A stretch of 64,000 nt of DNA from Brevundimonas guildfordensis (lineage in GTDB: Bacteria > Pseudomonadota > Alphaproteobacteria > Caulobacterales > Caulobacteraceae). The translations under genes and the position numbers were made by a program. Each line of letters opens with the position of its first letter. Position 1 is the first letter of the stretch. The stretch lies in assembly GCF_014836405.1 (NCBI RefSeq), contig NZ_JACSQU010000001.1, positions 1,178,001 through 1,242,000 on the forward strand. Reading direction: 5' to 3'. Of this stretch, positions 1 through 64,000 are shown in pieces. The notes under the pieces were generated by a model that did not search any database, was not told where the DNA came from, and saw nothing but the letters and a program-made list of their open reading frames with translations.

Positions 1-1287
1 ACCGACGCCGCGCACAGCGTCCATGTCGAGGTCGCGGGCCTCGCCCCTCACCGCCCCTACTGGTACCGCTTCACCGCCCAGGGCCAGCAGAGCCCGACCG
101 GCCGCGCCCTGACCACGCCCGCGCCAAACGCCGCCGCCGACCGCCTGCGTCTGGCCGTCGCCTCCTGCTCGAACTGGGAACGCGGCTATTTCAGCGCCTA
201 TGGCCACATGGCCGACGAGGCGCCTGACCTGACCCTCTTCCTGGGCGACTACATTTATGAATACAGCCTGGGCCCGGACCGCGCCGACGAGGTGGTGCGG
301 CCCTACAACCTGGAAGAAGCCACGACGCTGGCGGGCTATCGCAACCGCTACGCCCTGCACCGCACCGACGCGAACCTGCAACGCCTGCACGCCGTTGCCC
401 CCTGCCTCGCCGTGTGGGACGACCATGAGGTTCAGGACGACTATTCCGGCGTCTGGTCCAAGATCCGGGGCGTCGCGCCCGACAACTTCCTGGAACGTCG
501 CGCCGCCGCCTATCAGGCTTTCTACGAGGCCATGCCGATCCGCCGCACGCGCCTGAGCGCCGCCCTGCAGATGCCGATTTATCGTCGCGTTCGCTATGGC
601 AAGCTGGCCGAGTTCTTCATGCTGGACGGCCGCCAGTACCGCTCGAAACAGCCGTGCAGCGACGGCGAGAACGGCGGCAAGGGCCAGATCGTCACCGACG
701 CGACCTGCACCGACCGGCTGGATCCCTCGCGCACCTTCCTCGGCTTCGAGCAGGAGCGCTGGCTGTATGACGGCCTGGCCCGCGCCGAGGCGCGCTGGAA
801 CATCCTGGGCCAGAATCTGGTGATGGCGGGCCTGCGTCTGGCCCGCAGCCCGGCCGAGGAAAACCGCTACTGGACCGACACCTGGGATGGCTTCCCCGCC
901 GCCCGCGACCGCCTGACCTCCGCCCTGTCCGAACTGAAGCCGTCCAACCCTGTGGTGCTCAGCGGCGACTACCACTCCTTCTGGACCAATGACGTGAAGC
1001 TGGACAGCCGCGACCCGTCCTCGGCCACCGTGGCGACCGAGTTCGTCGGCACCTCCATCACCTCGACCGGCCCCAGCTACGACGGTCTGATGGCCGTCAT
1101 GCCCAATAATCCGCAGGTGAAGTTCTTCGACAGCCGCCCGCGCGGCTATATGTCGATCGACGTGCGCCCCGACCGCATGGATACGCGCTATCAGGTCATC
1201 AGCGACGTGCGCGACCCCAAGGCCAGCCTGTCGACCCTGAAATCCTGGACCGTTGAATCGGGCCGCCCCGGCGCCGTCGCCGCATGA
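1..1287 (+). CDS. PhoD-like alkaline phosphatase (5' end missing)
   Basis: Metallophosphoesterase of the PhoD family, expected to release phosphate from phosphomonoesters or diesters outside the cytoplasm. The reading frame is open from base 1, so the start and export signal lie upstream of the window. Visible parts are the end of the N-terminal beta-sandwich domain (residues like HRPYWYRFTAQGQ) and then the catalytic domain with the family motifs ASCSNW, LGDYIYEY, WDDHEVQDDYSG, LDGRQYRS, GQNLVM and SGDYHSFW, which carry the metal-binding Asp, Asn and His residues. An internal ATG at 208 lies inside the catalytic core and is not the real start. The stop is 23 bases before the next gene, which encodes another phosphatase, so the two are probably co-transcribed. 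Family assignment is secure; substrate is not. Confidence 0.9.
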   Translation, partial: TDAAHSVHVEVAGLAPHRPYWYRFTAQGQQSPTGRALTTPAPNAAADRLRLAVASCSNWERGYFSAYGHMADEAPDLTLFLGDYIYEYSLGPDRADEVVRPYNLEEATTLAGYRNRYALHRTDANLQRLHAVAPCLAVWDDHEVQDDYSGVWSKIRGVAPDNFLERRAAAYQAFYEAMPIRRTRLSAALQMPIYRRVRYGKLAEFFMLDGRQYRSKQPCSDGENGGKGQIVTDATCTDRLDPSRTFLGFEQERWLYDGLARAEARWNILGQNLVMAGLRLARSPAEENRYWTDTWDGFPAARDRLTSALSELKPSNPVVLSGDYHSFWTNDVKLDSRDPSSATVATEFVGTSITSTGPSYDGLMAVMPNNPQVKFFDSRPRGYMSIDVRPDRMDTRYQVISDVRDPKASLSTLKSWTVESGRPGAVAA

Positions 1288-1310
1288 TCACTGCCTACAG
1301 GAGTTTCCCA

Positions 1311-2153
1311 ATGACCACGCCGCGCCTTGCGTCCTCTCTCGTCGCGATGAGCCTCGCTCTCGCCCTGGGCGGTTGCGCCGGCGCGGTTTCGACGCAGACG
1401 GCGGCGGTCGTCGCGCCTGCGCCCGCGACCTTCTGGGAAGGCTTCCGCGACCACCCGCACGGCTATCTGACGGCCGAGAACACGCCCAACGCCGCCAACT
1501 TCCTGCCGCCGCCTCCTGCCGAAGGCTCCCTGCGCGAACAGGCCGACATCGCCGCCTATCGCGAGATGCGCGCCCTGGAAGGCACCGAACGCTGGGCAAT
1601 CGCCCGCGCCGACAATGAGATCGAAACGCCCGGCGCCCCGCGCGCCTTCGACTGCGCCCTCGGCTTCAAGTTCGAGCCGGAGAAGATGCCGACGCTCACC
1701 CTGCTGATGGGCAAGATGCTGGGCGATCTGGAGATGATCCAGACCCCGGCCAAGAAGGGTTACTTCCGCAAGCGCCCCTTCGTGGTCGAGCCCCTGCCCA
1801 CCTGCATCGCGCCGGAAAGCTGGCTGGCGGCCAGCGGCTCCTATCCGTCGGGTCACTCGGCGCTGGGCTGGGCCTGGTCGCTGGTGCTGGCCGAACTGGC
1901 GCCCGACCGCGCCGACGCCATCCTGCGTCGCGGCCTGGCCTATGGCGAAAGCCGCGCCGTCTGCGGCGTCCACTATCCCAGCGACGTCGAGGCGGGCCGG
2001 ATCGTCGGCGCGACCATCGTCACCCGGCTGAAGGCCGACCCGGCGTTCCAGGCCGACTTCGCCCGCGCCAAGGAAGAGTTCGAGGCCGCCCGCGCCGCGG
2101 CGACCGAAGCGACGGCCGCCTGCCCCGCCTCTCTGACGCGTCAGCCGTGGTGA
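1311..2153 (+). CDS. Class A acid phosphatase (PAP2 superfamily) lipoprotein
   Basis: Predicted 280-residue nonspecific acid phosphatase of the PhoN type. The three-part PAP2 signature is present: a Lys-x6-Arg-Pro block around KKGYFRKRP, PSGHSALGWAW, and SRAVCGVHYPSD. These supply the phosphate-binding Arg and Lys, the acid His and the nucleophile His. I place the start at 1311 because AGGAG lies at 1299-1303 with 7 bases of spacing and because translation then begins with a lipoprotein signal ending in ALGGC, which predicts acylation of the Cys. An ATG at 1284 overlaps the upstream stop but would add nine residues before the signal. Together with the PhoD-like enzyme upstream this makes a small phosphate-scavenging pair. 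Confidence 0.85.
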   Translation: MTTPRLASSLVAMSLALALGGCAGAVSTQTAAVVAPAPATFWEGFRDHPHGYLTAENTPNAANFLPPPPAEGSLREQADIAAYREMRALEGTERWAIARADNEIETPGAPRAFDCALGFKFEPEKMPTLTLLMGKMLGDLEMIQTPAKKGYFRKRPFVVEPLPTCIAPESWLAASGSYPSGHSALGWAWSLVLAELAPDRADAILRRGLAYGESRAVCGVHYPSDVEAGRIVGATIVTRLKADPAFQADFARAKEEFEAARAAATEATAACPASLTRQPW

Positions 2154-2239
2154 GACGCGCTTAATCGATGGCGTGAGGGGAAAGCGATGACGTAGGCTGA
2201 CGAAGATCGGCCGCGTCGCAAGGGGGAGATCGAGGGACG

Positions 2240-4849
2240 GTGACAAAGACAGGGGCGAAGACTCCAGCGGCCAGACAGGCGCGACGCGGGCTGGCTGCGC
2301 AGCTGCTGCTTGCGCTGACGCTGACCCTTTCGCTCGCTCTGGGCGTCGCCGCCCCCTCTCACGCCCAGGCGACGGCCGCGCGCGACCGCCTGGTGCTGGG
2401 TCTGCCGCTGGAGCCGCCGAACCTCGATCCAACCTCGGGCGCGGCGGCGGCGGTGGACGAGGTGGTCTACGCCAACATCTTCGAGGGCCTGACCAGGCTG
2501 ACCCAGAACGGCGCCGTCGCCCCGTCGCTGGCTCAATCGTGGGAGCCCGCGCCCGACGGCCTGACCTGGACCTTCCACCTGCGGCGCGGCGTGACCTTCT
2601 CCGACGGCTCCCCCTTCGACGCCGCCGTCGCCAAATTCTCTCTCGACCGCATAACCGCCGAGGGCACGACCAACGCCCAGAAGGCCCTGTTCGAACCGAT
2701 CCGCACCGTCGAGGTCGTCGACCCGGCCACCATCCGCATCCACCTGTCCCGACCAATGGCGACCCTGCCCTACGTCCTGGCCTGGGGCGACGCGGTCATG
2801 CTCTCGCCCAAGAGCGCCGCGACCAACGCCGTCACCCCGATCGGCACCGGCCCGTTCAAGCTGCAGAGCTGGCAGCGCGGCAGCCAACTGACCCTGATCC
2901 GCCGCGACGGCTACTGGGGACCGGCGCCGCGCCTGAATACTGTCGTCTTCCGCTTCATCAGCGACCCGACCGCCGCCTTCGCCGCCGTAAGCGCGGGCGA
3001 CGTGGACGCCTTCCCCAACTATCCCGCGCCGGAAAACGTGGCCCAGTTCCAGCGCGACCCGCGCTTCCGCGTCGTCGTCGGCGCCTCCGAAGGCAAGGTC
3101 GTCCTGGGCATCAACAACACCAAGGCGCCGTTCAACGATGTGCGGGTGCGCCGCGCCCTGTCCTACGCCATCGACCGCGAGGCCCTGATCCAGGGCGCCA
3201 TGTTCGGCTTCGGCCAGCCGATCGGCAGCCATTATTCGCGTCAGGCGCCGGGCTATGTCGACCTGACCGGCCTCTATCCGCATGACCCGGCGAAAGCGCG
3301 CGCCCTGTTGGCCGAGGCGGGCTATCCGAACGGCATTGACGTGACGCTGCGCCTGCCGCCCCGCCCCTACGCCCGGCGCAGCGGCGAGGTGCTGATCTCG
3401 CAACTGGCCGAGGCTGGCATCCGCGCGAAGATCGAGAACCTGGAATGGGCCCAGTGGCTGGATCAGGTATTCAAGCGCCGCCAGTTCGACCTGACCATCG
3501 TCGAGCACGTCGAGCCGATGGACTACGACATCTATGGCCGCAAGGACTACTATTTCGGCTACGACAGCCCGGCCTTCGACGCCCTGCTGGCCCAGGTGAA
3601 CGCCGCCCCGGACGAAGCCACGCGCAACCGCCTGCTGGGCGATCTGCAACGCCGCATCGCCGACGACGCGGTCAACGGCTTCCTGTTCCAGTCCTCGCGC
3701 ATCGGCGTGTGGAAGGCGGACGTCAACGGCCTTTGGATCAACGGCCCCATCGCCGCCAACGACGTAACCGGCGCCTACTGGACCGGCGTAGGCGCAGCGG
3801 GCGCAGCGACTGCCGAACGCACCGGCGGCGCCCTGCCCTGGGGTTGGATCAGCCTGATCGCGGGCGCCGCGCTCCTCGCCTTCGTCGCCTGGCGCTTCGG
3901 CGCGGTCTGGCTGCTGAAGAAGCTGGGCGGTCACGCCCTAACGCTGCTGGCGGCGACCGTCGTCATCTTCCTGCTGCTGCAGGTCGTGCCGGGAGATCCG
4001 GCCGCCTACATGATGGGCCTGAACGCCAGCCCGGAATCCATCGCCGCCCTGCGCCAGCAGATGGGCCTCGAAGGCTCGGGCCTTGAGCGCTACTTCGCCT
4101 GGCTCGGCGACCTGCTGACCGGAAAGTTCGGGACCAGCTACACCTATCAGGTGCCGGTCGGCGGCCTGATCGCGGAACGTCTGGCGGTGTCCGCGCCGCT
4201 GGCCCTGATGGCCACCGTCCTGTCGCTGGTGGTTGCCCTGCCCATCGGCGTCACCGCCGCCAGCCGCAGGGGAACCGCCGTCGACACCGGCCTGATCGGC
4301 GTCACTCAGATCGGCGTCGCCCTGCCCAACTTCTGGATCGCCATGCTGCTGATCCTGCTGTTCTCGGTGAACCTGGGCTGGTTCTCGGCGGGCGGCTTCC
4401 CCGGCTGGAGCGCGGGTTTCTGGCCCGCCTTCAAGGCCCTGATCCTGCCCGCCGTAGCGCTGGCCGCGCCGCAGGCCGCCATTCTGGCGCGCGTGCTGAG
4501 AACCGCCCTGCTCGACACGATGAACGAGGACTATGTCCGCACCGCCCGCGCCAAGGGTCTGTCGGTCAATCAGGCCCTGTGGCGACACGCCCTGAGGAAC
4601 GCCTGGATCCCGGTCCTGACCATCCTCGGCCTGCAATTCCCCTTCCTGCTGGCCGGCGGAATCATCATCGAGAACGTCTTCTCCCTGCCCGGTCTCGGCC
4701 GACTGGTCTTCCAGGCCATCACCCAGCGCGACCTGATCGTGGTGCAGAGCGTGGTGGTGGTGCTGGTCTTCGCCGTGGTCCTGGTCAGCTTCCTGATCGA
4801 CCTGGCCTATCTGTTCGCTGATCCGCGCCTGAGGGGACGCCGCGCATGA
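2240..4849 (+). CDS. Peptide ABC transporter: substrate-binding protein fused to DppB-type permease
   Basis: An 869-residue fusion starting at a GTG with GAGGGA a few bases upstream. Residues about 20-45 form a Sec signal ending near SHAQA. Residues about 50-515 are a family 5 solute-binding protein (EPPNLDPTSGAAAA at the start, SYAIDREALIQG, TGPFKLQSWQRG). A hydrophobic helix follows at about 534-555, then KK and a second helix at about 565-585 that opens a DppB-type permease (VVPGDPAAYMMG, and the coupling EAA loop around DYVRTARAKGLS). The extra helix would bring the chain back to the cytoplasm so that the permease keeps its usual topology (inference). These are normally two genes. The reading frame is open across the junction with normal coding character. 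It overlaps the next permease gene by ATGA. Confidence 0.88.
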   Translation: MTKTGAKTPAARQARRGLAAQLLLALTLTLSLALGVAAPSHAQATAARDRLVLGLPLEPPNLDPTSGAAAAVDEVVYANIFEGLTRLTQNGAVAPSLAQSWEPAPDGLTWTFHLRRGVTFSDGSPFDAAVAKFSLDRITAEGTTNAQKALFEPIRTVEVVDPATIRIHLSRPMATLPYVLAWGDAVMLSPKSAATNAVTPIGTGPFKLQSWQRGSQLTLIRRDGYWGPAPRLNTVVFRFISDPTAAFAAVSAGDVDAFPNYPAPENVAQFQRDPRFRVVVGASEGKVVLGINNTKAPFNDVRVRRALSYAIDREALIQGAMFGFGQPIGSHYSRQAPGYVDLTGLYPHDPAKARALLAEAGYPNGIDVTLRLPPRPYARRSGEVLISQLAEAGIRAKIENLEWAQWLDQVFKRRQFDLTIVEHVEPMDYDIYGRKDYYFGYDSPAFDALLAQVNAAPDEATRNRLLGDLQRRIADDAVNGFLFQSSRIGVWKADVNGLWINGPIAANDVTGAYWTGVGAAGAATAERTGGALPWGWISLIAGAALLAFVAWRFGAVWLLKKLGGHALTLLAATVVIFLLLQVVPGDPAAYMMGLNASPESIAALRQQMGLEGSGLERYFAWLGDLLTGKFGTSYTYQVPVGGLIAERLAVSAPLALMATVLSLVVALPIGVTAASRRGTAVDTGLIGVTQIGVALPNFWIAMLLILLFSVNLGWFSAGGFPGWSAGFWPAFKALILPAVALAAPQAAILARVLRTALLDTMNEDYVRTARAKGLSVNQALWRHALRNAWIPVLTILGLQFPFLLAGGIIIENVFSLPGLGRLVFQAITQRDLIVVQSVVVVLVFAVVLVSFLIDLAYLFADPRLRGRRA

Positions 4850-5703
4850 CCGACGCCCCCGCCATCACCGCCCCCGCCAAACCCCGCGTGCGCTGGCCTC
4901 TGTCGTTGATCGTCGGCGCAGGCCTGACCGCCGTGGTGCTGGCGACCGCCCTGCTGGCGTTGGCCTGGACGCCCTATGACGTGGAGGCGGTGGACATCGC
5001 CGCCAAGCTGACCGCCCCCTCCGCCGCCCACTGGATGGGCACGGACCACTTCGGCCGCGATGTGCTGTCGATGATCATGGCGGGGGCGCAGAACTCCCTC
5101 GTCGTGGCCTTCGTCGCCGTCGGCATCGGCGTCGCAATCGGCACGCCCCTAGGCCTGACCGCAGCTGCGCGCGGCGGCTGGGTCGACGAACTGGTCATGC
5201 GCGGCAACGACCTGATCTTCGCCTTCCCCGCCCTGCTGCTGGCCGTGATGATCACCGCCGTCATGGGACCGGGCGCGATCAACGCCGTCATCGCCATCGG
5301 CGTCTTCAACATCCCCGTCTTCACCCGCGTGGCGCGCGGCGCGGCGCAGGGCCTGTGGACCCGCGAATACGTCCTGGCCGCCCGCACGGCGGGCAAGTCC
5401 AAGGCCCTGATCTCGCTCCAGCACATCCTACCCAATCTGATGAGCCTGCTGGTCGTGCAGGCCGCGATCCAGTTCGCCGTCGGTATCGTCGCCGAAGCGG
5501 GCCTGTCCTACGTCGGCCTGGGCGCCCAGCCGCCCGCGCCCAGCTGGGGCCGGATGCTAGCCGAGGCCCAGACCATGATCGGCTTCGCGCCGTGGCTGGC
5601 CATCATGCCGGGGCTGGCCATCTTCGTGACCGTGCTGGGCCTCAGCCTGACTGGCGACGGCCTGCGCGACCTGTTCGACCCGCGCGTGCGGCGGGAGCGT
5701 TGA
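4846..5703 (+). CDS. Peptide ABC transporter permease, DppC type
   Basis: Second membrane subunit (285 residues) of the importer. It has a DppC-like N-terminal helix, the segment HWMGTDHFGRDVLSMIMAGA typical of this subfamily, an EAA coupling loop around REYVLAARTAGKSKALIS, and the C-terminal GDGLRDLFDPRVR ending that is nearly invariant in DppC/OppC proteins. The ATG overlaps the stop of the fused binding-protein/permease gene in an ATGA arrangement, so translation is likely coupled. It should pair with the permease half of the upstream fusion to form the channel. Confidence 0.92.
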   Translation: MTDAPAITAPAKPRVRWPLSLIVGAGLTAVVLATALLALAWTPYDVEAVDIAAKLTAPSAAHWMGTDHFGRDVLSMIMAGAQNSLVVAFVAVGIGVAIGTPLGLTAAARGGWVDELVMRGNDLIFAFPALLLAVMITAVMGPGAINAVIAIGVFNIPVFTRVARGAAQGLWTREYVLAARTAGKSKALISLQHILPNLMSLLVVQAAIQFAVGIVAEAGLSYVGLGAQPPAPSWGRMLAEAQTMIGFAPWLAIMPGLAIFVTVLGLSLTGDGLRDLFDPRVRRER

Positions 5704-5705
5704 CC

Positions 5706-7318
<1,613 letters not shown>

Positions 7319-7322
<4 letters not shown>

Positions 7323-8443
7323 ACCGCAGAACCGTCCTCGGCTCGGCCCTGATCGGCGCCGCAGCCTCCGCCGCCGGCGCGGCCAGCGCCAAACCCGCCG
7401 CCCAGAGCGCCGCCCGCGCTTCCGGCCGCACCGGGCCGCTGAACCTGATCACCGATGTCGAGGGCATCAAGGTCGGTCAGGCGCATGACGCGGGCGTCCG
7501 CACCGGCGTCACCGTCATCCTCGCCGAAAAGCCCGCCACAGCCGCCGTGGACGTGCGCGGCGGCGGCCCCGCCGGGCGCGAGACCGACGTGCTGCGCCCC
7601 GAAAACCTGGTGCAGGAGGTGGACGCCATCATCCTGTCGGGCGGGTCGGTCTATGGCCTCGGCTCGGCCGACAGCGTCGCCGCCTGGATGGGCATGCGCG
7701 GGCGCGGATACGGCATGGGCGGGGCGCCGGGCGTGCCGCCCTCGCCCATCATCCCGACCGCCTGCCTCTATGATCTGGCCAACGGCGGGAACAAAGCGTG
7801 GGAGATGGAGCCGCCCTATCGCCGCCTGTCGGTCCAGGCGCTGGAGGCGGCGGGCGACCGCTTCGACCTCGGTACGGCAGGCGCGGGCTATGGCGCAGAA
7901 GCCGGGGCGCTGAAGGGCGGCATCGGCTCAGCCTCGGCGGTCATGGAGGCGGGCTGGACTGTCGGCGCTATCGTGGCGGTCAACAGCGTCGGCTCGGTCG
8001 TCGCGCCGGGCGGCAAGACCTTCTGGGCCGCGCCCTATGAGATCGGCGAGGAGTTCGGCGGCCTCGGCGCCTCAGGCCTTCACGCCTCGGCCGAGGACTG
8101 GGGCCTGTCCAAGTTCCGGCCCCAGCCGCGCGAGAACACCACCATCGCCTGCATCGCCACCGACGTGGCCCTGACCCGCGTCGAGCTTCAGCGCGTAGCC
8201 ATCATGGCGCAGGACGGCATGGCCCGCGCCATCCGCCCGGCCCACGCCCCGTTCGACGGCGACACCCTGTTCAGCCTCTCGACCGGCAAGAAGGTCATCG
8301 ACAATCCGGCCCTGCGTCAGGTCGTGGTCGCGCAGCTGGGCAACGTCGCCGCCGACGTTCTGGCCCGCGCCGTGGCGCGCGGCGTCTATCACGCGACCAA
8401 CTATGAAGGCGTCACCGGCAAGACCTGGCGCGAGATGGCCTGA
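7319..8443 (+). CDS. S58 family N-terminal-nucleophile aminopeptidase (DmpA/NylC-like)
   Basis: A 374-residue member of the DmpA/NylC family, which mature by self-cleavage and hydrolyse N-terminal amino acids, beta-peptides or cyclic amides. The N-terminus NRRTVLGSALIGAAASAAG has twin arginines and a hydrophobic stretch, so Tat export is plausible. Family blocks are VRGGGPAGRETD, ILSGGSVYGLGSADSVAAW, KGGIGSAS and NTTIACIATDVALT. By analogy with NylC, cleavage would be between Asn273 and Thr274, freeing Thr274 as nucleophile (inference). It is the last gene of the transporter operon and overlaps the ATPase gene by ATGA, which suggests that it processes peptides handled by the importer. The precise substrate is unknown. 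Confidence 0.85.
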
Positions 8444-8466
8444 CCCTCTCCCGCCGGGAGAGGGTC
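8442..8466. terminator. Hairpin between convergent genes
   Basis: A perfect 11-bp stem (GACCCTCTCCC paired with GGGAGAGGGTC) with a three-base loop lies between the ends of the S58 peptidase and gamma-glutamyltransferase genes. It starts within the stop codon of the former. There is no clear U tract on either strand, so it may act as a bidirectional terminator or as an mRNA 3'-end stabiliser. Confidence 0.6.
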
Positions 8467-8482
8467 CTGATCAGCCGCCGGT

Positions 8483-10231
8483 TTAGCGGACGCCCAGCGC
8501 CAGGGCGTCCGGACGGCGGGTGTCGGCGGCGCCCAGGAAACGATCGCCGTCGACCAGGATGGACTGGGTGCTGCCCATCGTCATGGACGGACGCACCGTG
8601 TGGCCGCGCTCGCGCAGCAGCCGCTCCACGTCGGGCGAGAAGCCGCCTTCCAGCTCCAGCGGGCTGTCGCCGCCGCCCTGATTCAGGCGCGGACGCATGG
8701 CGGCCTCGGCCACGTTCAACTGGTGGTCGATGACGTTGGAGACCAGCTGCACCATCGTCGCGATGATATAGCCGCCGCCCGGCGTGCCGGTGACCAGCCA
8801 CGGCTTGTCGTCCTTGAACACGATCATCGGCGTGATGGTCGAGCCCAGACGCTTGCCCGGCGCCGGCGAGTTCGGCCGCCCTTGCGTGCCCCAGTAGAAG
8901 TTGTCCAGGTGGTTGTTCAGCAGGATGCCCGTCCCGACCGGCGCGACGTGGGCGCCGTAGGAGTTCGACAGCGTATAGGTGTTCGACACCGCATTGCCGT
9001 AGGCGTCGGCCACCGAATAGTGCGTCGTGTCCTTGCTCTCGAACGGATAGGGATTGCCCTCCGGCACGTCCTCGGCCTTCAGCGTCTTGTCCAGCGAGAT
9101 CAGTTTGACGCGCTCGGCGGCGAATTCCTTGCTGGCGAGGCCCTTGGCCGGAGTCGTCCACTGCGGCGCCCCGCCGATCAGGTTGCGGTCGGACGAGGTG
9201 ATCTTCATCGCCTCGGAGATCAGATGCAGGCTGTCGACGCTGCCCCACCCCATCGCGCGCAGGTCGAAATGCTCCAGCAGGTTCAGCGCCTCGGCGACGC
9301 TGACGCCCGAGGCCGTCGGCGGCATGAAGGAGATGCGGTGACCGCGATAGCTGCCCCAGATCGGCTCTGACACATCGGCGCGATAGGCCGCCATGTCTTC
9401 GAGAGTCATGACGCCGCCGCCCGCTTGAACGCCCGCCACGATCTGACGCGCCAGGTCGCCCCTGTAGAACTCATCTGCGCCGCCGCGCGCCAGTTTGCGC
9501 AGGCTCTCGGCCAGCAGGGGCTGACGGAAGACTTCGCCCGCCCGATAGACCGACCCGTCGGCCTTCAGATAGGCCTCGCGCGCGCCCGGATCGGTCGCCA
9601 GGACACGGGCGCGGCCGCCGGTGGCGTCCGCCTCGCCGTCTGACAGGACATAGCCTTCCTCGGCCAGGGCGATGGCCGGGGCCACCAGATCCGCCCAGGG
9701 CATGGAGCCGAAACGCTGGTGCGCCTCCCACAGGCCCATGACGGTGCCCGGCACCGCCACATTCTTGAAGCCCGACGGCTTGGAACGGTCGAACTTGCCG
9801 TCCGGTCCCAGCAACAGGTCAGGCGTCGTCGCCGCCGGGGCCGTGCCGTAATAGTTGATGGCGATGTCCTGGGCCGGACGATCCTGCGTGGCCGCCATGT
9901 GCACGACCATATAGCCCGAGCCGCCGATGTTGCCCGCGCGCGGCAGGGTCACCGCCTCGGCGAAGGCCACCGCAATGGCCGAATCCACGGCGTTGCCGCC
10001 CTGGCGCAGGATGTCGACGCCGACCCGGGTCGCCGGATCGCTCTGGCTGACCACCATGCCGCCGCGGCCCACCACGGGGCTGTGGATCTGGCCGTAGTTG
10101 ACGATGTCGCCGCCGCTGCCCGTGCTCGGCCGGACCTGAACCGCCGTCTCCTGGGTCAGCCCCGGCCCAGCCAGCAACATCAGGGCAGCCGCCGAAACAG
10201 CCGTCGCCGACTTCATCAAACCCAAACGCAT
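8483..10231 (-). CDS. ggt: Gamma-glutamyltransferase
   Basis: A 582-residue secreted enzyme that cleaves the gamma-glutamyl bond of glutathione and related peptides. The signal peptide starts at the chosen ATG (MRLGLMKSATAVSAAALMLL, cleavage near GLTQE) and GGCGGGGA lies upstream. An upstream in-frame ATG near 10327 would put a long charged leader before the signal. The self-processing site is KDTTHYSV; by analogy with the E. coli enzyme, cleavage before Thr402 yields the large and small subunits. The small subunit shows GILLNNHLDNF and the oxyanion-type GKRLGSTITPMIV and GGGYII blocks. It converges with the transporter operon and would feed it small peptides such as Cys-Gly. Confidence 0.92.
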   Translation of the reverse strand: MRLGLMKSATAVSAAALMLLAGPGLTQETAVQVRPSTGSGGDIVNYGQIHSPVVGRGGMVVSQSDPATRVGVDILRQGGNAVDSAIAVAFAEAVTLPRAGNIGGSGYMVVHMAATQDRPAQDIAINYYGTAPAATTPDLLLGPDGKFDRSKPSGFKNVAVPGTVMGLWEAHQRFGSMPWADLVAPAIALAEEGYVLSDGEADATGGRARVLATDPGAREAYLKADGSVYRAGEVFRQPLLAESLRKLARGGADEFYRGDLARQIVAGVQAGGGVMTLEDMAAYRADVSEPIWGSYRGHRISFMPPTASGVSVAEALNLLEHFDLRAMGWGSVDSLHLISEAMKITSSDRNLIGGAPQWTTPAKGLASKEFAAERVKLISLDKTLKAEDVPEGNPYPFESKDTTHYSVADAYGNAVSNTYTLSNSYGAHVAPVGTGILLNNHLDNFYWGTQGRPNSPAPGKRLGSTITPMIVFKDDKPWLVTGTPGGGYIIATMVQLVSNVIDHQLNVAEAAMRPRLNQGGGDSPLELEGGFSPDVERLLRERGHTVRPSMTMGSTQSILVDGDRFLGAADTRRPDALALGVR

Positions 10232-10596
10232 ACAGATTCCCCGCCTTAAGCCCGTTCGTCGCAGAAGGCTGAGCCGCCGCCACGCTTTCCCACAGGACAA
10301 TATTATCAAAGGGTATAGCGATAGCATTGCCGAAAACCGCAGTTCAAGGCGGCACGAGGGGGTTTATCGCGCTCAATATCTCGGATACCGGCAATATTTA
10401 TTCGGCAAAGGTTGACTGCCGCGACTGTGGCCGCTTGAAGACCGAACTGAGGCGAACTTTCTGCGCGGCGCCAGGTTGACGATTCGTCGATACGGCCACC
10501 GCGGAGCTCGTCTCGCTCGACACACAATCAGTCACCGACGCGACGCCTGCTTCAAACGGGGGCGCTGAACGGCGACACAATGGGGATGACAAATTC
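10232..10596. other. Intergenic region between ggt and the TonB receptor
   Basis: This 365-base divergent control region has no convincing gene. It is richer in A and T than its neighbours, especially around 10295-10320 and 10370-10400, where promoters for both ggt (leftward) and the receptor (rightward) are expected. I could not pick a well-formed -35/-10 pair. A short leftward open frame upstream of the ggt start lacks a signal-like or domain-like sequence and is probably chance. Confidence 0.5.
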
Positions 10597-13500
10597 ATGA
10601 GCACTGTCTTCGCGCGCGGCAGCATGCGGACGGCCCTGCTGGCCACCACAGCCTTGTTCGGCACCACCGCCGCCTTCGCCCAGGAAGCGCAGGACGACGT
10701 CACTCAGGTCGACGAGATCGTCGTCGTAGGGTCGCAGATCCGCGGCTCCAAGGTGACGGCCGCCTTGCCGGTGACCGTCGTCAGCGAAGACGACATCGTC
10801 GCCGCCGCTCCCGCCTCGGGCGACGACCTGTTCCGCTCCATCCCGCAGATGGGCGACGTGACCTTCAACTCGTCCTACCTGCCCTACACCTCAAACGCGG
10901 CGCGCGGCGACACCGGCTCGGTGAACCTGCGCAGCCTGGGCATCGGCAACACCCTCGTGCTGCTGAACGGCCGCCGCGTCGTCGGCCACCCGACGTCGCA
11001 GGCCAACGAGCACCTGGTGCCGGTGCTCACCTACAACACCAACGCCATTCCGGTGTCGGGCCTGAAGCGCATGGAAGTCCTGCGCGACGGCGCCGCCGCC
11101 ATCTACGGCGCTGACGCCGTGGCCGGCGTGGTCAACACCGTCCTGCGCGACGACATGAACGGCCTGACGGTCTCGACCCAGTACGGCGGCGCCGAAGGCA
11201 CCGGCATGCGCGAACTGAACCTGTCGATCTACGGCGGCAAGGACATTCAGGACGGCCGCGGCAATATCTCGGCCTTCTTCAACTACGACCACCGAGACGA
11301 GCTGAGCACGCTCGACCAGGAATACACCGCCTCCAACGACCTGACGTCGTTGTTCGCGGGAACGGGCTTTGAAAACAACAGCAGCCTGATCGGCACCTCG
11401 CCGCTGACGCCGTGGGGCCGCTTCACGGTCAACGGCTCCGGCGCGACGATCAACGGCCGAGCCTACAGCGCATTCACCGTCCTGCCGGGAACGCACAAGG
11501 ACTGCGTCACCTCGATCGGCGATGGCCTGTGCGTCATGAGCGGGGCCAACCTGCCGTCGGACCTGAACACCGACATGGCGAAGCTCGGCCTGACGGTCAT
11601 GCCCGAGGTTGATCGCTTCAACCTGTTCGTGACCGGCAAATACCAGATCAACGACGCCGTCGAGGCCTTCGGCGAACTGGGCGGCTACTACGCTGAATCC
11701 CAAGCCTGGCAGGAGCCGATCGCAACGGCCTCGGCCGTGCCCTTCATCATCCCCGGCACGAACCACTACAACCCGCTGGACGGCAATCAGAACCTGACCC
11801 TGACCGGCTATCGGTTCATGGACATGGGTCCGATCAGCGTCAATGTGGTGAACAAGCAGTACCGCATCCTGGGCGGCCTGCGCGGCGATTGGAACGGCTG
11901 GAACTGGGAAACCGCCCTGACCTGGTCGGAAGCGTCGGCCGAAGACGTGTCGGACAACATCTCCGCCACCAAGCTGCAGGAGTGGGCCGCCAAATCGACC
12001 CCGGACGCCTACAACTTCTTCAACGGCGGCTCGCTGACCAACCCCAAGGTCGGTGACGACACCCTGTCGAACCAGGCGGCCCTGGACGGCATCCGCGTTG
12101 ACATGGTCCGCAAGACCAAGACCGAATTGGGCATGTGGGACTTCCGCATCTCGCGCCCGGACGTCTATCAGCTGCCCGCCGGCCCCGTCGGCGTCGCCGC
12201 CGGCATCGAGCTGCGCACGGAAACCCAGCTGGACGACCGCGACAGCCGCGTCGACGGCACGATCCGCTTCACCAACCTGGCTGGCGTCCAGTCTTCGGAC
12301 CTGATCAACCAGTCGGAGAACCCGGACACCTACGGCGAGCGCGACGTCTTCTCGGCCTATGTCGAAGTCGCCGCCCCGCTGATCTCGCCGGAAATGGGCG
12401 TGCCGCTGGTCCACAACCTGGAAGTCCAGCTCGCTGGCCGCTTCGAGGAGTATTCGGACTTCGGTTCGGTCGCCAAGCCCAAGTTCGCTGCAGCCTGGGA
12501 CATCGTCGACGGCTTCCGTATCCGCGGCTCGTGGGCGCAAGGCTTCCGCGCACCGAACCTGGAGCAGATGAACGCCACCGTCATCACCCGCTCCAACACC
12601 AGCAACGACTGGATCTACTGCGAAGCCCTGCGCGTTCAGGGCGGCTTGCTGACGGGGGCAGGCGGCACGGTCGACAACACGCTGCGCGGCTGCGGCGCCT
12701 CGATGAGCTCGCGCATCGCGCCGGAGTTCCGGGCGAACTTCAGCCAGACCCACGCCCGCAAGTCGACGCAGGAGCGCCGCTCGGGCAATCCGGACCTGGC
12801 GCCGGAAGAGTCTGAAACCGTCTCGCTGGGCTTGGTCGTCCAGCCGCGCTTCATCCCGGCTGAGTACGGCGACTTCACCTTCACCGCTGACTGGTGGCAG
12901 GTGAAGCAGGAAGGCATGGTGGGCCTGTTCCGCGGTCAAAACGCCCTGACCCTGGACTACCTGCTGCGCAAGCAGGGCTCGTTCAATGAGAACGTCGTCC
13001 GCGCCGATCCGACCGCTGCCGACATCGCCATCTTCGCCGGCTCGGGCCTGACCGCGGCGGGCGAAGTCCTGTACATCAAGGACGCCTATACCAACCAGCA
13101 GCCCCAGACGGTCGAGGGCCTGGACCTGGGCGCGATGTGGCGTCTGCGCGGCACCCGGTACGGCGACTTCAACGTCAACCTGAACGTCTCGCACCTGATC
13201 AAATACTATTTGGACATGGCGCCGGACACCAAGATGCTGGCCGACGCCCAGGCTTCGGGCGAGTTGGACGAAGCCATTTTCCTGTCGGGTTCGTTCGGCG
13301 ACATGATCGCCGACTTCGGTCGCCCGGAATGGAAGTGGTCGCTGTCGACGACCTGGCGCAAGGACAACTGGACGGTCGGCGCCTTCACCCAGTACATCTC
13401 GTCGCTCTATGACGACAGCCTGACCAACTCGGCGGGCGACTACTGGACGGTCGACTCGACCATCACCGCCAACCTGTACGCCGAGTATGCCTTCGACGGC

Positions 13501-13656
13501 TCGCGCTTCAGCGAGGCGCTGGCGGATTCGGCCGTTCGTGTCGGTGTACGCAACATCACCGACGAGCAGCCCCCGCTGGCCAGCGGCGGTTATGTCGGCA
13601 CGGTGTACCAGCCCTACGGGCGCTACTGGTACGCCAGCTTCCGCAAGACCTTCTGA
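10597..13656 (+). CDS. TonB-dependent outer membrane receptor
   Basis: A 1019-residue receptor that takes substrates across the outer membrane using TonB energy. The signal peptide ends at about TAAFAQ. A TonB-box-like DEIVVVGSQIRGS is followed by the plug domain (LPVTVVSEDDIVAA, VNLRSLGIGNTLVLLNGRR, MEVLRDGAAAIYGADAVAGVVN). The rest is beta-barrel, with GFRAPNLEQMNA in the late barrel and the C-terminal phenylalanine (SFRKTF) that the BAM machinery recognises. GGGGATG lies upstream of the ATG. Neighbouring gamma-glutamyltransferase and M20 hydrolase genes suggest a peptide or amino acid conjugate as substrate, but the sequence alone does not show it. Confidence 0.93.
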   Translation: MSTVFARGSMRTALLATTALFGTTAAFAQEAQDDVTQVDEIVVVGSQIRGSKVTAALPVTVVSEDDIVAAAPASGDDLFRSIPQMGDVTFNSSYLPYTSNAARGDTGSVNLRSLGIGNTLVLLNGRRVVGHPTSQANEHLVPVLTYNTNAIPVSGLKRMEVLRDGAAAIYGADAVAGVVNTVLRDDMNGLTVSTQYGGAEGTGMRELNLSIYGGKDIQDGRGNISAFFNYDHRDELSTLDQEYTASNDLTSLFAGTGFENNSSLIGTSPLTPWGRFTVNGSGATINGRAYSAFTVLPGTHKDCVTSIGDGLCVMSGANLPSDLNTDMAKLGLTVMPEVDRFNLFVTGKYQINDAVEAFGELGGYYAESQAWQEPIATASAVPFIIPGTNHYNPLDGNQNLTLTGYRFMDMGPISVNVVNKQYRILGGLRGDWNGWNWETALTWSEASAEDVSDNISATKLQEWAAKSTPDAYNFFNGGSLTNPKVGDDTLSNQAALDGIRVDMVRKTKTELGMWDFRISRPDVYQLPAGPVGVAAGIELRTETQLDDRDSRVDGTIRFTNLAGVQSSDLINQSENPDTYGERDVFSAYVEVAAPLISPEMGVPLVHNLEVQLAGRFEEYSDFGSVAKPKFAAAWDIVDGFRIRGSWAQGFRAPNLEQMNATVITRSNTSNDWIYCEALRVQGGLLTGAGGTVDNTLRGCGASMSSRIAPEFRANFSQTHARKSTQERRSGNPDLAPEESETVSLGLVVQPRFIPAEYGDFTFTADWWQVKQEGMVGLFRGQNALTLDYLLRKQGSFNENVVRADPTAADIAIFAGSGLTAAGEVLYIKDAYTNQQPQTVEGLDLGAMWRLRGTRYGDFNVNLNVSHLIKYYLDMAPDTKMLADAQASGELDEAIFLSGSFGDMIADFGRPEWKWSLSTTWRKDNWTVGAFTQYISSLYDDSLTNSAGDYWTVDSTITANLYAEYAFDGSRFSEALADSAVRVGVRNITDEQPPLASGGYVGTVYQPYGRYWYASFRKTF

Positions 13657-13675
13657 TCCGGTCTTGAGATCTTTG

Positions 13676-13706
13676 GGGCGGGAGGCGTCTACGTCTCCCG
13701 CCCTTT
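13676..13706 (+). terminator. Rho-independent terminator after the TonB receptor gene
   Basis: A 9-bp GC-rich stem (GGGCGGGAG with CTCCCGCCC) and a short loop, followed by TTT, begins 20 bases after the receptor stop. It is upstream of the M20 gene, so that gene probably has its own promoter or depends on read-through. Confidence 0.7.
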
Positions 13707-13742
13707 CCATGTGTAGAGTTTCGTCCCTTTCTGGAGTTACCG

Positions 13743-15194
13743 ATGAAACCCGTCTCGATGCGCGCCCTCGCCCTCGCCGCCGCCCTGACCGGCCTCGCGG
13801 TCCCTGCCGTCGCTGCTGAACTGTCTCCGCAGGCCAAGGCTCAGATCGTTGCGACGGTGGAGCACAATCAGCCCGCCCTCGACCACGCCGCCCTGGAAAT
13901 CTGGAAGTTCGCCGAACTCGGCTACCAGGAGACCCAGAGCTCCAACCTGCTTCAAGGCCAGTTGCGCGACGCCGGCTTCACCGTCACGCCCGGCATCGCC
14001 AATGAGCCGACCGCCTTCCTGGCCAGCTTCAAGAACGGCGCCGGCCCCGTGATCGCCGTCCTGGCCGAATACGACGCCCTGCCCGGCCTGTCCCAGACCC
14101 TGAACCCGGTCCAGGAATCCGCGGGCGGCCACGCCGGTCACGGCTGCGGCCACAACCTGTTCGGCGCCGCCTCGGTCCATGCCGCCATCGCGGTCAAGGA
14201 CTGGATGGTCGCCAACAACATCAAGGGCGAGCTGCGCGTCTATGGCACGCCCGCCGAAGAAGGCGGCTCGGGCAAGGTCTACATGGTCCGCGACGGCCTG
14301 TTCGACGACGTGGACGTGTCACTGCACTGGCATCCCGGCAATGTGAACTCGGCCCGCCAGGGCGACACCATGTCCAACGTCTCGGGCAAGTTCCGCTTCT
14401 ACGGCACCTCATCCCACGCCGCCGCCGCGCCGGACAAGGGCCGCTCGGCGCTCGACGGCATCGAGGCCATGAACGCCATGGTCAACCTGATGCGCGAGCA
14501 CGTGCCCGACCGCACCCGCATCCACTACGCCATCACCGACGGCGGCAAGGCCCCGAACGTGGTCCCGGCCTATGCCGAGGCCTATTACTACGTCCGCCAC
14601 AACAATCCCGAGATCGTCCGCGACGTGCTGGAGCGGGTGAAGCTGGCGGCGGACGGCGCCGCGCTGGGCACCGGCACCCGCGTCGAGTTCGAGGCCATCG
14701 GCGGCGTTTATTCCATGCTGCCCAACCAGGCCCTGATGACTGTCATGGACCGCAACCTGCGCAGCGTTGGCGGCATCACCTGGACGCCCGAAGAGATCGC
14801 CTTGGCGACCGAAATCCAGAAGACCCTGACCAGCAAGCCGGACCTGGCCTCGGTCGGTCAGATCGAGCCGGCGGTGATCGGCGGCGACTTCGGCGGCTCG
14901 ACCGACGTGTCGGACGTGTCCTGGGTCACGCCGACCGTGGGCCTGTCGACGGCGACCTTCGTGCCCGGCTCAGCGGGCCACAGCTGGCAGAACGTCGTGG
15001 CTGCGGGCACGACCATCGGCCTGAAGGGCGCCCACCTGGCGGCCAAGACCCTGGCCCTGACGACCGCCGAGCTGTTCCAGAGCCCGGACACCATCGCCGC
15101 CGCCAAGGCCGAGTTCGAACAGCGTCGCGGCGCGAACTTCGAATACCGCGCCCTGCTGGGCGACCGCGCCCCGGCGCTGAACTACCGCGACTGA
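13743..15194 (+). CDS. M20D family amidohydrolase (AbgB-like), exported
   Basis: A 483-residue zinc hydrolase related to the aminobenzoyl-glutamate and aminoacyl amidohydrolases. A signal peptide is clear (MRALALAAALTGLAVPAVAA), so it acts in the periplasm. Metal-ligand blocks are HAGHGCGHNLFG and GTPAEEGGSGK; the dimerisation domain lies at about 215-330 (SSHAAAAPDKGRSALDG), and late ligands appear in the region GSAGHSWQ. GGAG lies upstream of the ATG. It sits between the TonB receptor and a convergent terminator. In context it would trim N-acyl or amide-linked amino acids from imported compounds; the actual substrate is unknown. Confidence 0.87.
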   Translation: MKPVSMRALALAAALTGLAVPAVAAELSPQAKAQIVATVEHNQPALDHAALEIWKFAELGYQETQSSNLLQGQLRDAGFTVTPGIANEPTAFLASFKNGAGPVIAVLAEYDALPGLSQTLNPVQESAGGHAGHGCGHNLFGAASVHAAIAVKDWMVANNIKGELRVYGTPAEEGGSGKVYMVRDGLFDDVDVSLHWHPGNVNSARQGDTMSNVSGKFRFYGTSSHAAAAPDKGRSALDGIEAMNAMVNLMREHVPDRTRIHYAITDGGKAPNVVPAYAEAYYYVRHNNPEIVRDVLERVKLAADGAALGTGTRVEFEAIGGVYSMLPNQALMTVMDRNLRSVGGITWTPEEIALATEIQKTLTSKPDLASVGQIEPAVIGGDFGGSTDVSDVSWVTPTVGLSTATFVPGSAGHSWQNVVAAGTTIGLKGAHLAAKTLALTTAELFQSPDTIAAAKAEFEQRRGANFEYRALLGDRAPALNYRD

Positions 15195-15208
15195 TCCGTC
15201 GCCGCTTC

Positions 15209-15238
15209 GCCGCCTTTTCCCGCAAGGGAGAAGGCGGC
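15209..15238. terminator. Hairpin between convergent genes
   Basis: A 13-bp stem with one G-T pair (GCCGCCTTTTCCC opposite GGGAGAAGGCGGC) and a GCAA loop lies between the M20 gene and the leftward small membrane protein gene. GNRA-type loops make stable RNA hairpins. It could terminate both. Confidence 0.6.
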
Positions 15239-15249
15239 CCCGAGCGCCC

Positions 15250-15696
15250 TCACCTTTCAATCGTTTCCGAGATGGTGGTGATGGTCTCCTCAAGGCGCAC
15301 CCCCGGCTTGCCCTTGATTGCGCGGGCTGGATGGCCGGCGTGGATGTCGCGCGCCCTCAACTCCACCTCCTCAAGGATTACCGCCAGCTCCTTGTCGGTC
15401 AGATGCTCGATGCCGATGAAGCGGGAATCGGCCTTCCTCACCGCATAGATCAGCTCGTCCATCTTGGTGTGCATGGCGGCGGCGTCGCGGTTCTGGGTGT
15501 TCTGGATCAGGAACACCATCAGGAAGGTGACGATAGTGGTGCCGGTGTTGATCACCAGCTGCCAGGTCTCGCTGTATTTGAACACCGGCCCGCTCAGGGC
15601 CCAGACCAGCACCACCGCCAGGCAGATGATGAAGGTCCAGGGCCGCCCGGCGAGCTTGGCCGTCGCGTTCGCCAGGTGATTGAACAGCTTTTCCAT
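15250..15696 (-). CDS. Low-affinity iron permease family protein
   Basis: A 148-residue membrane protein of the family named after fungal low-affinity iron permease; bacterial members are short and their role is not established. Two transmembrane helices are visible (about 19-36, WTFIICLAVVLVWALSG, and about 47-64, LVINTGTTIVTFLMVFLIQ), followed by the family block QNTQNRDAAAMHTKMDELI and a charged cytoplasmic tail. No residues that would clearly bind iron are seen. It stands alone between a convergent terminator and the downstream end of the DPP IV-like peptidase gene. Confidence 0.8.
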   Translation of the reverse strand: MEKLFNHLANATAKLAGRPWTFIICLAVVLVWALSGPVFKYSETWQLVINTGTTIVTFLMVFLIQNTQNRDAAAMHTKMDELIYAVRKADSRFIGIEHLTDKELAVILEEVELRARDIHAGHPARAIKGKPGVRLEETITTISETIER

Positions 15697-15746
15697 CCCG
15701 GCGGAACGGCGGCCGTTAGGCCGGGTTCCGCCGGATCAGGACGGGC

Positions 15747-18029
15747 TTACTCGCCCTTGGCGGGCGCCCGAGTCCCGATGGTGCGATCCAGGAAGTCGAG
15801 GTAGGTGCGCCACTGGTGCAGCTGGCGGTCGTTGCCGCGAATCCCGTGGCGCTGGCCCGGATAGAGCATCGTCTCGAACGGGATGCTCTTTTCCTGCAAG
15901 GCGTTCAGGACGCGCGTGGTGTTCTCGAAGATGACGTTGTCGTCGGCCATGCCGTGCATCAGCAACAAGCGGCCCGTCAGGTTGTCCAGACGGCCCAGCA
16001 CGTCCGAGGCGGCGTAGCCCTCCACATTCGCCTGCGGGGTCGACATGTACCGCTCGGTGTACGCCGTATCGTACAGGCTCCACTCCGTCGGCGGGGCGCC
16101 GGCCAGGGCCGAGGCCAGGCCCATCTTGGGCTCGGTCAGCGCCATCAGGCTCATGAACCCGCCATAGGACCAGCCCATCATGGCGATGCGGCTGTCATCG
16201 ACGTAGGGCAGCGAGCGCAGATAGTCGGCGCCGATGACCTGATCCTCGATCTCGGGCTGGCCCATCTTCAGATAGAGGGCCTGCTTGAAGGCGGCCGAAC
16301 GGTCGCCCTCGCCCCGGTTGTCGAGGCGGAAGACGATATAGCCGGCTTCGGTCAGCAGTTGGGTCGTCGCGCCCTGCCAGGCGTTCTTGACCCCGCCGCC
16401 CGACGGGCCGCCATAGACCTGCATCACCACCGGATATTGCTTCGACGGATCAAAGCCCGGCGGCGTGGTCATCTGCCAGACCAGCGTCTCGCCGTGGCTT
16501 TGCAGCGTGCCGAAGGTCGGCTTCTGCTGGCGCTCGGCATAGGGCCAGAAGGGGTGGCCGGGCTGGAGCTTGTTCTCCTCGATCCAGCGCACGCGCTGGC
16601 CGTTGATCGAATACAGGGCCGACTGCGACGGGGTGTTCACGTCGCTGTAGTTGCCGACGTAGGCCGTGCCCGTGCCGTTGACCGTGGCGCTCCACCAGCC
16701 GCCGCGCGGCGTGACCTCGGTCGGCGCCAGCGTGCGCTTGTAGCTGGCGCGGAACAGCTGCTGCTCGATCGGGTATTCCTTGCCGTCGCGCATGGAGGCG
16801 GTGAAGAAGACTTCGCCCGTATCCTGATTGACGCCCGCCAGCGACTTGACCGGATAGTCGCCGCGCGTGATCGCGCGCAGGCGGCGGCCGTCCTTGGCGT
16901 AGAGATACAGGTGACGCCAGCCGCTCTCCTCGCTGGACCAGATGAAGTTCCCGTCCTTCAGCGCTTTGAAATCGTGGGTGACGTTGACCCAGGCCTTCGA
17001 GGTCTGGCTGGTGATCACCCGGCTGGCGCCCGTGGCCGGATCGACGCTGAGCAGGTCCAGCCGCTTCTGGTCGCGCGACAGGCGCTGGACATAGGCGACC
17101 GAACCGTCTGCGGCCCAGTTGACCCGGCCCAGGTAGATGTCGGTGTCGGCGCCCAGGTCGACCTTGACCCGCTGGCCGCTCTGCACGTCCTGCACATAGA
17201 GCTCGACCACGGCGTTGGGCCGCCCGGCGCGCGGATAGCGTTGCGAGATGACCGAGGCCCCGCCGCCCGTGATGTCCAGACGCGGGATGATGTCGACGGT
17301 GCTCTCGTCCGTGCGTTGCAGGGCGATGTAGCGCTCGTCCGGGCTCCACCAGTAGCCGGTGTCGCGGTCCAGCTCTTCCTGGGCGATGAACTCAGCCGTG
17401 GCCCAGGTGATCAGGTCCTTGCCGTCATTGGTGATCGCCTGCTCGGCGCCCGTCTCCAGATTGACCACAAACAGGTTCTGGTCGCGCACAAAGCTGACGA
17501 AGGCGCCCTTGGGCGAGACCTTGGCGTCGATTTCATCCGCCGTGGTCTCGGTCAGGCGGCGCACCGAGCCGTCGGCGCGGTTGGCCAGGAAGACGTCGCC
17601 TTCCAGCGGCGCCAGGATGTAGCGGCCCTGCTCGTCCCACGAATATTCGACCACGCCGCGCTGGCTGATGCGCATCCGTTCACGCCTCGCCTTCTCGGCC
17701 TCGGACAGTTCGCCCGCATCGGGGACAAGGGCGCGGGCGTCGATCAGCTTGAACGGCTCGCCGCCCTTCACCGGCGCGGCCCACAGGTCCAGCACGTCCA
17801 CGTCATCGTCGCGCGAGCGCAGGAAGGCGACCAGTTCGCCGTCCGGCGACAGGCTGACGCCGCGCGCCACCGGCCCGGCCAGCGACGGATTGGAGAAGAC
17901 CCGCTCGACCGTCAGGATCGAGGACGCGGGCGCCGTGGCGGCGGGCGGCGTCGCGGGCTGCGGCGTGGTTTGGGCGAAGGCCGAGCTCGCAGCCATCAGG
18001 ATCGTCGAAGCAAGGAGAAAAGTGCGCAT
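15747..18029 (-). CDS. DPP IV-like S9 family peptidase
   Basis: A 760-residue secreted prolyl dipeptidyl peptidase-like protein. The signal peptide is MRTFLLASTILMAASSAFAQ; I start there because an upstream in-frame ATG at 18065, although preceded by AGGAAAGGA, would add an acidic leader before the signal. The N-terminal half is an eight-bladed-propeller domain (SPDGELVAFLRS, EELDRDTGYWWSPDERYIA; the Glu pair is the N-terminus-binding site in DPP IV). The C-terminal alpha/beta-hydrolase has nucleophile GWSYGGFM, Asp in MADDNVIFENT and His in GQRHGIRG. It fits with the peptide-using genes around it and faces away from the ferredoxin reductase gene. Confidence 0.9.
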   Translation of the reverse strand: MRTFLLASTILMAASSAFAQTTPQPATPPAATAPASSILTVERVFSNPSLAGPVARGVSLSPDGELVAFLRSRDDDVDVLDLWAAPVKGGEPFKLIDARALVPDAGELSEAEKARRERMRISQRGVVEYSWDEQGRYILAPLEGDVFLANRADGSVRRLTETTADEIDAKVSPKGAFVSFVRDQNLFVVNLETGAEQAITNDGKDLITWATAEFIAQEELDRDTGYWWSPDERYIALQRTDESTVDIIPRLDITGGGASVISQRYPRAGRPNAVVELYVQDVQSGQRVKVDLGADTDIYLGRVNWAADGSVAYVQRLSRDQKRLDLLSVDPATGASRVITSQTSKAWVNVTHDFKALKDGNFIWSSEESGWRHLYLYAKDGRRLRAITRGDYPVKSLAGVNQDTGEVFFTASMRDGKEYPIEQQLFRASYKRTLAPTEVTPRGGWWSATVNGTGTAYVGNYSDVNTPSQSALYSINGQRVRWIEENKLQPGHPFWPYAERQQKPTFGTLQSHGETLVWQMTTPPGFDPSKQYPVVMQVYGGPSGGGVKNAWQGATTQLLTEAGYIVFRLDNRGEGDRSAAFKQALYLKMGQPEIEDQVIGADYLRSLPYVDDSRIAMMGWSYGGFMSLMALTEPKMGLASALAGAPPTEWSLYDTAYTERYMSTPQANVEGYAASDVLGRLDNLTGRLLLMHGMADDNVIFENTTRVLNALQEKSIPFETMLYPGQRHGIRGNDRQLHQWRTYLDFLDRTIGTRAPAKGE

Positions 18030-18299
18030 GGCGGCGAAGCTAGAGGCGGAATCCTCCGTCGTCATCCGCAATCTGTTCCTTTCCTGTTGTGAGGCCAGGA
18101 AGAAAAACAGAGTCCAATTCGTCTGAATCGTCTGAAATCCCATGCGACGCGCGATCACCCTCCCCCTGGATATGACGCAGCCTATCACAGGGCGAGAGGC
18201 AGGCTGGCTGATCGCCGTCCGGCGCCCCCTGCGCGGCAAGGGCGGAAGGATCGCCGCAGCGCCCTTTCGCAATCGCCCTCGACCGCCTAGTTAGGCCCC

Positions 18300-19115
18300 A
18301 TGTCTGACGCCTCTCTCGCCGCGCCGCCCGTCAAGGCCAGTCCGTTCCATGAGTTGGAAGTCCTGTGGGTCCGCCACTGGAACGACCAGCTGTTCAGCTT
18401 TGGCGTGAAGCGGCCCGAGGATTTCCGCTTCCGTTCGGGCGAGTTCGTGATGATCGGCCTGCCGGGCGAAGACGGCGGCAAGCCGGTGTTGCGCGCCTAT
18501 TCGATCGCCAGCCCCTTCTGGGCCGAGGAGCTGGAGTTCTTCTCCATCAAGGTCCAGGACGGCCCCCTGACCTCGCGCCTGCAGAAGATCGTCGCCGGCG
18601 ACAGCGTGCTGATGGGCAAGAAGCCGACCGGGACCCTGGTGCTGGACGCCCTGACCGGCGGCGAGCGCCTGTGGCTGATCGGCACCGGCACGGGCCTGGC
18701 GCCCTGGCTGTCGGTGGCGCGCGATCCGGACACCTATTCGCGCTTCAAGCAGGTCATCGTCTGCCACACGGTGCGCAACGTCGCCGACCTGGCCTATCGC
18801 GACTTCTTCAGCCATGAGATCCACGACGATCCGCTGATCGGCGATGAGGCCAAGGCCCAGCTGACCTATTACCCGACGGTGACGCGCGAACGGTTCGAGA
18901 CGCCGGGCCGGATCACCGACCGCATCAAGTCCGGCGACCTGTTCGCCGACCTGCAACTGCCCATCGGCTTCTCGCCCAACAGCGACCGCGTCATGCTGTG
19001 CGGCTCGATGGCTATGATCAAGGAGACCGGCGAACTGCTGGAATCCTACGGCCTGAAAGAAGGCTCGAACGCCGAACCCGGCGACTATGTTCTGGAGCGC
19101 GCCTTTGTCGGCTGA
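18300..19115 (+). CDS. fpr: Ferredoxin-NADP reductase
   Basis: A 271-residue FAD enzyme that passes electrons between NADPH and ferredoxin or flavodoxin in the cytoplasm. The FAD domain shows RSGEFVMIGL and RAYSIASPFW; the NADP domain shows LIGTGTGLAPWLS, CGSMAMIKE and a C-terminal DYVLERAFVG of the bacterial Fpr subclass. Size and motifs are typical. It is divergent from the DPP IV-like gene across about 270 bases, and the chorismate mutase gene begins at or just beyond its 3' end. Confidence 0.92.
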   Translation: MSDASLAAPPVKASPFHELEVLWVRHWNDQLFSFGVKRPEDFRFRSGEFVMIGLPGEDGGKPVLRAYSIASPFWAEELEFFSIKVQDGPLTSRLQKIVAGDSVLMGKKPTGTLVLDALTGGERLWLIGTGTGLAPWLSVARDPDTYSRFKQVIVCHTVRNVADLAYRDFFSHEIHDDPLIGDEAKAQLTYYPTVTRERFETPGRITDRIKSGDLFADLQLPIGFSPNSDRVMLCGSMAMIKETGELLESYGLKEGSNAEPGDYVLERAFVG

Positions 19116-19119
19116 CCTG

Positions 19120-19452
19120 ATGACCTCTCCCCGCACCGTCGCCATCGACGAGCGCAAGGCCCCCGAAGACTGCGTCACCATGGTCGATGTGCGGCAGGGG
19201 GTGGATGCGCTGGACCGCGCGCTGGTGACCCTGCTGGCCGAGCGTCAGCGCTATATGGACGCCGCCGCCCGCATCAAGCCGAACCGCGACGCCGTCTTTG
19301 ATCAGGCCCGCATTGACGACGTGGTGGCCAAGGTGCTGAAGGCGGCCGAGCCCGCCGGCCTGTCGCCCGACATCGCCGAGCCGGTCTGGCGCCTGCTGAT
19401 CGACCGCTGCATCGCCCACGAGTTCGGAACCTGGGACCAGACGCGGGCCTAG
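19120..19452 (+). CDS. Chorismate mutase, AroQ type
   Basis: A roughly 110-residue all-helical enzyme converting chorismate to prephenate for phenylalanine and tyrosine synthesis. The AroQ pattern is visible: VRQGVDALDRALVTLLAERQRYMDAAARIK, with the active-site Arg and Lys, then RIDDVVAKVLKAA and WRLLIDRCIAHE. I use the ATG at 19120. A TTG at 19105 has a better-placed GGAG (19094-19097, 7-base spacing) and could be the true start, overlapping the end of fpr. It converges on the Hpt gene with only eight bases between stops. Confidence 0.82.
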   Translation: MTSPRTVAIDERKAPEDCVTMVDVRQGVDALDRALVTLLAERQRYMDAAARIKPNRDAVFDQARIDDVVAKVLKAAEPAGLSPDIAEPVWRLLIDRCIAHEFGTWDQTRA

Positions 19453-19460
19453 TCTTCGCT

Positions 19461-19814
19461 TCAGCCCTTCAGGCTTCTGAGCGCCAGTTCATGGCGATAG
19501 GCGGCGACGTCGGCCAGGGCCGCGTCCAGCGCCGTCTTCACCCGCTCCAGCCCGGCGGGCGCAGCCGCCTGCTCGCCGAACTCGACCTCTTCGCAGATCT
19601 GGGCCAGGGCCTTGGCGCCGATGCCCGCTCCGGCGCCGCGGATGGTGTGCACGGCGTCGCGCCAGCCTTCGCTGGAGGCGTCCAGCATGGCCGACCACAT
19701 GCGGGCCTGTTCCGCGAACAGGCCCAGCACTTCTTCCGTCACTTCATCCATGCCGCCGGTCATGGCTTCGAGGACGGTGAAATCCACCGCCCCCGACAGG
19801 TCGCGCCTGGCCAT
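19461..19814 (-). CDS. Hpt domain phosphotransfer protein
   Basis: A 117-residue single-domain histidine phosphotransfer protein. The predicted phospho-accepting residue is His56 in AVHTIRGAGAGIGA, which follows the Hpt pattern of His with a nearby basic residue and Gly-Ala, here with Arg in place of the usual Lys. Such proteins relay phosphoryl groups between hybrid kinases and response regulators. The start codon overlaps the stop of the amino acid permease gene as TAATG, so the two are translated together; a link between them in function is unexplained. Upstream in-frame codons would lie inside the permease gene and are rejected. Confidence 0.8.
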   Translation of the reverse strand: MARRDLSGAVDFTVLEAMTGGMDEVTEEVLGLFAEQARMWSAMLDASSEGWRDAVHTIRGAGAGIGAKALAQICEEVEFGEQAAAPAGLERVKTALDAALADVAAYRHELALRSLKG

Positions 19815-21229
19815 TAACCTTCGACCTCTTCGCCCTTGGCGAGGCGCGAGTTGCGCGACGACCAGACCAGGTAGACGGCCAGGCCGAGCAGGTTCCACAG
19901 CAGGAAATACAGCTGCGTCGAGGTCTTCAGGCTGAAGAAGAAGACGATACAGCCGACGATGGCGACGCCGCCGACCAGCCACCACAGCGGCGCCTTGAAC
20001 TTACGCTCGCGGTTGGGCTCGCGCACGCGCAGCACGATCAGGCTGATCCCCACGGCCATGAAGGCCATCAGGGTGCCGGCGTTGGCCAGCGACGCCAGTT
20101 CGTCCAGGCGCATGATGCCCGCCAGGAAGGCGACGACGATGGCGGTGAAGATCGTCACCACGGTCGGCACGCCGCGATTGGAAATCTTGGCTAGGCGGTT
20201 GGGCAGCAGACCGTCCCGGGCCATGCCCAGGAAGATGCGGCTCTGGCCGAACAGGAAGGCCAGCAGCACGGTCGGAAGGGCGACAACGGCGGCGGCGGCG
20301 ATCCACTGAGCGGCGACGCCCTGGCCCAGGCCGCGCATGATGTGCGCAAGCGGCTCGGGGCTGTCGGCGAAGCTGGCGACCGGAGCGGCGCCGATCGCAG
20401 CGGCGGCGACGGCGATATAGAGGACGGTGCAGACCACCATCGAACCAACGATGCCGATGGCCAGATCGCGCTCGGGCTTCTTGGTCTCTTCAGCCGCCGT
20501 GGCGATGGCGTCGAAGCCGTAGAAGGCGAAGAAGATGATGGCCGCCGCGGCCATGACGCCGGTCTGGACGAAGGGCGCCCCGAAGCCGTGCGGCATGAAG
20601 GGGGTGAAGTTCGCCGCATCGAAGTTCGGAAGCGCGATGGCGACAAAGGCCACCAGGGCGGCGATCTTGATGACCACCAGCACCGCGTTCAGCGTCGCGC
20701 TCTCGCGCGTGCCCATCAGCAGCAGGCCCGTGACGATGGCGATGATGAAGACCGCCGGGAGATTGATCAGCCCGCCTTCGACGTGCGGCCCGACGGTCAG
20801 GGCGAACGGCAGGTCGATCCCCAGCCCCGCCAGGAAGGGTGCCGCATAGCCCGACCAGCCCACGGCGACGGCCGAGACGACGAGCGAATACTCGAGGATC
20901 AGGCTCCACCCCACGACCCAGGCGAAGATCTCGCCCAGAGCGGCATAGGAGTAGGTATAGGCGCTGCCTGAGGCGGGCATGATGGTCGACAGCTCGGCAT
21001 AGGCCAGGGCGGCGCAGGCGCACACCAGACCGGCCAGAGCGAAGCTGATCAGCACCGCCGGACCCGCCAGGCCCGCCCCGACGCCGATCAGGGTCAGGAT
21101 GCCGGTGCCGACGATGGCCCCGACGCCCAGCGCCATGAGGTGCGGCCAGCTTAGGGTCTTCTTGAGCTCCGGCCCCGAGCTCGGGGCCAGCATCGCGTCG
21201 ATCGATCGACGACGGTTCCAGAACGCCAT
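19814..21229 (-). CDS. Amino acid permease (APC superfamily, cationic amino acid transporter type)
   Basis: A 471-residue inner-membrane transporter with about twelve hydrophobic helices. The family signature near the N-terminus is GVGAIVGTGILTLIGVGAGLAGPA, with helix 1 and its broken GTGI segment, followed by LCACAALAYAEL-like sequence in helix 2 and GFDAIATAAEETKKPERDL in the helix 6-7 region, typical of the cationic amino acid transporter and YfnA-like group. The substrate cannot be read from sequence. It is transcribed leftward away from the tRNA-Lys gene and is coupled to the Hpt gene. Confidence 0.88.
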   Translation of the reverse strand: MAFWNRRRSIDAMLAPSSGPELKKTLSWPHLMALGVGAIVGTGILTLIGVGAGLAGPAVLISFALAGLVCACAALAYAELSTIMPASGSAYTYSYAALGEIFAWVVGWSLILEYSLVVSAVAVGWSGYAAPFLAGLGIDLPFALTVGPHVEGGLINLPAVFIIAIVTGLLLMGTRESATLNAVLVVIKIAALVAFVAIALPNFDAANFTPFMPHGFGAPFVQTGVMAAAAIIFFAFYGFDAIATAAEETKKPERDLAIGIVGSMVVCTVLYIAVAAAAIGAAPVASFADSPEPLAHIMRGLGQGVAAQWIAAAAVVALPTVLLAFLFGQSRIFLGMARDGLLPNRLAKISNRGVPTVVTIFTAIVVAFLAGIMRLDELASLANAGTLMAFMAVGISLIVLRVREPNRERKFKAPLWWLVGGVAIVGCIVFFFSLKTSTQLYFLLWNLLGLAVYLVWSSRNSRLAKGEEVEG

Positions 21230-21423
21230 GATGTTTACTCCCCCTCGCCGCGTCTTCCGGCGGCTGATTCAAGCCGCGACCTTAGCGCGCGTTGCAATCA
21301 CGATAAAAGACGCATTTGGCGCTTGCGCCGTCTCATCGCTGCGAGTAATAGGAGCGCCCTTCGCCGAGGTGTTCACGCCGCTGCGAAGGACCGGCGCCTC
21401 ACCAAGGGCGCAGACGACGGTAC

Positions 21424-21499
<76 letters not shown>

Positions 21500-21566
21500 T
21501 CGTCTCTCTAACCTCTTGAAATCGCTAAGAAGGCCCGCAGACATTGGCTTTGCGCGCCGCATGGGT

Positions 21567-21588
21567 TATCCAAAAGTTATCCAAATTT
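21567..21588 (+). repeat. Left arm-type repeat (22 bp)
   Basis: Contains two copies of TATCCAAA in tandem and is identical to 36074-36095 in the same orientation. It sits 57 bases inside the left core site and just before the integrase start. Position and tandem structure suggest integrase or excisionase arm-binding sites; it also overlaps where the integrase promoter should be, so integrase could regulate itself. Confidence 0.75.
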
Positions 21589-21598
21589 GGGGTAGTTG

Positions 21599-23431
21599 AT
21601 GGCGACCAAGAAGGGGCTTGTCCGCCCGCGCCGCAAGGTCGGGGACCAATGGGTTGAGTTGGACGGCCGTACCGCTAACGTCCGTATGGCGGTTCCTGGC
21701 GACGTGCGCGCCATCGTTGCCGCTCTGCCCTCCGATGATCCCCGCCGGGCTCTCTTTGTCCGGGCCGATGGGAAGCCAAAAGTCGAACTGGTTCGGACGA
21801 CGCGGCGACGCGACCAAGACGATGCAGAACGGGTCGGCGCGGCGATCAAGGCAGAATGGAAACGGGCTATCGCGGCGCTCCGCGCGACCGGCAACCCGCA
21901 GGACGTTGCGGCCGTCCTCGCCAGGATCGAGGACTGGCGCGAACGCGCCATCGCCCGCGCCCAAGGCTACGACGTGGACATCGCCATCTTGGACTTCACG
22001 GCGACCATGGAGCGGGCGGCAGACCGCCCTCCCCCGGCACCTGGGCTGGATCATGGCGGGCCGGAGTGGGCGCGATTGTATTTCACGGAACGGCCGCAGA
22101 CGTCGCGGGACGTTACACCACCGCCTGAGACGTTCCGGCGGGTCGAGCGCCTCCGGACTGCTGAGACCGGGGGCGAAGCGTGGCGGGACGTGCAGGGCTT
22201 TGAAGAAACGCTATCGCAGGTGGTCGGGGCCATAGACCACCGAGTCCGCGCCGCCGTGCGCCCGGCCTTCGCCAAAGCGTGGCGCGAGGTGCTGGAAGCC
22301 GAAGAGGTGGAGCGGCGCCTCGCGGCCCGCATCCTCGCGATCATGTCGGACCACGCGACCCCGGCACCGGTGGTTCCGCCCGCGCCAGGGGCCTATGAGG
22401 TGCGCCACGGCGACAGGACCGTGGGCGAATTGTTGGACGCCTACCTTGCGGCGGCGAAGGCCGCGCGGGGCGAGGCGGCGGTCAAGGAGTCCAAGGCGAT
22501 CTTTCGGGCCATCAAGGAGTTCCTGGGCGAGGAAACGCCGGTGCGCGCCGTCAAGCGCGACGACGCCCGGCGGGTGCGCGAAGCGCTCCAGCGGGTCCCG
22601 ACGAACGCAGTCAAACGGTTTGGGACGAACGTGACGTTGTCGGAAGCCATTGAGCGCGCAGACAAGGACGACCTTCCACGACTGACCCACAACAGCGTCA
22701 AAAACTACATGACCAACGCGGCCATGGTCTGGAATTGGGCTATCGACGAACGCGAGGGCTGGGCCGATCTCAACCCGTTCAAAGGACTCGCTGGGGAAGC
22801 GAAAGACAGCGTGAGGCGGCGCGGCTTCCGGGACGCCGAATTGGTCAAGCTGTTCGACCATCTATCTCAGTATAAGGCGCAAGGATTGGCCCGGTTTTGG
22901 GTCCCCGCCCTCGCCCTCAACGGCTGTCGCTTGTCGGAATTGTGCCAGCTTCGGACCACCGACGTTAAGATGCACGGCGATATTGTCTATCTGGACCTAA
23001 GCGAATTCGACGCCGATGGTCGGCGTGATCAAAGCAAGAGCCTCAAGACGCTCAACAGCGAGCGTTTCGTTCCTGTTCACCCGCTCTTGGTCGAGGCTGG
23101 CTTTAAGGATTTCGTCGCCAAGCGCAGGAACGATAAGTCGGAGCGCCTATTTCCTGAAATCGAACCTTACAAAGGGGACTGGTCGCACTACTTTTCGAAA
23201 TGGTTCGGCGAAATGTTGGATGACGTGGTCTCGGATGACCCGGCTATCGTCTTTCACTCGTTCCGCCATGGTCTTCGCCAGCGCGGCCGGACTGCTGGGC
23301 TGTCTCGGGAAATACTCGACGCAATCGGCGGCTGGGCGAAGCGTTCGACGGGCGAGAAATATGGCCTGGACGAAATCGTTGATCTTCACGCGCACAATGC
23401 GCGGATCAGCTTCGGCGCGCTTCACCTGTAG
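21599..23431 (+). CDS. int: Tyrosine recombinase (site-specific integrase)
   Basis: A 610-residue phage-type integrase that joins the element to the tRNA-Lys site. The C-terminal catalytic domain shows Arg444 in NGCRLSELCQL, His553 and Arg556 in HSFRHG, Trp579 in GGWAKRS and the nucleophile Tyr588 in EKYG. The SAM-like core-binding domain is around residues 285-390. The first 270 residues or so are an extra N-terminal region rich in charged residues, longer than in most integrases of about 400 residues. I start at the ATG at 21599, with GGGG upstream; a TTG directly before it is also possible. It sits directly beside attL, as usual for tRNA-targeting elements. Confidence 0.93.
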   Translation: MATKKGLVRPRRKVGDQWVELDGRTANVRMAVPGDVRAIVAALPSDDPRRALFVRADGKPKVELVRTTRRRDQDDAERVGAAIKAEWKRAIAALRATGNPQDVAAVLARIEDWRERAIARAQGYDVDIAILDFTATMERAADRPPPAPGLDHGGPEWARLYFTERPQTSRDVTPPPETFRRVERLRTAETGGEAWRDVQGFEETLSQVVGAIDHRVRAAVRPAFAKAWREVLEAEEVERRLAARILAIMSDHATPAPVVPPAPGAYEVRHGDRTVGELLDAYLAAAKAARGEAAVKESKAIFRAIKEFLGEETPVRAVKRDDARRVREALQRVPTNAVKRFGTNVTLSEAIERADKDDLPRLTHNSVKNYMTNAAMVWNWAIDEREGWADLNPFKGLAGEAKDSVRRRGFRDAELVKLFDHLSQYKAQGLARFWVPALALNGCRLSELCQLRTTDVKMHGDIVYLDLSEFDADGRRDQSKSLKTLNSERFVPVHPLLVEAGFKDFVAKRRNDKSERLFPEIEPYKGDWSHYFSKWFGEMLDDVVSDDPAIVFHSFRHGLRQRGRTAGLSREILDAIGGWAKRSTGEKYGLDEIVDLHAHNARISFGALHL

Positions 23432-23881
23432 CGGACTCCATCCCACTGTCGCGCTTACGACATTGTCTAAGTCAGTATTTAAACGAAACTGTCTTGGAGT
23501 CCAGATCGTCATCGGTCGGGAAGGCGGTCGCAGGCACTTCATTGATACGGAGTCCGCTACCTCAATTTCATCCGGAGTTCCTTGGCGCCGGGTCGGAATT
23601 TGGCAGGGACACCCCGCTTTGGGTCCCTCCGGTCGGATAAATTTTCGTCCCTGGCATGGGGGGGGGGCGCCGGTCAGAACAAGAGGGCGATCACCGCGCT
23701 GGGCATCCTGTTTTCGCTGCCGGCACCCTGGCAAAGAGAATGCCGACGTTCCGAAATGCAACTTGTGATGCTAGGAAGATTCCAAGCCTCTAAAGAGGCA
23801 TGCGACCAAATTTGACGCATGGGTCGAGATGATGTCGCGCGCTCTTGAGTGCGTGACTCCGATCCTGCGTGGGGGACGACT
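23432..23881. other. Non-coding stretch between integrase and mod
   Basis: A 450-base stretch without a convincing gene on either strand; the short open frames have no start signal or domain-like sequence. It holds a run of nine G at 23658-23666, a 38-base segment (23610-23647) that resembles one at 28942-28975 on the far side of the restriction-modification block, and presumably the mod promoter near its right end. Confidence 0.55.
23610..23647 (+). repeat. Left copy of an imperfect direct repeat flanking the R-M block
   Basis: Shares CACCC, GGGTCCC, CGGTCG, AAATTT and CG in the same order and orientation with 28942-28975, with small gaps. The two copies bracket mod, res, the Acb1-like gene and a small gene. 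This may mark the ends of a cargo insertion. The match is by eye and imperfect. Confidence 0.4.
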
Positions 23882-25861
23882 GTGTCAGTGAATGATTTTG
23901 ACAAACTTAGCCGAGAAGACCTCATCCGGCTTCTGACCGAGGAGCGCGAGAGCGACGAAAACGGCATCCGCCTTCGCTACCCCGGCCAAACTCCTCCCTG
24001 GCAGATCATCCGAAAAGTTCAGCCTCGGTCCCAGAAGATCGAGGATAAGCTTTCTGTAGGTTCGGTAGAAGATCAGGCCTGCAACCTTTTAGTGGAGGGC
24101 GAAAATCTTCAGGCGTTGGTCAGCCTGTATAAATATAGAGGCCAGGTTGATCTGGTCATCGCCGATCCGCCCTACAACACGGGCCAAGACTTCCGTTACA
24201 ATGATCGCTGGGATGAAGACCCCAACGATCCAGACCTCGGACGGCTTGTGCCAGCCGATGACGGTTCTCGCCACTCAAAGTGGCTTCGGTTTATGACGCC
24301 CCGTCTCTGGATGATGAAGGAGATGCTGAGACCGGGAGGGGTCATCGCCATATGCATCGACCACCGCGAAATGTTCCGGCTGGGGATGATGCTGGACGAG
24401 ATGTTCGGTGAAGCCAATCGCATTGGCATCATCAACTGGCAGAAGAGTTACGCCCCTCGGAATGATCACAAGCATCTGTCTACGGCAACTGAATACGTCC
24501 TGATCTACGCAAAGGACATTGATCGTTCGAAAACCGGTCTTCTCGCCAGGACTGAGGCGATGGATGCTCGCTACTTCTCGCGTGATGGCGATCCCGAGCC
24601 TTGGAAGCCGGGCGACCTAACTGCGCCCGGCGACAGCACCCATCCGGGTATGGTCTACGCGATCCAGTCTCCCTTCACCGGCCAACTTCACTACCCTTCA
24701 AAGGGCAGGCATTGGGGCTCTGAGAAGCGGCGGATGAAGAGCTGGCTGGAGCAATGGGGTTCCAGTTACGTCGAACGTGATCTCGGGGACGGTCACCCCA
24801 AGGCGTTGGTAATCAAGAGCGCACCGCTGCCCCACGAACGCGAATTCGCCGACGACAACCGTGTGCTGAAGAAGGCGCGCGAGACAGCCCGATCAGTCAT
24901 GGACCGGGGGAACTGGCCAGCCGCCCATTGGCGGGACGACGGCCTCGGCACGTTCGGGCTCAAAAAATATCTCAAGGAGGTCAAACAGGGCATCGTGCCG
25001 ACTACATACTGGTCCGATGACGACTATGATCAGCCGTTTGAGATGGGTGCTACATCTTGGCCCCACGCTGCATCCGGTCATAGCCAAGCTGGTGTAAACG
25101 AACTCTCGGCCATCGTCGGCAAAGGGCACGGCTTCGAAACCGTCAAACCGATGCGGTTGATCAAGAAGATCATCCAAATTTGGTGCCCGCCCAAAGGCAT
25201 TGTGCTCGACCCGTTCGCTGGATCGGGAACGACTGGTCACGCAGTCATGGAGTTGAACGACGAGGCGGGCACTGACCGAAGATTCGTTCTGATCGAACAG
25301 GGACGACCAGAAAAAGGCGATGCCTACGCCCGCAGCCTGACTCAGAAGCGGCTCCAACACGCTATCGAGGGTAAGCGCGTCGTTGACGGCAAGCTAGGCG
25401 TCGTGGCCAAGCCTCTCGCGAGTGGGTTCCGATTCCAGAAACTCATGGCAAAGGTGGATGCCAAAGCAGTCTTGGCCCTTGAGCGCGAAGAGATGATCGA
25501 TCTCCTCCTCACCAGTCATTGGGATCAGGCGGAGAGATCAGCTTCTCACCTTCATCGACTCCCTGCTGGAACGCATAATCATCTGTTCGCAAAGAACTCG
25601 CGCGGCGAAGGTTACTTCCTGGTGTGGAGCGGACCCGAGAATCCGTCTGTGCTGAACCGCGAAGCCTTCCGGTCTATCGTGAAGGAAGCCGAAGCCGAGC
25701 GCCTGTCTTCACCCTTCCACGTCTACGCGCGCATCTCTACTTACGGCGGCCCCAACGTTGAGTTCTATCAGATTCCAAATCGCATCCTGGAAAAGCTGGG
25801 GTTCAACGAAGCTTTGCATACCTACTCGGCCGGGGACGATAACTACGAGGCCCGAGCGTGA
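23882..25861 (+). CDS. Type III-like DNA methyltransferase (Mod)
   Basis: A 659-residue N6-adenine methyltransferase of the beta group, expected to recognise and methylate the target of the restriction system. The catalytic motif DPPYNTG is at residues 95-101 and comes before the AdoMet-binding motif FAGSGTTG at 445-452, the order that defines the beta group; the region between would hold target recognition. Start is the GTG at 23882, preceded by GGGGGA at a good distance; an upstream in-frame GTG at 23849 lacks such a site. It overlaps the helicase gene by GTGA. Its composition is less GC-rich than the chromosomal genes on either side, a sign of separate origin. Confidence 0.87.
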   Translation: MSVNDFDKLSREDLIRLLTEERESDENGIRLRYPGQTPPWQIIRKVQPRSQKIEDKLSVGSVEDQACNLLVEGENLQALVSLYKYRGQVDLVIADPPYNTGQDFRYNDRWDEDPNDPDLGRLVPADDGSRHSKWLRFMTPRLWMMKEMLRPGGVIAICIDHREMFRLGMMLDEMFGEANRIGIINWQKSYAPRNDHKHLSTATEYVLIYAKDIDRSKTGLLARTEAMDARYFSRDGDPEPWKPGDLTAPGDSTHPGMVYAIQSPFTGQLHYPSKGRHWGSEKRRMKSWLEQWGSSYVERDLGDGHPKALVIKSAPLPHEREFADDNRVLKKARETARSVMDRGNWPAAHWRDDGLGTFGLKKYLKEVKQGIVPTTYWSDDDYDQPFEMGATSWPHAASGHSQAGVNELSAIVGKGHGFETVKPMRLIKKIIQIWCPPKGIVLDPFAGSGTTGHAVMELNDEAGTDRRFVLIEQGRPEKGDAYARSLTQKRLQHAIEGKRVVDGKLGVVAKPLASGFRFQKLMAKVDAKAVLALEREEMIDLLLTSHWDQAERSASHLHRLPAGTHNHLFAKNSRGEGYFLVWSGPENPSVLNREAFRSIVKEAEAERLSSPFHVYARISTYGGPNVEFYQIPNRILEKLGFNEALHTYSAGDDNYEARA

Positions 25862-28215
25862 ATTTCGAACTCCTGCCGTTTCAGTCCAAGGCATCGAGCC
25901 AGATAGCGGCGAGGTATGTCCTACTGGCGAGTGATCGGCGTCGCCCGATGGAATACGCGGACTGGCCCACCCCATACTATCAGGCGCTCTCCGCGCTTAC
26001 CGGCGCCGGCAAGACTCCGATCCTCGCCGATGCGGTGGCTCAGATGCGCGCGCACATGTCGCTGGAGCCCGTCGTGCTATGGGTATCGAAAAGCCGAGCG
26101 GTCGTGGATCAAACTCTGGGCAACTTCCGGCCCGGTGGCAAATACGAAGGTCTTGTCGAAGGCTTTGTCGTCTCTCCCCTAGCCGAGGTGCCGAGAGATG
26201 CAATTGGCGACGCTTCCCAGGCTGTTCTCGCTCTCGCCACGGTCGGCAGTTTCAACCAGCAAGATCGCGCCGATGGCTCGCTAAAAGTCCACCAAGTGGC
26301 TCTAGACCATAGCGATGAGTCGCTCTGGGCGAACCTCACCCGGCGTGGTGCCGAGGACGGCCAAGCCCGCAGACCGCTTATCGTGGTCTATGACGAGGGC
26401 CAAAACCTTTCGGACCAGCAGACAGAAATCTTGCTGGAACTGGAGCCAGACGCGATCCTGGTAGCCTCGGCCACTATGCGAACGCCTGCGCGACTGGGGC
26501 AAGTTATCAGCCGTTTGACCCAGAGTGGATGGACGGCACAGCCACTTGAGGACGACGGGTTCTCCGATCCTCAACGGAGCTTGGTAACCGCAATCCGGAG
26601 CGTTGACGCAGTGGAAGCCGGGCTGGTGAAGCGGCAAATCATCCTTGGCGGTTACTCGACCGAAATGGAAACGGCCCTGTCGGACATGATGGCCGAGTTT
26701 CAGGTCGCTGACGAAAAGGCCAAGGTTCTGGAAGCCGGGTTTGCGCCTAAGGCGATCTACGTTTGCCGCACAAACATCACGCAGGACGACGGAACCGCCG
26801 ACGTCATTTCACGCCCGTTCGTTGAACGTAGGGCACCGCCCATTGTCATCTGGCGCTACCTGGTTGAAGTCGCAGGCATCGATCCGGCAGAGATCGCGGT
26901 CTACCTCGACCTTAAAGTTGATCGGAAGAACCATCCGCTGCCCCCAGATTTCAACCTTTTCTCTGGTGGGGAAGATGATTTCGCGGCATTCACCGCAGGC
27001 AACTTCAGGCACATCATTTTCAACCAGTCGCTCCAAGAAGGATGGGACGACCCCAGTTGTTGCTTTGCATATATCGACAAATCGATGGGTTCGGCGATCC
27101 AAGTCGAGCAGGTAATCGGTCGTGTGCTTAGGCAGCCGGGCGCTCGCCACTATCCCGACCCAGACCTGAACACGGCGAACTTTTTCCTCAGGGTCGATGA
27201 TCGCCAGGAGTTCGAAAAGACGCTCAGGGCAGTCCAGGTCAAAATCGCCGCTGAACTTCCGGAAGTGAAGCTGGAGGGTTTTGTGGACGGACGAGAGCGC
27301 GCAAGAGCGCGCCTCGATCCACGGCATCCGATGGACGTTCCAGAAATCCATATCGACGCAGATGAAGCGGTTGAACCGATGGCTGCTGTTGTCGCCACCC
27401 TGCCGGATTATGGCGGCGACAACGTGAACAGCCAGGGACCGGGTGAGCAGGTCAGGGCGGTTCAGGCAATTGGGGACGGATCGAGCGCCACGGTGACGGT
27501 GACTGCGCGCGAGCATTCAAACCGGGTGGTCGCACGCTGGCTGGTCCGGCGAACGATGCAGAGCCTTTATCCCGAAGCGGTCAAAACCATCGACTGGGCC
27601 GATCCCAGGTTCGAAGCACGAGTTGAGATCACCAGCCGCGCGGCGAGCCACCTCCGAAATGAGGCTGAACGGATGGTCGATGCTTACCTAACGAACGCAG
27701 ACTTGGCGTTTGAGGCCAGCAACCCCTATCGTGTCGGCAGTGTGTTGGCGAAGCCGGATCAACTTCGTCGGTTCAAGCACTCAGTGCATGAGGGATACAG
27801 CGATCTCAATGATCTGGAAGTCGAGATTGCAGAAACCATCGACGCGACAGGACTCAGGTGGGCTCGCAACCCTTCCAATGGCGGCTATTCAATTCCGTTG
27901 TTGGAGAAGGGGAGCGGCCGACGATTCTTCCCAGATTTCCTCGTGTGGAAGGATGACCTGATCTACGCGGTCGATCCGAAAGGAAGCCATCTGATCGTCG
28001 ATGACGCCGGGAAAAAGCTTCTGGCGATCCGAGATGAACGTCGGACGAAGCGGGTTATTGTTCGCCTTATTACCGAGGGGCGCTGGAGCCATGAGCCGAT
28101 CAAAAAGCTGAGCGGTTCAGGTTACTCCCTCTGGAAAATCACCAACGCAGGCCAAGTGCGCGCCTCTCACAGCACTTCGGTCGCTGACGTAGTGAAGCGG
28201 GCGCTCGACCTATAG
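25858..28215 (+). CDS. Type III-like restriction subunit (Res), helicase-nuclease
   Basis: A 785-residue superfamily 2 ATPase with a terminal nuclease-like domain. Walker A is TGAGKT with Lys52, the DEAD-box-type motif II is DEGQ at 179-182, and motif VI is QVIGRVLRQ at 418-426. Near the C-terminus PDFLVW (Asp693) and VDPKG (Asp706, Lys708) form a PD-(D/E)xK pattern. Together with Mod this fits a type III restriction enzyme that translocates or slides along DNA and cuts, although it is shorter than the roughly 900-1000 residues of classical Res. It starts with GTG inside the mod stop, so synthesis is coupled. The low GC content matches mod. Confidence 0.83.
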   Translation: MNFELLPFQSKASSQIAARYVLLASDRRRPMEYADWPTPYYQALSALTGAGKTPILADAVAQMRAHMSLEPVVLWVSKSRAVVDQTLGNFRPGGKYEGLVEGFVVSPLAEVPRDAIGDASQAVLALATVGSFNQQDRADGSLKVHQVALDHSDESLWANLTRRGAEDGQARRPLIVVYDEGQNLSDQQTEILLELEPDAILVASATMRTPARLGQVISRLTQSGWTAQPLEDDGFSDPQRSLVTAIRSVDAVEAGLVKRQIILGGYSTEMETALSDMMAEFQVADEKAKVLEAGFAPKAIYVCRTNITQDDGTADVISRPFVERRAPPIVIWRYLVEVAGIDPAEIAVYLDLKVDRKNHPLPPDFNLFSGGEDDFAAFTAGNFRHIIFNQSLQEGWDDPSCCFAYIDKSMGSAIQVEQVIGRVLRQPGARHYPDPDLNTANFFLRVDDRQEFEKTLRAVQVKIAAELPEVKLEGFVDGRERARARLDPRHPMDVPEIHIDADEAVEPMAAVVATLPDYGGDNVNSQGPGEQVRAVQAIGDGSSATVTVTAREHSNRVVARWLVRRTMQSLYPEAVKTIDWADPRFEARVEITSRAASHLRNEAERMVDAYLTNADLAFEASNPYRVGSVLAKPDQLRRFKHSVHEGYSDLNDLEVEIAETIDATGLRWARNPSNGGYSIPLLEKGSGRRFFPDFLVWKDDLIYAVDPKGSHLIVDDAGKKLLAIRDERRTKRVIVRLITEGRWSHEPIKKLSGSGYSLWKITNAGQVRASHSTSVADVVKRALDL

Positions 28216-28614
28216 ACTAAAGCCGTGATCGACCAGTTCCGGCCCCAGGTCGAGCGCCCCGCCATAGGGGCGGACGGCAGCCAGGTCGCGCCCGTCGTCA
28301 GCAGTAAAAGACACGTGCGGCAGATACCGGCGAAATCTCCAATGCGCGCCCGCCGCGAATAGGAGACGGTGGCGCCGCGCCAGGGCGAGCGACACCACCG
28401 CCAGAACTATCAAGCCGCCCATACGGGTCACCGCGCGGGCTGTAGACGGCGGGAGTGTGAGCCCGGCCGGATCGAGGCTGACGCCCTCAGGGAGTCCACC
28501 GGCGACGGTGACGTGCCATGCGGAGGGGCGCAAATCGATGAAGCCTTCGCCGCGCGCCCAGGCGGCGACGTCGGCCGAATTCAGCAGCGGCCGCATGACC
28601 GGCCCGCCGATCAC
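28210..28614 (-). CDS. Stand-alone 2H phosphoesterase, Acb1-like (candidate anti-CBASS)
   Basis: A 134-residue protein with the paired His-x-Thr/Ser motifs of the 2H phosphoesterase fold: HVT at 34-36 and HVS at 100-102. The N-terminal pattern (LLNSADVAAWARGEGF before the first motif), the RRH segment before GAHW, and the ending PYGGALDLGPELVDHGF resemble the Acb1-like domain that phages carry alone or at the end of portal-type proteins. T4 Acb1 degrades the cyclic nucleotides that trigger CBASS defence. The start is the GTG at 28614, which overlaps the stop of the small gene upstream as GTGA. It ends six bases inside the 3' end of res on the other strand. Fold assignment is moderately firm; the anti-defence role is inference from recalled family patterns. 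Confidence 0.6.
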   Translation of the reverse strand: MIGGPVMRPLLNSADVAAWARGEGFIDLRPSAWHVTVAGGLPEGVSLDPAGLTLPPSTARAVTRMGGLIVLAVVSLALARRHRLLFAAGAHWRFRRYLPHVSFTADDGRDLAAVRPYGGALDLGPELVDHGFSL

Positions 28615-28781
28615 TGGAGCGGGATTAGGAAAACCCGGTCATAGCCGTGGCGGCCGTCAACCGTGGGGAAGGCGGCAAAATCCTCCCCCGCGTTCTCGAT
28701 CAGGTCGCGCGCTAATTCGGTGAAGCGGTCAGCTTGGCCGTCGCGGGCTGTCAGCAGCAAACCGTCATCGGTCGCCACCAT
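28611..28781 (-). CDS. Small unknown protein upstream of the Acb1-like gene
   Basis: A 56-residue open frame beginning MVATDDGLLLTARDG and ending GYDRVFLIPLQ. The frame is open a little upstream of the ATG without another standard start. Its stop overlaps the GTG of the Acb1-like gene by four bases, which is the main reason to call it a gene. No Shine-Dalgarno site is obvious and I recognise no domain. It may be the remnant of a longer phage gene whose 5' part was lost. Confidence 0.5.
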   Translation of the reverse strand: MVATDDGLLLTARDGQADRFTELARDLIENAGEDFAAFPTVDGRHGYDRVFLIPLQ

Positions 28782-28941
28782 TTCATAGCTGGGATCGTGG
28801 CACCTTAGACAATCTAGCAGCCTTCCAATGCGCCGATATTACGTCGGTCGCCCAAGCCTCGCAACGTCGCCGGGTGTCGCGGGTGGAAAGCGAAATTAAG
28901 TCCGGGAACGGCTGGCGCCCTTAAGGTAAGCGGAAGCCTAC

Positions 28942-28975
28942 CACCCGTCACGGGTCCCCGGCGGTCGAAATTTCG
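28942..28975 (+). repeat. Right copy of the imperfect direct repeat flanking the R-M block
   Basis: Counterpart of 23610-23647, lying 26 bases downstream of the 3' end of the serine recombinase gene. It is followed by a G/C-rich segment containing GGGGTGTCCC, the reverse complement of GGGACACCCC found at the left copy, so the resemblance extends beyond the aligned part. Confidence 0.4.
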
Positions 28976-29001
28976 GCCGGGGTGTCCCTCCCAGGCGGGG
29001 G

Positions 29002-29664
29002 TTATCGCGCGATCATGCCAGACACGACGTTGGGGCTGTAGGGGCGGCCTCCCTTGCCCACGAACCCCAAGGCGGCGAGTTCGGCGGCGATCTGGCGAAG
29101 GGACCGGACCCTGCCGGTTTTGGGGTTCCGCCGGGCGAGGCGCCGTGCCTCTCGCGCAAGGCCGGGCTGAGTCTCGACGTGGGCCTTGCGCCCCTCGCAT
29201 CTGCCTGTCAGGGCGCGCTTTCGGTCGCGCGCGGCGCGTAGCCGCTGAACAGTCTTAGCCTTGTCATAGCCCGCCACCGCGCCCGCGATTTGCCTCATGA
29301 GCAGGCGTTCAGGACTAGAGTCATCGGACAGGTCGAGCCCAGCGGCCGTGACCACGCGGACGTCCAGGGCGGCTAGCTGGCGAAGGCCAAGTTCTTGCGC
29401 GAGTAGGTCGCGGGCGAAGCGGTCGGCGTTCTCGATTAAGATCGCCGACACGCCCGCCTCGACCGCACGGTCAAGTAGGGCGGCAAAGCCCGGCCGCGAT
29501 TCCACTGGATCAGCGCCGGACACGGCTGCATCCCAGAAGCAGGAATCGAGTTCATATCCGGCGGCGATGGCAAACGCCTCTACCGCGCGGGCCTGGCGAT
29601 GAACCGAGTCGCCGTCCGTGTTCGTGGCAGACGACGTTCTGAAATAGGCGATGGCGCGGGTCAT
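29002..29664 (-). CDS. Serine recombinase (resolvase/invertase family)
   Basis: A 220-residue small serine recombinase. The N-terminal catalytic domain shows AYFRTSS, with Arg9 and the likely nucleophile Ser11, then SRPGFAALLDRA and ENADRFARDLLAQELGL with the conserved Arg residues. The C-terminal part (SLRQIAAELAALGF, then PYSPNVVSGMI) looks like a resolvase helix-turn-helix. GGGAGAG lies just before the ATG. It could resolve multimers of the element or move the neighbouring cargo; a tyrosine integrase in the same element already accounts for integration. Confidence 0.87.
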   Translation of the reverse strand: MTRAIAYFRTSSATNTDGDSVHRQARAVEAFAIAAGYELDSCFWDAAVSGADPVESRPGFAALLDRAVEAGVSAILIENADRFARDLLAQELGLRQLAALDVRVVTAAGLDLSDDSSPERLLMRQIAGAVAGYDKAKTVQRLRAARDRKRALTGRCEGRKAHVETQPGLAREARRLARRNPKTGRVRSLRQIAAELAALGFVGKGGRPYSPNVVSGMIAR

Positions 29665-29829
29665 TTGTCTCTCCCTTTCACCCTATTCTGTAGGCCGGAC
29701 GCCCTTACGGAGTCTCGGATAAAGAGGGTTAATCTGTCCTGAATTCTTGAGAATTCCGAACAGCAAACCAACTACTAAGCCGTAACTCTTCGCCCTTAGG
29801 TTCCCTTCGCACAACCAAGCGAGGCAAGC

Positions 29830-30102
29830 ATGACCGACGACACGCAAGACCGCATCGAAGAGGAACGGGTAGCGGAGGACGAAGTGTTTGAGGCGCTTTG
29901 TGTCATCTGGACGCCCAGGCCCGAACGCGGCACGGTCGTCGATGCACATAAGCACCAGTTGCGGCTAGACGCGCTCGAAGCGATGGCGGGCAAGCGATGG
30001 TTTGCGCGGGGCGATCAAGAGGGCGAATTCAAGTTGACTTCGGCCGGACTGAGCGAATTGGGCAGACGCAACATGGGGCGAAAGCCGATCACGCGCCGTT
30101 AA
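29830..30102 (+). CDS. Unknown small protein
   Basis: A 90-residue acidic-then-basic protein. GAGG lies six bases before the ATG, which supports translation. The second half (EAMAGKRWFARGDQEGEFKLTSAGLSELGRRNMG) resembles a winged-helix tail in outline, but I cannot name a family. It is one of few rightward genes in this half of the element and is divergent from the serine recombinase gene. Confidence 0.55.
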   Translation: MTDDTQDRIEEERVAEDEVFEALCVIWTPRPERGTVVDAHKHQLRLDALEAMAGKRWFARGDQEGEFKLTSAGLSELGRRNMGRKPITRR

Positions 30103-30165
30103 AACCGCCGCCCGACAAGTCCGGCTGTCGAAACGGGCGGGCGTCAAGCTGACGTTGACAGCCTG

Positions 30166-30486
30166 TCAGAACGCGCCCGTGAACACATGCCAATCTTGAT
30201 CGATGGCTGTCCAATTTCCTGCGTGGGGCTTGTCGTCGGCGAAGGCGCCAAAGCCCAGGACGATTCCCAGGTTCGATACGACCGAGTTCAATTTTCCCCG
30301 TTCATACCCCATGCCGTCTTTCCCGTGGTGGTCGTCGAGCAGTTCTTGCAAACGGTCGCCGTAGGCCGTGGCGGCCGCAAAAAGTGAAGCGCGCTCGACC
30401 ACTGACAGATCGGTCCGGCGAGCCTCGGCTATCACGTGGTCCAAGGCTGCAAAGTTGTAGGCGTTCGTCGTCACGGTGACCCCCAT
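30166..30486 (-). CDS. Unknown small protein
   Basis: A 106-residue mostly helical protein with LVEEASLF-like regions (VIAEARRTDLSVVERASLFAA) and an aromatic C-terminus (NWTAIDQDWHVFTGAF). No family is recognised. It is leftward, like the replication block to its right. A longer leftward frame starting at 30586 in another phase overlaps its start; only its first 35 residues or so look protein-like, so I do not call it. Confidence 0.55.
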   Translation of the reverse strand: MGVTVTTNAYNFAALDHVIAEARRTDLSVVERASLFAAATAYGDRLQELLDDHHGKDGMGYERGKLNSVVSNLGIVLGFGAFADDKPHAGNWTAIDQDWHVFTGAF

Positions 30487-30627
30487 GGTTTGAAAGCGAG
30501 CCTACCTGTCGCCCGAGCACATCGGCAAGTTGTCGTTGGAATTCGTGATCCAGCAGCACGACGTTCAACGCTCGCGTCGTGACCATCGCGCGTCAAAGTG
30601 GCGATGAGCGCCGGGAATCGGGGCGAG

Positions 30628-30741
30628 AACGAGTGACAAAAAACGACCAAACGTCCCGTATCTCTTTCACGGAAACGGATTCTGTCTCCCTGGAAAGATG
30701 CAGGGGGGGGGTATGGGTTTGGTCGTTTTTTGTCCCTCGTT
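30628..30741. repeat. Long inverted repeat, two 25-bp arms, one mismatch
   Basis: The arms are 30628-30652 and 30717-30741. The inner 18 bases are perfectly complementary (GACAAAAAACGACCAAAC against GTTTGGTCGTTTTTTGTC). The 64-base spacer contains a run of nine G at 30703-30711. It lies immediately downstream of the leftward replication block, 11 bases from the stop of the winged-helix-like gene. It may be a terminator, a recombinase or replication-protein binding site, or part of an origin; sequence alone does not decide. Confidence 0.8.
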
Positions 30742-30751
30742 TTGGAGGGGT

Positions 30752-31603
30752 TCAGGGGGTTCGACCTCGGGACAGCGCCACGGCATCGCCGCTAACTGCC
30801 TGGGCGAACGCGCGCCAACAGGCCGCTGACAAGGCGTCACCCGCCCAGGGCGTCCCCAGGCGGCGCCCTTCCTCCAGTTCCGCCCAGGTGAGCGCGAGGG
30901 CGTCGGCTTCACAGATGCGCGCCAGCCGTGCGCGCCACCACTCACTCAGGCGCATCCCCTTGGCGGTGGTTAGCACCAGGGCGTCGGACCTCGCGAGGTC
31001 CGCAGCCAAGAGCGCGCCCACGTCGCCCTCCATCAGCTTCTCAATGTCCAGGCCCGCAGCAGCGCGCGCCCGCCTGACCCCAGCGGCGATGCGCGCCCGC
31101 ATGGCGTTGTCGGTGCCCAGGTCATAGGTGCCGTGTTCCAGCCTGACCGCCATGGCGATACGCCAGCCCGGCAGAACAGCATCACGCCACGTCAGGTCCG
31201 GAGCCAGCCACCATCCGCATCCGATCGGCAAGTATCGACCGCGCCGCAAAGCCCTCGCCAAGGCCTTTCGATCAGCTTCACCGTTCAGACCCAAGGCGTC
31301 CCTCAGTTCATGAACAGACGCCATTCCGGCGTTGTCGTTCATGAACAGCGCGACGCCTTCAGCCATGCCGCATCCACGTCCGAGCCGCCCCGCCTCCTCC
31401 AGTCCGCACCCCGCGACGAAAACACCTCGGTCGGCGGACGCCAGCACACCAGAAGACCGCAGCGTCTTCAACGCCCGCCCCAGGCGTGGCGAGTCCTCGC
31501 CAAGCCGCGCGGCGATGTCGCGGCGCCGGAAGCCGTGGGGGTCGTCGTTCAGCAACCCTCGCGCCTTTTCGACCACCGCGATCTTGAACGCGCAGGGGCT
31601 CAT
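30752..31603 (-). CDS. Unknown protein with winged-helix-like N-terminus, replication block
   Basis: A 283-residue protein; the ATG overlaps the stop of the SF3 ATPase gene as ATGA, so the two are coupled. Residues about 20-65 (RRRDIAARLGEDSPRLGRALKTLRSSGVL) look like a winged helix, and a second such segment appears near 95-120 (SVHELRDALGLN). The middle has a Trp-rich stretch (GCGWWLAPDLTWRDAVLPGW), and the C-terminal half is helical. Position after a replication ATPase suggests an accessory replication or regulatory role, which is inference. I recognise no named family. Confidence 0.65.
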   Translation of the reverse strand: MSPCAFKIAVVEKARGLLNDDPHGFRRRDIAARLGEDSPRLGRALKTLRSSGVLASADRGVFVAGCGLEEAGRLGRGCGMAEGVALFMNDNAGMASVHELRDALGLNGEADRKALARALRRGRYLPIGCGWWLAPDLTWRDAVLPGWRIAMAVRLEHGTYDLGTDNAMRARIAAGVRRARAAAGLDIEKLMEGDVGALLAADLARSDALVLTTAKGMRLSEWWRARLARICEADALALTWAELEEGRRLGTPWAGDALSAACWRAFAQAVSGDAVALSRGRTP

Positions 31604-34221
31604 CCATCCCCCCGCTTGGGCGGCGCGATCAAAAGCCAACCGTCACCGGCGCGAACGGCCATGCGCGGGGACTCCTGAACGGTGAAGGTGCGCCCCTCCA
31701 GCCGATCCAGCAGGCGGCCGAACGCGCGCCGTTGATCGCCCTCGCGCCACCCCTTCAACGCCCCCAACTCCAGCAGCTTGACGTGATCGAACAGCGCGCT
31801 CTCCGTTACGGGCACATTCGGCCACTTCGCCGCCCAGGCGGAAACCACTTCCACCACTTCAGCGGCGTCACGGCTGACCTTCGCGTCGCGCGGATTTGCC
31901 AGGAATCCGGACACGCCAGCAGCCTTCAGAACACCGCCCACGGCGCGCGACCAGCCTTCAAACGAGGGAAGGAAATCATTGCTCAGCGGCCGCTCTTGCA
32001 CGACCCAAAAGCGAATGAGCGTCAGCAAGGCCGCGATCAGTTCGCCGCGATTGCTCAGAACCCAATCTTTGAAGGTGATTTCCCGCCCATCGGCATCTTG
32101 CCGCTTGCGAAACACTCGATCCTTAGGGTTCTCCGTCAGGGTGTTGAGGTTGATGCGCGCGACCCGCCGGATCAGGTCTTCATGCAGGAAGACGTTGTTG
32201 CCCGTATAGACCCACATGAGGGTGTTAGGGGCCTCAATCGTCTTGTTCTGACCCAGCGCCCGCCCGCCAATCTTGCCCGCCGTTAGGGCCATGATGAGCG
32301 CCGGAGAGGTAAGTTCTTCAGCGTTGTCCAAAAGGAAGTGCGAGTCCCCGGCGCGCACCTTGGTCACGACGATCTTCCCCAACTCTTCCTCGGTGGTGTA
32401 GGCGGTCGGCGTGGCCTCTTCGCCATCCAGCAGCAACGCGGAAAGCTTTGCCAGTTCGGTGCCGCCCGTGCCCGGCTTCGGCTTGTCGATTCCGAACATC
32501 GGCACAAGGCCGCTGAACAGGTCGCGCATGTAAGGCGTCAACAGCATCGCTAGCGCATTGGCGCGGGACGCCCCACCGTCCGGCCGCCCGTCCGAATTGG
32601 TCTTATCGTAGAAGGGGAAATCCACCAGCAAGTCGCCGGTCAGCCGCCCAAGCGCGGCGCCCACGTCTTCTCGGGTCGGATTGTCGGGGATGGGCGGAAC
32701 CTCCAGGCCGCCCAGGTCCACGAATACGTCGCCGTGCCAGCCGTCGCGGTCCAAAAGAGAGCCGTCCGCCGCCATCGTGGGCGCGCGCCGGACCTCCGGT
32801 GTCTTAGGAAGGTCGCCCCCCTCCAGGCCATGGAACACCAAATCGCACAGATGACGGTCGGGGGCCTGACGCGGCCCCCGCGCGCCGGTGTCGTTGACGC
32901 GGGCGAACGAACACCGCTTCGCCAGCGCCGACTTGAATTCGGGCGCGGACAGGGGGACGAACTCAGCCCGGCCAGTCTCGTGCTCCAGATGCATCAACTC
33001 GCCCTGGTGAAGCGTATAGGTGGGATCAGACTTGTTCGCAGTCCTCGTCACCGCCAGCAGAAACGTCCGCGCCTCGACCTGATCGGGGCCGTCGCCCTGA
33101 TAGATCAGGACGGCGTGTCCGTCATCGCCCATGACCGCTCCGGACGTCACCGGCTCCGGCAGCATGATATGCGCCGCGATCTCGCCCTTGAGCGTGGAAA
33201 TCTTGATCTTCGTGCGATCCTTGAGGGCGGACAGCGCCACTTCCTGATCCCCCACAGGCAGCAGGGCGATCCGCTTCACCACGACGCCGCGCCCCTTGGA
33301 GTCCGCCTTATCCAGCGCGTCGATTTGGGCAATCACTTCGGTCAGGTCGGGCGGCGTCGCCGCAACCGGCGGGGGCTCCGCAACCCCCAGGTCATGCCAG
33401 TCCACGGGCGAGCCGTCCAACTCCATGACCACCGGCTCCGCGCCGGGGCGGCGGCCGGGCATGGCGACCATGGCGGCGGGGTCGCGCGCCGCCTTAGTCA
33501 GGGCGATGCGGCCGCTGACGCTGTATTCCACCATCGTCAGCACCTCGCCCCACAGCTTCCAGCCCGCCGCCTGGGTGGACGCGGCGTCGATAGGCTTGAA
33601 GGCTGGGCCCAAGGGCACCGCGACCAGGTACGACGGGAGTGGACCGTGGTGGATAACCACCGCCGCACCGTCCGCCGTCTGGACGTTCTCAGCGGCGATC
33701 TCCACCGACTCGGAGACGTCGAACCAGCCGCGCACTTCGCCCAGGTAATAGGCGAGGCTGGCCTTGTTGATCTCGGCGCCGCCGTGCTGGGCGCGGCCAT
33801 GCCGCACCAACCACTTCACCACGGCATCGCGGTTCAACGTCGTTTCCGTGCGGCCATTCGCCCAGGTCGAAACGATAGCGCCGGACCAGCCCCGCTCATC
33901 CAGGCGGTCGCAAACGTCGTGCAGACCGACGCCCTCGACCTCGATCAGAGCGACATTGATTTCGCTTACGGCGCTCTTGCGCGGTTCCCCGCCTACCAGT
34001 CCCGCCGTCACCACCGCCCCGCCGGGCGGCGTCATGGATTCCGTCATGGCGGCGCTCGCCAGGAAGGCGATGAAGCCCGGCCAGTTGGACGCTTGCGCGG
34101 TCCAGCGCGCGGCCTTTGCGGTCGGGTCACTGGACGTATGGAAGTTGATTTGAACGTCGTCGCTATTGAGCGTGCGCGATTCCTTGCTCCCCGCCGCCGG
34201 GGTGCTACAATTCTTAGGCAT
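31600..34221 (-). CDS. SF3-type replication ATPase/primase-like protein with altered Walker A
   Basis: An 873-residue protein. The C-terminal half has an SF3 (D5/P4 alpha-like) helicase layout: a P-loop position PGTGGTEL at 583-590, an acidic motif in FLLDNAEEL, LTAGKIGGRALG, the sensor TGNN at 673-676, and DLIRRVARINLN with a likely arginine finger. The P-loop Lys is replaced by Gly. The N-terminal half would be where a primase domain sits, but I see no clear primase triad. Start at 34221 has AAGGA seven bases before it; an upstream in-frame GTG at 34251 lacks this. It is the largest gene of the element and probably drives its replication. Confidence 0.72.
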   Translation of the reverse strand: MPKNCSTPAAGSKESRTLNSDDVQINFHTSSDPTAKAARWTAQASNWPGFIAFLASAAMTESMTPPGGAVVTAGLVGGEPRKSAVSEINVALIEVEGVGLHDVCDRLDERGWSGAIVSTWANGRTETTLNRDAVVKWLVRHGRAQHGGAEINKASLAYYLGEVRGWFDVSESVEIAAENVQTADGAAVVIHHGPLPSYLVAVPLGPAFKPIDAASTQAAGWKLWGEVLTMVEYSVSGRIALTKAARDPAAMVAMPGRRPGAEPVVMELDGSPVDWHDLGVAEPPPVAATPPDLTEVIAQIDALDKADSKGRGVVVKRIALLPVGDQEVALSALKDRTKIKISTLKGEIAAHIMLPEPVTSGAVMGDDGHAVLIYQGDGPDQVEARTFLLAVTRTANKSDPTYTLHQGELMHLEHETGRAEFVPLSAPEFKSALAKRCSFARVNDTGARGPRQAPDRHLCDLVFHGLEGGDLPKTPEVRRAPTMAADGSLLDRDGWHGDVFVDLGGLEVPPIPDNPTREDVGAALGRLTGDLLVDFPFYDKTNSDGRPDGGASRANALAMLLTPYMRDLFSGLVPMFGIDKPKPGTGGTELAKLSALLLDGEEATPTAYTTEEELGKIVVTKVRAGDSHFLLDNAEELTSPALIMALTAGKIGGRALGQNKTIEAPNTLMWVYTGNNVFLHEDLIRRVARINLNTLTENPKDRVFRKRQDADGREITFKDWVLSNRGELIAALLTLIRFWVVQERPLSNDFLPSFEGWSRAVGGVLKAAGVSGFLANPRDAKVSRDAAEVVEVVSAWAAKWPNVPVTESALFDHVKLLELGALKGWREGDQRRAFGRLLDRLEGRTFTVQESPRMAVRAGDGWLLIAPPKRGDG

Positions 34222-34537
34222 TGGAAGTCCTTGGCCCGTCGCCGTTCTCACCGGTGGCGGGTCTCTTGTTTAGTTGCAACGGATTGAACGCGCGGGACCG
34301 ACACGCGCGGGCTGGATCGCTAAGACTAGGGCTAAGACTAACGCGCGCCTCGCCGCCGATGATGGCGGCGCGGATCAGGCGCGACTTAACTAGTTTGGGG
34401 CGCTCTGCATCAAAGGGCGGGGCCTAGGGCGAGCGAGGACACCCACCTTTTCTCACGCGTTGAGGCGGCGGGGAAGAATTTTCGACGCGCCGCCGCCAAG
34501 ATTCCCCTGGGGATTGATCTCGGCAGCCGCCCCCGCG
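34222..34537. other. Non-coding region upstream of the SF3 ATPase, origin-like repeats
   Basis: No gene is seen. There are two tandem copies of GCTAAGACTA (34319-34328 and 34331-34340), a hairpin CGCCGCC-GATGAT-GGCGGCG at 34351-34370, and a second stem GGCGGCG/CGCCGCC at 34464-34470 and 34491-34497. Tandem repeats and hairpins beside a replication ATPase are what an origin would look like, but this is inference; they could equally form leader or terminator structures between 34538 and the ATPase gene. Confidence 0.45.
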
Positions 34538-34723
34538 TCAGGGTGCGATCTGGGACGGGTCGGCGGGTTCGCCGTCAAATTCCGGCGTCAGGAGCGTCGG
34601 CGGCGCCCGGTGCGGCACCGGAACCGTAAACGGCCGGGGCGCCGGGATGGTCAAGCCGGCGCCAGGAAAGCGACGGCTCGGGAACCGGCGGACCGGCGCG
34701 GGGCGGACGAGGCGCTCGCACAT
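34538..34723 (-). CDS. Small proline-rich unknown protein
   Basis: A 61-residue frame starting at an ATG directly after the stop of the next gene upstream (TAGATG), which favours translational coupling. It is rich in Pro and Arg (VRRFPSRRFPGAGLTIP, VPVPHRAPPTLLTPEF) and has no recognisable domain. High GC content makes chance open frames common here, so this call rests mainly on the junction. Confidence 0.42.
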   Translation of the reverse strand: MCERLVRPAPVRRFPSRRFPGAGLTIPAPRPFTVPVPHRAPPTLLTPEFDGEPADPSQIAP

Positions 34724-35215
34724 CTAGGCCGCCTCCTCCAGGGCGGCGTCGCCGTCCAGCGACACCACCGCCGCCGCGATCATCTGCGAAAGCGCGGTGG
34801 TCAGTGCCTCACCGGCGTCACTGGCGCCCAGCAGGATCGTGACCGGCCGCGAAGCCACCGCCGTCGGAGGATTCAATCGCAAGGTCTTCAGGCCGCGCGC
34901 GGGCCAGCCCAGGCCAATCGTGATCGGCGCCAAACAGCCCTGCCGCGCCACCACCAGGGCGGACGGACGCAGCGTATCCAAGTCGGCGTCGTCGTCGGCC
35001 GGATAGTCCAGCCAAACATCAACGGCGCGCCCATTCATCCGGAGCGCATCGACAAAATGACGTTCGATCAACAGGCGAAGGCGGCCCTCAAAGGAGCGCG
35101 GAGCCGGGGCGTTCTGAGAGCCCTGCAAACCGCCGTAGCCGTAGCTGAAGCGGTGGTGCAAGCTGACTACCGCATCCTCAAGATAGGCCGCCAGCTTCTC
35201 GACTTCGGCGCTCAC
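34724..35215 (-). CDS. Unknown protein of the element's early operon
   Basis: A 163-residue protein starting at a GTG that overlaps the AlpA-like gene stop as GTGA. It contains RLRLLIERHFVDALRMNG and WLDYPADDDADLDTLRPSALVVARQG, and ends in a helical acidic tail. It may be an annotated-as-hypothetical phage protein; I cannot name it. Coupled translation with the regulators on either side makes it a real gene with good probability. Confidence 0.6.
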   Translation of the reverse strand: MSAEVEKLAAYLEDAVVSLHHRFSYGYGGLQGSQNAPAPRSFEGRLRLLIERHFVDALRMNGRAVDVWLDYPADDDADLDTLRPSALVVARQGCLAPITIGLGWPARGLKTLRLNPPTAVASRPVTILLGASDAGEALTTALSQMIAAAVVSLDGDAALEEAA

Positions 35216-35445
35216 GACATGGACTCCGACACCGCCTGCCTAGCCGCCTCGCGCCGCGCCTCTTCCCAGCGCTGGCCGATCCAAAAATCCACGGCGTCGC
35301 GGGACCACCGAAGGCTACGGAACCCCAGCCTCAGAATCGGCTTGGGCGAGCCCTCCAGGCGGCTAAAGGCCGCCGGGGTGAGTCCAAGCGGACGGAGGCG
35401 AGCCGCCAGTTCGCGGCTACTCAGCAGGGAGATGGGCTCGCTCAC
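35212..35445 (-). CDS. AlpA-like DNA-binding protein (possible excisionase)
   Basis: A 77-residue protein with a GTG start overlapping the upstream stop as GTGA. The pattern LLSSRELAARL...LTPAAFSRLEGSP...LRLGFRSLRWSRDAVDFWI follows the AlpA/MerR-type small winged-helix proteins, with the wing residues RLGxRSxRW and the closing VxxWI. In P4-like elements such proteins activate integrase or act as excisionases. The helix-turn-helix is a little unusual in the recognition helix, so the role is inferred from pattern and position. Confidence 0.62.
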   Translation of the reverse strand: MSEPISLLSSRELAARLRPLGLTPAAFSRLEGSPKPILRLGFRSLRWSRDAVDFWIGQRWEEARREAARQAVSESMS

Positions 35446-35834
35446 TTCGCACCCCCCTTCCGAAATTGGCTAACCCAGGCACCGGTCACCCCTTGGGCGT
35501 TGGCGGCCTCCAGGCGGGCGCCGGGGTTCATGGCCTTCAGCTTGGCCCGCGACGCGGCGGCGGCTTCAGCCTGGGCGGGGGCTCCCGCCGTGTTGAACAG
35601 GTGGGGAGCCTGGACCCGCAAGGCGTCCAGTAGGGTGTTAAGGTCGGACCCCGAAGCCCAGCGAAGCGCGCCAATATTGGCGCCGCTTTCGATGATCTCC
35701 GGTGCATCGTCGGCATCGGCGATGATCCGACGCGTGATGTCGCCGACTTGACTGTCGGACGCAGCCGGACAGGCGCGGGCCACGGCCGCGCCCACGGCTG
35801 CGCGCAGCACGGCGGCCTGGGTGGTGATGGTCAT
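35442..35834 (-). CDS. Unknown first protein of the leftward operon
   Basis: A 130-residue Ala-rich, helical protein (RAAVGAAVARACPAASDSQVGDI; AEAAAASRAKLKAMNPGARLEAA). I choose the ATG at 35834; an in-frame TTG at 35852 is an alternative. The ending VTGAWVSQFRKGG resembles part of a helix-turn-helix, with no firm family. It is the first gene after the leftward promoter at 35973-36001 and couples to the AlpA-like gene by GTGA. Confidence 0.58.
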   Translation of the reverse strand: MTITTQAAVLRAAVGAAVARACPAASDSQVGDITRRIIADADDAPEIIESGANIGALRWASGSDLNTLLDALRVQAPHLFNTAGAPAQAEAAAASRAKLKAMNPGARLEAANAQGVTGAWVSQFRKGGAK

Positions 35835-35972
35835 TGTAATGAGTGGACTCAAGGGCGTCGCCGCCCCTGGGGCGAAACCTAGATGATTGTTAACCGGGGG
35901 CGAAGGCTCGAAGAATCGAGGGGGCGCCGCCGCCCCCGGCCGTGTCGGTGAGGCCCCCTCATCGACTTTCGA

Positions 35973-36001
35973 ACCCTACCCGATATTAACCATTTTGTCA
36001 A
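35973..36001 (-). promoter_or_regulatory. Sigma-70-type promoter of the leftward operon
   Basis: Read on the minus strand: TTGACA at 36001-35996, a 17-base spacer, and TAGGGT at 35978-35973. The -35 box is a perfect consensus and the spacing ideal. It would start a transcript about 130 bases before the ATG at 35834 and serve the four small genes and possibly the SF3 ATPase. Confidence 0.75.
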
Positions 36002-36073
36002 GGATTTTGGCTTTTTCCCTCTTGACGATTCTGCGTTATTGTGAACATGGACGAATTTGGGAAGGCAGAACCA

Positions 36074-36095
36074 TATCCAAAAGTTATCCAAATTT
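36074..36095 (+). repeat. Right arm-type repeat (22 bp)
   Basis: Identical to 21567-21588 in the same orientation. It lies 61 bases inside the right core site, nearly the same distance as on the left (57 bases). Confidence 0.75.
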
Positions 36096-36156
36096 TGGCG
36101 GCGAAATTCAGCGTAACTTATTGAATTTTCAATACTTACTCTGCTCGCAGTTCATC

Positions 36157-36183
36157 CCTGTGATCACCCACCATCGTCTCTCT
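36157..36183 (+). repeat. attR core (27-bp direct repeat)
   Basis: Identical to 21483-21509. Only the 3' portion of the tRNA sequence is present, so no second tRNA gene is formed. Beyond it the sequence returns to chromosomal genes. Confidence 0.93.
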
Positions 36184-36258
36184 CTTCCTGCATCGCAGAA
36201 GACCCCCGCCCTGGCGGCAGGCCATCCGACTGCGGTTGGTTTCTGCTAGAAGGCGCGT

Positions 36259-37473
36259 ATGTCCGACGCCGCCGCGATTCCCGCCTCCGCCCTTTCGCCC
36301 TCCGGCCCCCTGACGGGCGTGCGGGTTCTGGACCTGTCGCGGGTGCTGGCGGGGCCGTGGGCGACGCAGACGCTGGCGGACCTGGGCGCCGAGGTCATCA
36401 AGATCGAGCGGCCCGGCGTCGGCGACGACACCCGTCATTGGGGCCCGCCCTTCACCACCACGGCCGACGGCGCGCCCGGCGACGCCGCCTATTTCCTGTG
36501 CGCCAACCGCGGCAAGAAGTCGGTCGAGCTGGATATCGCCAGCCCGGAAGGCGCCGAGGCCGTGCGCCGTCTGGCCGCGACCTGCGACGTGGTGGTCGAG
36601 AACTTCAAGACCGGCGGACTGAAGAAGTACGGCCTGGATTACGCCGCGCTGGCGGCGGTGAATCCGAAGCTGGTCTATTGCTCCATCACCGGCTTCGGGC
36701 AGGACGGACCGGACGCGCACCGCGCGGGCTACGACTACATGATCCAGGCCATGGGCGGGCTGATGTCGATCACCGGCCAGCCTGACGGCGCGCCGGGCGC
36801 AGAGCCGATGAAGGTCGGGGTGGCGGTCGTCGACCTGTTCACCGGACTTTACGCCTCCAACGCCATACTGGCGGCCCTGTGGCACGCGCGGGCGACCGGC
36901 GAGGGCCAGCACGTCGACATCGCCCTGTTCGACGTTCAGGCCGCCATGCTGGCCAATCAGGCCACCAACTACTACGTGTCCGGCAAGGCGCCGACGCGGA
37001 TGGGCAACGCCCATCCCAACCTGGCCCCCTATCAGCCGTTCGGCTGTTCCGACGGCATGGTGATCATCGCCGTGGGCAACGACGGCCAGTTCCGCGCCCT
37101 GTGCGGCGCCCTGGGGCTGGAGGCCGAGGATCGCTTCGCCACAAACGCCCTGCGGGTCGCTGAGCGCGAGGCGCTGGGTTCGCTGATCGCGGCGAAGACG
37201 GCGGGTTTCACCATGCAGGGGCTGATGCAGGCGCTGGAGGCGGCGGGCGTGCCCTGCGGTCCCGTCAACACCATCGATCAGGTGTTCGCCGAGCCTCAGG
37301 CGATCCATCGCGGCCTGACGGTTGAGCAGACCCGGCCCGATCTGGCTGGTCCGGTCCGCACCGTGGCCTCCCCCATCCGCCTGTCGAAGACGCCGGTGCG
37401 ATACGATGCGCCCCCGCCGAAACTGGGCCAGGACACGGAAGCGGTGCTCGGCGATTTGGCGCCGAAGGACTGA
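36259..37473 (+). CDS. Family III CoA-transferase (CaiB/BaiF type)
   Basis: A 404-residue enzyme moving CoA between carboxylic acids. The N-terminal motif GVRVLDLSRVLAGPWATQTLADLGAEVIKIERPG is the family hallmark; DIAxPEG, NFKTGGLKKYGLDY and a GxGQDGPDAHRAGYD block follow. The catalytic Asp is expected in the segment around VAVVDLFTG or in the GYDYM block by family comparison. AAGG lies before the ATG. It starts only 75 bases outside the right end of the element, so its native upstream region was separated from it or rebuilt by the integration. The acyl substrate is unknown. Confidence 0.9.
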   Translation: MSDAAAIPASALSPSGPLTGVRVLDLSRVLAGPWATQTLADLGAEVIKIERPGVGDDTRHWGPPFTTTADGAPGDAAYFLCANRGKKSVELDIASPEGAEAVRRLAATCDVVVENFKTGGLKKYGLDYAALAAVNPKLVYCSITGFGQDGPDAHRAGYDYMIQAMGGLMSITGQPDGAPGAEPMKVGVAVVDLFTGLYASNAILAALWHARATGEGQHVDIALFDVQAAMLANQATNYYVSGKAPTRMGNAHPNLAPYQPFGCSDGMVIIAVGNDGQFRALCGALGLEAEDRFATNALRVAEREALGSLIAAKTAGFTMQGLMQALEAAGVPCGPVNTIDQVFAEPQAIHRGLTVEQTRPDLAGPVRTVASPIRLSKTPVRYDAPPPKLGQDTEAVLGDLAPKD

Positions 37474-37491
37474 GCCTGCTCTCCCGCACGG

Positions 37492-37509
37492 ACCCGCGAA
37501 AGCGCGGGT
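37492..37509. terminator. Short hairpin between convergent genes
   Basis: Stem ACCCGCG/CGCGGGT with an AAAG loop, between the CoA-transferase and response regulator genes. There is no strong U tract, so termination is only possible. Confidence 0.45.
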
Positions 37510-37520
37510 GAGCGGTTTAG

Positions 37521-38057
37521 CTAGCTGACCTGACGCTTCTCCAGCTTCCGCGCGAGGGTGCGGCGGTGCATCCCGAGACGTCGCGCGGCCTCGGAGATAT
37601 TGAAGTCCGTCTCGGCCAGCACCTCGTGGATGCGCTCCCACTCCAGCGTCTTGATCGAGGTCGGGCGGGCGGTCAGGGGGGCGTCGGGGTCGCCCGCCTC
37701 GCGACCGAAGGCGGCCTCGATGTCGTCCGTGCCGGCAGGCTTGGCCAGATAGTGACGGGCGCCCAGCTTGATGGCCTCGACCGCCGTGGCGATGCTGGCG
37801 AAGCCAGTCAGGACCACGATCACCAGATCAGGGTCGAAGGCGTGCAAGGTCTGAACGCAGGTCAGGCCCGACGCCGCCCCCAGCTTCAGGTCGACCACGG
37901 CGTAGTCGGGATGGTGCGTCTTCAGCAGCTCGACCATCTGATCGTGGCTGTGCGCGGCGAGCACCTGATAGCCGCGTCGCTCGAACGAGCGCCGCAGGGT
38001 GCGGGAAAAGGACTCGTCGTCCTCTACGATCAGAAGCTGGCGGGGTTCGTCCGTCAT
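37521..38057 (-). CDS. regA: Redox response regulator RegA/PrrA/ActR type
   Basis: A 178-residue two-domain regulator. The receiver domain has the acidic pair VEDDE, phospho-acceptor Asp56 in VVDLKLG, the Thr in VLTGFAS and Lys in LAKPAG. The C-terminal Fis-type helix-turn-helix (NISEAARRLGMHRRTLARKL) is almost identical to the consensus of the RegA/PrrA group. It follows the sensor kinase gene in the same direction, 23 bases apart. Known members control respiration and carbon and nitrogen use by redox state; here the likely target is the adjacent oxidase operon. Confidence 0.92.
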   Translation of the reverse strand: MTDEPRQLLIVEDDESFSRTLRRSFERRGYQVLAAHSHDQMVELLKTHHPDYAVVDLKLGAASGLTCVQTLHAFDPDLVIVVLTGFASIATAVEAIKLGARHYLAKPAGTDDIEAAFGREAGDPDAPLTARPTSIKTLEWERIHEVLAETDFNISEAARRLGMHRRTLARKLEKRQVS

Positions 38058-38080
38058 TTCATGCCCTCTTTCCAGACTGC

Positions 38081-39424
38081 TTATCTCGGCGCCAGGGCGT
38101 CTATGGGCAAGGTCAGCCGCACCACAGCCCCGCCGCCCGCCGCGCCCGGTCGGTTGGCGGCGATGACCGTGCCGCCCAGCTTGCGAACCACATTGACCAG
38201 CAGGAACAGACCCAGCCCCGCCCCTGCCCGCGCCTTGGTCGATTGATAGGGCTGGCCCAGCTTTTCCAGAATGCCGGGCGCGAAACCGGGACCGTCGTCC
38301 TCGAAGGCGATGAACAGGCCGCCCGCGTCGGCGACGGCCCGGACCTCAAGATTTCGCGCGCCCGCCTCCTGCGCATTGTCCAGCAGGGCGCTGAACACCT
38401 GTTTCAAGGCCGGGTCGGCGATGATGGACGGATCGCGCGGCGTCGGGCCGCTGAGGGCGACCTGCATGGCTTCTGCGGGCCGGTTGGCCGACCAGTCATC
38501 AATGATCTCGCTCAGGAAGGCGCCGAGGGCGGTGACGGTCGGCGCCTCGCCGCGCGCCTCGCCCGCCGACATCAGGATGTTGGTGACGATGGATTTGCAG
38601 CGGTCGACCTCGGCCTGCATCTGGTCGATGTCGTGGCGCAGGTCCTCGTCGCCGGTCAGGGCGGGCATGCGCCGCCAGTCGCTGAGAATGACCGACAGGG
38701 AGGCCAGCGGCGTGCCCAGTTCGTGCGCCGCGCCGGAGGCCAGCAGCCCCATGCGCACGATGTGGTCCTGCTCCGCCGCCTGCTGGCGCGCCTCGGCCAG
38801 ATAGGCGTCGCGAGCGCGCACGTTCTGGCTGATGCGGGTGACGAAGGCGACCAGCAGCACGGCGATCAGGATGAAGTTGATCAAGGCGCCCTGCTGGAGC
38901 AGCCCCAGCCGCGCATCGGCGCCTGCCGGCAGGTTCAGCGGCTGACGCCACACGGCCAGAAAGGCCAGGCAGGCGCCCGTCGCCAGCACGAAGCCCCAGG
39001 CGTAGACCGGACGCAGCAGCACTGCCGCCAGCACCACCTGCATCAGGTAAAGCGCCGCGAAGGGATTGGTCGCCCCGCCGCTGAAGTAGAGCAGCCAGCT
39101 GAGCGCCGCCACATCGACGCACAGGGCCAGCAGGATCTCGGGGTCGGTGACGATCTTGCGCCGCAGGGTGACCGGCGCACTGACCAGATTCATCACCGCC
39201 AGAGCCGTCGGCGCAAGCAGCAGCGGCCCCAGAGGGACGCTGATTTTCAGGCCCCAGTGGACGATGACGATGGTCGCCACCTGACCGATCACCGCCAACC
39301 ACCGCAGCTGGATCAGCAGCAGCATGTTGCGCCGCCCGGCCGCGCCCGGCGACACCGGCGTCTCGGCGTTGGCGTCCATGCCCAAAATGGTTCGGAAGAA
39401 GCGGTTCAAAGCCTCGGCTTGCAT
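38081..39424 (-). CDS. regB: Redox sensor histidine kinase RegB/PrrB type
   Basis: A 447-residue membrane kinase with about six helices in residues 35-200. The quinone-binding motif GGATNPF is at 116-122. The phospho-acceptor His234 is in ASGAAHELGTPLA, and the redox-sensitive Cys described for RegB is matched by Cys276 in VDRCKSI. The ATP domain ends with GAGLGLFL and a VVRKLGG stretch. The chosen ATG overlaps the surf1 3' end by 19 bases; an internal ATG at 39379 is an alternative start. It sits in the cyo cluster, so it can read quinone state and set oxidase level. Confidence 0.92.
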   Translation of the reverse strand: MQAEALNRFFRTILGMDANAETPVSPGAAGRRNMLLLIQLRWLAVIGQVATIVIVHWGLKISVPLGPLLLAPTALAVMNLVSAPVTLRRKIVTDPEILLALCVDVAALSWLLYFSGGATNPFAALYLMQVVLAAVLLRPVYAWGFVLATGACLAFLAVWRQPLNLPAGADARLGLLQQGALINFILIAVLLVAFVTRISQNVRARDAYLAEARQQAAEQDHIVRMGLLASGAAHELGTPLASLSVILSDWRRMPALTGDEDLRHDIDQMQAEVDRCKSIVTNILMSAGEARGEAPTVTALGAFLSEIIDDWSANRPAEAMQVALSGPTPRDPSIIADPALKQVFSALLDNAQEAGARNLEVRAVADAGGLFIAFEDDGPGFAPGILEKLGQPYQSTKARAGAGLGLFLLVNVVRKLGGTVIAANRPGAAGGGAVVRLTLPIDALAPR

Positions 39425-40191
39425 CCACGCCCCCCAGCCCGGCGTCGGCGCTCATCGCGCAGCCACAGGACGGCGCCGGCCGCCGACATGAAGGCCAGGC
39501 CGAACCAGGTCAGGGCGTAGACCAGATGGCTGTTGGCGAACCGCACCACCGTCAGCCCGCCGCGCGGCCAGCCGCCGGGACTGGGCGTAGCGTCCGCGTC
39601 GATGAAATAGGGCGCGACGGCCCCTTCCAGCCCTTTGGCCTTGGCGATCGCCGCCACGTCGCGCGAGAACCAGCGGTCGTTTGTCGGATCATTGTCGCGC
39701 AGGAAGCCGCCCTTGGGCTCGCTGATCCGCAGCAGGCCGGTGACTGAGACGGGACCTTCGACCCGTCCTTCGAGGCGGGTCTCGGGAGCCGCGCGCTCTG
39801 GTGGGACAAAGCCCCGGTTGATCAGGACGGTGAAGCCGCGCGCATCCTCCAGCGGCGTGACGACCCAGAAGCCTGGCCCCAGGTCCGTCACCGCCTTCAC
39901 CCTGACCTCGCGGTCCTGCAGGAAGCGGCCGCTGGCGGTGACGCGACGGTACTGGTCCGCCTGGCGCGTCACGGCGGCGAAGCTGGCCGGCCCGGGCGCG
40001 GGAACGGGGGCGGCGTGGATGCGGCTATCGACCTGATGGATAAGCTCCTGCTTCCAGGCCAGGCGCTGAACCTGCCAGACGCCGAGGGCGCAAAAGCCCG
40101 CGATCAGCACGGCGAAGGCCGCCAGCCCCGCGGCCGTGCGGCGGCGCGACGCCGGACGCGCGGCTGGATCAGGGGCCGACGATGACGTCAA
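39406..40191 (-). CDS. SURF1 family protein
   Basis: A 261-residue assembly factor with one helix at each end (about 19-40, LAAFAVLIAGFCALGVWQVQRLAWK, and about 228-248) and the SURF1 domain between, with GFWVVTPL, VLINRGFVP and the closing HLVYALTWFGLAF. SURF1 proteins help insert haem A into aa3 oxidases; here the gene follows cyoD of a quinol oxidase, an arrangement that suggests a role in bo3/ba3-type haem insertion. It begins about 25 bases after cyoD. Confidence 0.88.
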   Translation of the reverse strand: MTSSSAPDPAARPASRRRTAAGLAAFAVLIAGFCALGVWQVQRLAWKQELIHQVDSRIHAAPVPAPGPASFAAVTRQADQYRRVTASGRFLQDREVRVKAVTDLGPGFWVVTPLEDARGFTVLINRGFVPPERAAPETRLEGRVEGPVSVTGLLRISEPKGGFLRDNDPTNDRWFSRDVAAIAKAKGLEGAVAPYFIDADATPSPGGWPRGGLTVVRFANSHLVYALTWFGLAFMSAAGAVLWLRDERRRRAGGRGCKPRL

Positions 40192-40216
40192 GCGGCGTCT
40201 CCGCGTGCGAGAGGGC

Positions 40217-40612
40217 TCAGCCCATCCCCTGCATGTTGTGGGTGGGCATCATGTTGGTGTTCAGGTGATACATGACCCAGACCGAACCGGCGACGGCGAT
40301 GACCACGATCACCAGGGTGAAGATCAGCGCCAGCATGTTCCACCCGCCCTCGGACCTGTGGTTCATGTGCAGAAAGAAGATCATGTGGACCACGATCTGC
40401 ACCACGGCGAAACCAGTGATGATCAACCCTGTCAGCTGAGGCGCCAGCACCCCGGCCATGACCAGCCAGAAGGGAATAGCCGTCAGTACGACCGACAGGG
40501 CGAAGCCGATCAGATAGCTCCTGTAGGTGCCGTGATCATGCCCATCGGCATGATCATCGCCGTGGTGATCGTCGTGGGTCACGGCGTGCTCGTTGTGGGC
40601 TTCAGCGCTCAT
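40217..40612 (-). CDS. cyoD: Cytochrome o ubiquinol oxidase subunit IV
   Basis: A 131-residue subunit with three helices ([66 protein letters not shown]), the typical pattern. The cytoplasmic N-terminus is unusually His- and Asp-rich ([20 protein letters not shown]), which may bind metal; this is not needed for the core function. The ATG overlaps the cyoC stop as ATGA. Confidence 0.92.
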
Positions 40613-41253
40613 CGCAGCATCCCGAACAGATAGACGAAGGTGAAGACGCCGATCCAGATGACGTCCAGGAAGTGCCAGAACAGGCTGAGGCACATGAGGC
40701 GGCGCCGGTTGGCCGGGATCAGGCCCTTTTGTGCCACCTGCACCATCAGGGTGACCAGCCAGATGCAGCCGAAGGTGACGTGCAGACCGTGGGTGCCCAC
40801 CAGGATATAGAAGGCCGACAGGAAGCCGCTGCGCTGGGGCGTGGCGCCCAGGTGGATCATGTGGGCGAACTCATAGAGCTCGATCCCCAGGAAGCACAGG
40901 CCGAACAAGCCGGTGATCGCCAACCAGGCCTGCGTCTGCGCGACCCTGTTGCGGTACATCGCCAGCATGGCGAAGCCGTAGGTGATCGACGAAAACAGCA
41001 GCATCGACGTGTTCACCGCCACCAGGGGTAGGTCGAACAGGTCCTTGGGCGACGGGCCGGCCGCATAGTTGCCGCCCAGCACGGCGTAGACGGCGAACAG
41101 GATCGCAAAGATGAGGCAGTCGCTCATCAGATACATCCAGAAGCCCAGCATGGTGCTGTGGCCTTCCGGGTGATGCGGCTCCTCGGCCGGGTGGAAGATC
41201 GGCCGCCCGGTCTCGTCGACGTACTCGGGGTTGAGGGTTGGCGCGTGGCTCAT
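40609..41253 (-). CDS. cyoC: Cytochrome o ubiquinol oxidase subunit III
   Basis: A 214-residue membrane protein with five helices. Typical segments are [23 protein letters not shown], the [13 protein letters not shown] block in helix 3-4 and the C-terminal [20 protein letters not shown]. It begins four bases after cyoB ends and is coupled to cyoD. Length is close to the E. coli protein. Confidence 0.94.
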
Positions 41254-41257
41254 CGGA

Positions 41258-43270
41258 TCACCCCTGCGTCGCTGCGGCGGCCGCCAGGGCCTGGGTGCGC
41301 GCGTCCTCGGTCGCCTGAACCGTCTCGGCCGGGATGTAGTAGTCGCGCTTGTAATTGAAGGTGTGGAAGATGGCGTAGCCGATCAGGGCCGCGAAGCCCG
41401 CCGCCGCCAGCCACCACATGTACCAGATCAGGGCGAAGCCGACGATCAACGACAGGACCGACAGAATGAAGCCGGCGCCGGTATTGGCGGGCATGTGGAT
41501 CGCCTTGAAGCCCCCGACCGGCCGCTCATAGCCGCGCGCCTTCATGTCCCACCAGGCGTCGCCGTCGTGGATGATGGGCGTCTTGGCGAAGTTGTAATCC
41601 GCCGGCGGAGACGATGTGGCCCACTCCAGCGTGCGGCCATGCCAGGGATCGCCCGTCTCATCGCGCAGCTTGTCGCGATGGATGATGCTGACGGCGAACT
41701 GGATGAGCATGGCTAGGATGCCTACGGCGATGATCGCCACGCCGACGCCCGCAATGACGAACCAGATCTGATAGGCCGGGTCGTCGAAGACCCGCATCCG
41801 CCGCGTCACGCCCATGAAGCCCAGGACGTACAGCGGCATGAAGGCCATCCAGAAGCCGACCACCCAGCACCAGAAGCTGACCAGGCCCCACTTCTTCTCC
41901 AGCCGGAAGCCGAAGGCCTTGGGCCACCAGTAGTTGATGGCGGCGAACAGGCCGAACAGCACCCCGCCGATGATGACGTTGTGGAAGTGGGCGATCAGGA
42001 ACAGGGAGTTGTGCAGCACGAAGTCCGCCGGCGGCACCGCCAGCATGACGCCGGTCATCCCGCCGATCACGAAGGTCAGCATGAAGGCGACCGTCCACAT
42101 CATCGGCAGTTCGAAGCGGATGCGGCCGCGGTACATGGTGAAGAGCCAGTTGAACAGCTTGGCCCCTGTCGGGATCGAGATGATCATCGTCGTGATCCCG
42201 AAGAAGGAGTTCACCGACGCGCCCGAGCCCATGGTGAAGAAGTGGTGCAGCCACACCAGGTAGGACAGGATGGTGATGACCACCGTCGCATAGACCATCG
42301 AGGTGTAGCCGAAGAGCTTCTTGCCCGAGAAGGTCGAGGTGACTTCGGAAAACACGCCGAACAGCGGCAGGATCAGGATGTAGACCTCGGGGTGGCCCCA
42401 GATCCAGATCAGGTTCACGTACATCATCGGGTTGCCGCCGAAGTCGTTCGTGAAGAAGTTGGTGCCGATGTAGCGGTCGGCCGACAGCAGGACCAGGGTC
42501 GCCGTCAGGATCGGGAAGGACGCCACGATCAGGACGTTGGCGCACAGGGAGGTCCAGGTGAAGACCGGCATCTTCATCAGGCCCATGCCCGGCGCGCGCA
42601 TCTTCACGATGGTGGCGATCAGGTTGATGCCGGATAGGGTCGTCCCTACCCCCGCGATCTGCAGCGCCCAGATGTAATAATCGACCCCGACGCCGGGGCT
42701 GTAGCCGATGCCCGACAGCGGCGGATAGGCCAGCCAGCCGGTGCGCGCGAACTCGCCGATGAAGAGGGAGGCCATGACCAGCACGGCCCCCATCGTCGTC
42801 ATCCAGAAGCTGAAGTTGTTCAGGAAGGGGAAGGAGACGTCGCGCGCCCCGATCTGCAACGGCACCAGATAGTTCATCAGGCCGGTGATCATGGGCATGG
42901 CCACGAAGAAGATCATGATCACGCCGTGGGCGGTGAAGATCTGATCATAGTGGTGGGCGTTGAGGTAGCCCTCGGACCCGCCGAAGGCCATCGCCTGCTG
43001 CAGGCGCATCATGACCGCATCGGCGAAGCCCCGCAGGAACATGACCAGCCCCAGGATCATGTACATGATCCCGATCTTCTTGTGGTCCACGGTCGTGAAC
43101 CACTCCTTCCAGAGATAGCCCCACAGCTTGTAGCGGGTGATCAGGCCCAGCATCCCCACCCCGCCGATGACGACGACGGCGAAGGTGGCGACCAGAATGG
43201 GCTCGTGGAACGGAAGCGATTCCCAGTTCAACCGGCCCAGAAGCGGCGATGTGGAATGTTCGACAGTCAT
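41258..43270 (-). CDS. cyoB: Cytochrome o ubiquinol oxidase subunit I
   Basis: The 670-residue haem-copper catalytic subunit. Key segments are [25 protein letters not shown] with a low-spin haem His, [14 protein letters not shown] with the Cu(B) His and the cross-linked Tyr, the HH pair in [12 protein letters not shown], and [10 protein letters not shown] with the paired haem His. The extra helices at each end are typical of bo3 enzymes. It reduces oxygen to water and pumps protons in the inner membrane. Confidence 0.96.
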
Positions 43271-43284
43271 GATCGTTCAGACGC

Positions 43285-44502
43285 TCAGGATTGCGACGCC
43301 GCGGGCGCGGAGAAGAGGGAGGCGAAACGCTCGCCCGGTTGGGACTGGCCGGGGCGCTCCAGCCCCTGCCCCATGACGCGGTTCAGCGGCGTGTCGCGGG
43401 CGATGTCATCGCCGAAGGCCTGGCGGCGACGGGCGGCCTCGACGGCGGCGGCCTCGGCCTCCAGCGGGGTGCAGATGGTCAGCACATAGGACTCGCCGGC
43501 GCCGAAGACGGCGTCGCCGCGACGGGCGTATTTGTCATAGACCAGCGGCAGGGTGTTCTTGACGGCCGTCAGACCCAGACCGCCCTTGCGGTCGATATCC
43601 ATCATCTCGCCCATGCACATCTTGCCCGGCTCGACGCACATATTGACGACGGCGTCGAACAGACGGTCGTCGACCGAGGCGTAGTGGATGACCGGGACTT
43701 TCTCGCTGGGCTTCTCCAGCTCCAGATAGGTCTCGCGGTCCAGACCCTGACCGGCGGCGCGAACGCCCGCGACCCACTGAGCAAAGCCCGCTTCATCCAG
43801 ACCGTGGAAGGCGAAACGCATGTTGGAGAAACCGTCGCCCGAATAGTTGGCCGAAAAGCCGACGTACTCGCCCGGGCGGTTGATCACGGCGTGCAGCTTC
43901 GTCTCCATGCCCGGCATGGCGTAGATCTGACCGGCCAGCGCCGGGATATAGAAGGAGTTCATCACCCCGGTGGAGGTGATGTGGAAACGGATCGGCCGGT
44001 CGACCGGCGCGGCCAGCTCGTTCACAGTGGCGATGCCGTATTCGGGGTAGATGAACAGCCACTTCCAGTCCATCGCCACCACCTCGACCTGCAGCGGACG
44101 ATGTTCCTCAGCCACGGCCTGCCCCTTGGCGATGCGGTCCAGCGGGCGGTAGGGGTCGAGCAGGTGCGTCCCGGCCCAGGTGATGGCGCCCAGGCAGATG
44201 ATGATCAGCAGCGGCGCCGCCCAGATCACCAGCTCCAGATGGGTCGAGTGGTCCCAGTCCGGCTCGTAGCGGGCTTCCTTGTTCGATTCCCGATACTTCC
44301 AGGCGAAGAAGACGGTCAGAAACATCACCGGGATGATGATGATCAGCATCAGCACCACGGACATGACCAGCAGGTCGCGCTGCTGTGCGGCGATGTCGCC
44401 AGCGGGCGCCAGCACCACGGCTTCGCAGCCGGGCAGCAGGGCGAGAAGAGGCAACAGCAACAGGGGGCGCAGTCGGCGCACGGCGGCTCCAGTCGAGGTC
44501 AT
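43285..44502 (-). CDS. cyoA: Cytochrome o ubiquinol oxidase subunit II
   Basis: A 405-residue lipoprotein subunit, the first gene of the oxidase cluster. The signal is MTSTGAAVRRLRPLLLLPLLALLPGC; Pro at -2 of the lipobox is unusual. Two helices follow, then the periplasmic cupredoxin domain (VVAMDWKWLFIYPEYGI, FYIPALAGQIYAMPGM, ANYSGDGFSNM). The Cys ligands of the Cu(A) centre found in cytochrome c oxidases are absent, so this is a quinol oxidase. Start at 44502 has GGAA eight bases before it; 44532 is a possible alternative. The C-terminal tail is longer than in E. coli. Confidence 0.93.
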   Translation of the reverse strand: MTSTGAAVRRLRPLLLLPLLALLPGCEAVVLAPAGDIAAQQRDLLVMSVVLMLIIIIPVMFLTVFFAWKYRESNKEARYEPDWDHSTHLELVIWAAPLLIIICLGAITWAGTHLLDPYRPLDRIAKGQAVAEEHRPLQVEVVAMDWKWLFIYPEYGIATVNELAAPVDRPIRFHITSTGVMNSFYIPALAGQIYAMPGMETKLHAVINRPGEYVGFSANYSGDGFSNMRFAFHGLDEAGFAQWVAGVRAAGQGLDRETYLELEKPSEKVPVIHYASVDDRLFDAVVNMCVEPGKMCMGEMMDIDRKGGLGLTAVKNTLPLVYDKYARRGDAVFGAGESYVLTICTPLEAEAAAVEAARRRQAFGDDIARDTPLNRVMGQGLERPGQSQPGERFASLFSAPAASQS

Positions 44503-44680
44503 GGGCACGTTTCCAGGCGGGGGCGCGGTCATCGTGCAGGCCCCGTAAACCCGTGACCGGACCGACGACATTGGACAATCTGCCCTATCCCGCGCTCCGA
44601 CCATCGGGAGCAAAGGGGCGTCTGCAACATTCTATTGTCGCGGGCGCGCGTGCGCCCCGGTTCCCGGAGCCTCATCGGTC

Positions 44681-46024
44681 ATGAACGCAGCCAGCGGCGC
44701 GCCTTCTTCAGAGCCCCTTGAACGGGACGCCAGCCGGATCAACGCGCGAGACGGCAAAATCGACGCGGGCGAAATCGCTATCGGCGTCATCATCGGCCGG
44801 ACGTCGGAGTTTTTCGACTTCTTCGTCTACGCCATCGCCTCGGTCGTGGTGTTTCCGCAGCTGGTGTTTCCTTATGCAGGGCCGCTGGGCGGGACGCTGC
44901 TGTCCTTCGCCGTCTTCGCCGTGGCCTTCATCGCCCGGCCGTTCGGCACGGCCCTGTTCATCGCCATCGACCGGCGCTTCGGGCGCGGCACAAAGCTGAC
45001 CATCGCCCTGTTCCTGCTGGGCTTGTCCACCGTCTGCCTGGGCTTCCTGCCTAGCCATGCGCAGGTCGGTCACTGGGCGGCCGCCATGCTGATCGCTCTG
45101 CGGATCGGCCAAGGGGTAGCCCTGGGCGGCGCCTGGGACGGCATGGCCTCCCTGCTGTCGGTCAGCGCGCCTGAGAAGCGCCGCGGCTGGTACGCCATGG
45201 TGCCGCAATTGGGCGCGCCGATCGGCCTGATCGTGGCCAGCGCCCTGTTCGCCTATTTCCTGAGCAAGCTGTCGGCCGCCGATTTCATGGACTGGGGCTG
45301 GCGCTATCCGTTCTTCGTCGCCTTCGCCATCAACGTGGTGGCCCTGTTCGCGCGCCTGCGCATCGTGGTCACCCCGACCTTCCAGGCCGCCTTCGAGACT
45401 CTGGAGCTGCACCCTGCGCCCGTCGGCAAGGCGGTGCGCGAAGAAGGCGGCAGCATCGTCATCGGCGCCTTCGCGCCCCTGGCCAGCTTCGCCATGTTCC
45501 ACATGGTGACGGTGTTCCCGCTGTCGTGGGTTTTCCTTTACACCGACGAGGCGCCCAGCCGCTTCCTGATCATCGAACTGATCGGCGCCGTCTTCGGCCT
45601 GTTCGCCATTCTGGCCTCGGGTTGGCTGGCCGACCGCTACGGCCGCCGCGCCCTGCTGGCGGTCACGGCGGCGGGCATCGCGGCCTTCTCGGGCTTCGCG
45701 CCCCAGCTTCTGGACGGCGGCCCTACGGGCGAACTGACCTATATGATCCTGGGCTTCATCCTGTTGGGCCTGTCGTTCGGCCAGGCCTCGGGCGCCGTGG
45801 CCTCCAGCTTCAGCCTGGCCAACCGTTACACCGCCTCGGCCCTGACCTCGGACCTGGCGTGGCTGTTCGGTGCAGGCTTCGCTCCTCTGGCGGCCCTGGC
45901 GCTGTCGGGCAAGTTCGGCCTGGTGGCGGGCGGCGCCTATCTGCTGTCGGGCGCAATCTGCACCCTGCTGGCCCTGTGGCTGAACCGCGAACTGGCCAAG
46001 GGCCGCGCGGGCGCCAAGGCGTAA
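44681..46024 (+). CDS. MFS transporter (metabolite:H+ symporter family type)
   Basis: A 447-residue transporter with about twelve helices and an acidic N-terminus. The MHS subfamily pattern is visible: SEFFDFFVYAIASVVVFPQL in helix 1, RPFGTALFIAIDRRFGRGTKL with the loop 2-3 signature, LRIGQGVALGGAWDGMASL, and a repeat in ADRYGRRALLAV. Substrates of this family include organic acids, osmolytes and aromatic acids; none can be assigned. It is divergent from cyoA, with about 180 bases between the two starts. Confidence 0.88.
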   Translation: MNAASGAPSSEPLERDASRINARDGKIDAGEIAIGVIIGRTSEFFDFFVYAIASVVVFPQLVFPYAGPLGGTLLSFAVFAVAFIARPFGTALFIAIDRRFGRGTKLTIALFLLGLSTVCLGFLPSHAQVGHWAAAMLIALRIGQGVALGGAWDGMASLLSVSAPEKRRGWYAMVPQLGAPIGLIVASALFAYFLSKLSAADFMDWGWRYPFFVAFAINVVALFARLRIVVTPTFQAAFETLELHPAPVGKAVREEGGSIVIGAFAPLASFAMFHMVTVFPLSWVFLYTDEAPSRFLIIELIGAVFGLFAILASGWLADRYGRRALLAVTAAGIAAFSGFAPQLLDGGPTGELTYMILGFILLGLSFGQASGAVASSFSLANRYTASALTSDLAWLFGAGFAPLAALALSGKFGLVAGGAYLLSGAICTLLALWLNRELAKGRAGAKA

Positions 46025-46049
46025 GATCTTTCTCCCCCGCCTGGAAAAA

Positions 46050-46079
46050 AAGGGGCGCGGCCAGCCGGTCGCGCCCCTT
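46050..46079. terminator. Terminator between MFS gene and glcB
   Basis: A 10-bp perfect stem (AAGGGGCGCG/CGCGCCCCTT) with a ten-base loop, preceded by a run of A and followed by CTTCTG. The A run on one side makes a U run in leftward transcripts, so it may serve the leftward glcB gene better than the rightward transporter. Confidence 0.7.
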
Positions 46080-46142
46080 CTTCTGTTTGCGCTATCGCTC
46101 GGCGCGCGGCGCTTCGCTGCTTAAGCGCGGTGGCGTGTGTGG

Positions 46143-48320
46143 TCAGCCCCGCGCCTTGGCCTTGCGGCGCCAGTGAGTCAGCAGGTGTTCGGTGTAGCCG
46201 TTGGGCTGTTCCCTGCCCTTGAACACCAGATCGCAGGCCGCCTGCCACGCCGGACCGTCATATCCCGGCGCCAACGGGCGATAGGCCGGATCACCCGCGT
46301 TCTGGCGATCCACCACCACGGCCATGCGCTTCAGCGCCTCCATGACCGCGTCCTCGGTCCTGACGCCATGGCGCAGCCAGTTGGCCAGGTGCTGGCTGGA
46401 GATGCGCAGCGTCGCCCGATCCTCCATCAGGCCCACGTCGTGGATGTCCGGCACCTTGGAGCAGCCGACGCCCTGATCCACCCAGCGCACGACGTAGCCG
46501 AGGATGCCCTGGGCGTTGTTGTCCAGCTCCTGCCGGATTTCATCCGCGCCCGGCGTTCCGGTCGCGAACGGCGGCGTCAGCAGGGGCGTCAGGCCGGTCG
46601 GTGCGCGCGTCGCGATCTCGGCCTGACGCGCCCAGACGTCGACCTCGTGATAGTGCAACGCGTGCAGGGTCGCCGCCGTCGGCGAGGGAACCCAGGCCGT
46701 CGAGGCGCCCGCGCGCGGATGGCCCGCCTTGGCCGCCAGCATGTCGCCCATGCGGTCCGGCGCGGCCCACATCCCCTTGCCGATCTGCGCCCGCCCCGAC
46801 AGGCCCGCCTTCAGGCCGATGTCGACGTTGCGGTCCTCATAGGCCTTGATCCAGCCGGTCTCGCGCACCGCCTCCTTGCGAACGACAGGGCCGCCTTCCA
46901 TCACCGTGTGGATCTCGTCGCCGGTGCGATCCAGGAAGCCGGTGTTGATGAAGACCACCCTGCTCTTCGCCGCCGCGATGCAGTTCATCAGGTTGACGCT
47001 GGTGCGGCGTTCCTCGTCCATGATGCCCATCTTCAGCGTCAGGGCAGGCAGACCCAGCATGGTCTCGACCGCGCCGAACAGCTCGTCGCTGAACGCCACT
47101 TCGTCCGAGCCGTGCATCTTGGGCCGCACCACATAGACCGAGCCGGCCGGGCTGTTGCGCGCCTCAATCGGGCGGCGCAGGTCGTGCAGGCCGATCAGGC
47201 CGGTCATGGCGATGTCCAGCAGATGCTCGGGCGTCTCACGCCCATGGGCGTCCAGCACGGCGTCGGTCGTCAGGTGCAGGCCGACGTTGCGCACCAGCAT
47301 CAGGCTGCGCCCCTTCAGGGCCAGCGTCGATCCATCCGGCGCCGTATAGAGGCGGTCCGGGGTCAGGCGCCGCTCGACCGTGCGGCCGTCTTTCTCGAAA
47401 TCCGCCTGAAGATCGCCGCGCATCAGGCCCAGCCAGTTGGCGTAGACCAGCCGCTTGTCCGCCGCGTCGACGGCGGCGACGCTGTCTTCGGCGTCGGCGA
47501 TGGCCGACAGAGCCGCCTCGACCACGACATCGGCGACGCCCGCCGGGTCGTCCCGGCCGATGGGGTGCGCGCGGTCGATGACGATCTCCAGATGCAGGCC
47601 GTTGTGACGCAGCAGGACGCCGGACGGCGCCGCCGCCTGTCCCGCATGACCGGCGAAAACGGCCGGATCGGCCAGCCCCGTCTCGCGCCCCCCGGACAGG
47701 ACAACGACCAACCGCCCGCCGTCGATGCGATAGCCGACCGCCTCGGCATGGCCGCCTTCCGCCAACGGCGCCGCCTGATCCAAGAGCGCGCGAGCGCGGG
47801 CGATCACGCGAGCGCCGCGCTCGACATCATAGCCACCCGCCTTCGGCGCCTCGCCCAGGGCGTCGGTGCCGTAAAGCGCGTCATACAGGCTGCCCCAACG
47901 CGCATTGGCCGCGTTCAGCAGATAGCGGGCGTTGGTCAGGGGCACGACCAGTTGCGGCCCGGCCATGCTGGCGATCTCAGGGTCGACCTCAGCGGTCTCG
48001 GCCCGCACGCCGTCGCGCTCGGGCTCGATGTAGCCGATCTCGCGCAGATAGGCCTGATAGGCCGCCTGATCCGGCCGGCCCGGATAGGCGCGGTGCCAGT
48101 CGTCCAGCTTGCGCTGCAGTTCGTCGCGATGCTCCAGCAGGTCGCGGTTGCGGCGGCCGAAACGGGCCAGCAGCCCCTCGACCCCAGCCCAGAAGGCGTC
48201 GGCGCTTACGCCGGACCCCGGCGCCGCCTGCTCACGCACGAAGGCGTCCAGCTCGACGGCGACCTTCAGGCTGCCGTGGCGGACATAGGCGTCGGCGGGG
48301 GTGGTGGGGGCGTCGAACAT
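46143..48320 (-). CDS. glcB: Malate synthase G
   Basis: A 725-residue single-chain malate synthase that condenses glyoxylate and acetyl-CoA in the glyoxylate bypass. Diagnostic segments include [17 protein letters not shown] with the catalytic Arg, [20 protein letters not shown], with the Mg-binding Glu, and [20 protein letters not shown] in the C-terminal part, which belongs to form G. The ATG at 48320 has GGAG six bases upstream; the frame is open further but without a site. It is divergent from a LysR-type gene, which may control it. Confidence 0.95.
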
Positions 48321-48422
48321 GGCGGTCTCCTTCAGGCTGAAGACTACGCCTGAATGGCCGCCGCTATCCACGGCGCAGAATGCGGCCTATCTTTGCGGAA
48401 TCCACAATGGTGAGAACCCGTC

Positions 48423-49313
48423 ATGCTGGCAGAGTATGAAATCTTCGTCCGCGCTCTGGAGGAAGGCAGCCTGTCCGCCGCCGCGCGTCGGCTGGACCTG
48501 TCGCCCGCCGTGGCCTCGCGCAGGCTGGCGCGGCTGGAGGACCGGCTGGGGGTGCGGCTGATCGAGCGGACGTCGCGCCGTCTGGCCCCAACCGAGGCCG
48601 GGCGGCTGGTCTATGATCGGGCGGCGCAGCTTCTGGAAGGGGTCGAGGACCTTGAGGCCGTGGTGTCGCGCCGCACGACCCAGGCGCGCGGCCTGCTGCG
48701 CGTATCGGCGCCGACCTCGTTCGGGCGGCGGCGGCTGGCGCCGCTGCTGGCCCCGTTTCTGGAGGCGCAGCCGCGCCTGACACTGGAGCTGAACCTGACC
48801 GACGCCTTCGTGGACCTGATGGCCGAGGACGTGGACGTGGCGGTGCGGATCGGCGGCTATGAAGCGGAAAACCCGCTGATGCACCGACTGGCGCCGAACC
48901 GGCGGGTGCTGTGCGCCTCGCCCGCCTATCTGGCCGAGCACGGCGCGCCGGACAGTCTGGACGACCTGCGCCGCCACGCCCAGCTGGCGGCCGAGAACCA
49001 GTCGACCTGGCGGCTGGAGGGTCCCGAAGGTCCTGTCGTCTTCCGCGCCCGCAGCCGGGTGCGGACCAACTCAAGCGAAGTGGCCCGCGAGTTGGCTCTG
49101 GCGGGCCTCGGCGTCGCCCTGCGTTCGACCTGGGATGTCGGGGACGAACTGCGCGACGGGCGGCTGAAGGTAGTGCTGCCTCAATATGCCGGCTCGTCCG
49201 ACGTGGCGATCTTCGCCCTGACGGCAGGGCGGGCGCGGGCCGAAACCCGCGTCCGCGCCTTCATCGACTTCCTGACCGGCCTCTATGGAGAGACGCCGGA
49301 GTGGGATCGCTGA
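48423..49313 (+). CDS. LysR family transcriptional regulator
   Basis: A 296-residue regulator. The N-terminal winged helix (EYEIFVRALEEGSLSAAARRLDLSPAVASRRLARLEDRLGVRL) is typical, followed by a linker helix and a substrate-binding domain (GLLRVSAPTSFGRRRLAPLL; VDVAVRIGG). It belongs to the CrgA/AaeR-like group by these segments. It is divergent from glcB, about 100 bases apart, the classical layout for a LysR regulator and its target; a signal such as glyoxylate or acetate is only a guess. Confidence 0.9.
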   Translation: MLAEYEIFVRALEEGSLSAAARRLDLSPAVASRRLARLEDRLGVRLIERTSRRLAPTEAGRLVYDRAAQLLEGVEDLEAVVSRRTTQARGLLRVSAPTSFGRRRLAPLLAPFLEAQPRLTLELNLTDAFVDLMAEDVDVAVRIGGYEAENPLMHRLAPNRRVLCASPAYLAEHGAPDSLDDLRRHAQLAAENQSTWRLEGPEGPVVFRARSRVRTNSSEVARELALAGLGVALRSTWDVGDELRDGRLKVVLPQYAGSSDVAIFALTAGRARAETRVRAFIDFLTGLYGETPEWDR

Positions 49314-51779
49314 TCACTCCTGTCCGGTCGTCGCCGCCGGCTTCATCCAGCGATCCAGCCAGGCGCCCATTTCATACAGGGTGTGGCCGACGGACTCCCG
49401 CGCGCGATAGCCGTGCGCCTCCAACGGCAAGACGACATAGCGCGCCGTGGCGCCGTTGCCCTTCAGCGCCGCATAGAAGCGCTCGGTCTGCACCGGGAAG
49501 GTGCCCGAGTTATCGTCCTCTTCGCCGTGGATCAGCAGGATCGGCTCGTTGACCTTATTGGCGTAGGTGAAGGGCGACATGGCGTTGTAGGTGTCGGTCG
49601 CCTCCCAATAGGACCGCTGCTCGGCCTGGAAGCCGAACGGCGTCAGGGTGCGGTTATAGGCGCCCGAACGGGCGATGCCGGTCTTGAACAGGTCGGTGTG
49701 GGCCAGCAGGTTCGCGGTCATGAAGGCGCCGTAGGAGTGGCCGCCGACGGCGATGCGCTCCCGGTCGGCCACGCCCAGGGCCACCACGGCGTCGACCGCC
49801 GCCTTGGCGCTGGCCGACAGCTGCTCGATGTAGGTGTCGTTCGGCTCGGCCCCGTCGCGGCCGATGATCGGCATCGTCGGGTTGTCCAGGATGGCGTAGC
49901 CCTGCGTCAGCAGGAACAGGTGGCTGGAGCCGCCCGGCCGCACGAAGCGGTTGTCGGTGTCGACGACCTGACCGGCGACGGCGGCGTCGGTGAACTCGGC
50001 CGGATAGGCCCACATCAGCAGCGGCAGCGGGCCGTCGCGGCCCTTATCGTAGCCGGCGGGCAGATACAGCGTCCCCGACAGCTCGACCCCGTCGTCGCGG
50101 GTGTAGGTGATCAGCTCGCGGCTGACACCGGCCAGTTGCGGCGCCGGATCCGGGAAGGCGGTCAGGGCCGTCACGCCACCGTCCAGATCACGCACGCGCA
50201 GGTTGGCCGGGTCGGTGCGGCTTTCGCGATAGGTGACCAGCTTGCGGCCGTTCTCGTCCAGCACGCCGACCACGGTCTCGTACTCGCCCTGGGCCGAGCG
50301 CCACAGACGTTCGCTCTGGCCGGTCTTCAGGTCCATCAGGTCGAGGAAGGGATACTGGCCCTCGCGCGTCGCGCCGTTGCCCTCGACGAAGACCTTGGAG
50401 CCGTCGGCGTTGAAGCGCATGACCGAGCGGCCGCGCGCGTTCGGCTCGGTCATCACCGAGCCCGGATCGTTGTAGCGGTCCTGATAGTTGCGATCGACCA
50501 GGACGCGGCCCTGCCCCGGATTGGACGGGTCGACCAGGGTGCGGGTCTCGTGGCGGGTGTTGAACCAGCGGCTGTCCACGATGGCGACGTCGTCGCGGCC
50601 CCAGGTGGTCCCGGCGTACCGCTCCTTCAGGTCGAGCAGGACCTGCGGGCGGTCGTTGAACGGCGCGCGCAGCATGAAGACGCGGTCGCGCACCTCGGCG
50701 GCGTTGCGCGGATCGCCGCCGTCCTGAGCCTCGGCCCAGACCAGGGTGGCGTCGGCGTCGGCGCGCCACTGGACCGACCGCGGCCCCGGCGCCACGGCGT
50801 CGAACGGCGTCGGCACATTGTCCCGCAGCGGCAGATCAGCGACGCGGTGAACTTCGCGCCCGTTCAGATCCGTGACGACCACGTCCGTCGGGAACAGCCG
50901 CGCCGGAACCACATAGCTGTAGGGCTTCTTCACCCGCGTCTGCAGGAGGTAACGGCCGTCCGGCGAGGTCGACAGGCCCAGAATGACGCCCGGCTGTCCC
51001 ACGGTGCGGGCGCGGCCGTTCAGCGTCACCACCGTCGGCTGGCTGGTGAAGTAGTGGTTGAACAGCGCCTCGTCGCCCGCATTGGACAGCAGGTCCTGAT
51101 AGGTCCGAACGGGCGCGGCCTGTCCGCCTGTCTCGGTGATGATCGGCCCCTCGGGCGGATGATCCACGTTCGGGGCCACGCCGCGCCCGGTCGGAACGGC
51201 CAGAACCAGCAGGCCTGAGGAGTCCGGCAGCCAGGAGAATCCCGAACCGGAGGCGGCGTTGACCATCGGCCCGTTCAGCTTGCGCGCCTTGGCCTGGGCG
51301 ACATCGGCGACCCACAGCTCCAGTCCGTTGGGGACGTTGACCAGGAAGGCGACCGTCTTGCCGTCCGGCGCCCAAGCGGCGTTCGTCAGGCGCGCATTGG
51401 CGGGCAGGCCCGACACGGACCGCGCGGCGCCGCCGCCGATCGACTGGAAGCTGAGCCCCGTCAGCCAGGAGACGCGGCTGTTGGCCGGGCCGTTATTGCG
51501 CGGGTTGATGCGATATCCCGCCAGCCGCAGCATCGGCTCGGACAGCTCCGCGATGCTGGGCAGGTTGGAGCGGTCGGTCAGCAGCAGGGTCTTGCGATCG
51601 GGGCTGACGCTGACGCCCGGGTTCGGCTTGGCGTCCAGAATCTGGGCGATCGGCGCGGGCGGTTGCTGATAGGTCGGCGCCGCATCCTGGGCCATCGCCA
51701 CGACGGGCAGCATCAGAGCCGGCACGGCCGCTGCCAGAACCAGGGCGGGCAAGGCCACCCCCAGCAGTCGATTGCGCAT
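49314..51779 (-). CDS. S9 family peptidase (prolyl oligopeptidase/glutamyl endopeptidase-like)
   Basis: An 821-residue exported serine peptidase. Signal peptide: MRNRLLGVALPALVLAAAVPA, ending near AMAQD; GGGGAAA lies upstream of the ATG. The N-terminal part is a beta-propeller (ISPDRKTLLLTDRS-like repeats), the C-terminal part an alpha/beta hydrolase with Ser in GGHSYGAFM, Asp in EEDDNSGTFP and His in LEAHGYRARES. The GHSYGAFM form resembles C-terminal glutamyl endopeptidases within S9, a tentative assignment. Its stop is directly next to the stop of the LysR gene. Confidence 0.88.
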   Translation of the reverse strand: MRNRLLGVALPALVLAAAVPALMLPVVAMAQDAAPTYQQPPAPIAQILDAKPNPGVSVSPDRKTLLLTDRSNLPSIAELSEPMLRLAGYRINPRNNGPANSRVSWLTGLSFQSIGGGAARSVSGLPANARLTNAAWAPDGKTVAFLVNVPNGLELWVADVAQAKARKLNGPMVNAASGSGFSWLPDSSGLLVLAVPTGRGVAPNVDHPPEGPIITETGGQAAPVRTYQDLLSNAGDEALFNHYFTSQPTVVTLNGRARTVGQPGVILGLSTSPDGRYLLQTRVKKPYSYVVPARLFPTDVVVTDLNGREVHRVADLPLRDNVPTPFDAVAPGPRSVQWRADADATLVWAEAQDGGDPRNAAEVRDRVFMLRAPFNDRPQVLLDLKERYAGTTWGRDDVAIVDSRWFNTRHETRTLVDPSNPGQGRVLVDRNYQDRYNDPGSVMTEPNARGRSVMRFNADGSKVFVEGNGATREGQYPFLDLMDLKTGQSERLWRSAQGEYETVVGVLDENGRKLVTYRESRTDPANLRVRDLDGGVTALTAFPDPAPQLAGVSRELITYTRDDGVELSGTLYLPAGYDKGRDGPLPLLMWAYPAEFTDAAVAGQVVDTDNRFVRPGGSSHLFLLTQGYAILDNPTMPIIGRDGAEPNDTYIEQLSASAKAAVDAVVALGVADRERIAVGGHSYGAFMTANLLAHTDLFKTGIARSGAYNRTLTPFGFQAEQRSYWEATDTYNAMSPFTYANKVNEPILLIHGEEDDNSGTFPVQTERFYAALKGNGATARYVVLPLEAHGYRARESVGHTLYEMGAWLDRWMKPAATTGQE

Positions 51780-51944
51780 AAAGTTTCCCCACTGAGTCAG
51801 TCTTGTGTGGCCGTAGGTGTGTCGCCCCAAGGTCGCGGGGTCAACCGCCAAGCCTTTCGACGCAACGCGCTTGCTCCCTCCTCTCGCCCGCTTTAAGGAC
51901 GAAGAAGACCGCGATATTCATCAGACGGTGAAAAAGGGAGCCCG

Positions 51945-52649
51945 ATGAGCAAGATTTACGCTGACGTGACGTCCGCGCTGGAGGGGTTTACATTCGACGG
52001 CATGACCGTCATGTCTGGCGGCTTCGGCCTGTGCGGCATCCCCGAGAACCTGATCGCCGGGCTGAAAGCCTCGGGCGTGAAGGGGCTGACGGTGATCTCC
52101 AACAACGCCGGCGTGGACGGCTTCGGCCTGGGCCAGCTGCTGGAGACGCGCCAGATCGCCAAGATGATCTCGTCCTACGTCGGCGAGAACAAGGAGTTCG
52201 AGCGCCAGTATCTGGCCGGCGAGCTGCAGCTGGAGTTCAATCCCCAAGGCACCCTAGCCGAGCGCATCCGCGCGGGCGGCGCGGGGATTCCCGCCTTCTT
52301 CACCGCCACCGGCGTCGGCACCCTGGTCGCCGAAGGCAAGGAAGTGCGCGAGTTCAACGGCCGCAACTACGTGATGGAGACGGGGCTGGTCGCCGACCTG
52401 TCCATCGTCAAGGCGTGGAAGGCCGACGAGCGCGGCAATCTGGTGTTCCGCAAGACGGCGCGCAACTTCAACCCGATGATGGCCACTGCCGGCAAGGTCA
52501 CGCTGGTCGAGGTCGAGGAGATCGTCCCCGTCGGCTCGATCGATCCGGACCACATCCACACGCCGGGGGTCTATGTCGACCGCCTGATCCAGACCGTGTC
52601 CGAAAAGCGCATCGAACAGCGCACCGTGCGTCAGAAGGAGTCCGCGTAA
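51945..52649 (+). CDS. 3-oxoacid CoA-transferase subunit A
   Basis: A 234-residue alpha subunit of a family I CoA-transferase that moves CoA from succinyl-CoA to acetoacetate or other 3-oxoacids. The motif [19 protein letters not shown] is diagnostic, followed by TVISNNAG and [25 protein letters not shown] and [12 protein letters not shown]-like segments agree. GGGAG lies before the ATG. The stop overlaps the ATG of subunit B (TAATG). Confidence 0.93.
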
Positions 52650-53299
52650 TGGCTCGTACTCGCGAACAGCTGGCTGAACGCGCCGCCAAGGAGCTGCAGG
52701 ACGGCTTCTATGTGAACCTGGGCATCGGCATCCCGACCCTGGTGGCCAACTACATCCCCGAAGGCATGACCGTCACGCTGCAGAGCGAGAACGGCATGCT
52801 GGGCATGGGTCCCTTCCCCTATGAGGGCGAGGAAGACCCCGACCTGATCAACGCCGGCAAGCAGACGATCACGGAGATTCCCGAGAGCAGCTATTTCAGC
52901 TCCTCGGAAAGCTTCGCCATGATCCGCGGCGGCCACATCAACCTGTCGATCCTGGGCGCCATGGAAGTGGCCCAGAACGGCGACATCGCCAACTGGATGA
53001 TCCCCGGCAAGCTGGTGAAAGGCATGGGCGGGGCGATGGACCTGGTCGCGGGCGTCAAGCGCGTGGTCGTGGTGATGGATCACGCCAATAAGCATGGCCA
53101 GTCCAAGGTGCTGAAGGCCTGCACCCTGCCGCTGACCGGCACGGGCGTGGTCAGCCGCATCATCACCGATCTGGCGGTGTTCGACGTCAAGCCGGACGGT
53201 TCGGGCCTGGAGCTGATCGAGTTGGCCGACGGCGTCTCGCTGGACGAGGTCGCGGCCAAGACCGAGGCCGACTACACGGTGGCGCCGGGCGTGGGCTGA
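52649..53299 (+). CDS. 3-oxoacid CoA-transferase subunit B
   Basis: A 216-residue beta subunit. The catalytic Glu is in LQSENGMLGMGP; NLGIGIPTLVANYI, GGHINLSILGAMEV and MDLVAGVKRVVVVMDH are conserved family segments. AGGAG lies 7-8 bases before the ATG within the end of subunit A. The operon ends at a strong terminator. Confidence 0.94.
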   Translation: MARTREQLAERAAKELQDGFYVNLGIGIPTLVANYIPEGMTVTLQSENGMLGMGPFPYEGEEDPDLINAGKQTITEIPESSYFSSSESFAMIRGGHINLSILGAMEVAQNGDIANWMIPGKLVKGMGGAMDLVAGVKRVVVVMDHANKHGQSKVLKACTLPLTGTGVVSRIITDLAVFDVKPDGSGLELIELADGVSLDEVAAKTEADYTVAPGVG

Positions 53300-53327
53300 A
53301 CCGCCCTGCTCCCGTTCTGAAAATGGA

Positions 53328-53360
53328 AACCCCGGCGGCCGCGCGGCCGCCGGGGTTTTT
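53328..53360. terminator. Strong bidirectional terminator
   Basis: A 14-bp perfect stem (AACCCCGGCGGCCG/CGGCCGCCGGGGTT) with a two-base apparent loop and five T at the right end. It separates the CoA-transferase operon from the leftward lipid transport operon. Confidence 0.85.
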
Positions 53361-53374
53361 CATGCGCTTGCGTA

Positions 53375-54010
53375 CTAGGAGCCTCGCGCCGCCTGGCTGG
53401 CTTGCTGGTCGGTCCAGACGACGATCTGGCGGCTGACCTCAGCGGTGGCGCGGTCGAAGGCGGCGACAATGGCGGACTGACGGTTCTCGCCCGCGCTGTC
53501 GCTGACCGAGATGCGGTCCTCGGCGACGATCGAGCGGTCGCCGGGCTGCATCAGACGCAGCAGCACCACGATGTTTGCATCCGGCACAGCGCCCGGCGCG
53601 GCGTAGGTCGCCTCGAACCGGCGGACGTCCACGTTCAGCAGCAAGCCGTCGCGCGCGATCGGGCCGCTGCTCAGCACGGTGCAGGCCGCACCGTCCAGGA
53701 AGGCGTTGCGCAGGGCCTCCTCGAATAGGATCTCCGAAGGCGAGACCCAACGGGCCCCCTTGATGTAGGCCGCCTCGGCCCCGGTCACGGCGAGCACGCG
53801 GTCGCCGCGCGCGGCCTCGACGAAATCCACGCGCCGCAGCGCGACATGGACCTCGGGGCAGGCTGACGTCGCTCCCGTCCCCGCAAACGCCGAAGCGCCG
53901 CCAAAGCGATAGAGCTGAACCGGGTCGGGCGTCGACAGCAGGGCGCAGCCCGACACACCCCCGGCCAGGGCGACAGCCGCCGCCGCAATCATCAGTCTGG
54001 AACGGATCAC
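53375..54010 (-). CDS. ABC-type transport auxiliary lipoprotein (PqiC/Mce-associated)
   Basis: A 211-residue lipoprotein with a clear lipobox (MIAAAAVALAGGVSGC). The start is a GTG overlapping the mlaD-like stop by GTGA. It belongs to the outer membrane lipoproteins that go with MCE proteins (pattern TPDPVQLYRFGG near the N-terminus, ILFEEALRNAFLDG in the middle, VVAAFDRATAEVSRQIVVW at the end). It probably anchors the lipid path to the outer membrane. Confidence 0.82.
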   Translation of the reverse strand: MIRSRLMIAAAAVALAGGVSGCALLSTPDPVQLYRFGGASAFAGTGATSACPEVHVALRRVDFVEAARGDRVLAVTGAEAAYIKGARWVSPSEILFEEALRNAFLDGAACTVLSSGPIARDGLLLNVDVRRFEATYAAPGAVPDANIVVLLRLMQPGDRSIVAEDRISVSDSAGENRQSAIVAAFDRATAEVSRQIVVWTDQQASQAARGS

Positions 54011-54945
54011 GGCTGCACCTCGATTTCCTTGGATGCCGGCTTGGTGATGAAAGCCCGCGGGCTTTCGCTCACGTTGTCGATCAGCGACTGGAGCGAGCGC
54101 GTCGCCCGATCCAGTTGGCGGATGGTGTCATTGAGTTGCGGCACCGTCTGAGTGCCGAAGTCGCCGAGCGGCCCTTCCAGTCCGGTCGCCGAGCGGTTGA
54201 TGGAGGCGATGGCGGCCTGCGCCTCCTGCGTCGCCTTGTTGATATTTGCGATCGCCTGCTTGCCGTCAGTGTCGATCATCTGGCGGGCGCTGGCGCCCAG
54301 GGCCTGATACTCGCCGACAGCGGCGTTGGCCTTGGTGATCGTCTCTTCAAGCTGCTGGAACATCCCCTTGCGCGCTTCGAGTTCGGCCGTCAGCGCCTCG
54401 ACATTCTTCACGCTGGTCGAGAAGCTGCGGATGTTGTCGTCGGACATGACGCGATTGATGCGGTTCAGGGCGTCCACCGTCTGGGCCAGCACCGTGCCGG
54501 ACCCGCTCAGCAGTTCGGCGATGGGGCTGGGCTGGCTCTGGATCACCGGCACCACGTTGTCGGGATACTGTTCCTTCAGCAGGGCGCTTTCCGGCGTGCC
54601 CGCAGTGATCTGGATGTAGTTCAAGCCGGTGATCCCCTGCGGCTCCAGCTGGGCGCGAGAGGTCACCCGCACCGGGGTCGTCCCGTTCAGTCGCACCCGG
54701 GCGATGACCTGGTCCCCCTTCTTGGGGTCCAGGTTCAGGTTCGTCACCTCGCCGACGCGGATGCCGTTGAAGTGGACCTCGCCGCCCTCCGAAAGGCCGC
54801 GCACAGGCCCGTAGAACACGATGTCATAGACATCGAAATCCTTACTGAACTGCAGCCGCGCCAACCAGATCGTGAAGACCGCCAGCGCCACCAGAAGGGC
54901 GACGGTGGCGATGCCGACGGCAGCGTAATGAGCGTCTCTTTCCAT
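54007..54945 (-). CDS. MCE domain protein, MlaD family
   Basis: A 312-residue periplasmic protein held by one N-terminal helix (AAVGIATVALLVALAVFTIWL). The MCE domain follows at about 38-125 (FYGPVRGLSEGGEVHFNGIRVGEV, VTSRAQLEPQGITGLNYIQI). The rest is a long, mostly helical C-terminal region with coiled-coil character, longer than E. coli MlaD (183 residues), so it may form a longer tube or needle. It is the substrate channel of the lipid transporter. Confidence 0.9.
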   Translation of the reverse strand: MERDAHYAAVGIATVALLVALAVFTIWLARLQFSKDFDVYDIVFYGPVRGLSEGGEVHFNGIRVGEVTNLNLDPKKGDQVIARVRLNGTTPVRVTSRAQLEPQGITGLNYIQITAGTPESALLKEQYPDNVVPVIQSQPSPIAELLSGSGTVLAQTVDALNRINRVMSDDNIRSFSTSVKNVEALTAELEARKGMFQQLEETITKANAAVGEYQALGASARQMIDTDGKQAIANINKATQEAQAAIASINRSATGLEGPLGDFGTQTVPQLNDTIRQLDRATRSLQSLIDNVSESPRAFITKPASKEIEVQP

Positions 54946-54960
54946 CGTTTCGCGTCCTCC

Positions 54961-55758
54961 TCAGGCCGCCGTCTTGTGGGCGGCGCGTCCGCGCGGCCCC
55001 AGGAAGTATTCCTTGATCCAAGGGTGGTCCGAGCGTTCCAGCTCTGTGACCGGGGCCTTGGCCACCACATGTTTGTCCGCCAGAACCGCCACCTGGTCGC
55101 AGATGGCGTAAAGGCTGTCGAGATCGTGGGTGATCATGAAGACCGTCAGCCCCAGGTCGTCCGACAGCTGACGGATCAGGTCGTCGAACGCCGCCGCCCC
55201 GATAGGGTCCAGCCCCGCCGTCGGCTCGTCCAGGAAGACCAGTTCGGGGTCCAGCGCCAGGGCGCGAGCCAGGCCGACGCGCTTGCGCATCCCGCCCGAC
55301 AGCTCGGCCGGCTTCAGATAAAGCGCCTCGGGCTTGAGACCCACCATGGCGACCTTCATCTCGGCCAGTTCGCGGATGGTGCTCTTGGGCAGCTTCGTAT
55401 GCTCGACCAGCGGCGAGGCCACATTGTCCAGCACCGTCAGCGAGGAGAACAGCGCCCCCTGCTGGAACAGCACGCCGGTGCGGCGCTCCACGGCGGCGGC
55501 CTCTTCCTTGGTCATGGCGCTGCGGTCCTGACCGAACAGGCGCACTTCCCCGCCTTCGGGCTCCTTCAGGCCGATGATGGAGTTCAGCAGCACCGTCTTG
55601 CCGGTGCCGGACCCGCCGACGACGCCCAGCACTTCGCCGCGCATCACGTCCAGGTCGAGATCCTGGTGGATGACCCGGTCGCCGAACTGGCTGAGCAGGC
55701 CCCGCACCTGGATGAGCGCCTCGCGGTCGCCGACTGCTGCGCGCGTCTCGTCCGTCAT
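54961..55758 (-). CDS. Lipid ABC transporter ATPase, MlaF type
   Basis: A 265-residue ATPase. Walker A is GGSGTGKT, the signature is LSGGMRKRVGLARAL (the LSGGM form typical of Mla/Mkl proteins) and Walker B is ELVFLDEPTAGLDP. The ATG overlaps the permease stop as ATGA. It powers phospholipid movement between inner and outer membranes. Confidence 0.93.
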   Translation of the reverse strand: MTDETRAAVGDREALIQVRGLLSQFGDRVIHQDLDLDVMRGEVLGVVGGSGTGKTVLLNSIIGLKEPEGGEVRLFGQDRSAMTKEEAAAVERRTGVLFQQGALFSSLTVLDNVASPLVEHTKLPKSTIRELAEMKVAMVGLKPEALYLKPAELSGGMRKRVGLARALALDPELVFLDEPTAGLDPIGAAAFDDLIRQLSDDLGLTVFMITHDLDSLYAICDQVAVLADKHVVAKAPVTELERSDHPWIKEYFLGPRGRAAHKTAA

Positions 55759-56873
55759 ATTTTCAGCTCGATGAAGATCAGGGCGAAGACAGCGTCCAGC
55801 AGGATGATGGCGAAGATGGCCTGCACCACCGCCGCCGTGACGCGACGCCCCAGGCTTTCGACGTCGCCCGCCACCGACATGCCCTGGCGGCAGCCGATGG
55901 CCGCGACGACAAGGGCGAAGACGGGCGCCTTTATCAGACCCACCATCATGTGGGTCGGCATGTAACCGTCCTCGACCAGCCGCTGGAAAAAGAAGGCCGG
56001 GCCCAGGTTCAGTTGGCTCCACGACACCAGCACGCCGCCAAGCAGCCCGCCCAGCATGGCCAGGAACGTCAGCAGCGGCAGCATGATAAGCAGGGCCGCC
56101 AGACGCGGAATGACCAGGGCCTGGAAGGGATCGACGCCCATCACCCGCATCGCGTCCACTTCCTGCGTCATGCGCATCGAGCCGATTTCGGCGGCGAAGG
56201 ACGAGGCCGAACGACCCGCCAGCAGCACCGCCGTGATCACCACCGCGAACTCGCGGAAGACGGCCACGCCGATCAGTTGAACCGAGAACACCCCGGCGCC
56301 GAACTGGGTCAGCAGGTCCACGCCGATGAAGGCCACCACGGCGCCGATAAAGAAGTTGGTCACCACCACGATCGGAATGGCGTCCAGCCCCGTGCGCTCA
56401 GCCTGGCTGAACCAGGCGGCCCAGCGGATCTTGCCGGGATGCTTCAGCGTCGTGACCATAGCGGCCATCAGCCGGCCCAGGAACGCCAGCGACAGCATGG
56501 CCTCCGCGCCGAAGTCATAGACGCCGCGTCCGACCTTGGCGAAGCCGCGCGTCATCGGCGCCGACCGGCGCGGCGGCTCGGCTGTCATGCAGTCCAGCTT
56601 GGCCACCATGCGATACAGCCGCCCCGCCTCCGGCCGAGCCGACCAGGCGGATTCGGGGATAGGACGGCTCATCGCCTGGGCCACGGCCAGGGCCCCCGCC
56701 GTATCGAAACGGCCGAGATCGTCCAGGTCCAACGCCGTGACCGGCCGCCCGTCAAGCTCGGTCTTCAGTCGGTCGCCCAGACTGCCGACCGACACCGTCG
56801 ACCAGTCTCCGGCCAGCCGCAACCGGGCCTGGCCGTCCTGTTGGTCGTCAATCTGAAAGTCCGCCCGATTCAT
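55755..56873 (-). CDS. Lipid ABC transporter permease, STAS-MlaE fusion
   Basis: A 372-residue protein joining an N-terminal STAS-like domain (about 1-100, DLDDLGRFDTAGALAVAQAM in place of MlaB) to an MlaE permease (GAVVAFIGVDLLTQFGAG, FREFAVVITAVLLAGRSASSFAAEIGSMRMTQEVDAMRVMG). In E. coli MlaB is a separate protein; the fusion is known in some alphaproteobacteria. First gene of the operon, with about 195 bases to flgL. Confidence 0.91.
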   Translation of the reverse strand: MNRADFQIDDQQDGQARLRLAGDWSTVSVGSLGDRLKTELDGRPVTALDLDDLGRFDTAGALAVAQAMSRPIPESAWSARPEAGRLYRMVAKLDCMTAEPPRRSAPMTRGFAKVGRGVYDFGAEAMLSLAFLGRLMAAMVTTLKHPGKIRWAAWFSQAERTGLDAIPIVVVTNFFIGAVVAFIGVDLLTQFGAGVFSVQLIGVAVFREFAVVITAVLLAGRSASSFAAEIGSMRMTQEVDAMRVMGVDPFQALVIPRLAALLIMLPLLTFLAMLGGLLGGVLVSWSQLNLGPAFFFQRLVEDGYMPTHMMVGLIKAPVFALVVAAIGCRQGMSVAGDVESLGRRVTAAVVQAIFAIILLDAVFALIFIELKI

Positions 56874-57068
56874 GAGTTCGACACTGACACAGGCCCGTTC
56901 GCACGCCTACGCGGCTTAAAGCTATGCTTTTCGCCGGGCGTCAACGACTGATGACAACACTTGAACTCTTCCGGCCTTGCTGAGCGCAAGCCAAGCCCTC
57001 CCCGTCACGGCGCAGCTTTGTGAACGTCGCGGAGCCGGTTTTGTTCAGAAGGACCGGAAAGCGAGGCG

Positions 57069-58016
57069 CTAGCGCAGATAGTCCAGCAGCGAGACCTGTC
57101 GGAGCTGGCTGATCACCTGGGCCGACGCCTGCAGGGCCATCTGGGCCATCTCCAGCTCGACCACGGCCTCCGCCATGTTGGCGTCGGTCTTGCCAGACAG
57201 GATCGTGTCGACCGAGATCTTGCGCGCCTCCTGCGATTCCAGCAGGCGATCGACCCGGTTCTGCATCCCGCCATTGACAGCCTGCCGTTCGACGACGCCC
57301 TTGGCCGCCCCCTCGAACAGCCTCATCTGCGTCGTCAGAAAGTCCTTCTGCGCGTCGGTCATCTGCCCTTCCAGCGGCGCCGCCTCATGGGCCAGCTGGA
57401 TCTCGCGGAAGATGGCGAACAGCTCTGTCCCCAGGGCGTCCGCCAGGAAGCCGGTGTCCATCGACACGTTCTCGTCCAGCCAGGACGACTGATTCAGCTG
57501 GTCGTTGCGGAAGGCCGCGCTCTCATCAGGCAAGGCCGCCAGCTTGGCCATCATGGTGGCGCCGGGCTGGCCGACGATGTCAGGCAGGTCCACAGGCGCG
57601 CGGTCAGTGGCCCCTCCGCTGAACAGATACTTGCCCTGATGCTTCATGTTCAGCCCGTCCTGAGCCTCCATGAACAAGCTTTCCAAGGAAGCCATCATCG
57701 CGTCCATCCGCCCTGCGGCGATGGCGTCGGCAAGGACCTGGCGCGCGGCGGTGGCGGCGTCTGCGACCCGCTCCATCGCCAGGTTCTGGGTCTCCAGCCT
57801 GGCGGCGACGGACTTGTTGGTTTCGATGAAGGTCTGGATGCGGGTCTGGCTGGACTTCAGCGCGCTGACCGTCTCTGATCCCCGCCCGAAGCCGGACAGA
57901 TCGGTGGCGTTCTTCTGGGTGTTGACCTTCTTCTGGGCCATCTCGGCGCGCGATTGGGCCGACATCAGGTCCAGCAGGGCCGACTGATAATTTCCATACG
58001 TCGAGACGCGGGTCAT
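57069..58016 (-). CDS. flgL: Flagellar hook-filament junction protein FlgL
   Basis: A 315-residue protein (HAP3) joining hook and filament. The flagellin-like N-terminal (VSTYGNYQSALLDLMSAQSRAEMAQKKVNTQKNATDLSGFG) and C-terminal helices (VVELEMAQMALQASAQVISQLRQVSLLDYL) are present. No signal peptide, as expected for type III export. The ATG overlaps the flgK stop as ATGA. Confidence 0.92.
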   Translation of the reverse strand: MTRVSTYGNYQSALLDLMSAQSRAEMAQKKVNTQKNATDLSGFGRGSETVSALKSSQTRIQTFIETNKSVAARLETQNLAMERVADAATAARQVLADAIAAGRMDAMMASLESLFMEAQDGLNMKHQGKYLFSGGATDRAPVDLPDIVGQPGATMMAKLAALPDESAAFRNDQLNQSSWLDENVSMDTGFLADALGTELFAIFREIQLAHEAAPLEGQMTDAQKDFLTTQMRLFEGAAKGVVERQAVNGGMQNRVDRLLESQEARKISVDTILSGKTDANMAEAVVELEMAQMALQASAQVISQLRQVSLLDYLR

Positions 58017-60103
58017 CGCACCATCCCCAGCAGGATATCGTACATGTCCTTGGCGGCCTGAACCATGCGCGCCGAAGCGTTAAAGGCTTGCTGATAGGTG
58101 GTCATCAGCACCAGTTCCTCGTCCAGATTGACGCCTTCGACGGAAACGCGACGAGCCGTCGCCTCCTTGGCCAGGGCTGCAGCGCTGGCGGCGTTGTTCT
58201 TGGCCATAGCGGCCCGACTACCGATCTCGCCCGACATTTCCGACGCATAGCGCGACAGAGACATGGAGCCGCCCGCGGATCCGCCCGCCGTCGAGAAGGT
58301 CGTGGCGTTCTCGCCCGCGGCGGCGAGAAGCCGAGCGCCGCGCGCGTCGTTCTTGCCGACGACCGCCGTGCCAAGACCGCCTGTCGCGTCCGCCTTGGCG
58401 AAGGCCATCAAGGCCGGATCGCGCACAATATCCGCCCGCACCGAGAAGGCGTCCGCGCGCGAGGCGCGCGCGCCGCCAAGACCGAACAAGGCGCTCAGCG
58501 ACACGCCCGACGGAACTTGGGTCGTGCGGTCCTGAAGCACCGAGAGCTGCGCGCCGGAACCCGGCCGCGGCGTGAACGCCATCTCGCCCGCCGTGTTGAG
58601 GCTGAAGGTTCCCATGCGCCCGGCGCCGGTCATCGGATCGTTCAGCGCCGCCAGCAGGCTGGTCATGTCTCCCCCAGCGGGGACCGCCACCTGGATATCG
58701 CGCAGCTTGGCGCTCGCGGCGTCGCTGAAGCGGAAGGTGATGGTCTCGCCGGCCGGGAAGCCATGCTGCGACGTGCCTATCATGCCGGTTTCGTAGACCG
58801 CCGGCTGGTTGCTGGCGATCAGGTCGTTCAGGCCGAAAAAGTGCGAAAAGCCGCGCCCGCCCTTGGTCGACGGCGCAGCGGGGTCATCGACCACCACGAC
58901 CCCCGTGCCCGGCGCGCCCTCTATTTTCAGTCGTCCATCGACAAAGCTGGCGCTGCCGTTGGTTCCCAACTGGGCGTTCAGATCGGCCAGGAAGGTCGCC
59001 GGGTTCATCGTCGCCAGATCCAGGTCTGCCTTGTGCAGGGCGACGCCCTGATCATTGGTGATGACGATGGAAGTTCGGCCGGTAAAGCCCGCCAGCGCGG
59101 TCTCCAGCGACTGGCCCACATTGCGCCCGGTCAGGCTGTTCGGCGGCGGCGCGGCCGAGGAGGCGTTGTGCGCCCGGTTCAGTTCGTCGGCCAGCCGCGA
59201 CATCAGTTCAGCCAGACGCTCGGCGGTGGCCGGGGCCTCTCCGTCGCGCAGTTCCAGCAGGCCCTTGATCTCGCCCGAACCCAGCCCTTCGGCCAGGGAG
59301 CGGGCCTTTCCGGCAGGCGGCTCTATGACCGTGATCTCGTTGAACACCGTCTCAGCCGCGACAGCGCCCGCGCGCGCATAGTCCAGCTTGGCCGCGCCCT
59401 GCCCCGCCAGCAGGATGCCGGCGCCGGTGCGGATTTCGACCCCGCCGACCGCGCGCCCGGTGATGCGAACGTCCATCAGGCCGGACAACTGGTCGATCAG
59501 GGCGGCCTGCGCTGTCTGGGCGCCGGATGAGTCCGCATTGACCACCGTGGCCTTGGCGATCTCGACGTTCAGCTTTTCGATCTGCTCCAGCAGGCTGTTG
59601 GCCGTCTCGACCGCGCTCTTGATGCGGGCGTCGGCGTCTTCGCGCACCGACTGAATCTGACTGTTGATGCGAGCCGCTTCGTCGAACAGCCCTTGGGTCT
59701 TCCAGATGGCGTCCTGACGCGCGGGACCGGATGTCGAATTCTCGGCCGAGGCGGCGAAGGCGGCGAAGACGCTGTCGATCTGCGAGAAGAAACCGCTGTT
59801 GGCGCCGGGGTCGCCGAACATCGACTGGATACGGTCATACAGTTCATAGCGCACCGTCTGGCGCCCGACGTCGGCGCTGGCGTTCAGGCTGGCCGCCTGC
59901 AGGAAACGGTCGGTCGCCAGGCGGATGCGGGCGATCTCGACGCCTGCGCCCACGCCTTGACTGGCCCAGGACTGCTGGTCGGCGATCTTGCGGACATAAC
60001 CGGGCGTGTTGACGTTGGAGACGTTGTCCGAAACCACCCGCAACTGCGTCTGGGCCGCATTCATGCCCGAGGTGGCGATGTTCATGATCGAGTTGAGGGA
60101 CAT
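58013..60103 (-). CDS. flgK: Flagellar hook-associated protein FlgK
   Basis: A 696-residue protein (HAP1) between hook and FlgL. The N-terminus MSLNSIMNIATSGMNAAQTQLRVVSDNVSNVNTPGYVRK carries the rod/hook family signature, and the C-terminus ASARMVQAAKDMYDILLGMV is the matching helix. Start at 60103 is supported by AGGAG seven bases upstream and by the conserved N-terminus. It is transcribed from the predicted sigma-54 promoter at 60277-60291. Confidence 0.94.
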   Translation of the reverse strand: MSLNSIMNIATSGMNAAQTQLRVVSDNVSNVNTPGYVRKIADQQSWASQGVGAGVEIARIRLATDRFLQAASLNASADVGRQTVRYELYDRIQSMFGDPGANSGFFSQIDSVFAAFAASAENSTSGPARQDAIWKTQGLFDEAARINSQIQSVREDADARIKSAVETANSLLEQIEKLNVEIAKATVVNADSSGAQTAQAALIDQLSGLMDVRITGRAVGGVEIRTGAGILLAGQGAAKLDYARAGAVAAETVFNEITVIEPPAGKARSLAEGLGSGEIKGLLELRDGEAPATAERLAELMSRLADELNRAHNASSAAPPPNSLTGRNVGQSLETALAGFTGRTSIVITNDQGVALHKADLDLATMNPATFLADLNAQLGTNGSASFVDGRLKIEGAPGTGVVVVDDPAAPSTKGGRGFSHFFGLNDLIASNQPAVYETGMIGTSQHGFPAGETITFRFSDAASAKLRDIQVAVPAGGDMTSLLAALNDPMTGAGRMGTFSLNTAGEMAFTPRPGSGAQLSVLQDRTTQVPSGVSLSALFGLGGARASRADAFSVRADIVRDPALMAFAKADATGGLGTAVVGKNDARGARLLAAAGENATTFSTAGGSAGGSMSLSRYASEMSGEIGSRAAMAKNNAASAAALAKEATARRVSVEGVNLDEELVLMTTYQQAFNASARMVQAAKDMYDILLGMVR

Positions 60104-60276
60104 CAGACGGCTCCTGCGCCCAGGCTGATCGATGGGCGGATCGACGGGCGCGCGCTCGGCAAGCCTTGCAGGCAAGCGTGCAGATCTTGCCCGGCGAATT
60201 GAGCGGGTCTTCTGACCATCTCTTTGATTTTCCTCGACATCGGCATTCGGCCCCTGTGCGTTCCCAGGTGAGGGAG

Positions 60277-60291
60277 GCAAGGCGCGGGCCA
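60277..60291 (-). promoter_or_regulatory. Sigma-54 promoter for flgK-flgL
   Basis: On the minus strand TGGCCCGCGCCTTGC matches the consensus TGGC-N7-TTGC with the GG and GC doublets ten bases apart, the spacing required by sigma-54. It would start transcription roughly 160 bases before the flgK ATG. Confidence 0.75.
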
Positions 60292-60397
60292 AGTCGCGCG
60301 GCGCCGTCTTCGCCCGGCAAAAAGCGACAGGCGCGGCAAGAAGCGCCCGGCGCTGGAGAGTGCGGGCAGCGTGCCGCCAAGACAGAAGATACAGTTA

Positions 60398-60410
60398 TAT
60401 CAAATGGTTA
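60398..60410 (+). promoter_or_regulatory. IHF binding site
   Basis: TATCAAATGGTTA fits WATCAANNNNTTR at every fixed position. It sits 18 bases before the fliK sigma-54 -24 box, where DNA bending would bring an upstream activator to the polymerase. Confidence 0.7.
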
Positions 60411-60427
60411 GCGCCTACACCTCGATT

Positions 60428-60442
60428 TGGCCCGGGGCTTGC
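60428..60442 (+). promoter_or_regulatory. Sigma-54 promoter for fliK-flgD-flgE
   Basis: TGGCCCGGGGCTTGC has the GG and GC doublets ten bases apart and a TTGC -12 element. A start site about 12 bases downstream would leave a leader of some 55 bases before fliK. Confidence 0.78.
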
Positions 60443-60509
60443 GGAGGCTTTGCCGAATGACCCAGGCGCAGCAGGCGCCGCCCTACCGACCGAAAGCGCC
60501 TGCCTCCGC

Positions 60510-61937
60510 ATGTCCGCCCTCAGCATTCTGTCTGTCCTGACGCCCGCCGCCCCCGACGGTGCGGGCCCGGACGCCTCGATCGAGGCGGCGGCGGACAGCG
60601 CCATGTTCGCGGACCTGATGCTCAAGGAAGAGGCGCCCGAGGCCCCAGCCGCCGCTCCCTCGCCCGTCAGGGCGCCCGCCGCGCAAACTGAGCCCGAGGA
60701 CAGGGGCGCGGCCATCGCCATGATTCCGATCTGGTTCGCTCCGGCGCCTGGGCCTCAACAGCTTGCCGCCAGCGGACTGGCGCTGGCAGGTGAGAGCGAC
60801 AGCGCGCCGCTGCACACGCCCCCCGCGCCCGAACAGCCCATACTTGAACAAATCGCCGACGCGTCTCCCGAAGCGGAGACGCCGAACGCAGACGCGTCCC
60901 TCGTCGCCGCGCCTGTCGCTCCGGCTGCTCTCGCTCCGTCCGCATTCGCCGCCCCCGCCGGTCCGACAGTCCCTGAGACGCCCGCTGCGACCGAGCCCGC
61001 AGCCCTGTCCGTTCCCGGCGTTGTTTCAGTCTCCAAGGCGCCGCCTGCCGTCGGCGCCGAGGAGTCAGACGCCCCGGCCGATGGCCCGCCTGCCGAAGGC
61101 GAGGAGCCGACCGAGGCTGTCGCGCCGGCCCGCCCGGCCTCGCCTGCGTCGTCCAGCCCGATCCCCACCCTGCCGGGCGTGACCGGATTCCGCTCGGGCG
61201 CCGGAGAGCGACTGGCCTCAGCGCGCGAAGCCATCCAAGCATCAGCGTCGGCGGAGGGCGGCTCGGAGCGGTCATCGGCCGAGCGCCTCACGTCAACCGA
61301 TAATCCGGCGGCCGCCACAGCGCCCGCCGCTCGGCCCTCCCCCGCAGCATCGCCCGCCGCGCCAACCGCGCCCCCGCCCGCGCTCGCTCCGCCTTCGGCT
61401 GACGCGGACGCGCCGGTTCCGCCCCCGGCCTTCGCCGAAACGGTCGGGCCCGAGGCGTCTGCCGCGTCGCGCGACCTCGGCCTGTCGCAGCTATCGCGCG
61501 CCACGGTCGAGACCACAGCCCAGATCGCCGCCCAGATCATCAAGAAGCTGGACGGCCGCTCGACCCGCTTCGACATGGCGCTGACGCCTGAGGGTCTGGG
61601 CCGGGTCGATGTCAGCCTTGAGATCGAGTCCGACGGTCAGGTCACGGCCCGTCTGGCCTTCGACACCCCGGCCGCCGCCGCCGACCTGCGCGCCCGCGCT
61701 GATGAACTGCGCCGCCAGCTGATGGAGGCGGGTCTTCACCTGTCGAGCGATGACCTGGAGTTCGCTGAACGCGATCCCTCGTCCGGCTTCGGCGGCGGCG
61801 CCTTCGAGCGCCAACCCGACCGCCGCGCCTTTACCGGCGCCGCCCGACTGGCCGCAGAGGCCGATTCCGTCGTTCCGCCGCACAGCGCCTGGACGTCCCT
61901 TTCCCTGACGCCTGACCGCGTCGATCTGAAGGTTTGA
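60510..61937 (+). CDS. fliK: Flagellar hook-length control protein FliK
   Basis: A 475-residue protein. Residues 1-350 are low-complexity, rich in Ala, Pro and Glu, as expected for the flexible ruler region. The C-terminal hook-length domain is at about 350-440 (KKLDGRSTRFDMALTPEGLGRVDVSLEIESDGQV). It is exported and switches the export gate from hook to filament proteins. The start at 60510 lies downstream of the sigma-54 promoter; a longer frame reaches past the promoter and is rejected. No strong Shine-Dalgarno is seen. Confidence 0.85.
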   Translation: MSALSILSVLTPAAPDGAGPDASIEAAADSAMFADLMLKEEAPEAPAAAPSPVRAPAAQTEPEDRGAAIAMIPIWFAPAPGPQQLAASGLALAGESDSAPLHTPPAPEQPILEQIADASPEAETPNADASLVAAPVAPAALAPSAFAAPAGPTVPETPAATEPAALSVPGVVSVSKAPPAVGAEESDAPADGPPAEGEEPTEAVAPARPASPASSSPIPTLPGVTGFRSGAGERLASAREAIQASASAEGGSERSSAERLTSTDNPAAATAPAARPSPAASPAAPTAPPPALAPPSADADAPVPPPAFAETVGPEASAASRDLGLSQLSRATVETTAQIAAQIIKKLDGRSTRFDMALTPEGLGRVDVSLEIESDGQVTARLAFDTPAAAADLRARADELRRQLMEAGLHLSSDDLEFAERDPSSGFGGGAFERQPDRRAFTGAARLAAEADSVVPPHSAWTSLSLTPDRVDLKV

Positions 61938-61939
61938 CG

Positions 61940-62686
61940 ATGGTTGACGCCGTCTCCTCCAACAACGCCGCAGGCCGGGTGAACGCCGGAGGCCAGATGC
62001 TGGCCTCCAACTTCCAGACCTTCCTGTCGCTGCTCACCACCCAGCTGAAGAACCAGGACCCGCTGTCGCCGGTCGACTCCAATGAGTTCACCGCCCAGTT
62101 GACCCAGATGGCGGGCGTCGAGCAGCAACTGCTGACCAACGACCTGCTGACCGGTCTGCTGAAGGCCCAGCAGGGCGACGGCCTGACCGGCGCCGCGCCC
62201 TATATCGGCAAGGACGCCACCGCCGTCTGGTCCGCCACACGCTTCGAAGACGGCGAAGCCAGCTGGAGCTATGAGCTGGCGGCCGATGCGACCGACGCCA
62301 CGCTTCAGGTGCTGGACGCCTCGGGCAAGGTGGTCTGGAGCGGCCCGGCGCCGGACAAGACCAACGGCCTGCATGACTTTAAGTGGGACGGAAAGACCAC
62401 CGGCGGCGGCCAGGTGGACGATGGCGGCGTCTATACGCTGAAGGTCGTCGCCAAGGACGGCGCGGGCAAGGATGTCGGCAGCCAGGTGCTGATCCGCGGC
62501 CGCGTCACCGGGGTCGAGATGTACGACAACACCCCCTTCGTCGTCATCGGCAAGTCGATCATGCCCGTGTCCAGCCTGATCGCGCTGGAAGAACACAAGG
62601 CCGCCGCCAAACCCGATTCCAACGAGGACGCAGGCGCGCTCAGCGCCCTGGCTTCGAAACTCAACCCCTTCAATCTTCTCTCGTAA
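61940..62686 (+). CDS. flgD: Flagellar hook cap protein FlgD
   Basis: A 248-residue scaffold that caps the growing hook. The N-terminal signature (NFQTFLSLLTTQLKNQDPLSPVDSNEFTAQLTQMAGVEQ) is diagnostic; FlgD Ig-like and Tudor-like parts follow (GLHDFKWDGKTTGGGQVDDG, then VLIRGRVTGVE). GAAGG lies seven bases before the ATG, which begins three bases after the fliK stop. Confidence 0.94.
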   Translation: MVDAVSSNNAAGRVNAGGQMLASNFQTFLSLLTTQLKNQDPLSPVDSNEFTAQLTQMAGVEQQLLTNDLLTGLLKAQQGDGLTGAAPYIGKDATAVWSATRFEDGEASWSYELAADATDATLQVLDASGKVVWSGPAPDKTNGLHDFKWDGKTTGGGQVDDGGVYTLKVVAKDGAGKDVGSQVLIRGRVTGVEMYDNTPFVVIGKSIMPVSSLIALEEHKAAAKPDSNEDAGALSALASKLNPFNLLS

Positions 62687-62698
62687 GGAACCCCAGCC

Positions 62699-64000
62699 AT
62701 GAGCATCAACGGCGCCATGCTGGCCGGCGTGTCCGGCCTGACCGCGAACGCCGCGGCCCTTTCGACGATCTCGCAGAACATCGCGAATGTGAACACGGTC
62801 GGCTACAAGCGTGCGGCGACGGAGTTCTCCACCGTCGTCAACGCCCAGACCCAGGGCGTCGGCTATTCCGCCGGCGGGGTTCAGGCGACCGCCCGTCACT
62901 TCATCAGCCAGGCGGGCCAACTTCAGCGCACCACCTCGGGCACCGACCTGGCCATCGCCGGTCAGGGCTTCTTCGTCGTCACCGAAAAGTCCGAAAACCT
63001 GGCCCCGTCCGACACGCGTCTGTTCACTCGCGCGGGTGCCTTCAAGATCGACGATCTGGGCTATCTGCAGAACACCTCGGGCCTGTATCTGCAGGGCTGG
63101 CCAGTAGCCGCCGATGGCACGGTCAATGTCGACCCGTCCGACATGACGCGTCTGCGCACCATCAACGTCGGCTCGGTCGGCGGCGCCGCCGAACCGACGA
63201 CCCGCGTCGGCCTGAACGCCAACCTGAAATCCAGTCAGAGACCGTCAGAGGCTGCCGAGCAGGCCGCGCTCGCCCCTCCGGGTCTGCTCGCTTATGATCC
63301 AACCTCAGCCACTCGCTCCATGGCCTCTTATGACCCGGCCGCGCCCAATCAGGGAACCAGGGCGGACTTTCAGATCAGCGTGCCGGTGTCCGACTCCAAG
63401 GGCGGAGCGCGAATGATGACGATCTCCTTCCTAAAGAAGGCCGATGAGCCCAATACTTGGTTCGCGGAAATTCATGCCCCGGACGGCTCAGTCGAAAACG
63501 CGGACTTGCCGCTGAAAAGCGGTCTGGTGAAGTTCTTACCGGACGGCCGTCTGGACACCGGCTTTGCCGGCCCCAACGCGCTTTTTCCTGATACGACCAA
63601 GGCTACCATCACCCTCGCCGCCTCTGGCGCTGCGCCAGGCCCCGACGATAACGGCGTCTGGTCTGGCTCGGAAGGTCTAGCGGCCCAGACCATCACTTTC
63701 GACCTGGCCGCTTCCACTGGCGGCCTGACGCAGTACGACAGCACCTCCATCGTCCAGGCCACCTATACGAACGGCACCGCCTTCGGGAACCTGACCGAGG
63801 TGAAGATCGATGAGGCGGGCTTCGTCACCGCCATCTTCGACAACGGCGTCATGCGCAAGATCGCCCAGGTCGCCCTGGCCACCTTCCCCAGCGCCGACAG
63901 CCTGACCGAAGTCGCGGGCAACGCCTTCCGGGTCAGCCAGAACTCAGGCACCTTCAACCTGAAGGCCCCCGGCACGGGCGGCGCAGGCCTGTTGGGCGCG
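62699..64000 (+). CDS. flgE: Flagellar hook protein FlgE (3' end missing)
   Basis: The first 434 codons of the hook protein; the frame is open to the window edge. The N-terminal part MSINGAMLAGVSGLTANAAA and NIANVNTVGYKR is the rod/hook family signature, followed by DLAIAGQGFFVVT and TRAGAFKIDDLGYLQN typical of FlgE. AAGGAAC lies nine bases before the ATG. It is the third gene of the fliK operon, 12 bases after flgD. Confidence 0.93.
   Translation, partial: MSINGAMLAGVSGLTANAAALSTISQNIANVNTVGYKRAATEFSTVVNAQTQGVGYSAGGVQATARHFISQAGQLQRTTSGTDLAIAGQGFFVVTEKSENLAPSDTRLFTRAGAFKIDDLGYLQNTSGLYLQGWPVAADGTVNVDPSDMTRLRTINVGSVGGAAEPTTRVGLNANLKSSQRPSEAAEQAALAPPGLLAYDPTSATRSMASYDPAAPNQGTRADFQISVPVSDSKGGARMMTISFLKKADEPNTWFAEIHAPDGSVENADLPLKSGLVKFLPDGRLDTGFAGPNALFPDTTKATITLAASGAAPGPDDNGVWSGSEGLAAQTITFDLAASTGGLTQYDSTSIVQATYTNGTAFGNLTEVKIDEAGFVTAIFDNGVMRKIAQVALATFPSADSLTEVAGNAFRVSQNSGTFNLKAPGTGGAGLLGA

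Follow-up and report, generated by a model that had tools for sequence, protein, structure and literature searches.

A 14.7-kb mobile element occupies the tRNA-Lys(CTT) gene of Brevundimonas guildfordensis in the 64,000-nucleotide stretch of DNA analysed here (the window). Our reading, to which we give a probability of about 0.6, is that this is a non-autonomous integrative element, site-specific and similar in kind to a hitch-hiker or satellite. Comparison with related genomes demonstrates, at the level of sequence, site-specific insertion, an empty site in relatives and a sister element (L099, in genome G142 of the same genus) with other cargo and another replicase at the same site. From the different anti-phage defence genes in its relatives, and from a replicase whose nearest kin belong to giant phages infecting such hosts, we infer that the element is probably a phage hitch-hiker or satellite.

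Ends of the element and its empty site

The element is bounded by the following features.

21424..21499, + strand: tRNA-Lys(CTT), the gene targeted by integration; the 17 nt at its 3' end lie within the core (ARAGORN, Rfam)
21483..21509, + strand: attL core, 27 bp (exact repeat)
21567..21588, + strand: left arm-type repeat TATCCAAAAGTTATCCAAATTT, 22 bp (sister L099 9227-9248, 2 mismatches)
36074..36095, + strand: right arm-type repeat, same letters as the left (sister L099 19552-19573, exact)
36157..36183, + strand: attR core, 27 bp, same letters as attL (exact repeat)

The core, CCTGTGATCACCCACCATCGTCTCTCT, is a direct repeat made up of the final 17 nt of the tRNA and a further 10 nt, and the core-to-core distance is 14,674 bp. 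The arms, also direct repeats, lie on the inner side of the cores at 57 bases (left) and 61 bases (right), and each holds TATCCAAA twice. By chance, 16 kb of sequence should hold about 4e-8 exact 27-mer pairs such as the core repeat; for the arms the expectation is about 3e-5 22-mer pairs. An earlier note on this DNA had described these exact ends, and they are borne out.

The joined flanks were searched against 121 genomes of the genus, the host's own included. An uninterrupted site with a full-length match at 85-90% identity is present in at least 8 of the 121 (G108, G050, G058, G007, G109, G126, G044 and G114). Each has one core at 0-2 mismatches in the stretch read, exact in G058, and no element protein matched in the stretch read around these 8 sites. 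The earlier note had held that empty-site genomes lacking a matching single 27-bp site would speak against it; a single matching core is what these relatives have. For the remaining 112 there was no full-length flank match among the matches listed, most of which were partial or elsewhere. The tRNA-Lys gene is a hotspot, with other elements there in G152 and G031; the G031 occupant, which has an integrase-like ORF by eye, was set aside as a relative since no element protein matched it.

Integrase, right-end block and small genes

Next to the left arm lies the integrase, and a block of small genes lies at the right end.

21596..23431, + strand: tyrosine integrase of 611 aa, counted from a TTG start (ATG at 21599; PF00589 1.9e-7; PHROG integrase 1.5e-29; 89% in the sister)
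29002..29664, - strand: small serine recombinase of resolvase type, 220 aa (PF00239 1.1e-22; 54% to a Phenylobacterium island, L026)
29741..29756, no strand: palindrome GAATTCTTGAGAATTC, candidate operator or res site, in a 57-bp stretch common to the sister
29830..30102, + strand: 90-aa ORF, may not be a gene (ORF list; Pfam run)
30166..30486, - strand: 106-aa ORF (ORF list; Pfam run)
30628..30741, no strand: long inverted repeat, 25-nt arms and 64-nt gap, candidate terminator or single-strand origin (hairpin z -6.1)
34538..34723, - strand: 61-aa ORF (63% over 54 aa in the sister)
34724..35215, - strand: o163, conserved right-end gene (50-53% in the sister)
35212..35445, - strand: 77-aa small DNA-binding-like protein, HTH77 (77% in the sister)
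35442..35852, - strand: o136, conserved gene of the right end; its C-terminus looks HTH-like by eye (53% in the sister)

The integrase had been named before, and its Pfam and PHROG matches agree. Residues R444, K483, H553, R556, W579 and Y588 (A5 alignment numbering), which we take to be the catalytic residues, are invariant across three integrases. Only six phage records hold a match to it, at 22-32% identity. Kinship with the tyrosine recombinase beside the jumbo-phage replicase described below was rejected, as BLASTP gave no significant match.

The small coupled genes of the earlier note are seen as 4-nt overlaps at two right-end joints (35442-35445 and 35212-35215). The 77-aa protein, its 'AlpA-like' regulator, retains part of that name: weak PHROG matches to DNA-binding/excisionase families (0.006-0.024) support a regulator, whereas Pfam does not make it an AlpA, neither the protein nor its sister copy having a match at a limit of E 10, where the program's filters drop most weak matches. 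Among 398 Caulobacterales-level genomes, a sample drawn evenly from a larger group, o163 is present in two, its own included. None of ten proteins scored above an NCBIfam cut-off.

The sister's version of the palindrome, GAAATCCTGAGATTTC, keeps the symmetry; the pattern matched once in viral contigs, in L187, a contig without an element gene, and this was taken as chance. The long inverted repeat adjoins the downstream side of o295, the partner gene of the replicase. Neither a 12-nt inverted pair behind o295 in L026 nor a repeat behind the sister's replicase corresponds to this hairpin.

The replicase is closest to those of jumbo phages

31600..34251, - strand: replicase, 883 aa, degenerate AEP-primase-like region and SF3/D5-type helicase with a lysine-less P-loop (phrog_10537 2e-121; fold; alignment)
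30752..31639, - strand: o295, partner gene whose frame runs into the end of the replicase (AbiEi_4 at 0.21, weak)

The replicase had been called an SF3 replication ATPase, and its fold supports this while Pfam gave no match; nor did its sequence match the PDB. The protein appears to be an AAA+ enzyme, most like the SF3/D5 primase-helicases. Its nearest fold neighbours are primase-helicases including PriRep1 and the SaPI5 enzyme (Z 12.0-12.5, 311-329 residues, rmsd 4.6-5.7), with which poxvirus D5/E5 tie. The unrelated AAA+ proteins FtsH, Clp and MCM score Z 10.6-11.3, so the lead of the primase-helicases is small, but it extends over more residues; Foldseek TM-scores are low. Of the SF3/D5 marks (Walker A, Walker B, motif C Asn), Walker B and a TGNN are seen and the Walker A lysine is absent. 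The o295 homologue in L026 matches AbiEi_4 at 0.0003, under the cut-off.

In a replicase tree the window and Phenylobacterium copies group with Dolichocephalovirinae and contig L030 (support 100/100). This midpoint-rooted tree has long branches (1.12 for the window). Its rows were trimmed to the C-terminal portion, by length in the case of 13 island rows without the anchor motif. Jumbo phages are represented in it by four IMG/VR copies of known Caulobacter phages, in two near-identical pairs, and by the 5.4-kb contig L030; it holds no Brevundimonas phage rows. Alignment A4 took in 30 of the 54 relatives found, 24 being left out by choice. In an alignment of 31 sequences the Walker A lysine is missing and a lysine stands seven residues upstream instead in all seven members of the clade, in contrast to all 24 others. 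The seven form one clade and therefore count as one event. The lysine-less P-loop could signify lost ATPase activity. The window replicase has lost its primase motifs, which L026 and the displayed phage rows retain. Among plasmids, 19 records carry a relative of the helicase half, each spanning less than 80% of the protein; the closest replicases are in phages, not plasmids. Viral contigs searched with the replicase alone gave no match.

The lost primase motifs and the absent P-loop lysine would also suit a formerly mobile defence island, now decayed or immobilised and retained for its restriction system, as would the small group implied by the two genomes with o163. We consider this unlikely, since the att cores are identical over 27 bp and the arms over 22 bp, the main frames are open, the expected integrase active-site residues are present and the same site is empty in at least 8 relatives; moreover, the P-loop change is common to the jumbo phages and is paired with another lysine.

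Defence and possible anti-defence cargo

The cargo follows the integrase.

23849..25861, + strand: type III Mod, 670 aa, with DPPY and FxGxG motifs (PF01555 8.4e-36; PADLOC MTase_III 4e-71)
25858..28215, + strand: type III Res, 785 aa, with Walker A, DE box and PD-(D/E)xK-like C-terminus (PADLOC REase_III 1.7e-8)
28210..28614, - strand: Acb1-family 2H phosphoesterase-like protein, 134 aa (PF23474 3.4e-9; both HxT/S motifs, H34 and H100)
28611..28781, - strand: 56-aa ORF, doubtful as a gene, overlapping the Acb1-like frame from its upstream side (ORF only)

The Mod and Res frames overlap by 4 nt, and with both in one operon this is, by its genes, a type III restriction-modification system; Res matches PF04851 at 0.0015, under the Pfam cut-off. 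The short protein is a predicted member of the Acb1 family, scoring 37 bits against the PF23474 cut-off of 27 and carrying the two motifs H34-V-T36 and H100-V-S102. Its profile (A7) matches the solved Acb1 structure 7t26 at 1e-11 and the Pam3 portal C-terminus at 3e-35, a portal match favoured by the two portal-linked domains that A7 includes. Both the restriction system and the Acb1-like protein of the earlier note are thus upheld. The nearest kin of the Acb1-like gene is a phage domain fused to the portal protein or encoded directly after the portal, and a single-sequence AlphaFold model has a mean pLDDT of 40. An SMODS family search found no SMODS (CBASS) gene in the host genome. A predicted anti-defence role is plausible. 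The GC content of the cargo is 57-60%, against 62-69% in the remaining element, an offset expected of swapped-in cargo.

Related elements exchange their modules

The sister element shares the tRNA, an 89% identical integrase, near-identical arms and the right-end block. Its core is 22 bp common to both its ends, and it measures 10.5 kb against 14.7 kb in the window. In place of type III restriction-modification and the Acb1-like gene it carries DRT2 (9e-119) and PDC-S21 (4e-116), and its replication gene is a VapE-type primase-helicase other than that of the window. Since the sister lacks it, the jumbo-phage-like replicase is not core to the tRNA-Lys family. A contig scan with two strict peptide patterns found at least one Phenylobacterium locus among 84,980 species. 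This island, L026, has replicase, o295 and resolvase in the window's order, a large serine recombinase as integrase, and AbiU2 and T5orf172 as cargo. The sister's swap of cargo and replicase, together with the replication genes shared with Phenylobacterium, indicates that all three are, as judged from their genes, modular, defence-carrying integrative elements. The sister with its swapped modules and the Phenylobacterium island are, as sequence comparisons, what is new here.

Two other sets of candidates were rejected as relatives: G393 and G402 as whole elements, being prophage-like with a distant replicase and a terminase-like ORF by eye, and eleven islands with a distant replicase (L105-L115), which form a separate, far clade in the replicase tree. 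A tRNA-Thr gene lies in the stretch read for four of the eleven.

Packaging and transfer genes

No capsid, tail, terminase, relaxase or mating gene matched among 14 element ORFs searched against Pfam, or the 10 of them searched against PHROGs. This agrees with the absence of capsid, tail and mating genes noted earlier, and the capsid or relaxase homologues among the unknown genes that were to count against that view did not appear. A gene for hijacking a helper was likewise not found. No phage DNA is shared beyond the tRNA, save a chance-level 26-bp match at E 1 in one of the searches; o163 and o295 had no match in the phage collection, and neither they nor the integrase were found in viral contigs with the alignments and patterns used. 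An integrated plasmid-like element, mobilised in trans by another's conjugation machinery (as an IME that lacks a relaxase) and not by phage packaging, would account for the small size, the plasmid-like pairing of replicase and resolvase, and the helicase-half relatives on 19 plasmid records, partial as these are (below 80% coverage). It seems rather unlikely, with no relaxase or mating gene among the 14 ORFs, plasmid DNA matching nowhere but in the tRNA region, and nearest replicases that belong to phages.

The host genome has three terminase-like matches, to a family that also matches in 11 of 14 control genomes, and none is surrounded by a complete prophage by eye. One adjoins portal- and protease-like ORFs and looks gene transfer agent-like, again by eye. 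Together with the tRNA-Lys hotspot and its other elements in G152 and G031, this could point to a genomic island that has no helper of its own and is moved passively, through generalised transduction or by a gene transfer agent. We hold this to be very unlikely. Gene transfer agents package a few kb, too little for 14.7 kb, and replicase, partner and resolvase would be needless. In the open-access literature searched we found nothing on a Brevundimonas phage satellite, nor on such an element with a jumbo phage and Caulobacter.

Likeness to known systems

By analogy, its closest working counterparts would be hitch-hiker islands such as I55 or PICMI. I23, I44 and I55 are Pseudomonas genomic islands that carry defences and sit in tmRNA; I55 lives as a satellite of jumbo phage JPTI55, which makes one of them for which transfer by a jumbo phage has been demonstrated (PMC12595487). 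They resemble our element in a tyrosine integrase at one end, a small regulator near the other, an RNA-gene target, differing defence cargo by the integrase, a shared far-end block and no transfer genes; the tmRNA target, YqaJ and inovirus Gp2-like genes and a size of about 23-55 kb are their own (PMC12595487). In contrast, the elements described here use tRNA-Lys, have no YqaJ/Gp2-like Pfam match, measure 14.7 and 10.5 kb and include a D5-type replicase with jumbo-phage kin. An I55-like island has intY at tmRNA plus alpA or a 23-bp 3' end sequence; ours, with tRNA-Lys and another core, lies outside this definition and resembles such islands in general anatomy. PICMI satellites of Vibrionaceae are also small and have an integrase, a small regulator, a primase-helicase and no capsid remodelling genes, but the AlpA Pfam, DUF3987/DUF5906 primase and fis of their model are all three absent here (PMC10803314).

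The AlpA families of PICI and PICMI (PF05930 or PF12728) are not matched by the 77-aa protein, which has its weak PHROG matches alone. From the P4-like set, given as integrase, alpA, alpha, ash/epsilon, delta, sid and psu (PMC8628076), only the integrase is present; psu, sid, delta, ash and terS had no match (14 ORFs against Pfam, 10 against PHROGs). P4 alpha is of a class related to the replicase, but no match links the two. The P4-like or PICI layout of the earlier note therefore does not hold as membership; what survives of its interpretation is a site-specific element that integrates, has exact ends and lacks recognisable transfer machinery, with one defence system and an Acb1-family gene as cargo. 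Capsid, portal and terminase of capsid-forming PICIs or prophages were not found, the Acb1-like protein matching a portal-fused domain only, and neither was the relaxase with type IV secretion of an ICE or IME (14 ORFs against Pfam).

SaPI5 and PriRep1 are the best fold matches of the helicase, by a narrow margin (Z 12.0-12.5), but at 8-12% identity, and the window replicase has no lysine in place in its P-loop. The Dolichocephalovirinae proteins (CcrColossus gp183, Domovoi 03820) are 30-32% identical over 82-83% of the window replicase and have the same P-loop signature; they differ in about 330 more residues, in keeping the AEP motifs and in their setting, next to a gene for a tyrosine recombinase/integrase in phages of 280-353 kb. 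With the anti-CBASS nuclease Acb1 (7t26) the cargo protein shares PF23474 above cut-off and both HxT/S motifs, whereas its closest phage kin here are portal-type C-terminal domains or portal-adjacent genes, and its function is a prediction.

A proposed mode of life and its meaning

On the preferred hitch-hiker reading, a cue, probably phage infection, would lead the right-end operon o136-HTH77-o163 to switch the element on, and HTH77 may serve as excisionase together with the integrase. The excised circle would be unwound by the SF3/D5-type replicase and o295 and kept monomeric by the resolvase, with priming from the host or helper, because the primase motifs are lost in the window replicase. 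Element DNA would then leave in helper-phage particles. The defence genes may be the host's reward for carrying the element and may also act on competing phages, and in recipients with CBASS-like immunity the cyclic nucleotides that raise the alarm would be broken down by the Acb1-like protein. The kinship of the replicase makes Dolichocephalovirinae the first helper candidates. A speculative and rather unlikely extension is a Caulobacteraceae satellite group living off these phages, in which the primase-helicase with its relocated P-loop lysine passed between island and helper, the island primase was then lost so that helper priming is needed, and the defences act against competitors.

To our knowledge, the movement of tRNA islands that carry defences but lack transfer genes is for the most part not understood. 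Among three related elements, integrase, replicase and cargo differ independently. The replicase clade otherwise consists, among the sequences examined, of jumbo phages of such hosts and contig L030, which names a helper candidate, and the jumbo phages already available for Caulobacter and Brevundimonas allow the question of movement to be put to the test. A replicative helicase in which one P-loop lysine is absent and another present also offers a clean biochemical test case.

Insertion at tRNA-Lys(CTT)

The element under study (21483-36183) lies at a tRNA-Lys(CTT) gene, and the exact ends claimed for it in an earlier note were confirmed.

21424-21499, tRNA-Lys(CTT) gene
21483-21509 and 36157-36183, exact core repeats, the tRNA's 3' 17 nt plus the next 10 nt
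30752-31639, minus strand, o295, partner gene overlapping the replicase end
31600-34251, minus strand, replicase
34724-35215, minus strand, o163, conserved right-end gene

The cores are 14,674 bp apart, with ~4e-8 exact core pairs expected by chance. Internal to them is a second pair of direct repeats, each 22 bp long, separated from the cores by 57 bases on the left and 61 on the right. The note had also suggested looking for empty sites in related genomes. A search with the joined flanks covered 121 genomes of the genus, the window's among them, and eight gave continuous full-length matches. The stretch read around each of these held a single core, with 0-2 mismatches, and no element protein lay close by; the element is therefore inserted, and the uninserted site exists. 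It is a real, well-bounded mobile element.

A sister element, L099 (genome G142, same genus), occupies the same tRNA. Its integrase is 89% identical to that of the window. Of its two 22-base arms the right one matches exactly and the left one has 2 mismatches; its ends share a 22-bp core, with the cores 10.5 kb apart. The two DNAs align from the tRNA through the integrase and slightly beyond (84%), at the replicase gene start (34132-34310, 73%), at the right end (34532-36178, 67%) and over a 57-bp patch containing a palindrome (29739-29795), with no convincing DNA match in the remainder. The palindrome itself (window 29741-29756; L099 13691-13706) has different arms in the two elements but keeps its symmetry; its pattern occurs once in the window's genome and once in G142, and is absent from genomes G152 and G476.

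tRNA-Lys(CTT) is a hotspot common to several elements. G152 has an element there that spans ~24.9 kb from end to end (L156-L157); it carries an integrase at 46-48% identity, a type III Mod-like gene (7e-20) and serine-recombinase-like ORFs, with Res matched only weakly (0.009). G031 has another integrase-like ORF at this tRNA. Among 398 genomes of the order (own included in each count), 2 had o163 and 30 had the integrase at an E limit of 1e-20; the replicase profile matched in 16, mostly distantly. Three islands of the same genus near tRNA-Thr(CGT) (L108 in G146, L109 in G129, L112 in G158) have a distantly related replicase, L108 additionally with a type III Mod homologue. The window's own genome holds another small island (L179 8733-12213), where a tyrosine-integrase-like ORF, named by eye, adjoins a terminase-like ORF (phrog_2, 5.8e-10) with no further head genes obvious in the 20 kb read. 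Elsewhere in this genome (L177-L178) a terminase match is followed by portal- and protease-like ORFs, by eye resembling a gene transfer agent cluster.

A replicase related to those of jumbo phages

The window replicase had no match in Pfam and matched phrog_10537 in PHROGs (2e-121). An AlphaFold model built from 31 sequences (mean pLDDT 79.5) came nearest, over residues 376-807, to the primase-helicases PriRep1, the SaPI5 enzyme, D5/E5 and NrS-1, tied at Z ~12; Foldseek gave E-values down to 6e-10 with low TM-scores. Unrelated AAA+ proteins scored Z 10.6-11.3 over fewer residues, so that the model securely predicts an AAA+ protein, while SF3/D5 type is the best assignment by a narrow lead and not a wide winner.

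The top phage sequence matches (best 11 of 61 records) were Caulobacter and Brevundimonas jumbo phages (Dolichocephalovirinae), at 29-32% over 78-88%. In the tree the window copy pairs with that of a Phenylobacterium island, L026 (96/92), and the pair joins four Caulobacter jumbo-phage rows and one further contig (100/100). Exactly this clade, 7 of the 31 aligned rows, has the Walker A lysine changed to G or A and a K at 590. In the remaining 24 rows the lysine stands at 597, with A or S at 590. The change is one evolutionary event. L026 and all four full-length phage rows in the displayed alignment retain the AEP primase motifs; the window replicase does not. We infer from sequence that the latter would be a helicase with a relocated lysine, and that priming would now come from outside.

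Exchangeable modules and cargo

L026, found in a single scan of genome contigs, has the same gene order as the window: replicase (36%, best segment), o295 (30%) and resolvase (54%). The island is bounded by an sfsA-like and a methionine-aminopeptidase-like gene (named by eye), a 182-bp stretch of the former being repeated at 79% on its far side; a large serine recombinase (PF07508) sits at its end, and its proteins include DUF4145, AbiU2 and T5orf172. As L026 keeps the replicase-o295-resolvase order with another recombinase and cargo, integrase, replicase and cargo behave like independently exchangeable modules. By sequence comparison, modules and cargo differ between related elements: where the window has type III restriction-modification and an Acb1-like gene, L099 carries DRT2 (PADLOC 9e-119) and PDC-S21 (4e-116); it also has a different resolvase and a VapE-type replicase (PF05272, 4e-70) whose primase-like part is distantly related to the window replicase (29% over 87 residues). 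Behind o295 in the window, a 25-nt inverted repeat with a 64-nt gap (30628-30741) has a folding z of -6.1.

Both type III subunits of the window, Mod and Res, are complete: the pair shows DPPY, FxGxG, Walker A and PD-(D/E)xK-like motifs and is encoded in a stretch of low GC (57-60%). The Acb1-like protein is above the Pfam cut-off; a three-sequence profile found solved Acb1 at 1e-11 and the Pam3 portal C-terminus far better, at 3e-35, a margin owed in part to the two portal-linked sequences among the three. Its phage relatives are the C-terminus of a DUF1073 protein adjoining the terminase in Pseudomonas phage psageB2 (L168 1121-2923) and, in a Synechococcus phage, a separate gene directly following the portal gene (L169 1593-2144), so the Acb1-like gene may derive from a phage head cluster. 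Some 'Acb1' annotations may be portal-linked domains. The host genome gave no SMODS match, and G142 has one SMODS gene; if the Acb1-like protein acts as Acb1, its target would lie in other hosts or in another signalling system.

Proposed movement and helper

The integrase and right-end regulator would excise the element, the D5-type helicase would replicate it as a circle, the serine recombinase would resolve circles, and a helper would export it. No phage DNA matched the element beyond the tRNA, save one chance-level 26-bp match, and o163 and o295 had no match in the phage collection; these comparisons gave no direct link to Dolichocephalovirinae. These phages are reported to persist in soil bacteria as episomal pseudolysogens (PMC12195562), which would keep an island and such a phage together for long periods. 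The nearest demonstrated case we found is I55, a defence-carrying Pseudomonas island moved by a jumbo phage (PMC12595487).

By the features tested, the element is not a P4-like element or a PICI, the satellites whose layout the earlier note saw in it. The element is a new variant within a known class of defence-carrying, helper-dependent-looking islands, and its most interesting part is the link of its replicase to jumbo phages.
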